Below, piece by piece: positions 1 to 45,000 of a DNA stretch of 45,000 bases. The DNA is taken from positions 1 to 45,000 of the forward strand of contig JAHBMJ010000465.1 in assembly GCA_018398765.1 (NCBI GenBank). The letters are read 5' to 3'. Position 1 is the first letter of the stretch, and each line of letters opens with the position of its first letter. Under the pieces are notes generated by a model. That model worked only from the letters and a program-made list of their open reading frames with translations. It did not search any database and had not been told where the DNA came from. Source of the DNA: Chromera velia (taxonomy: Eukaryota > Sar > Chromeraceae). Both the position numbers and the translations under genes were made by a program.

Positions 1-57
1 GGAGGAGGAGGAGGAGGAGGAGGAGGAGGAGGAGGAAGAGGAAGAGGAGGAACTAGC
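1..57. repeat. (GGA)n microsatellite at window edge
   Basis: Near-perfect GGA triplets grading into GAA/GAG. On the plus strand one frame reads poly-Glu followed by acidic residues and prolines, so it could be the end of a coding low-complexity tract. There is no way to tell from this window. Confidence 0.8.
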
Positions 58-599
58 AGAAGAGGAGGACGAGGGGTCTGAGCCACCCCCCTCCCCTTCA
101 TTGCTTCGGGCTTTGTTTCCGGGTCCGGGGCCCCGGAGCGGCGGAGCGCTTGGCGGTGGAGGGGGGGTGTCTAGTAGATTGTTATGGGGGTTCTGACATG
201 TTCTTGCGCCGGTGGGGTAGGCTCGGGTGTCTGCTGGAGCTTGGAGGGGGCAGATGTGACCATCTGTGCTGCACGGCCTCCCTTGCCGAACACATTGGCA
301 CGAGGTGCACCTTCCCCCCAACCTATGGCATGCACAGCATTCGCTTGCCCTCGCCTCTTGCGAGTTCCGGGGTGGGGGGGTGGGTGTTTTGGTGCTGTGC
401 CTGGCTGTTGTGTCTTCATCTTCGCTGTCCGAATGCTCTGAGTCCACCAGATCAGGGGGTTCGTCATCCTCTTCCTCTTGCTCCCTTTCTTCGCCGCCCC
501 GCCTCTCCTTCCATGTCCTTTTAAGGTGCCTCTCGCGGACTCTCTTGTCCGCTACCCATTTACACCTCTCGAGGAGGTCCGTTGGGGCTTCATCCGGCA

Positions 600-1410
600 C
601 TCCCAGGTACCCCTTTAGGGGGGTGGGGGTCTTGGCTGGTGTATCGCTGAGGCTTTCGGAGGTTTGCGTATGTGTGTGTGTGTATGGGGTTATGTATATG
701 GGGTGAGTGTCTGCAGGGGTGCTGGTGGTTGGAATGGGGCTGCCTCTGGGGGGTTGCTGAGGCTTTCTGGGGTCTGTGGGTGTATGTGCGTATGTGTGTG
801 TGTATGCGGGGTGGGTGTCTGCCGGGGTTCTGGTGGTTCGAAGGGGGCTGCCTCTGGGGTGTCGCTGAGGCTTTCTGAGGTCTGTGGGTAGGTGTGCTTG
901 TATGTGTGTGTATGCGGGGTGGGTGGCTTCGGGGGTTCTGGTAGTTGGAGGGGGGCTGCCTCTGGGGTGTCGCTGAGGCTTTCTGGGGTCTGTGGATATG
1001 TATGTGTGTGTGTATGTATATGCGGGGTAGGTGGCTTCGGGGGTTCTGGTGGTTGGAAGGGGGCTGCCTCTGGGGTGTTGCTGAGGCTTTCTGGGGTTTG
1101 TGGGTGTGTTTGCGTGTGTGTGTATGTATGTGGGGTGGGTGGCTTCGGGGGTTCTGGTGGTTGGAGGGGGGCTGCCTCTGGGGTGTCGCTGAGGCTTTCT
1201 GAGGTCTGTGGGTGTATGTGCATATGTGTGCGTGTATGCGGGGTGGGTGGCTTCGGGTGTTCTGGTAGTTGGAAGGGGGCTGCCTCAGATGTGTCACTGA
1301 GGCTTTCTGGGGTCTATAGGTGTGTGTGCTTGTGTATGTGTGTGGGTAGGATGGGTTTCTTTGGGGGTGCGGCGGCCGGTTGGAAGGGGGCTGCATCAGG
1401 GTTCAGTGAG
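600..1410. repeat. 108-bp minisatellite, about 7 copies
   Basis: The landmark TGCCTCTGGG (or a close variant) recurs at 741, 849, 957, 1065, 1173, 1281 and 1392: five intervals of exactly 108 bp and one of 111. The unit contains an internal GT-rich dinucleotide stretch, yet total length stays at 36 codons, so every reading frame is preserved through the array. On the minus strand one frame gives a Pro-rich 36-aa repeat with the core PESLSDTPEAAPLQPPEPP; another frame is open for 268 codons. Frame-keeping hints at coding, but no start, stop or splice context proves it. Confidence 0.85.
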
Positions 1411-1921
1411 GAGCACGTCGGGGACTGGGTGGAGGGCATGTTGCGGGAGGGGGGGGGGTTTACTGTCTGTGCGAGTGCGGGATGGGGTGAGGTCCTCATA
1501 GGGGTGGGGTTAGGGAGGAGTCCTGGGTCCAGACTGAGTGTTCGCAGGGCGGGCAGCTGTAGGGGGGAAGCATTGTGGATGGTGGTGCTCGGTGGTGAGA
1601 GGCGGCGGTGGGGGTGTGTATGAGGGGGGAAGGCGAAGGGGCAGCATCTGGTAGTCCTGCGGTCTTCCGGTTCGTTAAAGTCTCTGTCGTCCCATAGGTC
1701 TCTTTCCTCGGGGGGGGGGGAAGGGGGTCGGAGGGGGAGAGGGTCTGAGTTTTATCTGGGGACGCTCGCTTTGTCAAATCTCCATCTCCTGGATGGTGGT
1801 GGGGTTAGGGGGGTCCTGGTGAGTTGTGAGGAGGGCGTGACGGTGCCTATGTGAAAACGTTCTGGTGTGTGGTTGGGGGATGTGGGGGGCCGCGGTTGGG
1901 GTTAGGTGTGGGTGTGTCTTT

Positions 1922-2037
1922 GGATGGGTATGAGGGAACCTTCCCCCATCTGCCCGGGGGAGGGTCTGGCCTTGTCTTTGGATGGGTATGAGGGAACCTT
2001 CCCCCGTCTGCCCGGGGGAGGGTCTGGCCTTGGGTTG
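1922..2037. repeat. 58-bp tandem duplication
   Basis: The segment beginning GGATGGGTATGAGGGAACC at 1922 recurs at 1980 almost unchanged (one C/T difference visible). The 58-bp unit is not a multiple of three, so if this is coding DNA the copy changes frame. Confidence 0.85.
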
Positions 2038-2224
2038 GCCCCCCTCCCCCGCCGTACAACAATCCCCTAGAGGCACACGCACCCCCCCCTCCTGCTTGCG
2101 GGGAGAGGAAGGGCCGGCCGCCGTGTCACAGGCGTTTGGGCCCCCCTCCCCCCCAGCCATGTCACAGGCGTTTAGTTGTTCGCTTGGCCGTCGGACTCCC
2201 CTCCTGCTGTCTTCCTGTTGCTGG

Positions 2225-2560
2225 CTGTTTCTTTCTGTGTCTTGCTGTCGCTAGCTGTGTCTGTCTACATCTGTCTGAATCTGCGTCCCTCTGTGTCTGT
2301 CTATGTCTGTCTGCGTCTGTCTTTGTCTATCTGTGGCTGCCTGCGTCTGTCTGTGTCTGCCTGTAGCTGTCTGTATCCGCCTCCGGCTTTCTGTATCTCT
2401 ATGTCTGTGGCCGTCTGCATCTGTCTTGTCCTGCCGTCTTTTGCCTGTCTCCGTCTGCACCTGCACTGCGGCTGCTCTGGTCTGCCTTTTTGCTTTGACG
2501 ACTGTCTACATTTGGCTTTCTGTCTGTCTGTCTGTGCCTGCTTGTGTATCTGTCTGTTCT
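2225..2560. repeat. degenerate CTGTCT/CTGTGT repeat tract
   Basis: Plus strand is a run of imperfect TGTCTGTCTG and CTGCGTCTGT units. It makes artificial ORFs on both strands, which I do not call as genes. It is followed at about 2577-2690 by a purine-rich GGAAGA tract that reads poly-Ser on the minus strand. Confidence 0.75.
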
Positions 2561-3840
2561 TGGACCTGAGCTAAGGGTGCCTGAGAAGAGAAGGGAGGGG
2601 AATAGGAGGAGGAAAGGGAGGAGGAAGAGGAAGAGGACGAGGAAGAGGAAGATGAAGAGGAAGCGGGGGAAGGAGAGGAAGGTGAGTCAGAACAAGCAGG
2701 AGGGACAGGGCCTGGCATCTCCGACAGCGAGTTCTCGATCCCCTTCTGGAGGGCCTCATCATCCGTCAACCCCGCATTGGGTGTGAGGTTGGCTCCAGCT
2801 GGGCTGACATTTAGTCGGCAGACTATTGGGGTGATGGATGGCCTTGCCTGCCTGTCTGCTCGCTAGTCATCGAAGGGAGTTGTGCGGATGGCTGCCTCTA
2901 CCATTTTTTTGACTATCTGTGGCGTCTGGGGCTGTGCGGGCTGCCTCGGGTGCGGGTTCTCTCCCCTCCTCCATCTAGCTCTCCGCTCCTCCCTCTCTTG
3001 GATTTCCTTTTCTGCCTCCTCTTCCCATTCTCTGCGGGTTGCTGTCTTAACTCGCGCTCGGCGTTTCCTAGCCTGTCTGATTGGGTCAGCCATCCCTCGT
3101 CACAGCCCAGAGGGTCCAAAAGGTCCTTGAATCGGAAGGGGGAGGATTGGTGGTGTCTTGGGCGGGGGGGTTGGAAGGGTGTGGACGTCTGCCGTAATGA
3201 AGCTAGAGCTGGGTGGCAGCTGCCTTCGTTGCTCCGCCCTCCACTCCCTCGCTTCCTTCCTCACCCTTCCAACCGCTTTGGCGTGTCCCTTCCTCTCCTC
3301 CTCCCACCATTGCGCCCTTTTGATTCGGCCCTGCTCCACCCGGGGTGGGTCTGTCCGGCATGCGTTTGTGGCCAGTGCTGCAGCGTCTATCCACCTCCTC
3401 TCCTTCTCTTTGTCCCTCTCCACTGGGCCCCACGCACATACTGTGGCTGGCTGGCTGGGTGGAGAGAGCCTAGCTGTTGTTGCTTCCCACGCCCTCCCTG
3501 CCATGGGAAGGGCGGGGTAGTTTTCGTCCGTCTCGTCGGGGGGCCCATCTGGCTGAGAGGTGGACCTGCAGAGGGATGCACATGGTGGTGGAGAGTTAGC
3601 TACCCCGCTCGGGGGGGCTTCCTTGGCTGTGGACAGGCCCACTTCGCTGACGCCATCTGCCTTACTCTTTGACTGGCCTTTTGATGTTTTTTGACGTCCT
3701 GGGCGATGGCAGTCAGTGGTTGAAGACGGAGGAGTAGGAGATGTTGAAGACGGAGGAGGAGACGGTCCAGCTCTCTTATCAAAGAGGTCATGTCGAGATG
3801 GGGAAGGAGAAGATTGCTTGTGTTCAGGAGACTGCGACAT

Positions 3841-4725
3841 GGGTGCTGCTCCTTTGCCGAGCTTCGATGGGTTTGTTCAATGGAGATAAAAGCAGCAATG
3901 AGGAATTCTATGCTTAATCTGAGTGATGCGTATACGTTCGGCCCTGCGTGGCCGCGTATCGGTTGCTCACGTCGCTGGGTTTGGCGGGTCCTTTCGCTCC
4001 CCCCACCGGTGTCCACGCTTCCGCGCCCCCGCGCTCCTTCCGGGAGCAAAGAGAGTGGCAAGCGGACACAGGAACCGGCCCAGCAGAGTGATGCTTAGAA
4101 GAGAAACAGACGGAGACGGCAGAGATAATTGGATGACCAGATCTCCTTTATTTCTCAACCATTTTTCTTTAGAAAAGTACGAGCGGGTATCTTCTTATAT
4201 CAGAAGGTAGTGTCCTTTGTGAAAAGACTGATCGAGTAGAAAAGGTTCAAGGAGGTCTTTATAGGTAAAAAGCACCATAATAGACGTCTAGCGTTCGGCA
4301 AGTCACAACATGTAAGGCAGATTGTTAAATAATGGACCCTCATTTCGCAATATTTGGCAAATAGCTTAACAACTTCATTTTTTTTCAAACTCTTCCACTT
4401 CTGGAAAAAATAACTTTAAAATTATTATTAAATAAGCTAGTAAAGAAGTTATATTATAAGTTTACATGATGACATTGACATTGTTGTACTGTGTATCGTC
4501 ATTACTATCGTGATATAACAAATCAATCCATTTTTGTAGGGAAAACTTCATTTTCTAGTTTATTTTCTAGCTGTTAGTACAGTCTGAGAGTCAAATTTGA
4601 AAACTGATCCCCTCCATGCCCGGGATGTTCTTCAACAGAGCAACAAGTAAAGGCATAATACTAACTACTATAAATGGTGTGAGTCTCCACAAGCTAGGTA
4701 CCTACTTTCCTTCTTACAGACTAAG
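3841..4725. other. intergenic, no gene seen
   Basis: GC content falls steeply from about 4100 and stays AT-rich to about 4620. ORFs here are short and have no splice-site context. It probably holds the 5' flank of the frame ending at 3840 and the 3' flank of the gene that stops at 4726. Confidence 0.6.
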
Positions 4726-5690
4726 TTACAGTTCCTCTTCTTGGTTCTCCTCCTCTTTTCCATACTCGTCATCCTCATTGACAGACTGCAGGAAAGTAGA
4801 CAGCAAGACAGTCAAAGTTATCACATAGTTTGTTTATTCAGTCATGGAGCCTTGAAGAAAATAAGTAAGAGAAAGGGCAGCAGAAGACCCCAAAAAGGAA
4901 CATTTAAAGTTATCTGTTCTGATTTGCAAGCCACAGTCTCAAGCCAGAAACATCTGATTCAAGGACTTAATTTTTTTATTGGAAAGGATTGGCCCAGCAC
5001 TGCATGGCAGACTGTTTCAGACAAACCTCGAGGAAGAGAGATGCGTTACCGACTTCCATCTCGTTCTGGATTTCTTTTTGCATGACTTTTTCTGTCCTTT
5101 GGATGTAGGGTGCCCATCCTCTGTGCTCAGGAGGCGGCGCACCGAAGTGCTTCCCCGGCCAGTCCGTCAGCTGGTCCCCCTCCTGGCAGCCTGCGCCTCC
5201 ACGATTCGGACGAGTCCCTCCCTCACGCCCCCTTCCACCCCTCAAACCTTTCCCTCCCCTTTCTTTTCCTCTGCAGCTCGTCTCCTTCCCTGTCACCCTC
5301 TGTCTCCCAGAGGAAACAGTTACCGATATAGCAGACTACTGCAGTGAAAGAAGACCCTGCTGCGGCTGTTTAAACCTTCTCAGATTTTCTAGGGCGGCGG
5401 CCCTGCCTCCCCAGACCGAGGCCGAGCGCTTCAACAGAGAGCAAATGCCCGCTTAACGTTTTCTCATCTCTTTCCATACACTTTTTTCCTTTCTCTTCCT
5501 GGACTTCCTCATCAAGACCTTCACCTATCCTGTCATCCTCGGTAACGGGCTTGAATCTGTACCCCATTATCACGTTTGTGCACCTTCCCTCTCCCAGTTT
5601 GAATTGAAGAGCACCCGATACGGTCTTCCCTTCCCTACTGCTCCAAAGCACACGTTTCCATCATAGTTGCGTAGATTTAGTTTTTAATAG
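4726..5690 (-). CDS. small spliced gene, acidic C-terminus, unknown function (5' end unresolved)
   Basis: Three in-phase exons are visible: about 5690-5376, 5299-5027 (91 codons) and 4785-4726 (19 codons plus TAA). The last two carry the best signals: acceptors TGCAG and GACAG, and donor GAG|GTTTGT at 5026. All junctions are phase 0. The first exon includes the stretch VIMGYRFKPVTEDDRIGEGL. The middle exon begins Gly/Arg-rich and ends with a helical, charged segment (RTEKVMQKEIQNEMEVG). The last exon encodes a very acidic tail, EDDEYGKEEENQEEEL. An in-frame TAA lies just upstream of the first exon and no convincing ATG or acceptor starts it; the internal ATG of VIMGYR could be the start, or an upstream exon is missing. 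The family is not recognised. It sits alone in AT-rich flanks, so a truncated gene copy is possible. Confidence 0.5.
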
Positions 5691-6215
5691 ACTATGTGAT
5701 GTAAAGTTATTTACATACTATAGAATTGTTAATTATAGCAGTAGTAGGTCTGCAATATCAATGTATAGAATATTATTCATTCTGGTACTGCTAGTTAGTA
5801 GTATATCTATTGTTACGATGATTCATTTTAGGATTCATTAATGAAAGGTTTAAGTTATTGGCTGGATTATAGGGTGGCAGATTATATACGTACCCGGTTG
5901 GGCTCCTAAATATTTGCAGCGTCTTTGTAATCAAGCTCGTCAATAACGTTCGTACAATTTTAATCTAGAATTTTATTATATTAAATACGAATCAATCAAT
6001 CAATTTACAAAATTTTGAGGCATTCCTCAATTTTTTTTTATGAACTTTAATTTCACTGCTATAAAAATCAATCAATCACTATTGATAGATTCATCATAAT
6101 CATGAATGATTGATCTATCATCTATATTAATTAATTGATATTGAAATGCATGAAAAGATCAATTACTAAACAAATATACTATTTAAGTAGCTATTTAAAG
6201 TAAACATCAAGTAGT
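5691..6215. other. AT-rich intergenic, nothing coding seen
   Basis: Strongly AT-rich, with short AATC/ATCA runs near 5990-6110. No ORF with plausible splice context. Confidence 0.65.
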
Positions 6216-6431
6216 GAATGAATGAATGAATCAGTGAATGAACAAACAAACGAACGAAAGAAAGTAAGAAACAGAGAAAGAAAAAAAAGGGGGAAAAGCT
6301 TGCAGCTCGACTATAGGGCGGAAGGAAGGAAAGATAGATAGATAGAAAGAAAGAAAAAAAGCTAGAAAAAAAGCCACAGAGACAGAGACAGAGACAGAGT
6401 TGACAGACAGACAGACAGACAGAGAGTCTCT

Positions 6432-6479
<48 letters not shown>

Positions 6480-6536
6480 GCCTGAGCCTGGACCTGCGAA
6501 AGAGAGAAAGAAAAAAGAAAGAGAGAGGGAGGGAGG

Positions 6537-6608
<72 letters not shown>

Positions 6609-6655
6609 CTATATGTTTCTTCTTCTCGGTCCTTTTCTTCAGACAGGCAGACAGG

Positions 6656-6695
<40 letters not shown>

Positions 6696-6744
6696 AAGAA
6701 AGAACGAAAGAAAGAACGAAAGAAAGAAAGAAAGAAAGAAAGAA

Positions 6745-6775
<31 letters not shown>

Positions 6776-6900
6776 GAGGAAGGAAGGCAAGGAGAAAGGG
6801 AAGGACAGAATGAAGGATACAGAAAAAAGGGAGCGGGGGTCCAGGAAGGAAGGAAGGAAGCGAGCAGGCAAGCGAGCAAGCTAGCGAACATACAAGCAAG
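6216..6900. repeat. purine-rich compound microsatellite block
   Basis: Successive blocks of (GAAT)n, (GAAA)n, (GACA)n, (GA)n, (GGGA)n, (GA)n, (GAAA)n, (GACA)n, (GAAA)n and (GGAA)n. Almost one strand only is purine over about 680 bp. The long Ser/Phe/Leu ORFs on the opposite strand are products of this composition and are not genes. Confidence 0.9.
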
Positions 6901-7958
6901 CAAGCAAGACGGGAGAAACAAATAAATGCAAAAAGGAAGAAGCCTACGAAGACCAACGAAGAAAGAAATAGCGGGAACGACGAAAAGGGGTATGGGAGAC
7001 AGGAAGAGAAAAAAACGAAAACGAAGGATTGTTTTGCTTGTCATCCTACCAGAACATTTTCTGGCGTGGTTTCACAGCAAGGCCGCTGCCAGGCACGTGA
7101 AAAGGCGAACAGAAGATTGGACATATTCAACAACAAAGTGGACGCCATGGTTGCGGGGGGAAACAAGAATACACATAATCCCCTATTCTCCCGATATTGG
7201 GAAAGATGAAGAATTGAGAGAGTCCTTTGAAAACCAGTTACGGAAAGTGCTCAAGACAGTCAGAAGGCAAAAGAGCTGGGAAGAGGGGGCTGGAAGGGAG
7301 ACAGACATGAAGAGAGGAAGCTGCAATCCTGCTCTCAGCAGAACATGTCTTCGGTCTGATCTTCACCGTTACACGTTCACTCATTGAATTTGTCTGATGC
7401 GCGTCCACCTCAGTGAACAACCATTGTGTCGATAAATCTTCAGACCATGTGCAGGGGGAACCGTGACAGACAGATTTAAGCTTTACCTGATCCAACCCAA
7501 TCGCTATACATGTCTCTGCACAGCACCACACGCATCAAGAGCCAGTCTGTGTGAGAGGTGTACCGACGCACGCCCTTGTCACTTTGCGCTTCCCGCAGAG
7601 GAATCGTGTCATTTCCCCCCCAACGTGGATGGATGAAAGTGAGGCATTAAGCAATGTACTAGGGCGGCTCAAAGCAAAAGAGCCCCCAGGATTCGGGAAC
7701 TTCAATCAAGGACGCGATTGAATCGACGCACACAATCCCCTGCTACCCCCTTTCTTCCCTTCCACTTGAATTAAAGGAAAGGCCCTGAAGCGTACAACAG
7801 CAGACTACTCGACCCCCCTGATGTCCAGCAAGCCAGACGCGCTTTCTCCCCACCCCCCCGACATCCTGCACTCTTGTGGCTTTCAGGTGCTATCAGGCCC
7901 AGGACCCAATCGTATCGATCGATCCTCCTTTCTTTCCTTCAGGAAGTTCTCCTTCGGC
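6901..7958. other. no confident gene
   Basis: Mixed composition. A plus-strand ORF ending at 7387 has a short stretch that looks protein-like (SPDIGKDEELRESFENQL), but there is no matching exon or start upstream. The region from 7400 to 7958 may be the 3' untranslated part of the gene at 7959-8150. Confidence 0.4.
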
Positions 7959-8150
7959 TCAGTCGAATTTCCTCCGTTGCGACTTGGATCCACTGCCTGG
8001 GCCCTTCCTGGGCGGCGCGGGTTTGTTTGGGCTGCCTCCGAGGGGAGAGAAGGCAGTGAGAAGAACAAAACAGACGATGAGGAGAAAGCCAATGAGACCC
8101 CAGATGAGGACCCAGTTCTCCTCGTAGTTGATCGTCTCTGCAATTCCCAT
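7959..8150 (-). CDS. 63-aa single-pass membrane protein
   Basis: ATG at 8150-8148, TGA at 7961-7959, no intron. The N-terminus is short and polar (MGIAETINYEENW). One clear hydrophobic segment follows at about residues 13-34 (VLIWGLIGFLLIVCFVLL). The C-terminal half is Gly/Pro/Lys-rich and basic, ending SQRRKFD. The layout, with a small acidic head, one helix and a basic tail, is typical of small integral subunits of membrane complexes (mitochondrial, plastid or ER), but I do not recognise the family. No signal peptide is separate from the helix. It lies about 870 bp from, and divergent to, the plus-strand gene at 9016. The call rests on codon-level appearance and the hydrophobic profile of a short ORF, so it could be spurious. 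Confidence 0.5.
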   Translation of the reverse strand: MGIAETINYEENWVLIWGLIGFLLIVCFVLLTAFSPLGGSPNKPAPPRKGPGSGSKSQRRKFD

Positions 8151-9015
8151 TCTCTGTCTGATTGGCTGCTTTGGCGACAAAGCAAAACAAAGCCAGTGAC
8201 ACGTCTGCCTACTCAGAAGGGGACGTTTCCACTCGTGTAGACGGTCGCTTACTGCCTCGACTCACGCTGACGCCCTTTTTGCGTCCTTGTCTTTTTTCAT
8301 GCGTTGTTTCCCTGAGATACCCCGAAAGTCTAGTGAGTCTGCGTCTGCGGGTTCTAAGTTCAAGGAATGGCAGCCGGTGTGCTTCGATCAAACTCTGTCC
8401 GTCCTGTTCAAGGATTCTTTTTCAAGGTAAGGGACTCCATTCAAGCACTGAGAGGTATGTATATGGAAACACGGCAGATCGAAACTGTTTTGCGTTGAAT
8501 CTTTGCGTGTGTTGTTTTCAATGAACAACATGCAGGCGTTTCACAATCCGAGCGATTCCGAGCTCGACTCCACGCGCATGCAATGCCGTCTCCGCCGTCT
8601 CCGAAGTTCACACTGAGTTCGGAAGGTCCCCATAATGCTTAGATCCTGTCAAGCTATGTCACGGTCCGATCAAACCACCTCGTCTCTGAGAGCAGAGAGC
8701 CCGTGGGTCATAGACTGGCAGCAAGACTCAGAAGGAATCGCAGCCTGAGCAAAGGATCCCGCATCATCGGAGGAGGAAGGTGTTATCACCGTCTCGGAAG
8801 TCATCGACCTTCGTCAGTGTCCGCCAACGCAATCGTTGTTCGGTGTGCCCCAAGTAGCCCGTCTACCCTCCTTAATCGACGAAAGGAATTGTACAGTAGT
8901 CGCCGACCTTTCCAGCTACCCTTATTTCTCATTTGCGTCGGAAAGCGATTCACTCAGCAGAGCGGCTGAAATCTTTATTCTCTTGAACCATCTGAGAATC
9001 TACCGGATCTGCCAT
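8151..9015. other. divergent intergenic region
   Basis: Lies between the minus-strand small membrane protein and the plus-strand gene at 9016, so it should hold both promoters. I see no canonical promoter motif. Short ORFs here lack splice context. Confidence 0.5.
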
Positions 9016-11273
9016 ATGGCCGCAGTTTCCCCCGAAGTTTCCTGCCTTGACGGGAGCGTGGAGGTGGGATTCCGTGGTGCAGTCGCTGGGACTCTACTGG
9101 GGACATTCTTCGGAAAGGAACTTATCGAGTGAGTCAATTCAGTCAGGCAGTGCGGGAATCTTCTGCCCTTCTAGCTGGATGTATTTTATTCTGGAAAGGG
9201 CACGGATCGCCAAAAGTAATTTAGGGATCTACTTATTCTTGAGATAAAGCCATGAGGTGACGTGCAATGGTTCCTTTCCGCTCTTGCCCGGCCTTTGTTG
9301 AATGTGCTCGGGCAGTACTTAGCACCGTCACCATTTCTCCCCCGTCGTCTCTGGCCCCACATGAGGGCGCTCGTCTCTTTGAAGCACGTCCTTCATTCAT
9401 CCTTCCTTTCTGCTGTCGTTCATTCCACCCCTCGCAGTGCCAACCGAGGCCTGATTGACCCCCCACCCCCTCCACCGTCCCAGGGCCCTCCCGATTCTTC
9501 TTCCTCCTCATCTTCATCCAGTGCCTCCTCGTCCTCCACTTCTAGTGGGAAGGGGGCGGGGGGGAGTAGAATAGGGGTGATGGGGTTTCTCCAGAGCAGA
9601 GCTAGGAAAACTGGACTAAGAATGAAAGAGACGGCAGTGGGGATCTGGAACAAGCAGCCTGTGCGCCTAGCTCGGTGTGCTGGAAAGTGCGCGGCTTGTG
9701 GAGGTGTTTGGTCATGTCAGTCGAACCTCGCGAGCTTAAAGTGGCCCTCTGGAATTCTTTTCGTGCTTACAAAATGTCTAGTGACTAAGGAGTTCCCAGC
9801 TTAGCTGCCTTCCTTTTCTTCTTTTCTGTTCGTTTTCTCCTTGCTAATCGTCCACCCAGAATCGAAAACCCGGCTTAGGTGTCTCTCTCCACTATTTCTT
9901 GGTTGCTGACCTTCTCTCTATCTTGTCTACTGTGATTGCGTTGTATGTGTGTGGTTATGGTCCGTCCTCTGTTGAAAGTGGGAGTCTTTCATCATGGCTT
10001 CTTTTTTTTCTCCACGTTCTGGCAACCTCATCCGCCTCTGTCTTTCTCGTCCTATCACTGGTCCGAAAAAGTTACCTCCAGAGTGGCTCCCTCACCCCCC
10101 CCATCAACGTTTTCTGGTCCGACTGAGGAACTACCCCAGCGGATCCGTAACTACGTTTCCCTCTCCACGGTTCTGTTACAACGGGCTCTGTTGCTCCCTT
10201 GTCCTCTGACTGCAGTTGTCGGTGCTTTTCTGGGATGCACGCTGAGCCGGTTAGGGGTTCCATTTCCTTTTGATGCCATCGTCGCGGGGGGCACGGCGGG
10301 ACTTTATGTGTCGGTTGCCTTTGTATTCTTTGATGCTTGCATGTGCCTGTTGGGTGATTTGTTTTTCTCTCCGATTCTTGGGCTTTCGCATTCGAGGGAC
10401 TTTCTTCTTCTGCAGACATCGCCGTCCTGTTTTCTCTTGCTGTGCGTCTCGCCCCATGCCACATTGTTTGGCGCTATTGTATGCACTCACTTGGGTCGGT
10501 GCTGGGCTGAGCACGCAAGTCTGTCGGTGTTTTTGCTCATGTCGATGTGTTTTGGGACCATATAGGTCTGTAAATGAGTGAGCGAGGGTGTCTATATACA
10601 CGAAATCATATGCCATTTTTTGTGAGAGTGCTCCGTCGTGTTCACGCGTACTGATGGATGGATAAGTATCTCTGATCTCACTGTGCGTGCCTTTGTTGTT
10701 GCGTTATCCATCGTTTTGCACACGCACGCTTTCTCAGTGAACGTTCTTATTGGTTTATCTGCGATCATGTTCCATGCACACTCCTCTTCTCACCTTTTTG
10801 TTCGCATGTGACTACGTAATTTTGCTTGCAGTTCTCGGGTCATTTTGAAGCAACAGTTGCCTTTTGTCGGTTACTTCGCACTCGGAAGTGCAGCCTTCAG
10901 GTGGGACGCGAAACAGCGGCATGTCTGCTTTCAGGAATTTAACCAAATTTCATCAACTCACAGATTTGTCCGTCATTTTTTCTCTTCCTCTCTCCTCGGA
11001 TGTTTTTCTTTCTGAGAAGTGTGTCTCCCTGCTGCGTCCCTTGGATGTCTCCTGTATCTTCCCTTGGTATTTGGTGATGCCTTCCTGCCTGGCTGCATCC
11101 TCGACATTATATTACGCCATCGCCATCGGCCCATCTGCCTGGCTGCATGCAGTGTCTTCAGCCATGCGAACAGCTACCTGGAGAGGGAAAAAGCAAAACC
11201 TGGCGGCACTAGTAGAAAGACCCCAACAGTAGCAGCTGCACCCTCGAAGGCTCTTAGTAAAGAACAAATGTGA
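9016..11273 (+). CDS. 331-aa multi-pass membrane protein with glycine-zipper helices
   Basis: Five exons with fully consistent phases: 9016-9128, 9175-9215, 9257-9703, 10216-10353 and 11017-11273, summing to 996 nt. Introns are 46, 41, 512 and 663 nt. Exon 1 begins MAAVSPEV and carries a Gly-rich helix (GFRGAVAGTLLGTFFG, about residues 16-31). Exon 3 has an amphipathic region, then a Pro run and a Ser run (about residues 120-147). Exon 4 gives two more helices, GAFLGCTLSRLG and AGGTAGLYVSVAFVFFDA (about 203-245). Exon 5 adds a hydrophobic stretch (about 252-275) and a basic tail. Small-residue helices of this kind are seen in Tim17/PMP24-type and other organelle membrane proteins; assignment to any of them is inference. 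The donors GTGAGT, GTAATT, GTGTTT and GTGATT and the exon 3 and 5 acceptors are the points to test. Confidence 0.72.
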
Positions 11274-12441
11274 AGTGACGATCTATACAGACATTCTGAA
11301 AGCTATTACTGTGTTGTACTAATAATTTGATTTATTCACTAGAAGTGAATGGAAATTGATTTTATAAACAGTTGCAGTTGGCTAATTTTAAAAAAAATAG
11401 ACTTGATGTATCAAGCTTAAATTTTATATGAGCGTACACGTTATACATTTATTCAAAAATAGTATGAAAACTATAAATACCTGATTCAATGTTCAAGTTG
11501 CTATATAGTAGTTTGAAAACATGTTTCCTAGTAGGTCTAGACTGTCTACTATAGTGTCTAGTAGTAGGTTAAATTTAGAGGTTAAATTTTCATAGTGTCG
11601 ACATTGACCAAATTCATAAAAGGAGTAATCGTTGTTTTAAACTATAAACTTTTGGTTTAAAGAGTTTGTTTTTCCAAAAATGAAACACAATTAATGTTTT
11701 ACCTTTTTATACGATATAAATTTACTGTAAAATGTACGAGTACTGACGTGGCAGTGGTATTATGGCAATTAATGATTTACTTATGATGAAATGTTTTCAA
11801 ATTCTAAAGTTTGCTTCGATTCAAAAAAAATAGACCGTCTTTAGTCGTGAGCCAAACTTATTCTAAGACTCTGTTTACGTTCCAGTATGACTCTGTGAGA
11901 TCAACTGTCAAAGTTTAGTGTTATGTCACTTTGAATCATCAAATTCAATGCTTTGGGGATCTGCAAATAATGTAAAGTCACTACACAGCCATGCAAACTG
12001 TAGATTTTGCTGTATCCGGCCTTGTTTTTTCGAATAGTAAATGTCCGAGTCCGAGTCAGCTTACTTGCTCCCAGGGGGATGGCTGCAGGCAAATAAACGA
12101 AAGACAAGAGAAAACGACAAAATGCATAGAAAAAGGGAGATGGTTCAACCATGCAGTGGCTTACACTACCGAAGCAGTCTCATGTGCATGGTCGCGATTT
12201 AGGGTCAAAAGAAAGAAAGAAAGAAAGAAAGAAAGCAGGCGAATGCCAGTGAAGCGCATCGATGAGCAGCAGGATCATGCACAGTGGACGTTGTCGGGAG
12301 TAACGAATGTCTCTTTCTCAAGATTCTAATTCTTAATGCGCGGGCTGCCAATTCAGGGAGAGGCTGGTAGCACAGGAGACTGAAAAGTTTCTATCTCCAA
12401 AAATCAGCGCGACTCTTGTTGTTCGTGCGCATGGAGGGAAC
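11274..12441. other. AT-rich convergent spacer with a (GAAA)n tract at 12207-12235
   Basis: Separates the plus-strand gene ending at 11273 from the 3' end of the giant minus-strand gene. Strongly AT-rich to about 11980. No coding ORF is supported. Both 3' untranslated regions must lie here. Confidence 0.65.
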
Positions 12442-13485
12442 TCAGTGCAAAGAGAAAACAGGCCGATTGCCTGCAGAAGTGGAGCTGATTCTCACTGATT
12501 CGACTGACTGGAGAACCACAAGAATGGATCTGAACATCGAGTTGGGAATTCTCTCCAGGAGCCGCCCGCTGTCTCTGCACTTGGAATTTTCGAACTTCAC
12601 AGAACACCTTTCCTCCTTGAAAGTCGCCTCCCGAAGCTCGTTGTAGCTGAACACGGACAGAGAAGCGAACACGCACAAAATCAGACAGCTTATAAGGAAG
12701 GAGACAGGCACAGCTCTCGCCTAAAGAAAGTCTGGCGACAAAGAATTGACTGAGGGTATGTGGAAGAGAATTTTGGTGCTGGTTTGACTACTTCATGGCC
12801 GCCCAATTCTTGCTTTCTATCTGTGTCGTATCTTTGTAAACGCAACCAGACAAACTGATACTCAGAAAATGAAGGCAGAAACCGGGAGAAACGAATACCC
12901 ACCTGTAGCTTCCCTCGGGCTTGCCGAGATCGGCATCTGTTGGCTTGGTGTTTCCGTAGTACCTCAACAGTCGATCTGCATTCACAAGCACAACGAATGA
13001 ACATGAGTATTTCTGGGACCGTCGAACGTGCACATAAATTTGGTGTTCCACTTGCTGGAGAAAAGTAGACAGTCGCGCAATCTGGACCAAGTTATCTCAT
13101 ACAGGCAAGATTTACGGGTACACCGTGCTGCATGTGCGTTCTCCTCTGACCGGCCCAACCAGAGACCACTGAACCCAGACACCCCTTGCCCGCAGTATCA
13201 ATGACTTCATTCACATGCACTGAAGAAAACCTATTCATCCACCCACCAGGATCGTCTGCGTCCATGATGAACCATCGACGTTTGTGCGGGCCGTCCCCGT
13301 GGGAGTCCCACTCGTTCTGCAGTCTGATGACGAACCCTCCCTTCTTTCCGAGCGCCCGTGCCTGTTCGAGGGTCGGCATGTTCTTGCCACTCACTTCCGG
13401 CAGGGGGCCCTCGGCTTTCGGCTTCCAGGCCTGCAGGGGCTTCGTCATCGAGGTCTTCGGTGCAGCGAGCCCTGGCCGAGCTTTC
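12442..13485 (-). other. exons 51-53: C-terminal region with alternative last exons
   Basis: Exon 51 (13485-13247) contains ALGKKGGFVIRLQNEW and KRRWFIMDADDP. Exon 52 (12975-12903) contains DRLLRYYGNTKPTDADLG. Two ends fit the phases. With donor GTGGGT at 12902 the last exon is 12854-12788 (22 codons, TAG); that intron is only 48 nt, and retaining it keeps the frame. With donor GTATTC at 12898 the last exon is 12720-12442, which has a strong TTTAG acceptor and encodes a hydrophobic helix (FLISCLILCVFASLSVF), then a Cys-containing segment and a TGA. The second looks more protein-like; the first has the commoner donor. No family is recognised. Confidence 0.55.
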
Positions 13486-16400
13486 CTACAGGGATCACAT
13501 TCATACATGCAGAGACCTGGTCATACAGGGATCACGTACAAAACCCAAGGTTTCCAGTTGCATTTCTCCATAGAGAAGGCAAGTGGAGCTCATTGATGCT
13601 GTTGGAGCGAATGGGTTGAGAGAATGAAACGGACTAGGAACACAACCAAACAAACGGACATAAAGAAAATGGCGGTCGTTAAAAGGCCCTGAAAAAACTT
13701 TTCTGCGTTCTGTGTGCCTTCGATTCTTTCAAATACCAGTGTCAATATTTTCCCCTCTGACCTCGGCGCTTTGTACTTCAACTCCGCAAACAGACGCGGG
13801 TACACGCCCCCGACTTGCAGCTTCACAGGCACAAGCTTCTCCGCCTCCGCCCCGCTGGGAGGCAGCTTGACCTTCCACTTGCGTGCTGTAGCTGCAGACG
13901 TTACTGCTGCCTTGTCCTTCTCCTTCCCTTCACCCACTCTGGATGCAGAGACGCGGGTCTCTCCGAAGAACACCTGCAGGAGGCGATCGAGAGAATAGAT
14001 AGAATCATCTTGAATTCTCATGAATTAAAGCAGAGAACAGACTCAAGTAAAATTGTAGAGTAAGTGTACCCAGTCCCGCATACATATAGAAGAATGCTGC
14101 GATGCACGTCTGTCTGAAGGAACCCGAAGTACGTCAAAGAATTGAACACAGACCAGAATCTTCTGCAGCAATGACCGAATCAATCACTCAACCAATGCAC
14201 AACTCCGCAAAAGAGACCGGAGGGAGACAGCCCCTTGCTTTTTCCCGAATGAATCAACTGTGGCTCATTTTCTGCTACGTGAAAGTGTCTGCTTGCTTAA
14301 TTCAAACCTGACTGACTGACATCCATGGTCGTTGCCGTCTCTGGAATGAGCGGGTGACTTGAGATCTGCACCTCCGTGCCGCCCTCTGCGGGTCCCTCCA
14401 AAGGCTGGATCTCCAGCTGCAAATCCCCAAAGAAAAAAAGGTAAAGGAAAAGCAGTCAGGAAGGAGTTCCTACCGTAGTAAATAGAGCGCTGCCTCCCCT
14501 TTCTTTGCCTTTCTGCTGAGCTTGGAGAGAGAGCAGTTTCAGGAAAAACAGTCGCACTGCGTACTGAGTCTTGAGTGAGAGTGCAACACAGAGGCAATCG
14601 AGAGTGCGAAATCAGCTGCTGACCTTTCTCCATTTGCACCTGTCCTCCGGTTTGCTCTCCTCCAATCGCTGGTGTTTGTCCAGGGCCGCTCTGTCGTTGA
14701 AGACCTTCTTGCACTCACACACCCTGTCCTTGCAGTCTTTCTTCAAGTGCGCCTCCATGTTCGACAGCTGCACGCTCTCCCCGCATCCGCACTTGACCTG
14801 TCTGTTCGGACACTCTGAGTCTTCGTGATGCTTCAGAGCCGAGAAGGGAAGAGACTGCTGGCAGGCCTTGCACGTCACAGACCGCTTCGGGCACACTTTC
14901 TGCATGTGCGTCTTGATCTCCTTGGAAGGAACGTCCGTGCCGCACTGGGTGCATTTCTCCTGCAGTCGAGTGAAATCAGTCGGTCGCGACAGAGCAAAAT
15001 CAAAGACGAACAATTGTAAATCTAAAGTGTTGGAAAGGAGGAAGAAAATAAAGGCTGATCGCCAAAGCAGCAGAGCAATGCAGCTCTACTTGGCTCAATG
15101 GATTGGTCCGTGATGGACTCCAAACCTTCTCCACCTTTTTGACTGACCTTTGCTGCAGGACAGGCACCGCTGCGGAGGTGTTCGTCCTTCTCGCTGGGCA
15201 TGCTGAAGCGCTCCCTGCAGACGCACACTCTGAGGGGGCAGTCCTTCTCCTGGTGTTGCTTCAGTTTTTGTACGACGGTCTTCAGACCGCACTCACACTC
15301 GGCAGCCCTCAGTGGACACAGAGTCTGCTTGTGCTTCTCCATCTCCGCCCTTTCCACTTCCTGAGGGAAGAGCAAGGCATTGCAAAGTGATGAATCTAGC
15401 TATCGGTTTCTTAGTCTCCATTTTGACTTGATCCTTCAAGCATCCATCTATTCAGTCTCCAAGTTTTCTGCTGCTCTCCGGGTCGCAAGGAAGGAAAAAA
15501 AGGGGGGGATGATTACATGCTGAAAGAGACCCCGGAAGACGAAGCCTCTCGACGTTTGAGCTCCTCCCCCATTTCCCTCTTCCTCCTAGCTCCCTTGTGC
15601 CCCCTGTATTCCTTCATCATATTGCCGAGCTGCCTGATCAACCAACTTCTTGGCTGACCATCTGGCAGCTGCACCGTTCCTTCCCCTTCGGGCACTCCTT
15701 TGCCTTGTGGTCCTTGATGGCCGCCTTTGCCATTCTCTTGCCGCACAGGTCGCAGGGGCCCTGTTTGCATGGAGGACAGGGGGGCGGAAGCGGACGTTTT
15801 CATTGGTATGGACAGGAAAAGAAGATTTACTGGCGAAGTCATGGAGCTGATATCATGTCTGAAAACAGATGAAGAGAAATACACATCAAAAAGCAAACGA
15901 AAGAAGAAATATTGGGAAGCTGAGTGACTGAGAAGCACTGGGATTCTACAGTACCTCCAAACTCAACGGCGCAGTTTTTTTTTCCACCACAAGCGATTGC
16001 ACCCCCTTTTAATTCTTTTCCCTTTTGTCCTTCTTCGGCCCGTCCATCCATCCTGAGCAGTATTCCCACTGTTTCCTTACGTGTCGGTGATTGCAGAGGC
16101 CGCTCTGTCGATGCTGCTCCAGGGCTTCTTTCGATGCCACCACAGCTCCGCACTCGCACACCCGGTTGGGGCAGTCTGCAGTCACTCGTTATTTGTTCAT
16201 TCATTCATTCATTCATTCATTCATTCATTCAGTCAGTCAGTCAGTCAGTCAGTCAGTCAGTCAGTCAATCAATCAATCAATCAATCAATCAGTAGGTAAG
16301 TCAGTCAACTATTCATTGGGTACGTCAGATAAATTGATTGGAACATCGATGCATTGATTTCAAACATTGTCCGAGATTTGTGAAGTGCAGAAAAGGACGC

Positions 16401-19400
16401 AACGTCCACGCATGCATTCACATTTCTCCGCCCATTCAGACAAGACACCTTCTCTCACTGCCTCAACAATTCACTCATGCAACACTCACTTACCTTTCGC
16501 CTGGTGTTTTCCGATTGAGCCTGCTGTGAAAGTCTTCCCACAGTCGCACTTGACTTGTTTCATCTCGCACTGAGTGGCCTGGTGGTGCTCCAGCACCTTC
16601 CTTGGCATCTCCTTTTTGCACACACACTTCACCTGCAAAGCCCAGCAAGGAAGCAGAGAGAGGAAACAATTGAATCGACATAAGAGCTGGGCTATTGTTC
16701 TTTTTCTCTAAGAGGCTCACATAGCTCACTCCAGATGCGCGACGGAACTTAAAAGGGCGCAAACCAAAGAGGAATATGTGGCACTGACTGACGGCAAATT
16801 AGTGAAAGAAACACTTGGAAAGGAGCTTGAGATCGGGGGACATAAAAAGACACAGACAGATCAGTCAGCATTCGCGGAAAAGACTTCTCCGCTTTCTCTC
16901 TTCGAGTGTCAACCTCTTTCGTTTTCCTGTTCATTTTCCCCCTCTAGTTGTGCATGTGCCTCGCTCCCTCCCTCCCTCTTTCTGTCTCTCCTCTTGTCTG
17001 AATGATCCACGCGGCATGCAGACCAACCATTGCTTGTGGACAGTGTTTCTCTGAGTGCTCCTTCATGTCCTTCAGCACGACGCTTGTGCCACAGGCCGTG
17101 CACGGGACCTGTGTGGAGGAAAAGGGAGGGAAGCTGGACGGCTACAGAAATGGGAGGCGCAAAAAAAAGACGAGAAACGCTTTCTTTTCCTTCCAAAGGG
17201 TGACAATGCAAAAAGGCACAGGCGGAGAGAGAGTGCATGAATGCAATTCCTTGCAAGGCTGCGCTGATGGACGGTGCAATGTGTTCATTCGATTCGATGA
17301 GCAGAAGAGACGCATTGAGGCATGGCAGGACTCTTTCCAGCAGAGCGACAAACATTAGCTGCACGTTTGACTCGATTGCCAACCACCAAACTTGTCAAGG
17401 AGAAGCCACAAAGACTGACTGAACCGTTCGTTGATTGATTGAAAAACTCGTGGATTGATTTATTGATTGATTCACTGCTGACACACTGACAGGGCGAAGT
17501 GGGCACACGCCGTCCACCAGATGCATCTCGAGCCTGCTCTTGTCCTCGAAGAACGCCAAACACTCGCAGACCCGGTTCGGGCACGCTGCACGTGACACCC
17601 AGGGAGGGCAAGTGGGGTGGGCGAGGAAGGGGTCAGTCTAGATTGGACATGAATGGCTGCATGTACGTTCTTTATGGAAATACCCTGAGTAGGTTTTGAT
17701 TCATGCGCAAGAAAGAAAAAGGGGATCTTGCACAAGCCCGACAGACCAACGGACCTTTCTTTTGGTGCATCTCGAGGCCTTTCTGGGGGACCTCCACACC
17801 GCAGTCGCACTTGGTGATTGTCAGGGGGCAGGCCTTCTTCAAGTGATCAGGGAGTTCCAGACGCTTCAGGGCAGCACCACAGTGACATTTGATCTGCACC
17901 CATTCGTTCAGGCATAGGGACGGGAGATTTTCTGAATTGAAATGCATTCACAGCGTCACTTGCGGAAGGTCAGGCACAGGACTGAAAAGATTGCGGCTTC
18001 TGAAATGTTTCACGCAGTCTCTTGTGTGTCAGAAAGGTTCACAATGTGTGCTCGTATCTCCTTCACGCTCGCATGGTTTCTCAAGAAAATCGCGTATTCG
18101 TGTTCCTGTTCAATCTCTCGCTTCTGCGTTCTGACCTCTGCTTGCGGGCACTCCTCCGCGATGTGCTTCTCGTTGTGACGTTGTTCTACGGTCCTTCCGC
18201 ATCTGGCACATTTGATCTGACAGAAGGAGCAAGAGAAAATGTGCAGGCAGGTTTATTATTCCAATCACAACAAAGTTCATCGAGGCAGACATGGATGGAG
18301 ACAAACGCTGGCACGGATTGCAAAGAAGGTTGAACGTTGACTTGACGTCACAGAACCGAGAGGAAACAAATTGCGCCTCCCTGTAGATGTATGCCGAGCC
18401 TCCGATGAGTTTCCTTCACACCAACCTACACGTTCATCTGTAGTGCACACTTCTGTTTCGCTCTGCAAGTCTTCTGACCATTCTGAAAGGGCAGGAGCCC
18501 TGCTTCTGGTGATGCAGGAGTGCGCTCTTGTCGTCGAAGTGGGCGCCGCACTTGCAGATCCGGTTCTTGCAACCTGCAGACAGCGCGTGTTTTCCTTTTT
18601 CAAATTGCCATATGAATACGTCTTTTGTTCTTCGACCAATCGTGCTTCAAGTTTAACGCGTGCAGTAATCTTTATGTGTAGGTATTGCGTCGTTTGGGTC
18701 TTCCAGTGTGCATAGGGGGGGACTTGTGGGAGTGAGAGCGAAAAAGAGGGGCAAAAGGAGGGCAGACAAGACTGAGAACCATTCAGATGAATGTTAACGG
18801 AGAAATGAAATTGGACAATCTGTCGTCCTGGATCACCGTCTCTCTTTGCCCACTCACTTACTCACTCACTCATCTGTCTATGCCCATTGAGCTCCCGTCT
18901 CCGCATTGCCTCCCCGCAGTCGCATGTCACTTCGGTCTCCGGACACTCGTCCGTCTTGTGCTGTGCCTCCTTCGAGCGTTGCACAGGGAAACCGCAGGTG
19001 GAACAGCTGACCTGCACACACACACACACACACACACACGGACCTTTTGACTTTCACAGAGAAGTTTCAGGTGAAAGAGCAGGCCCGTGCAGGGAGAAAG
19101 AAGACGACCAAGAGAACAAGGGACCACGGGAGGGCGGAGAACCGAGATAGGAGAAAGGCGTTCAAGGTGGAAGTGTTTCTGCGTGGTTCCGCTACCGCCA
19201 TCCATATAGTCTCGCTCACAATGTAATGCCGAGGGTAATAGAGAAACGGCCTGATGTCCCTACAGCTTCTCTAACTGCCTGCCTGGGTGAATGGCGAACT
19301 GACCACAGCGAGCGGACATAGGGTCTTTGCGTGTGAGTCCAGTTGTTCCACAGGGACCTTCTGCTGACACACGGGACAGCCGACCTGCAGGGAGACAGGA

Positions 19401-22400
19401 ATTACCGGCGGGTGTTTGTCTTCTCTCTGTCGTCTGCTGCTCTGCTGCAAAGCTGTGTGTCGGCACGATTCTCGCTTTTTCGTGCATAGGTTGAATGAGT
19501 CCCATACAGCCAGCCAGCGGAGAGAGAGAGGGGAGACCACCTGCCTGTCTTCTCAATCCAATAAGAACCGCTCGGAAGGTCACAAAGAAAAGCAGTATGG
19601 TCAATTTTAAGTATATAATCTGATGCCTTTCATTCCGCAGTTCCTCGGCGCAACGACAAAGAGAGCACCCTCCCCCATATTATCCAAGCAGTTTGGAGAC
19701 TTTGATTCCTTGTCTCGCAGATTTTCACTCCATTGTCAACTGAACGATTGACTAAGCGACTGTCAATCAGTCAAGTAGATACAGTTTGGGAATAAACAAC
19801 TGACGTATCGGAACGCACATGCCCCCTCCTGCTTCCTGTGGGCGGTGAGGGCCTTCTTATCCTCAAAGGCGTTGCCGCACTCGCACACACGGTTGGGACA
19901 CTCTGAAGGGAAGAGACAGGAGGCCGGGTAGAAGGAACAGATCCATAAAGTTGCACAGAAGGCAAACGGACGCAGAAGCCCTCTTCGAGCCGGGTTCTTT
20001 CAGTCGGCTGCAACTTCCGTTTTCTTCCTCTTTTTGTCTGCTGCTCTTGTAAGAGGCCCATGGGTTAAAACCGGCTCAAGCGTTAGAAAACTTCATTTCA
20101 AGAAAGAGATGGACATGCGAACCGTATTGACCTACAGGCTTCGATCACACATCTACACCCACCTCTCTACCCACTTACCGGTGACTCTGTGCTTTTGGAG
20201 GTCTCTGTGGGGAATCGGGTCGCACCCGCAGTCACAGGGGACGGGGCGGAGCGCACAGAAGACCCGCCTGTGGTTGTCCATCTCTCCCCTCAAAACTTTC
20301 TGACCGCACTCGCACGTCACCTGAAAGATTCATTCGTGCAGGCAAGGGGAAACTCCACAGGATCTGATAGCGCAAACGATGGAGAGATCAGTGAATAGAG
20401 GGAGTAACGGAAGAAAGAGTCTCCGCAGCGGCAGATAGAGAACAAAAAGCAAAAGAGTGGTGTGCACATTTCGGGCATGCGACGCACCTTCGTTTTCGGG
20501 CAGGACATGGCTTGATGCTCCTCCATGTCCTTTGCGACGACCTTGGCCTTGCACAGGGGGCAGGGGGTCTGCAGAAAGGGGCAACAAACAGGCGCGTGGT
20601 CTTAAAGGTTCAAAATGCAAAGGAAAGACAGAGGAAGAAGTCATGATCCCATCCAATTGGGGAATCGACCGAATTTCTGTTCTTTCTTTCCTGAAGCCTC
20701 CACAAATCATCTCGATGCAATCATTGTGGATGTGGTCTCTGATCTCGAAAAGTGGCAGGATGTCGGAATCTGAATCTACGTATGAAGAGCAATGCAACAC
20801 ACACGAGGAGGGTCTTTCCCAGATTTCTGACTCACCAGTTTGAGAGGACAGGTCTGCTTGTGAGCATCCAATGCCGCTTTGTCCGCCACAGCAGTGCCGC
20901 ACTTACAGACGCGATTTTTGCAGTCTGCATCGAGTTGGAACGGAACGGAAAGGCACAGAACGTGCATAGGGACGAGAAGAAGAGACAACAACAGATGCCA
21001 AATAACATGTAGGGGTGGCACGAGAGCTCAGAGCATCAGGAAAGCGGGTGGACCAGAAAAAAAAGCACAAAAAGTGGAAAGAAGACGCAGAAGGGAATGG
21101 GAAAAGTGCACCTGTCTGTCTCTCTCCTTTAAAACTGAATGTCCTCTTCCTGCTTTGCTGTACATACACCCAGAGTCATCCGTGTACACTAGCCGACCCT
21201 ACTTGACTGACGCACGCACCTGTCTTTTGGTGCAGTCCGAGATCTTTGAAGGCCAACTGCTCTCCGCAATCGCACCTGACAAAGAGGGACCGTATGCAGA
21301 CAGACGTCAATCACCAGGCAGCCGCTCTGTCAGAACAAGAAAACGCTGGATAAGGTTGAGGGACAGAGAATGTGATGTCAGGAAGCGAAGAAAGATGCAA
21401 GCGCTATGCTTAGGCCAGGTAGCCTTTCTCTGATTTTTCAATATAAGTGTGGTTTCCATATGCTCAACCATACAATCCTGCCTGCCTTTGTCTACCCTTT
21501 TTGCTGACTTTGTTGTCCGGTGTGCACAGTCTCTCTCCTTGTGGGTCTTTAGAGAGTCCTGAGGCACTGCAATGCCACAGAGGTCGCACGGCACCTGCAA
21601 AAGGACAGATAAGGGGGGATGGGGGGAGAATAGCAGAAAAGGGGAATGTCAGATTGGTGGATTGGCACAAAAATGAATAGATTCATCGAAATCTAGGTGC
21701 CAGTAGGAAGCAAATATGTCAACTTCGTCTTTGATTGTTTCACCACCCGTAAGCAGACTGACCTTTCGCTTTCCGCAGACCGTGCTTTTGTGTGCCTCCA
21801 TTTCCTTAAGTGCCACGCGGGCGGCACAAAGATCGCAAGAGGCCTGCATGAGAAGAGACAGAAGAATGACTTGATTTTGAGCATGTCTCAGAAAAGTTTT
21901 TGATCGGGGTCAGTAGAAGAAGAATGGAATTTCACACAAACGTCTTTGACAGAGACACGCACGTCAACGAACGAACCAAGAAGGCAAATTCAACTCGTGC
22001 AAATTCTCTGTCTCGCACAACACTTGGGGAAGGTCGTCAGTGTGTGGAATGTCGTCCCTCTGCATGTGAAATTGAAGAAATCGAAAAAAGACAAATATAA
22101 GTGAACACTGACAAATCGAAGGAGACAGGTCCCATCGTTCTGGTGTGCCAGAAGTTTCTTCCTGTCTGCGCAAGCCGCTCCGCACTCGCACACACGGTGC
22201 CGACATGCTGCGCACAGACAAGAAAGGATTGATTCCAGGACGGAATTTTTAGAAAATTCTGGTTCAGTGGTCATCCTCTTGATATATACCCATTCTTGAG
22301 CTTCCGGCAAATTATAGACTGGCAATCCCTCATCAAGTTCAGGAAATGTGCGCGATCCTTGAAAGTCGAATCACTGTGTTTTCTTTCCCTCCATTCTTTG

Positions 22401-25400
22401 ACCCTCCAAGTTGCAGCCTGCCCTCCCTTACGCGCACCCACCTGTGTTTCTGTGCACCGCCAAACTTTTCTGAAGCGTCTGCACCCCACAGTCACACCTG
22501 ACAACCCGAAGGGGACAGTCCGACTCCCTGTGCTCGTCCATTTTCGATCTCTGTACAAGCTGTCCGCATTCACAGGGAATCTGCATGCAGAAACAGAGAA
22601 ACAACAAAGCGTGCAAAACAGAGAGAGAATTAAGCAATTCTAATGGCATTAGACCTGACGGACCCTCTCCCCGTCCCTTCCTTCTGCCCTCCTTTCCGGC
22701 TTCCCTTCTCACCTGTGCGTTTGGACACTCCTGGTTGATGTGCGTCTCGTGGTCTCTCAGCAGAACCTTCCTCCCACAGTTTGTGCAGGGAACCTGAAGG
22801 CAGAAAAGGAAAGAACAACGAGGCACTGGATGCACTGACAGGAGAAAAGCACTGTGTATGGCACTTGAGCGTACCTCAACATCAACAGGGACGAAGGAAG
22901 GGAATATATCCACCCGTCCATGCAAACACCAACTTGATTGATTGAAATCGTAGATGGATTCCTCTGTTTTCAGCCGTCCAGGAAGACTAGGAGAAACATC
23001 ACGGCAAGAAACAAGTCGAAAGAAACGAGTGGTGAAGCAAGCAACAAAGAGACTCAGCCTTTCTTCCTCCTGGGTCGGGACCCCTCAATCTGGAATCAGA
23101 GCGCTGTGCCAACTTCATGCTGTACATATGGTTGGAAAGATTGACCGACCCTCCTGAGGGGACAAGACCCTTCTCCCTGATGCAACGCCAGCCCGCTTCT
23201 GTCAGTTGCAACAAAGCCGCACACGCACACGCGGCTCTTGCATGCTGCACAAACAGAGGGGGAGACCAATCATCAATCCAAACAAATGCCTGATCGGCAC
23301 ACAAAGAGAGAAATCAATCCATGAAAGGGACGTGGGAGCTGAGAGTGCAAGTGTTGATCTGCCCCTGTCTCAGCTCTTCTTTGATTCTACACCTTTTCCC
23401 CTTGGAGTGGAATGTGAGGTTCTAAACCCCTTTGCATGTGTGTGTTTGTATGCATCAGCGTATTCATACACGTGTGCTGGGTAGGTAATTTTGTCTCTGC
23501 TCCGTGGGCAAGACCAACCTGTACGGAGGTGGAGATTCAGGTTGCCCATGCGCACGCTCTCCCCGCACTCGCATGTCACCACCCTCTCCGAACACTCCGA
23601 CTTCTTGTGCTTTGCGAGACCCTCACGAGGAATCAGGCGGCTGCAGCTGCACTCTAACTGCAGTGCACCACAGTCGGGGTACGTCGGGGTACAGACAGGA
23701 GGAAGAATGGGTGGACTGACGCAAAAAAAGAGTCCTTGACAAAGAAAGACATCAATCTCCAAGAGAAGAAATACAGGGATAGCAAGATGCAACCAGAATC
23801 AGCCCGCTTAGCCCCACTACTGAAAAAATACACGCTCCAATGCCCTTCAAACTTTAACGAACCATCCATCCGTCCACCCTACCTCATCAATCCATCCAAC
23901 CAACCCACCAGAGTTTGGGGGCACTCATCCGCCTTGTGCTTGTCGTGGAGGCCTCTCGGTACTCTCTTCCCGCACTGACCACAGGGGACCTGCGTGCGTG
24001 CATGAGTGAATGATGGTCAAAAGCTGCCGCGGGGGTGAGCAAAGCTTGATACCCCAGCTGTTTGACGTCTTTCCTCCTACATATGCTGCTTAGGTCATTT
24101 TACATTTCGGACCTTTGAAAGAAGAACTTTCACATCCGCCGAAGCCCCCCCCTTTAGCCCTGTTTTGCCTTCTGTATTTTTTCTGACCCCCTGGCGCGAA
24201 TACTTTTCAGGAGCCGTCATGTTGTTTCAAAGAAAACGGGCAGTCTTTGAAGAGCAGAAGAGTGACTGACGGCTTTCAGGGGGCAGAGCCCGCTGGTCAA
24301 ATGCTCCTGAAGCTCCTTAACTCCCGTGAACCCGGCACCGCAAGCGCAGACTCTCTCTGGGCAAACTGCAGGAAGTTCAAGCAGGTTAAGACAGGCAGGC
24401 AGACGCAAATACAAGTCCAGGGATGCATTTGAATGCTGAAGGCGGTCGATGGACAACAGGCGGAACAGAGGCAGAGACGTGCGTAAACTCCGATAAAGCC
24501 AAATGCGACAGCTAGTCTTTTTCACTCACGTCTGGTCAAATGCGTGCCCACAGCCACGGACGCCACCTCTGCACCGCAATCACAGGGCACGGTTCTGAAA
24601 GGGCACTCTCTGTTTCTGTGGTCCTCTAGGTCCTCGTGCTTCACTACCTCACCGCACGCACAGGGGACCTGCAGACAGCAGACAGATAGTGAGCGCACAA
24701 AAAACAGGAGTAGTCGGACTTTAAGGTGAGTCGAATGAAGAGTCAGTCTCTCTAGCTGCCCATGGGTGGAAGAGCGCGGGGAGGGAGGTGAAGGAATCTC
24801 TCTAGCTGCCTAAGGATGGAGGAGCGCTGGCCGGGAGGTGAGGGACCTACCAGGCGAAGTCTGCATTCAGATGCCTTATGGCTCTGCATCTGCCGTCTCG
24901 GCAAGACCACCCCGCAGCTGCACGGGTCCTCCCGCATCCCGCAGGCGCTCTCAAGGTGCCCTGCCAGCTCCCTTCTGAAGAGCCGAACGCCACACACGCA
25001 CTCGACCTGCAGTTCACGCAGCATTCATAGTCCACGTGAATGTCGAAATGATCAACAGAGAAACAAGCATGCCCGTGTCACACAGCTGGCATAGATGTCC
25101 TACAAACGCATGTTATTTTGGACTGCTGGCGTCCATGTGCTGCGTAGACATGAGTCCCCATAGGAAACAGAAAACTCTGCATCCTGGAGCTGAGCCCGAC
25201 GGACCTGTGCTGCGGGACATTCTGTCTCGCTGTGGGCCTCCATGTCTTTTCGGACAATCATGACTCCACAGGCACACACAGTGTGAGCAATCAGACACTC
25301 GGTCGCCTGGTGAGCTGGCAGAGCGGCCTTCTTCATCACCTCCCCGCACTCGCACACAGCCTGAAAGGGGAGGGAGCAAGGGAGAGCAAGGAAATGTGAA

Positions 25401-28400
25401 AAGGGCAAAACACACCGGATCTATGGACATGTCTCACTATGTGCGGTCCTCTCCCCCCATTGATTGCCGCAATTGTTTTCTTGGCTGTGCCTCCGGCAGT
25501 CTCTTCGCCTGGACGTCTGTCAACCTGTCTGCCCGTCCCTTTGTCTGTGGTCAAGTTAGCTCGCACTGGCTCTCAAGTGCTTTGTCAGCCAGTCTCTTTT
25601 CTCGTCATCTTTTGCTTCTGTTCTTTCTTACCGCGGGTCAGACTCCTCAAAATAATCATTTTTTAATGCGAGCTCGGTATTATAAGAAGAAGTTTATTCT
25701 CATAACAGAATGATTTCTGTCTCTAATGTCAGGCACTTGAAGAAACTGACACTGCCAAGTGTGCACTCGGTGACTGCGTGCTCGGTCATTCGGTCTCGCC
25801 TCACAAGAACTCCGCAGTCGCATGGGATCTGCAAAGGAATTTTGATATTATCAGTAGAGGGGCATTTCTTTGATATTGGAGACTCTTGGGTCTCTTATTT
25901 AACTCTTTTTTTGACCTGGGAAGGGATTGAGGCCGTACAAGTTGATGCAAAAAAAACTGCGATGAAAAGAAAGGATCCTCGTCTTTCTTCCCTTTTTACG
26001 AAAGATCAGACTGGGAGCTGAAAGCACGCTCTGCAAAAAGCCGAAGAGAGATGGATCGAGAAAGAGGGAGAGAGATCCAAAGCGTACGGATTGGCAAGTA
26101 TGTGTGTTTCTGTGTGTATGTCCGTCAGCATGAAAATGAATGTGTGCATAGACAAGTCATTGTGCATATGCGTGTTTTGGTTCAGGTTTGAAGCTTCCGA
26201 GAAAGGGGGTGTAGATCTATCTGTTGGCCTTCACGACGCTCGTCCGTAGACAGCGGTCAGAAGAGCAAAGACAAAGCAAAGATTTTCCTGACCTTCACTG
26301 CTGGGCAGTCCTTTGCCCTGTGTTCTGCCGCAGTTCTCCTCTCGAGTTCACGACCGCATTCGCATCGGATCTGCAGGCGGGCAGGCAGCAAAGCAGCAAA
26401 CCAAAAGATTCCCGAACGCATCTCACACATTTAGTCTCCCATCCCCAAATCAATCATCAAATCCCACTTCAGGGATCACAAACGGGAAACAAAGAGAATG
26501 CTGGCAGCCATTTTTCTCTACATTTCCCAGTAAAATAAAGCCTTCCTTTTATATGCTATCTCTCCAAGAGACAGACCTTCTCGACAGGACATTCCGCCAG
26601 GCGGTGCTGCTGATGGGCCTCCCTGGTCATGTCTTGTCCGCACGCGCAGGTCACGTTTTCCTTTGGACACACAGTGCTCTTGTGAGTGTCCACATCCCGC
26701 CGTTGCATTCGGGCGCCGCACCCGTTGGGACATTCCACGCCGGCAGCTGTACATTCGCGTTCCTTGTGTGCGGCCATCTGTCTTCTCTCCTTTGCCTCTC
26801 CACAATCGCAGAAGACCAGACTGAGGGGACAGTCAGTCTCCCTGTGAGCCTCCAGATGACGCCTTTGCAGTCTCTTCCCGCATACACAGACAATAGGAGC
26901 ACGAGGACAAGACTCCTCCCTGTGGGCCAACAACTCAGCCCTCTCCATCCATCGCCCACAGGAGCACTCAACCTGACAAGAGAATACCAGATGAACAGAA
27001 GATGCAGTCAAAGAAGGACAAAAATCAAAAACCGCAGACAATGCCTTTACTTCTCTCCCATCTCACTCTGTCGCCTTCTCCATCTGCCTATGTGCCTTCA
27101 TACCTGTCGGCACGTTTCTGTCTGTCCGTTTGTCCATTTGTTTTTCTTGTTTCTCTGTCTGAGTGTTTTTGAGTCCATCTGCCTGTCGGTCGGTCTGTTT
27201 GTCTGTCCGTTGGTTTGTAAGTCTGTCTGGTTGTCTGTGTCTCCATCCTTTTACCTACCTCGAATACGGGACATTCAGTCAGGCGATGCGCTCTGATGTC
27301 CATCCTCGGAACTTTCTGTCCGCACTCGCACGTCACGTCTGTCATCGGACACCCCTCCCGCACATGAGCACCCAGATCCCGACGTCGCACCACAGCAAAG
27401 CACCCACACGTGACTGGGGCCTCTGGACATTCCTCCTCTTTGTGTGCAAGGAGATGGGCTCTCTTCGGCCTCGCACCGCACTCGCACTCCACCTCCTGCA
27501 CAGGGCATTCCCTGCGCACGTGCCTGCCGAGGCTCTCGTGGGTCAAGAGACTTCCACAACCGCGCGGACAGCGAACCTCTCTCTGCACCACCAGAAAGGA
27601 AAAGGAGAGTTACTTACGGGATGAAGAACCATGTCCCCAAAGAACGAATACACAATGAGAAACGAATTGAGGAGACAGAATTAGTCATTAACAACACACC
27701 AAGCAGAATTATTTGAACGCCGTTGCAGCAATAGACCTGTTTTGAGCCCAATGAAGCGTATGGAATGAGCTCTAGCTCCAAAACGACAAAACCAAATGCA
27801 TTCAAAGAGCGGCCATGCACCCAAATATTTCTTTCTACCTGAGGACAGGACGACGCTGCGTGGGCCTCCAGGGTCCCCCTTGCCACCAGTTCCCCGCACT
27901 TCTCGCACAAGTCCCTCTTCACAGGACACGACATGCGCCAGTGACGCCCCCTGTCTCCTCTCTTCAGTTGGGTCCCGCACTCACACGTCACCTGAAAGCA
28001 ACGTTACCATAAAAAGGAAAGATATCAATTACACAATGCCCTCCTGATGCCATCCCTCTCGATGCTCTATGCCCTCTCAATACAGAAAATACGTGCCAAG
28101 CATGGCGAAGACATCAGCGAACATGAGCATGATCTGCACGGCTCTTCGTAGAGACTGACCGTCATGGCAGCACACGTCTCCATTTTGTGCCTCTTGAGGT
28201 CTCCCCTCTCGAATGACTCGCCGCACTGCTCACACTTGATGACCTGGCAGCTGCAGTCGCTCTTTTTATGCTCCTCCATCGACCCCCTTGGAATCGCTTC
28301 CCCGCACTCACACGTGTCCCTCGACAACGAACACCTCTCTGCCAGATGGAGAGCCAAATTCCCTCTGGAGACGCCCTGCTTGCATCTCCTGCAGTGCGTC

Positions 28401-31400
28401 GAAGCGACGAGACATGAAGCTCGAGAGTGTAGTCGCAGGACAGTGGCAGACCTGCAAGCAAACATTCAGGAAAGCGGAAATGAATGAACGGTTTGGTCTG
28501 ATTTCATCAATTGGCATGCAAGAAAAGTTCCTGACGCAAAAACAAAACCCATTGAAGAAAAACAATTTTTCAACCAAAGAAACAGTCTGTTTCCTTTTAC
28601 CTCCGGATGACGACACCAAAGAAAGGCCTCAACAAATTCGACACCAACTCCCCCTCCCCCGCCCCATTCGCCCCACCCAACACAGAGTCTCTCTCGCATA
28701 CGAAAAGAAGGAGAACCCACATTTGCCTTCCACAACCAGAGGGGCAGTCGACCACCCGCAGTTCGCACTCCACTTCTTGGTGTCGCTCGAAAGCCGGTGT
28801 GTAGATCTGAACACGTACGGACACCAGAGATTGAAACCAGTGAAAGAAGAGAGAAGGGACAGAGAGCAAGCCATTTGGACACAGGAGTGCATGTAGACTG
28901 GCAGGATGAAAGAGATCAAAACCAAAGCAAGCAGAGACGGTGTAACTATTTCAAAACAGAAGGGGGGCCATTCGTCAAATCACCCTCTCCTGAAATCACC
29001 CGCTCACACTTTCGCTGCTTCTAATATGCGTAGCATGATTCCCTCAGGAAAGGGAGAAGTGGAAGGAATGTGGACTGTGGAGGCGTACATCAAAATCAAC
29101 AAACAAGACAACGCAACTGTAAACAACGCACCGCTCTTCCACATGCGCACATTGTCCTGTCCATATCGCAGTCGAAGGTCTTGTGGCTCTCCAGGGAGGC
29201 AGGACGTTCGAACCGCTCTCCGCAGTCGCACACTCGTCGGAAGCAGGCTGCTGTTTTTTCAGGCAATCAGGCATTGCGGTAAACATGTGCAGGGATCACC
29301 TTTTCAGTCAAATTGATCAGCAGAACGCAGTGTCCTTCTTCCATTCAGTTTCTTCGTTCTGTTCCTCTCTGACGCGTCCATTTTTTCCCTCATGCCTCAG
29401 TCCCTCTCTTTCAAGCTCTCCACTGGCCCCTCTTTCTTAAGCGGGAGGGACTTTTCTTTTGGATTTCTTCATTGACTTGATGAACCATCTAACCGACCAA
29501 TAGACTGTCAAACTCACTCACTCACTCACTCACTCACTCACTCACCTGCTCACTCACTCACTCACTCACTCATTCACTGACTGTGTTTCCGATGTCCCTC
29601 CAATTCGGCCCTCATCACCCAGGCGCCACACTCGCACGGCACCTCCGACAGCACGCACTCCTCCTCCCTGTGCCTCACCACGTCCGCACGTCTCACAAGG
29701 GCACCGCACTCACAGCGAACCTGGCCGAGGGCACACTCCGTCTGCTTGTGCGCAGAGAGGGCGGGCAGATCCCTGAACGCCCTTCTACACGCACACACTC
29801 GGTGAGCGCAACCCGTCAGTCTGTGCACATCCAGCTGTCGTTTCGGCACCTGTCTGCCACAGTCGCAGCTGACCTGCAACCATCAAGGCACAGAGCAGCA
29901 CATCACGTCTTGCTTCGAATGCCCAGATTTTGATCAGACCAATAACTGCATGGTTCCGCCTACACATATCAACTGAAAAGCGGTATCTGTCGTGGCAGTA
30001 GATGCCTGCAAATCAAAACGGCCACAGAAAAGTAAGGACACCCAAAAGAGGAATAAACAAGCATACCGACCATTTCTTCCCTGTCTCTGTATTTGCCCCC
30101 CCCCTCTTCACACCCTCCACAGAGAGCCTCCAAAGCCCATGCGGAGAGACCCCACCCAGCCCCCTCCTCTCCCGAGAGGAACGTCAACTCATCAGACAAG
30201 GACCATCCGTGCCCCCACCCCTCTCCGTCAGATCCAGCCAGAGCTTTCGTCAAATGCCCACAAATGCCGCACTCTCCCAGATAACCCCCCTTCCCCCTTC
30301 CGCTCTTTCCAGCATGACCATGGGGCCCCGAGGAGGTGCCTGCATTATCTAGTGCCTCGATCCAGTCGTCTATTCTGCTGATGAGGAAGCTTCTTGCAAG
30401 TGCCGCACTTGCACTCGACCCGGACCCAAAATTTCCCCCTGCTGCCTTCATCTTTCTTACCGCATCTTCGAGGAGGGCTGCTCGTTGCCGATTCTGACGG
30501 CTCTCTGCCTCCCACCGCCGTCTACGGTTTTCCAAACACGCAGACAACCGTCCGCAGATAAGACGAAATCGCTCTGCGCGAACTTCCGCCGTTCGGGCAC
30601 TTCGAATGGTCTCTGCAAGTGCGATGGGACCTCTGTCTTCTTGACTGGATGGAGCGCCCCTTGTGACCTCCGAGAGGTCACCAGAGGCCGACCCCAGTGC
30701 AGATGTGACAGCACTGGCCACCCCAGGGGGGAGCGGCAGACCCCATTTGGTTCTCTCATTCTGTGTCAGGGTGAGAGAGAAGGAGATCCTCAAGTCTTGA
30801 GTCTCCACAAAGTTCGAAGCAACCGACAGATGTCGCTGTGATGCGATTGCCGTCTCTCCCCCTATGTTGCTCGACCTTCTCTTTCCCCCAGCGCACCAGT
30901 CGGCGAAGGCTTCCACAAAAGGAGCGTACAGAACGAACCCGTTCATCGCCTTTGGCACGGAAACCAGGAGGGACTGCAAGCCTCAGGAGAAAGCGAGAAA
31001 CAGATTCCGACATATGCACACACATACACAGAGAGAGAGGCGGGGGGGGGAGGAAGGGAGGGAAGGAGTGAAGGAGACCAAAACCAGAGAAACGGTCGTA
31101 CGCAAACATTGCGGGAAAGAACGCTATGAAGGCCTCATATTTTTCAGGCTACCTCTCTCACTCCCAAACTAAGCATGGCCATGTGCATCCGCCGCCTTTC
31201 TGCTGACTTTCATTTCGACCTGCTTTCGCACTGTCATGGAGGCAGCACTGAAGCCTGTGATTTTAGCTGGGTCAAAGACATTAAAGTTCAACGTATGCAA
31301 GCAGGTGCTTGGGATTTTGATAAAAAGCAAAGTGACTGACTTACATCCATCTGTGCGTCCGGTACTTTCATTTCGTCTGCAAACGCCTTGACAATGGACG

Positions 31401-32198
31401 CAAACACCTCCTCTTTCACTTTACCTGCCTCTCCTCCTTTCTCTTCGAGTGCCTTGAAGGCTTCCATGATTGCCCTCCGTTCTGAAGCCAGTGAGCTTGA
31501 TGACGCTTTCTGTTTTTCATCAGCATTCGTCTCCACAGAAGGGAGAGGAGACGACGAGGCTCTCACAGAGGCCCTTCTCATCGCGTCACCTGCGCGTTGT
31601 TTCTTTCTCTTTGTCTCGTCTTGCCTCTTTTTGGCTTCCTTTTCCCCCGCCCCTTTGTCCTTTTGTCTTTCATCATTGTCTGCCGTGAGCCTCACTCGAG
31701 CCATCGCCCCATTTCCCTTCGCCCCCCTCAATGCTGCTCCGCTGGTCTCGCGGGCAGGTGTGTCGCAGAGAGCTGCCATCAAGCTGTCCACCTTGACGGA
31801 TGCAAAAGGATCAGAACCTCCTTTGGGAGCGTGTCCCCTGATGCGCCCCTCCAGCCTCCGACTTGCGACCGCAGCCTGCAGAGTGTATGCAAATGAGTAA
31901 GTGTGAGTCTCTCTTTCTCTCTCTCTGCGTGTGTGTGTGAGAGAGAGAGAGAGAGAACGAGGAGGGGGGGAGCGGGGGGAGGAAGAGAGATGGAGGCCGA
32001 GAAAGAGAAACGGACAGACAGAGGGACAGCGAAAGAGAAGGGAGAGAAGAAGAAAAGAAAAGAAGAGATGCAAAAAGAATCGATCGATGGATGAACCCTC
32101 CATCAAAGTCCTCCATGCTACTTCACGAACAACCGTCCGGGGCTTTCTTCGTGAAGGAAAGAAAGAAAGAAGCAAACGAACAAACAAACAACCAAACA

Positions 32199-32230
<32 letters not shown>

Positions 32231-33107
32231 AGGGGGAGGATTTCAGAGAAATAAGCCTCCAGACTCATGTCTCTGAAAGAACACTTTTGGACTCCATGAC
32301 TCGTGATGACTCTTTCAGATTTTGGCAGACGAAGTTTTCTTTCTGCATTTCTTTTTGAAGTCTCCAAGACGGGCTTGGTGATCCCAAGTTGACCGACAAA
32401 AGAGAAGAAAGAAGGAAGAAAAAACGCACCCGAACGATGACCATCCGACAGAGCCCTGCCATCCTTTCAGAGACCAGATAGAGGGGACATGCTGCAAGTG
32501 TCATCTTTTTCAAGTCCAGCTCCCTCTGCAGCAAGAGAGCATTGAACAAAGACCAAGTGAGACAAACTGAGAGAGATTTAGAAGATGGACTCGAACGAAG
32601 AAGATTAAGGAACTTTGTTCTCAAACCTTTATTTCGAGTGCCCAAGAAAACTAGATGCTAGCACCATTTTGTGGTTGCGATCCCGTTCACGCAATTCCCT
32701 TCTTTTGATCTGTCGGCTCCTTTTCACCCTTTGTTTGAGAGACCGATTTGAATGTGGGAGCGTTACAGTAGGTGTTATGGAACGATAGCGGAGTACATTT
32801 TGAAGAATTACAGAGCAGACTGAATCTAAACCAAGACAGAAACCATCATTCTCCCTGCCTCTTTGTCAGCCAGTCTGTCTTACTTCCCGTGGGCCGTACC
32901 TACTTATCTGAGTCACAAGCGGCTTTTGTTGCTGTCTACTTCATTTGAACTGAGAAATTCTTTCTTTCTTTCTTTCTTTCTTTGAAACAATCCTTTTCGA
33001 TCCATTTTGTCGACTAACATTGTTCAGTATTTGTTTGGTCATCAGAAGAGAATCTGCAAGAAGATGCAACAAACGAAAACTTTTGATCCGATACGTCGTT
33101 TGAAATG

Positions 33108-33141
<34 letters not shown>

Positions 33142-35735
33142 TACATACAAGCACAAATACACATGAACATGAGTGAACTGTCTGCTTTCGCATTCATTCA
33201 TTCATTCATTCATTCATTCATTCATTCATTCATTCATTCATTCGTCTAGCCAGCCGTTCAGCCATCACTTTAGAATGCCCACCAACCCGTCCAACGTTGA
33301 AAGAGCCAAGTTGGTCACACAAACAGGCAAAGCCCACCAAAAAACCCAAAAGAACCACAACAACGAATCAATCAATACCACACTCAGACAGTCAGTCAGT
33401 CACTCAGACAGTCAGTCAGTCACTGAAGCCGGCAGGCAGCCGGAAAACTAAACAGCCAGGCAATGCGTCAAACTCCTTCCAGTGAATCTGCTACCAACAA
33501 AAAAAAGAAACACCCACCCAGTCTCAAAAGTCTCTGCACGTGAGTCACCGCGTCGATCAAAACAGGGCCCCACTCCCCCGCTGCCCCCCCCCCTCCCCCC
33601 TGGCGCCTCTGACTCTGACTCTGCCTCTGCGTCTGAGACTTCCGCTGCCCCCCCTCTCCATGAGCACACGCAAGCAGCTGAGCATGTCCCGCCGCAAAGA
33701 GGTCCTTCAAGAGCTGCTCTCTCTCACATCGGAACACAGAAAGGGCACTCGATAATTTGTCGCCGAGAATGTGAATGGGTATCACATAGAAGACGAATGG
33801 GTGGGCAAGAAGCGACAACAGCCGTGAGTCCATTTTGATCTCCACACCCATCTCTCCGGCTCTTTTGCGTACTCGAGAAACTCGTACGCGATAGAAGTTG
33901 CGGCACAATGGCGTCTGAGAATGTTCATGCCTGTCTACTTGCGTAGTATCATCCTACTCGCTCTTGAAGGATGAATCTGAATACAAAGAGAAGAGGTTTT
34001 CTGTCCTTTTCCATTTTGCCTCGTTTTCGTTAGTCCTTCTCAAGTCTTGACTCTTCCTTTCCGAGAGAAATCCGCAGATCATGTGTGAATCTTGCTCCAG
34101 CGAAGATGCATGTTGACTAACTCACCCACCATGTTTTCCGTTTTCAGTTGAAGCGAACTCTCGTCCATCGCCACGGAGTGACGCTCCAGGGCTCGCACCT
34201 GCATTTATTTATTTGCATTTCCATGTGCAGGGAGGGTGGGGAGAGGGATGTTAAAAGAAAATCCGATAGATACAACGGGCAGACACCCGATCTTTGGGCC
34301 CGAAAGAAACGCGAAAGAAAAACGCAAAGCATTCGACCAGAATTCAGACGTTCGAGTGTCGAGTGCGCGAAAAGAGAATCACGGCCCGTGCACCAACAGT
34401 AGCCATGGCGCATGCTGAAAGTCAAGAAGTCATGTATAGACCCTTCTTCGTCGAGCATCGGAAGTAATAAAACAACCCCGTCTTCGTTCTTCGTCGGGGA
34501 CACCCCCGTTCCCCCCCTTCAAACTGACCACATCCTTCAGGACTTCCAGCTCGTCCTTCATTAACAGAATCTGAACGATTATGTGAACACACATAGAGAT
34601 GCACACACATGCCACTCATATGCATGTTCACACAGATTGAGATATGTGCCTTCAAAACCGTCAGACTGAGTGGGACTACACAACAAGGCTAGAATTCAAA
34701 AGACATTCTTCGCAACGAATTGTCCCCTCTTTTCATCCTGCTTCTCGTCCGTCGTACCGGATTCCATTCCTTTCCAATCTTCCGCTCTCCTCTTCCCGTT
34801 TCTTTTGGAGCCTCGCATTGGAAAGCCTGAACACGGAATCTGCAATCAGGTGCTTCCAACCGCTTCCAACCGCTTTTCGCGTTGGTTCTTGAAAAACTGA
34901 AATACGGATGAGAAGGTACGAATACGCTTTGAGACGACAGCCCCCCCCTCTTCTCCCCTTACCTCATCGTCTAGAGCCTGTCGGAGCGCCCCCACAACTT
35001 CTGTGGAGGCATCGACTTCCGAGAAGTTCCTCTTTTGACCGAATTGCAGAAGGAAAGCGGAGCGCTGCCTCTGGACCTCGGCACCCAATTCGAGAGACCC
35101 ATGCACAACAGCGCCTCCACCCAGGACCTCGTCATTCGTGTCCCCTCCACTCGCATTCCATCTCTGCATGCACACACACATACAGATGCAGACTCTCTCT
35201 CTCTCTCACACACACGTACACACACACACATACACACGCGCGCGCGCGAACGCATGCATGCACGCACGTGTACACGCATGCATGCATGCAAACAGAGAGA
35301 GAGAGAGACGGGTTACATCCCATCACAACAGTTTGCTTGCCCTACACATTTCTATTCAGGCAAAGACCATCGGTGCAGCACTACAGAGTGGCAGAAGTAC
35401 GGACGCGTCATGAGTATGTAGTGCAATGTTCTCACAACCCATGGGTCCAAACACCGTGCTCGGATACGTAAATGCATGCGCTCTTGAATACACATATATG
35501 CGAGAGTTGACGTTTCGACTGCATGTGGAAAGGAAATTGCGCGAGGGATGCATCCTTCAGCACTGACCGAGGGTCTCTGGGTGAAGTCGGACCTCACACA
35601 CCCCTCCTTCCCGAATCCGGAGACAGCCCCCGAAGGGGAAGAAGGGAGCTGGTGCTGCACGGAACTCCTGCCTCCATGGGTCTTATGCGAGAGCTCCCCC
35701 AACCAGTGCTCGAGTCGCTGGTGCCTCCCCAACAT
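12442..35735 (-). CDS. giant TRAF-type zinc-finger array protein with IPT/TIG domain (about 53 exons)
   Basis: ATG at 35735-35733, with an in-frame TGA 13 codons upstream. Exons joined by GT-AG introns keep phase throughout; with stop 12790-12788 the coding sum is 8,418 nt (2,805 aa), and with the TM-bearing last exon about 2,877 aa. Order: N-terminal region of about 835 aa (exons 1-10); about 65 modules of the form CxCG or CxxCG, then about 10 residues, L-x-x-H and C, as in TRAF-type zinc fingers (exons 11-48); an IPT/TIG domain (exons 49-50); a C-terminal region (exons 51-53). TRAF-type fingers bind zinc and usually mediate protein contacts; no catalytic or RING domain is visible, so a scaffold or receptor-proximal role is inference. 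Because the array runs over many small exons, automated annotation probably splits it. Weakest points are the exon 8/9 junction and the 3' end, which has three alternatives. Confidence 0.8.
13590..13762 (-). other. read-through of intron 50: possible tail anchor
   Basis: If the donor after KYKAPR is not used, the exon 50 frame stays open to a TGA at 13592-13590. It then encodes a linker and a strong hydrophobic helix (LLTTAIFFMSVCLVVFLV), followed by a short polar tail. That would give a tail-anchored protein ending just after the IPT/TIG domain. A helix of this quality is not expected from a random intron, so an alternative transcript, or a true gene end here, is plausible. Confidence 0.45.
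13762..14416 (-). other. exons 49-50: IPT/TIG domain of the zinc-finger giant
   Basis: Exon 14416-14321 gives the start of an IPT/TIG fold, EIQPLEGPAEGGTEVQI, matching the family signature I-x-P-x-x-G-P-x-x-G-G-T-x-V-x-I. Exon 13973-13762 continues with VFFGETRVSA, then a low-complexity Lys/Ala loop, then KWKVKLPPSG, VPVKLQVGG and FAELKYKAP, which correspond to the later strands and the closing F-x-Y. IPT/TIG domains are immunoglobulin-like and occur in transcription factors, plexins and many protist surface proteins. Its place directly after the finger array is unusual. The insertion between strands makes it longer than a standard domain of about 85 aa. Confidence 0.75.
16197..16291. repeat. 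compound tetranucleotide array (ATTC)n-(AGTC)n-(AATC)n
   Basis: Lies in the intron between exons 44 and 45 of the zinc-finger giant. Three different four-base units follow one another with single-base changes between them. Confidence 0.9.
19016..19039. repeat. (CA)n microsatellite
   Basis: Starts just upstream (on the minus strand) of the acceptor of cassette exon 19011-18870, where it replaces the usual pyrimidine tract with a TG repeat. Confidence 0.9.
24745..24844. repeat. 50-bp tandem duplication in an intron
   Basis: CTCTCTAGCTGCC occurs at 24748 and again at 24798, and the flanking sequence (GGAGCGC, GGGAGGTGA) is also copied with mismatches. It lies immediately inside the intron after exon 25006-24851. 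Confidence 0.75.
24851..29873 (-). other. exons 11-21: N-terminal part of the TRAF-type finger array
   Basis: Exons: 29873-29582, 29250-29132, 28806-28721, 28451-28160, 27991-27839, 27582-27259, 26972-26577, 26370-26293, 25828-25751, 25360-25205 and 25006-24851. They hold about 27 modules. Typical units are VSCDCGRQVPKRQLDVH, VRCECGALVRRADVVRH and VECSCGRWMERAELLAH. Three modules have the longer spacing CPxGCG (in 28806-28721, 27582-27259 and 26972-26577). Exon 17 carries five modules without an intron. Exon sizes here (78, 156, 324, 396 nt) are multiples of one 78-nt, 26-aa module, unlike the cassette arrangement that follows. The exon 29873-29582 starts straight after the N-terminal region. 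Confidence 0.85.
29513..29575. repeat. (CTCA)n array
   Basis: Begins about 7 bp inside the intron downstream (minus strand) of exon 29873-29582, so the donor is nearly in contact with the repeat. Confidence 0.9.
31913..31957. repeat. CT/GT/GA dinucleotide tract
   Basis: CTCTCT, then GTGTGT, then GAGAGA in the intron upstream (minus strand) of exon 31875-31341; provides its pyrimidine tract. Confidence 0.8.
32200..32231. repeat. (GAAA)n array
   Basis: Intronic, between exons 32525-32430 and 31875-31341 of the zinc-finger giant; preceded by imperfect GAAA/CAAA units from about 32155. Confidence 0.85.
32959..32983. repeat. (TTTC)n array
   Basis: Intronic microsatellite downstream (minus strand) of the tiny exon 33053-33019. 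Confidence 0.85.
33109..33138. repeat. (CA)n microsatellite
   Basis: Intronic, about 55 bp upstream (minus strand) of exon 33053-33019. Confidence 0.9.
33191..33243. repeat. (ATTC)n array
   Basis: Thirteen or so perfect ATTC units inside an intron of the zinc-finger giant; the same unit recurs at 16197 and 37112. Confidence 0.9.
35164..35317. repeat. CA/CT/GA and CATG-rich low-complexity tract
   Basis: Intron 1 of the zinc-finger giant is largely CACACA, CTCTCT, CGCGCG, GCATGCAT and GAGAGA runs. It explains the spurious His/Thr- and Cys/Val-rich ORFs on both strands. Confidence 0.8.
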
Positions 35736-36524
35736 GAGGTCCACGCAGCCTCTATCGACGACAACGGGGATTCACAGGTGGACCAGCATCCGGTGGAGGC
35801 AGTATAGTGCGTAGACACTGAACAAAAGTCAAAATCAACCCGGCCCCACCTACAAATATGCCCTTGCACTCACCGGCACTCTCAAAGTCGAAGGAACCCC
35901 TGAGCATGAACAAAGCGGTGGCCCTTCGAATGTATAGCACAGAGGCAAGTTGCCATGAAGCAGGAAGCAGGCATACATGCAAATGTAGGATCCACGCGCA
36001 TATCGACCGATCGATCTGTCTCTTAATTTCCATTTCCCGTGCACATGCATGCATGCATGCAAACTGCGCGATCGATACGTACACGAGAGTGGGCGCGCAT
36101 CGCGCGCAGACGTTGTCGTGACCCTGACTTCTTGTGCGCAAAATTATACAGCATAGCATGAAAAAAAATATATACAGCTTATAATTGCAGTTGTACATAA
36201 AATTATATAGCATGAAAAAAATTATACAGCAGTGGAGTCTGGCGTTGAAGCGGCCCGAACGATGTTTAAATGCCGCCATCATATATGTACACAATGTCAT
36301 TGTTAGCTTAAGAAATTATATACATCTAGAAGTTCAGTGTGAAAGATTGTCTATTGCATTAGCTAGGAATGTGAATCATCATAAGGTAAAAAAGAGAGCA
36401 GAGACCAGAAGAAAAACATACACACACAAAAAAAAAGTTAGAACAAAGAAGAACAACTGTAATTTATGATAAAATTAGACGGGTTTATAGTCTAACAAAA
36501 TTATAATATTATAGGGCGGAACAT

Positions 36525-36574
<50 letters not shown>

Positions 36575-37570
36575 ATATAGTATAGTGAAACATGCGTGCA
36601 TATGTTCTATCATAACCCCCAAACAACCACATATATGCACACATGTTTAGATTAATATATATAGATGAAATTTAATTAAATACGATATAAGATTTAGAAT
36701 GAAAATACATAGGTTTCTACACAGGTAATTGCCATGCAGCCCCCATACTACCCCACACTCAGGCTACGTGGTCTAAAGTTTTTACTTTCAATTAAAAAAT
36801 GCCAGTAATGAATTTACTACTACTAACGATGATAAATAATGATAATGATCATCAAATAATGAAGAAAGAATTGTTTTTTTATGTGAAGATTTTAAAAATC
36901 AAAGTGATCAACAAATGGTTTAATATTCATAACGCGGGCCAGTGGGGCCCCAAAATCATGCATCGATCAAGATCCTATGATCATCATAACAAAGTGTATG
37001 CCATTGCTCCAAAAATCCCATCATTGAAGCGTTCATTCATTTACTAAGTCAAATTTTGATCATCTCATTTTTCATTGAAACATTTATGAAATCGCACATT
37101 CATTTATGCATTTATTCATTCATTCATTCATTCATTCATTCGTTCGTTCATTCATTCATTCTCTTATTCATTAATTTATGCGTGCACTTATGCATGTGTG
37201 TATATACATCACTACTTCATACTTGTGTCCTGACTCGACTCCTTCACACAAATATCGCGGAAGCATCAGTGAGGGCGGAGATAAAGACAGGGGTTGACAG
37301 AGGACCAGCCAGGGAGGGAGAGAATCAATCAGGCCAATACATGGGCAAGCAAGGGAGTGAGCAGGAACAGCAGGCTCGGATCAAGAGGAGTCATTGACTA
37401 GATTCAGTGTGCATGGCTTTTGTGCATGTCTCTCTTGAGGGACTCTCTTTATCGACAGGCCGGAGGCGTCATTCCGTCCTTCTAGTGAGTAAGCCCGAAA
37501 TCGGCCATAAACCAGGCGGCCTTTCTCTGGCCATCATGAGACAGCGACTTGCTCACAATCAGTGGGTCAG
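35736..37570. other. AT-rich intergenic with (AATC)n and (ATTC)n arrays
   Basis: Upstream flank of the zinc-finger giant and downstream flank of the gene ending at 37571. From about 36130 to 37060 it is strongly AT-rich. It holds (AATC)n at 36525-36572 and (ATTC)n at 37112-37160. An exon-like segment with a GTGAGT donor lies near 35960-35876 and could be a 5' exon of the giant gene, but it does not join in a clear frame. No independent gene is supported. Confidence 0.6.
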
Positions 37571-40500
37571 TCAGTCCGAGTCTGATCCAGGATCTGGGTA
37601 TCCTAGAAGCAGATTGTCAAGCTGCTGGTCTGCATCTCGCCCGTTGTCTGTGGGGGGACGTGGGTTTTGTTCGTTCTCTGCTTCTGCTGTCTGACTGTCA
37701 GATGAGTCCGAGTCGTTATCTTCTTGCAGCACCAAGTTTGTCTCCCCCCTCTTCACCCTCTCCGTCTCTTCCTTCAAGCCCAGGGGACGGAAAGAACATG
37801 CCGCATCATACCAAAAGATGCCCAGACGACTACGCATGCCAAGGGAGACACCATCGGAAAGCTTTGGGGGCTCCTTGTCCTTCTCCCCTTCTTCATTTTT
37901 CTGCTGCTTTCCCTGATCTCTCTCCTGCTGAATAGGTGCCGTCTCTTCTTCCTTGGCGGTTTCGAAAACCGTTCTTTCTTCTTCCGCCTCTTTTGTATCC
38001 TCTTCATCTTCTTTTTCTTCGTCTTCTTCCTCATCCCTCTCTTCTTCCTCTCCCTCCATCTTGCTCCGCTTCTGCTTCTAGGTTCTGATCTGTCTTTCCC
38101 CCTCCCCCCTTTTCTGCCTCCTGACTCCCTCCCCCCCTCCCTTCCAACCCCTCCCAAGACTCTGAACATCTAGAGCCAGAGTCAGATCCTTCAAACGAAG
38201 AGGCAGACGAAGACGAAGAAGACGCCCCCTCCAAAGACTTGTCGGCCTCTTCTGCCGATTGCCTGCATATGTTCAGTCGTTGGATACACTCCATGCATTC
38301 AGGGCAAATGGCAAAAGGCAAGCAGGAGTCATGCGTTCTGCTCGGTAGAAAACACCACTTTGCTCTCCATAGCATTTAGAAAGAAAAACTTGAAAAGAAA
38401 AGAAGAAGCCAGTCGTAGCCTGTCCAATCCAGAGCAGTTCACTCACGCTCGCACGTTTCTCAATAAACAAGCGACTTTTCCTGGTTTAAAAACCAAGAAG
38501 CCTCTCCAAGTCTTCTGTTCTTGTTTTCTCTCTTTTTTGGCTCACCGGCGAGGAGCGGGCTGTACTTCATCTGCGTCGCTGACGTTGACTGCAAGCACAC
38601 AGGGAGGCAGGCAGGCAGACAGAAAAAAGATAATGGCTAGGGACCTCAGACCCTACTTAGTCTAAGAGCCCAGTGCATACCGGAACATTCAACTTCAAAC
38701 GACACATGTTGCACGAGTCTCAAAATCAAAACCAATATGTCATATGCAGTTGTCTGTCCATCACACATACCCCAAAATAAAAGGATAAGAAACGAAAAGA
38801 CAGCAACAGGCAGCCTTCGCAGAAAGCAAGGAAGATGGACAGAAATAGATTGAGCATAAAGCTGACCTGAGTAAACTTCGTCTCTGTCTTCTCTCACAAA
38901 CGGAGCAGGGAGAGCCCGTTCAAGCCAATCTTCCTCCTCCGACTCCATTCCCTCATCCCTTCCTCTTTCTCCCTCCCCCTTTTCTTCCTCCCCTTCACTT
39001 GCCCCAAACAAATCAAGGTCCACCTCCCCCTCCTCAGGAGCGCTCTCCTTCATTGAGGGGCTAGGGGCCAGAGGAAGCCAACACTCCAGGGCCAGGCCGT
39101 GGACGGAAGCGACCTAGAAGCGGTGTTTGATCGTTGGAACAACTGATAGCTGCACGGTTTAGGCATCCGCCTATTGGCTTTCTTTTATTCGCATAGACTC
39201 GGAGGCAGACAGGCACATAAGCAGGGGGGACAAAAAATCTTTTACTTTTTGTCATTTCTTTCAGTTTTGTTCAGAAAACATACTGGGGATGGACGGGGAC
39301 TGACAGTAAACCCATAGGGAGATTAATGGATCCAAAAGTATATCAGCTTCAGAGAAAAAGTGAAGAGTGAAACATGTTGACAAAGGCATACCCACATGCA
39401 TACGATAACACACATACACCCGCGCGTGCGCGTAGATACAAACACACACACACACACATACAAAGAGAGTCAGAGAGAGAGAGAGAGCGAAAGAAGAGAG
39501 ACCTTGAAGTCAGGGTTGCCTCCCAGGTGCATCACCCCAAAATGCTTGGAGAGAGGCAGTTCCACAAACGCATAGTCACAAAGACCTTGTTCGCCGCCTT
39601 TCTCGTCCATCCTTCTCCCTCTGCCTCTCGTCGATGGGCCCCTCTGACGACGGCTCTTGGGAAGGTGTGCGTCCTCAACAAATCTGCAGGTAGGCAGGCA
39701 GGCAAGAACATACATCGACCTTTTTGGTGGGCGCATGAATAATTTCGTCAAAGATGAAGCTGAAGGCAGTAAGTTGAATTGTTGAAAAATCTGGAGTCAA
39801 CAAAGACAAGCACGGCAACCCACCCACAGTACCCTTACACCCATCCTTACATTGTTGTTGGAAGAAGTCTGGTGGACCCCCACACCAACACACTAACCGG
39901 TACTTCGGCCGTACCCCCCTTTCCTTTGCTTTATCTCTCACCACCGTGAGAGCCGTATGGACCGCAGAACACCACACATTGACCTCGACATCCGACAGCT
40001 GAGAGACGAGGGAAACCGAGCTGCTGCTTCCTCCATCTCGTTTTTTCTTTTCGTCTTCTTCCTGTGCGCCCTCGCCGTCGAAATCCGGACCTAAAAGTGG
40101 CACGCCTGGTTTGTTGTAATGCAGATGGAGGGCCAGGATGGGGGGGTCTGTGGTAGCCTGAGCGACCCGATCCCGGATATACCGCACCCAACGAGCGACC
40201 ACCGCCATCGCTGCCTAGTCTAGAATCTTCTTCTTCGCTCTCATGAAGCAGAGATAGTGCTGCATTGAAACAGTAAGGGAAGGCAAGGGGAGAAGTCGAA
40301 AGGTCGATTCGGTACGAGATTCCTCTTTCATTTTCGTCATCCGTTTTGTAGTTCCGATGATGTAATTGGCTCGGCCAATATGCGGATAGTGTCTGACTAG
40401 CTGGCTGACTGACCCATAGAATAACGGTTGAGTGCATCTGTAGGAATGTGCGGAGGGCTCTGAGGACGTCGTCGAGGTTGGCAGTCGAGTCGAGGAGGAC

Positions 40501-41471
40501 GGCGTTCTGACCGAAAGAGAAGAAAGCGTCTCCCACCTGCACGCAGCCACACACACACACACACACACACATACACACATACACACACATATGCAGGGAG
40601 GTAGAATTCGGCAGCTGATGGAGTGACAAAGTGAAGAACGAAAGGAGTAAAGAGACGAAACAAAAAGCACTCAACCGACGAACCGAAAGAAAGGGGCAAA
40701 GGAGAAAAACGAATGAAATACGAAAGGGCAAGTGCAGATCTTTCCTTCCAATCTCATGTGACTGGGGTGTGCATATCCAATCAAACAGAGAGATCCATCA
40801 CCTTCCATTGGACTCCATTCAACTCCACTCACTTTCTTCAGCTGCGAAGGCCGCAGAGGGAACCCGCTCTTTCGTAACCTCTCCGGAACGACGCAACCGA
40901 AGAGACGCCCTGCGTTCCTCCCAGTCTCGAAGGAACTGCTCTCTTCAAGCGATGCCAAACCGAAAGCTGTTGAGGCGTTTCCGTCCTCATCATACATGGT
41001 TGAGCCCTCGATGTCCCTAGTTGTCTGCTTCTTGAAAGAAGCCAATCGCACCAAAGACTTGAAAAATGATGGTGAAGATGCTGGCGCGCCCCCTTTTTCT
41101 CATCTCTCTTCTCCCCCTTCCCCATCTAGAATTGAAGAGGCAGATGAACCCTTTCGCGGCGCTTCCAGATCTCTTCCTCCTTTTCCCTTCCCTCCCCAAA
41201 CCCCCTTCTTCCCCTTCTTGAGATCATTCCCTCCTCTTTCCGGGTCCATATCGATTCGGAATTCACCCGACCGATTGCCTCTCTCTCCCCTGCCAGACGT
41301 GGAGGAAGCTTCAGCCATGTACCCCGCCAATCGAGTTTTTGAATGCGTACTGGGGGACACCGCTTTTCCTTTCCCATTCCCTTTCTTGCTCTTCCCGCCC
41401 GCGTCCTTCCCTCCACGTTTACTTTTTCCTTGGGAGGGACGAGTGGGGCTGGGTGAGCGGTCGGCCCACAT
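37571..41471 (-). CDS. ten-exon gene, unrecognised protein of about 706 aa with acidic C-terminus
   Basis: Proposed exons: 41471-41202, 41057-40833, 40536-40414, 40214-39851, 39790-39720, 39673-39503, 39113-38867, 38588-38546, 38262-38149 and 38063-37571 (TGA). Phases agree along the chain; exons 3-8 have good splice signals (for example GTGAGT, GTCAGT, GTAAGG and GTGAGC donors). Exon 1 is basic and Gly/Lys-rich. Exon 2 has MYDEDGNASTAFGLASLEE. Exons 3-5 look globular, with LDDVLRALRTFLQ, ILALHLHYNKPGVPLLGPDF, RLVCWCGGPPDFFQQ and TAFSFIFDEIIHAP. Exon 6 has FVELPLSKHFGVMHLGGN. Exons 7-10 are increasingly Glu/Ser-rich. No known domain is recognised. Start and exon 1/2 junction are uncertain: a frame-keeping TGA at 41102-41100 lies in the proposed intron. 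The last acceptor is also weak. Confidence 0.62.
39441..39487. repeat. (CA)n and (GA)n tract
   Basis: Intronic dinucleotide runs just downstream (minus strand) of exon 39673-39503. Confidence 0.85.
40548..40590. repeat. (CA)n microsatellite
   Basis: Intronic, immediately upstream (minus strand) of the GCAG acceptor of exon 40536-40414. Confidence 0.9.
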
Positions 41472-41479
41472 CGCTTCGT

Positions 41480-44265
41480 CTAGAAGAAGTCTTTGACCCT
41501 CGCGAACGAGCGGATCCCAACGTTCTCCTGCAATGTCAAACGCCGGCCTTCTTCATGGAGTCAATTCAGCTGTCCTATCAGATGGTGCGTCTTCCTCTTT
41601 GTCTTGCATCGTGCTGTTTCTTCTCTCCCTGATGAGACTGAGTCGTCTCTCTCGTGCACTTGCAGGCACACCTCTCTTTTTATCCGCCTGTGCCTACATG
41701 GGTCTTGCCACCTCTAGATCTTTGAGGAAGGGATGGTCGTCCTTTGCGTTGACGGGAGGCTTTAAAAGCCTCTGAGTGATCCACAAGAGCTCATCGAGAT
41801 CGTTCACACCCTCTGCAGACGCCGCAAGTTCCTCATCCTCCGCAAGTCTGCATAGAGAGGCTTAATCAGGAGGAACAGGGATAATGAGTGGGAAGCCAAA
41901 TATTGTCACCTTACAGTCATTCAATGGCACACAAGCAGGAGTTCTCTCTGATGAGGGAGCTGCTTAGAGTTCACACAAAAAGCTAAGAACAAAGAGAAGA
42001 ATGGACCATGTAGACAGACAGACCTCTGAGAGCAGATAACGGCCCATTGAAAGAGAAATTCGTCAAAACACTTGGGGGGTTGGAACTTCTTTAGTATCTC
42101 CGTCGAGTCCTCTCTCCACTTTTCTAAAGGACTCCGGTGGACTGTGCTTCTTGATGAGACGTTCAGGAGGGTGCGCCTGCTGGGTGACTTCACTACGGTA
42201 CTACTGAACGTCGGCATCTCTGCAACCCGGGCAAGCTGATTATGGAACGACGGCGGCGGGACGCTGGTCAAAGACGCCACCGTCTTCTGCCTGTCACTCA
42301 CAATTTCTGTGTCCCACTTCACAAGAATGTGAGAGACCACACTATCAATTTCGACCAACGTGTCCAACAAAGCCTCCTTTGACACCTTCTGCATCTCCTC
42401 AAATACCTTGCTGCAGCGAGCAAGAATGAACGAGGACAAACAGAGGGACGCCTCAGTAAGGGCACCCCCTGAGTCCCCATTCCCCTGTGCCTCCCCACTG
42501 TCAACCAGCCTCAGCGTGTCCTTGCTGACCGAGCTATCGATCATTTTCTATATCGGCCGAAGAACACACTTGAGCACAGGAAGGACCCACATGAATGGGA
42601 CCCGAACGATTGTGTCAGGCAGCACAGTTGCAGGGTCAGAGGCCTCGTCTACCTCCCGCACCAGCTGAGAGATGTCCGCTATGTAACCCGTCACGATGAC
42701 TCCGACGATTCTGATCAGATACGCCCCGTTGAGAGCGAGGATCACCGCGACTATGCCCAGGTTCTGGAGGGGCGTCATCGAACCCAAAGCAAGCATCTGC
42801 GATCAGAGGAGAGGAGAAGTTCGGGAATTAAGGGAGACGAAAATTCAGAAGAAATCTGAACGATCGATCAAATCTGGTGCAAAAATCAGAACGGATGGCT
42901 GCAGCATACAGCAACACTCAAATTGTTCTGTTGGATTGACTAAAGTGCCAAAATCACTTTGACGCGAGTACGGCAACAGCTTCTTTACCCATTTACCCAT
43001 GCACCGACCTGGAACAAGACGAGAGAGAAGAGCCAAGTCCCCAGACCCTGCGATTCCAGGCTGTTGAGAATGTCATTGTCCTGACTGTTGAAAGGGCTCT
43101 TCCTGCTCTGAACGATGAAAGACGCGATGGCGATCCATGTAGCCTGGGAGAGTCTCATGTTGCTATTCTCATCTGCATGCAGTGTGAGAAGGGGAAAAGA
43201 CAGATATTGTATCTAAAAAGCAAAATTAAATTACAAACTTTGCACTTCAATGTGTATACGAGATACTGGATCGCCTATTTCTTTACACAGGAACTTTCTG
43301 TCTCGTCTGGTGATCTTTGCACCCTTTTCCGTCTGACTGACCCAGGTAGAAAGCAAGGCACAGCTGCAGGAGGATTTTCCGAATGATGATTGTGAGCTCC
43401 CAAAATTCAAAGCCTGGGCGGAATCCCTGAATCAGGAATCCAAAACGCCGCCTAAAATTTGCACGGAGAGGTCTGTTGCTCTCCACCCTCAACCGTCTGA
43501 GCTCTGTCATCAAAGCAACGCCCATCAGCATCGGGATTACCACCCCAAGAAGGACCATGATGCCTGCCGCAATGCCGGACCACCTGATGTAGACCTCTGA
43601 CGTGCAGGTCACGGAGGGCGCGCTTTTAAGTCGGGTCTCCTCAAGGCCTTCCGCGAGAGGCTCGCACCTGCACAAGTCGTAGTCAGATTGGAAAAAAACA
43701 AAAAAGGCATTTGATTCTGTCTGGTTAGTCCAGATGCACTTAGCGGCGATTGAGGGAAATCACAGCAAAGTAACGTTAGGCGGGAGTACAAAGAAGTGAG
43801 TCTGGAAGCCGATGCTCTCTCCATGCAGCGACAGGAAAGCTGCAAACAAGTTCAGCGAGAGGTTCCATTAGAGGGCGGGTTCTGAGAAACAAATGCACAG
43901 GAGGGTCATGACCACAGAGCAGCCAAGAAGAAGGGACTGGTCAAGCAAATAGATTGGCAGAGAGACCAACAACTGACCGTAAAACCTCAAAGAGCTCCTC
44001 CAGAGAGCCCTCAAAGGTCAGGAAAAGGAGAACGATGTATCTGTAGACAGGCAGCCCATGGAAATAGCAGTTGGGAGTGTTCAGACTTCCTGGCTACCAT
44101 TCACTTTTCACGATACACACAGACTCCCTCACCTTAGAGTCATAGGCGGCTGTCAGCTCTGATCAACCTGAGACTTCCAGCTACTATCACTGAGTGTCTC
44201 TCCTCACACCCATGCCATGTGCCTGACTAAGATACGACCACAAACACAGATGCCGCGCCCTCAAA

Positions 44266-44305
<40 letters not shown>

Positions 44306-45000
44306 AATACGTGCGCGCACGCAGAACAAAAGATGGAAAGGGGAAAATATAGAGGACTAAACGCGGCGACTGATATAGAGACCATGTCCTCAAAAAGGCA
44401 TTTGAGGAGTCTGCGGAACTCTCGGGACCCTTTTAGCTGAGCCACGCGGGGAAGAAGCAGAAAGTCGTACCTGCATGCATACAGAGTGGTCAAGCGATAG
44501 ATCGATCAATTCATCGAGGAGGTCAAAACACAGCTAGAAGGGGAGAGACATACATGCAGTGAGTCACTGTGTGCTTTGATGTGAAACAGGAGTTCGCAAC
44601 GGATTAAGATGGAGTGAGGGTGAAAAAGAGACATCCCGATCGAAGTCCCACAAACAACTCTTCATTGGAGGACTGGATCGCAAGCAATACCCCATGCAGC
44701 TGAGCACTTTTAATTCTGACCGACCGACCTCCAGATCCCGAGGACCCGCTTATTCCACCTCCTCCAGATCTCTAGCCTGATCAGTTGTCTCTGCTGGGCT
44801 TCCGTCAGTCCACCTGCCCTCATTCTGTTCTCAAGTGCTAACTCCTGTTGTTTTCGCATCTCTGCCACTTCCCTCTCCCTCTGTCTCTCTTCCTTCGGTT
44901 GTCGAAGCTCCGGATCGTCCCAATGGAACTTCATAGTCCTCTTGGAAGGGGAACCCACGAGGGATGCACTCTGGCCGCCCTCTTCTCCCTCCTCCTCAAT
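41480..45000 (-). CDS. multi-pass membrane protein, C-terminal part (gene runs off right edge)
   Basis: Exons in window: 45000-44729 (5' incomplete), 44470-44371, 44093-43978, 43667-43342, 43172-43009, 42796-42024, 41847-41712 and 41527-41480 (TAG), all phase-consistent, about 644 codons. The first exon is a charged helix (KEERQREREVAEMRKQQE). Membrane helices follow: YIVLLFLTF, GIAAGIMVLLGVVIPMLMG, IIIRKILLQLCLAFYL, WIAIASFIVQ, TWLFSLVLF and GIVAVILALNGAYLIRIVGV. The block RFGFLIQGFRPGFEFWE followed by RK resembles the conserved membrane block of very large polycystin/TRP-like or Cys-rich-repeat surface proteins of ciliates and algae; this is recognition by pattern, not a search. A cytosolic tail of about 240 residues follows. 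Exon 42796-42024 contains an in-frame TAG at 42550-42548, bridged either by a tiny intron or by nothing. Confidence 0.72.
44269..44300. repeat. (CA)n microsatellite
   Basis: Intronic, downstream (minus strand) of exon 44470-44371 of the membrane protein gene. Confidence 0.9.

Follow-up and report, generated by a model that had tools for sequence, protein, structure and literature searches.

TRAF proteins carry a few zinc fingers adjoining a RING and a MATH domain. Can fingers of this type instead make up one very long array in a single protein? The question is raised by a window of 45,000 nucleotides of Chromera velia DNA, in which a first-pass annotation had proposed one protein of roughly 2,800 residues with about 65 TRAF-type fingers, spread over some 38 exons between positions 12442 and 35735.

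Thirty-eight predicted exons join into one open frame

The exon set was that of an automatic gene model in which doubtful small exons were replaced through hand curation; for the outer exons known from the public protein P0003, the limits were drawn from exact matches to it and are accurate to about one codon. Fingers were defined by the pattern C-x(1-3)-C-x(10-12)-H-x(3-6)-C. The 38 finger exons predicted on the minus strand (29873-14624) were joined in silico, and they give a single open frame that encodes an unbroken series of 66 C-C-H-C fingers. Of these, 65 fit the ligand pattern and the last, which has a longer H-to-C insert, was recognized by eye. Both proposed counts were thus nearly exact. 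When the pair of exons that encode the probable TIG domain was added, the resulting 40-exon model was stop-free over 1,843 residues (201 Cys and 90 His), as expected from the proposed phase-consistent frame, and all 40 acceptors were CAG and all 40 donors GT. The introns within the array measure 132-464 bases, and no larger gap is present. We rejected the possibility of several separate genes, because the frame and the finger spacing are continuous across all 37 inner junctions. The finger exons are as follows.

29582..29873, minus: finger exon 1, fingers 1-4 (4 split); in frame in P0003
29132..29247, minus: finger exon 2, end of 4, 5, start of 6; skipped in P0003
28721..28806, minus: finger exon 3, end of 6, start of 7; skipped in P0003
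28160..28451, minus: finger exon 4, end of 7, 8-10; other frame in P0003
27839..27991, minus: finger exon 5, fingers 11-12; present in P0003
27259..27582, minus: finger exon 6, fingers 13-16; truncated in P0003
26577..26972, minus: finger exon 7, fingers 17-21; present in P0003; Pfam zf-TRAF 66 bits; AlphaFold2 pLDDT 79
26293..26370, minus: finger exon 8, finger 22; present in P0003
25751..25828, minus: finger exon 9, finger 23; skipped in P0003
25205..25360, minus: finger exon 10, fingers 24-25; present in P0003
24851..25006, minus: finger exon 11, fingers 26-27; present in P0003
24530..24668, minus: finger exon 12, 28, start of 29; present in P0003
24271..24365, minus: finger exon 13, end of 29, 30; present in P0003
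23909..23989, minus: finger exon 14, 31 (cassette c2, exon a); skipped in P0003
23519..23657, minus: finger exon 15, 32, start of 33 (c2, exon b); present in P0003
23150..23244, minus: finger exon 16, end of 33, 34 (c2, exon c); present in P0003
22713..22793, minus: finger exon 17, 35 (c3 a); skipped in P0003
22442..22580, minus: finger exon 18, 36, start of 37 (c3 b); present in P0003
22113..22207, minus: finger exon 19, end of 37, 38 (c3 c); skipped in P0003
21763..21843, minus: finger exon 20, 39 (c4); skipped in P0003
21509..21594, minus: finger exon 21, 40 (c4); other frame in P0003
21220..21275, minus: finger exon 22, start of 41 (c4); skipped in P0003
20836..20924, minus: finger exon 23, end of 41, 42 (c4); skipped in P0003
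20488..20568, minus: finger exon 24, 43 (c5 a); present in P0003
20179..20320, minus: finger exon 25, 44, start of 45 (c5 b); present in P0003
19805..19902, minus: finger exon 26, end of 45, 46 (c5 c); skipped in P0003
19304..19384, minus: finger exon 27, 47 (c6 a); skipped in P0003
18870..19011, minus: finger exon 28, 48, start of 49 (c6 b); other frame in P0003
18479..18573, minus: finger exon 29, end of 49, 50 (c6 c); skipped in P0003
18136..18216, minus: finger exon 30, 51 (c7 a); skipped in P0003
17755..17893, minus: finger exon 31, 52, start of 53 (c7 b); present in P0003
17491..17585, minus: finger exon 32, end of 53, 54 (c7 c); present in P0003
17028..17108, minus: finger exon 33, 55 (c8 a); skipped in P0003
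16494..16632, minus: finger exon 34, 56, start of 57 (c8 b); skipped in P0003
16081..16175, minus: finger exon 35, end of 57, 58 (c8 c); skipped in P0003
15659..15760, minus: finger exon 36, 59, start of 60; skipped in P0003
15148..15360, minus: finger exon 37, end of 60, 61-62; present in P0003
14624..14959, minus: finger exon 38, 63-66, an intron-free whole tetrad; finger 66 with long H-to-C insert; present in P0003

The fingers are TRAF-type and are not chance matches

The Pfam zf-TRAF profile (PF02176) recovered the modules with 284.3 bits against a cut-off of 27, over 29 stretches, in agreement with the TRAF-type identity first assigned to them. Between 12442 and 35735 the pattern, overlaps counted, matched 105 times on the minus strand and six times on the plus strand, compared with 0-3 times in ten shuffles; without overlaps the unspliced DNA gave 61 and eight matches, respectively, and a shuffled strand about 0.8. 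The 30 fingers that are missing from P0003 keep core features lying outside the pattern definition. Among the 24 of them with an 11-residue loop, a Gly after the second Cys is found in 19 (1 of 28 chance hits), a hydrophobic residue at loop position 4 in 23 (13 of 28) and one at loop position 9 in 20 (12 of 28). Strand asymmetry, shuffles and core residues beyond the pattern together rule out a chance pattern.

Fingers are spaced with a four-finger period

Adjacent fingers are separated by six residues in 53 of the 65 linkers and by four residues in the other 12. From finger 30 on, a four-residue linker precedes every fourth finger, which divides this part of the array into ten four-finger cassettes. 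The seven cassettes that we compared are 32-47% identical, and their introns are unrelated apart from two intron pairs with short matches (at most 30 bases, E 0.01); for these reasons the duplications look old from the sequence, and a recent tandem duplication or an assembly artefact was rejected.

The public gene model lacks nearly half of the fingers

The architecture had been called unfamiliar, but the gene is already public in a defective model, P0003 (Chromera velia CCMP2878, "TRAF-type domain-containing protein", 2,030 residues), identified as the same gene by exact matches across the window. Among the papers listed by literature searches, none dealt with the protein or with long arrays of TRAF fingers. 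P0003 uses 18 of the 38 finger exons in frame (one truncated) and three out of frame, and skips the remaining 17; it therefore holds 36 of the 66 fingers. The three exons read in the other frame yield no fingers, which indicates an error of prediction.

We consider it unlikely that the locus gives several products, either through alternative splicing of in-frame cassettes or because it contains at least two genes. Skipping an 81-base cassette exon preserves the frame, since these exons have phase 0-0, and this, together with the exon skips of P0003, is what such a reading would draw on; against it stand the fingerless out-of-frame exons, the core residues that P0003-missing fingers share with the kept ones, and the uniformly short introns. 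Exon-skipping isoforms of the finger gene may nevertheless exist, and some of the P0003 skips, those that keep the frame, could be real isoforms. A search with a 316-residue query over the skipped exons, covering 383 candidates, detected no matching short protein or transcript-like fragment at E 0.001. Running against a single product is the observation that P0003, a model built with RNA-seq intron hints (PMC4501334, section 17), skips as many exons as it does.

For a protein with repeats distributed across numerous small exons, an automatic gene model can drop nearly half of the domains, and public counts of such arrays may therefore be too low.

Regions outside the array

The following exons lie outside the finger array.

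35568..35735, minus: predicted first coding exon (MLGRHQ...); exact match, P0003 residues 1-56
34963..35163, minus: N-terminal exon, public model; P0003 57-123
34529..34570, minus: N-terminal exon, public model; P0003 124-137
32430..32525, minus: N-terminal exon, public model; P0003 138-169
31345..31875, minus: N-terminal exon, charged, basic stretch KKRQDETKRKKQR; P0003 170-346; no Pfam match above cut-off
30071..30973, minus: N-terminal exon, about 300 residues, end CGIC...CGGC...REEM; P0003 347-647
14321..14416, minus: C-terminal exon, probable IPT/TIG domain part 1; TIG E 0.013-0.032, below cut-off
13762..13973, minus: C-terminal exon, probable IPT/TIG domain part 2; TIG E 0.013-0.032, below cut-off
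13248..13484, minus: C-terminal exon, public model; P0003 1875-1953
12905..12976, minus: C-terminal exon, public model; P0003 1954-1977
12511..12648, minus: C-terminal exon, public model; P0003 1978-2023; read-through to 12442 gives an in-frame stop (ORF 12442-12720)
12061..12082, minus: last public-model exon (end HHPPGSK), uncertain; automatic model, seven residues, the end of P0003

With these public-model ends, the corrected composite protein is predicted to have 2,647 residues. The span originally given was close to exact and the giant size held, whereas the length is nearer 2,650 than 2,800 if the public ends are right.

The N-terminus gave no Pfam match above cut-off and a single PDB sequence match (E 0.94). 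At E values up to 1, neither the predicted N-terminus nor P0003 matched RING, and MATH was not matched in the C-terminal segments, so that the reported lack of both holds for the parts tested; a whole-genome MATH search lacked a ringing control and carries no weight. The Ig-like (IPT/TIG) C-terminus described earlier is weakly suggested by the TIG profile, which reached 16.0 bits against a cut-off of 20.9 (E 0.013, profile positions 5-72 of 84). Nothing was found for it when solved structures were searched by sequence, and the locus was not listed by a genome-wide TIG search. A PH-like C-terminal domain, seen by eye, was rejected when neither a PH profile nor, by sequence, a PH structure matched it, and the locus was not among the results of a genome-wide, exon-by-exon PH search. 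Neither ankyrin nor TOG was matched in P0003 or the tested segments, and no domain of known function was found attached to the array. By eye, the public N-terminus contains no signal peptide, the start codon itself being predicted, and the mean hydropathy over 19-residue stretches of the composite does not exceed 1.48.

A five-finger exon is modelled with a TRAF4/TRAF6-like fold

The AlphaFold2 model of exon 7 (five fingers) had a pLDDT of 79 and a pTM of 0.55, with weak stretches in its third finger and in the linker that follows. Its best Foldseek and VIA matches were TRAF6/TRAF4; the Foldseek matches over five fingers superpose poorly (TM 0.46, rmsd 8.7), and the tight VIA alignments, with middling Z, cover the first two fingers only. 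The beta-hairpin and helix fold of TRAF4/TRAF6 was thus obtained for one five-finger exon, tightly over its first two fingers. A second exon was modelled poorly (pLDDT 66); its alignment was useful for P0003 only and added almost nothing beyond it, so this model is close to a single-sequence one. Because of these weaknesses, the rod geometry of the whole array is an extrapolation from the models.

A scaffold is the most likely function of the array

We give roughly even chances to the reading that one gene encodes 66 TRAF-type fingers in one frame and that its product is a stiff, zinc-pinned rod acting as an intracellular multivalent scaffold; a stiff multivalent scaffold is the function that we consider most likely for the array. 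The computed base of this reading is the open frame, the 6/4 spacing and the ten cassettes, together with the conservation of ligands and of a hydrophobic core and the fold obtained for one exon. The giant adaptor or rod suggested at first pass is supported as a reading. By analogy with what is described for TRAF6, the fixed spacing may keep a constant rotation between fingers, so that the array would form a rod rather than a compact ball. The four-residue linker, recurring with each fourth finger, would impose a regular twist or kink. Partners would dock along the rod on the variable surfaces of the fingers, and the charged N-terminal region and probable IPT/TIG end might anchor or dimerise it. 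We also entertain, tentatively, a giant rod or ruler of ten four-finger cassettes and 26 further TRAF fingers, in which the short linker every fourth finger would produce a regular twist and a signalling finger would be newly used as a structural repeat.

Should all 66 fingers sit in one protein, then the TRAF-type finger, familiar from adaptors of immune signalling, would also have served to build a very long rod of repeats, a use that parallels ankyrin or spectrin repeats; the strict spacing and four-finger period make a clear structural prediction.

An adaptor that binds ubiquitin chains and signals, partnering the separate RING and TRAF-finger proteins of the genome in lieu of a RING of its own, seems rather improbable. 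Every UBZ match fell under the Pfam cut-offs, no RING was matched in the parts of the protein tested, and a zf-TRAF finger alone does not imply ubiquitin binding. An extracellular or cell-surface rod, which had also been proposed, is very improbable. IPT/TIG domains and Cys-rich repeat rods do occur in surface proteins; however, C-C-H-C fingers are typical of reducing compartments, and the apparent lack of a signal peptide and the low hydropathy leave the surface reading unsupported. A metallothionein-like metal store or buffer, with zinc content as its purpose, is hardly credible in spite of the many Cys and His residues and an inferred capacity of about 66 zinc ions at one per finger, because a buffer needs neither a conserved hydrophobic core nor strict linker lengths; a weak further point is that a term search found neither TRAF nor metallothionein in the main text of a study on the response of Chromera velia to mercury (PMC6920818).

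Comparison with other finger arrays

The zinc-finger segment of TRAF4/TRAF6 (PDB 2eod, 2yuc, 3hcs, 5vo0) has the same C-C-H-C finger (2yuc, E 2.4e-7 by sequence) and the same beta-beta-alpha fold, with a finger pair that superposes closely. Unlike the TRAFs, the Chromera velia protein is predicted to have 66 fingers, with neither RING nor MATH found in the parts tested.

CEP104 also has an array of C2HC fingers. The CEP104 zinc-finger profile (PF21039) matched five stretches with 38.0 bits (cut-off 27.4, E 2e-9), and Foldseek matched CEP104 (PDB 5lpi) at E 0.011. According to excerpts from PMC5222566, CEP104 has four fingers with variable spacing, packed as a globule beside a TOG domain; in contrast, the Chromera velia array has linkers of six or four residues and no TOG match. 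That a profile from a globular array also passes its cut-off here speaks against a rod.

Eleven ankyrin and zf-TRAF proteins (P0001, P0002, P0004-P0012; one named Pythium brassicae, one from a chrysophyte) are likewise long and rich in zf-TRAF fingers. They carry ankyrin repeats, strongly matched in P0004 and P0009, whereas the Chromera velia protein has no such match. Because they have 9-31 pattern-matched fingers, the rule that TRAF-type fingers come in groups of two to seven is too narrow. Their fingers stand in broken runs, the longest of 13, and the Chromera velia array would be the longest uninterrupted TRAF-finger run among the relatives found here. In the seven of these proteins that were examined, the linkers are mostly of six residues.

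A 66-finger array in a single reading frame

In Chromera velia, a free-living photosynthetic alga, a first-pass annotation had described about 65 TRAF-type modules in one frame over some 38 exons. Within 12442-35735 the C-C-H-C finger pattern gave 105 overlapping matches on the minus strand versus 6 on the plus strand, and ten shuffles of the sequence of this region gave 0-3 matches each. We curated the following exons by hand.

29873-14624, minus strand: finger exons 1-38
downstream of these, reaching 13762, minus strand: two probable IPT/TIG exons

The predicted splice product is a stop-free protein of 1,843 aa, with CAG at 40/40 acceptors, GT at 40/40 donors and introns of 132-464 bases. 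It contains 66 fingers, 65 found by the pattern and the last one, which has a longer insert, identified by eye; the first-pass description is confirmed, with counts that are almost exact. The 65 linkers between fingers are 6 residues long in 53 cases and 4 residues in 12, the shorter ones preceding fingers 2, 5, 30, 34 and 38, and then each fourth finger up to 66. The usual donor consensus is GTRAG; the donors of these introns (29873-13762) differ in preferring GTC, with GTCAG at 18/40 and a GTC start at 22/40.

Cassettes of four fingers and the age of the array

Starting at finger 27, the array is organized into ten cassettes of four consecutive fingers. Six of these consist of three exons each; a seventh is split over four exons, and the final tetrad is held in a single exon.

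Exon structure of the three-exon cassettes
Exon 1: 81 bases, phase 0-0; one finger
Exon 2: 139 or 142 bases, phase 0-1; one finger plus the larger part of the next
Exon 3: 95 or 98 bases, phase 1-0; the remainder of the split finger and the fourth finger

Only two intron positions cover 32 of the 37 inner junctions of the array, and 12 inner junctions interrupt a finger, so that splicing is needed to complete it. Because identity among the seven cassettes compared is 32-47% and introns are unrelated, except for short matches in two intron pairs, the array looks old and preserved intact.

The public gene model is incomplete

A protein search with the spliced finger region retrieved P0003, a 2,030-aa public model of the same gene (UniRef/EukProt, strain CCMP2878; E 0), stretches of which match the window exactly. 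Of the 38 finger exons, P0003 reads 18 in frame, one of them cut short, and 3 in another frame, and it skips 17. It contains 35 whole pattern fingers plus the variant last finger and lacks the other 30; the public record of the 66-finger gene is incomplete. This public annotation was produced by Augustus with RNA-seq as intron evidence (PMC4501334). The exons read in another frame contain no fingers, which points to prediction error, and the in-frame skips could be isoforms.

Joining the curated finger exons to the ends of P0003 gave a 2,647-aa composite, in which we looked for a transmembrane-like stretch and found none. The predicted 647-aa N-terminus had zero Pfam matches at E up to 1, and therefore no RING there, and the C-terminal pieces tested had no MATH match; both results agree with the earlier report that neither domain was seen. 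The Ig-like C-terminus proposed at the same time is weakly supported by an IPT/TIG match that lies below threshold (E 0.013; 16.0 bits versus a cut-off of 20.9). Further C-terminal exons (13248-13484 and 12905-12976) look by eye like the opening strands of a PH domain (KRRWF...LLRYY), with no profile match. Just ahead of the array, at about 30090-30280, P0003 reads a CGIC...CGGC pair, a possible extra zinc site.

Relatives and a predicted rod

At E 0.001 or better, the finger-region search yielded ten proteins: P0003 itself and nine that combine ankyrin with zf-TRAF. One of the nine is recorded as Pythium brassicae, and some of the remaining eight are entered just as ankyrin repeat protein. 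Another search added two, one of them from a chrysophyte. These eleven relatives have 9-31 pattern fingers each, with a longest run of 13. The counts cover relatives found by searches restricted by word matching and protein length, and for this reason longer TRAF-finger arrays may exist elsewhere. We conclude that the 66-finger protein belongs to a known finger family as an extreme variant and does not count as a TRAF protein.

According to the CEP104 structure paper (PMC5222566), the fingers of TRAF6 lie in line, their rotation probably set by fixed spacing, whereas CEP104, with variable spacing, forms a globule. The spacing of the 66-finger array is strictly fixed, like that of TRAF6 and in contrast to that of CEP104, and this comparison predicts a rod, roughly estimated to be of the order of 100-200 nm long. 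Because the finger core is conserved and the surface variable, the array would suit a putative role as a multivalent protein scaffold.

Other zf-TRAF genes in the genome

Searches of the 178-Mb assembly gave 77 zf-TRAF matches, window included. When a 209-aa piece of the array was compared with the rest of the genome, other matching loci were 28-34% identical. Among ten zf-TRAF ORFs scanned (loci L011-L022), zf-TRAF was matched in nine, and RING at E 0.001 in six, three of which exceed a curated cut-off. L011:4655-6310 had a zf-TRAF match in the genome search, yet matched no Pfam family when the ORF was scanned. The genome holds a family of RING plus zf-TRAF genes among loci L011-L022. A 331-aa ORF (L016:3707-4699) represents a second, shorter finger-rich gene; it matches zf-TRAF in six stretches and has no match to RING.

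Elsewhere in the window, a minus-strand ORF (43286-43759) has no Pfam match and shows membrane-like stretches by eye, and a 108-base unit is repeated in tandem in 6.5 copies at 636-1343.
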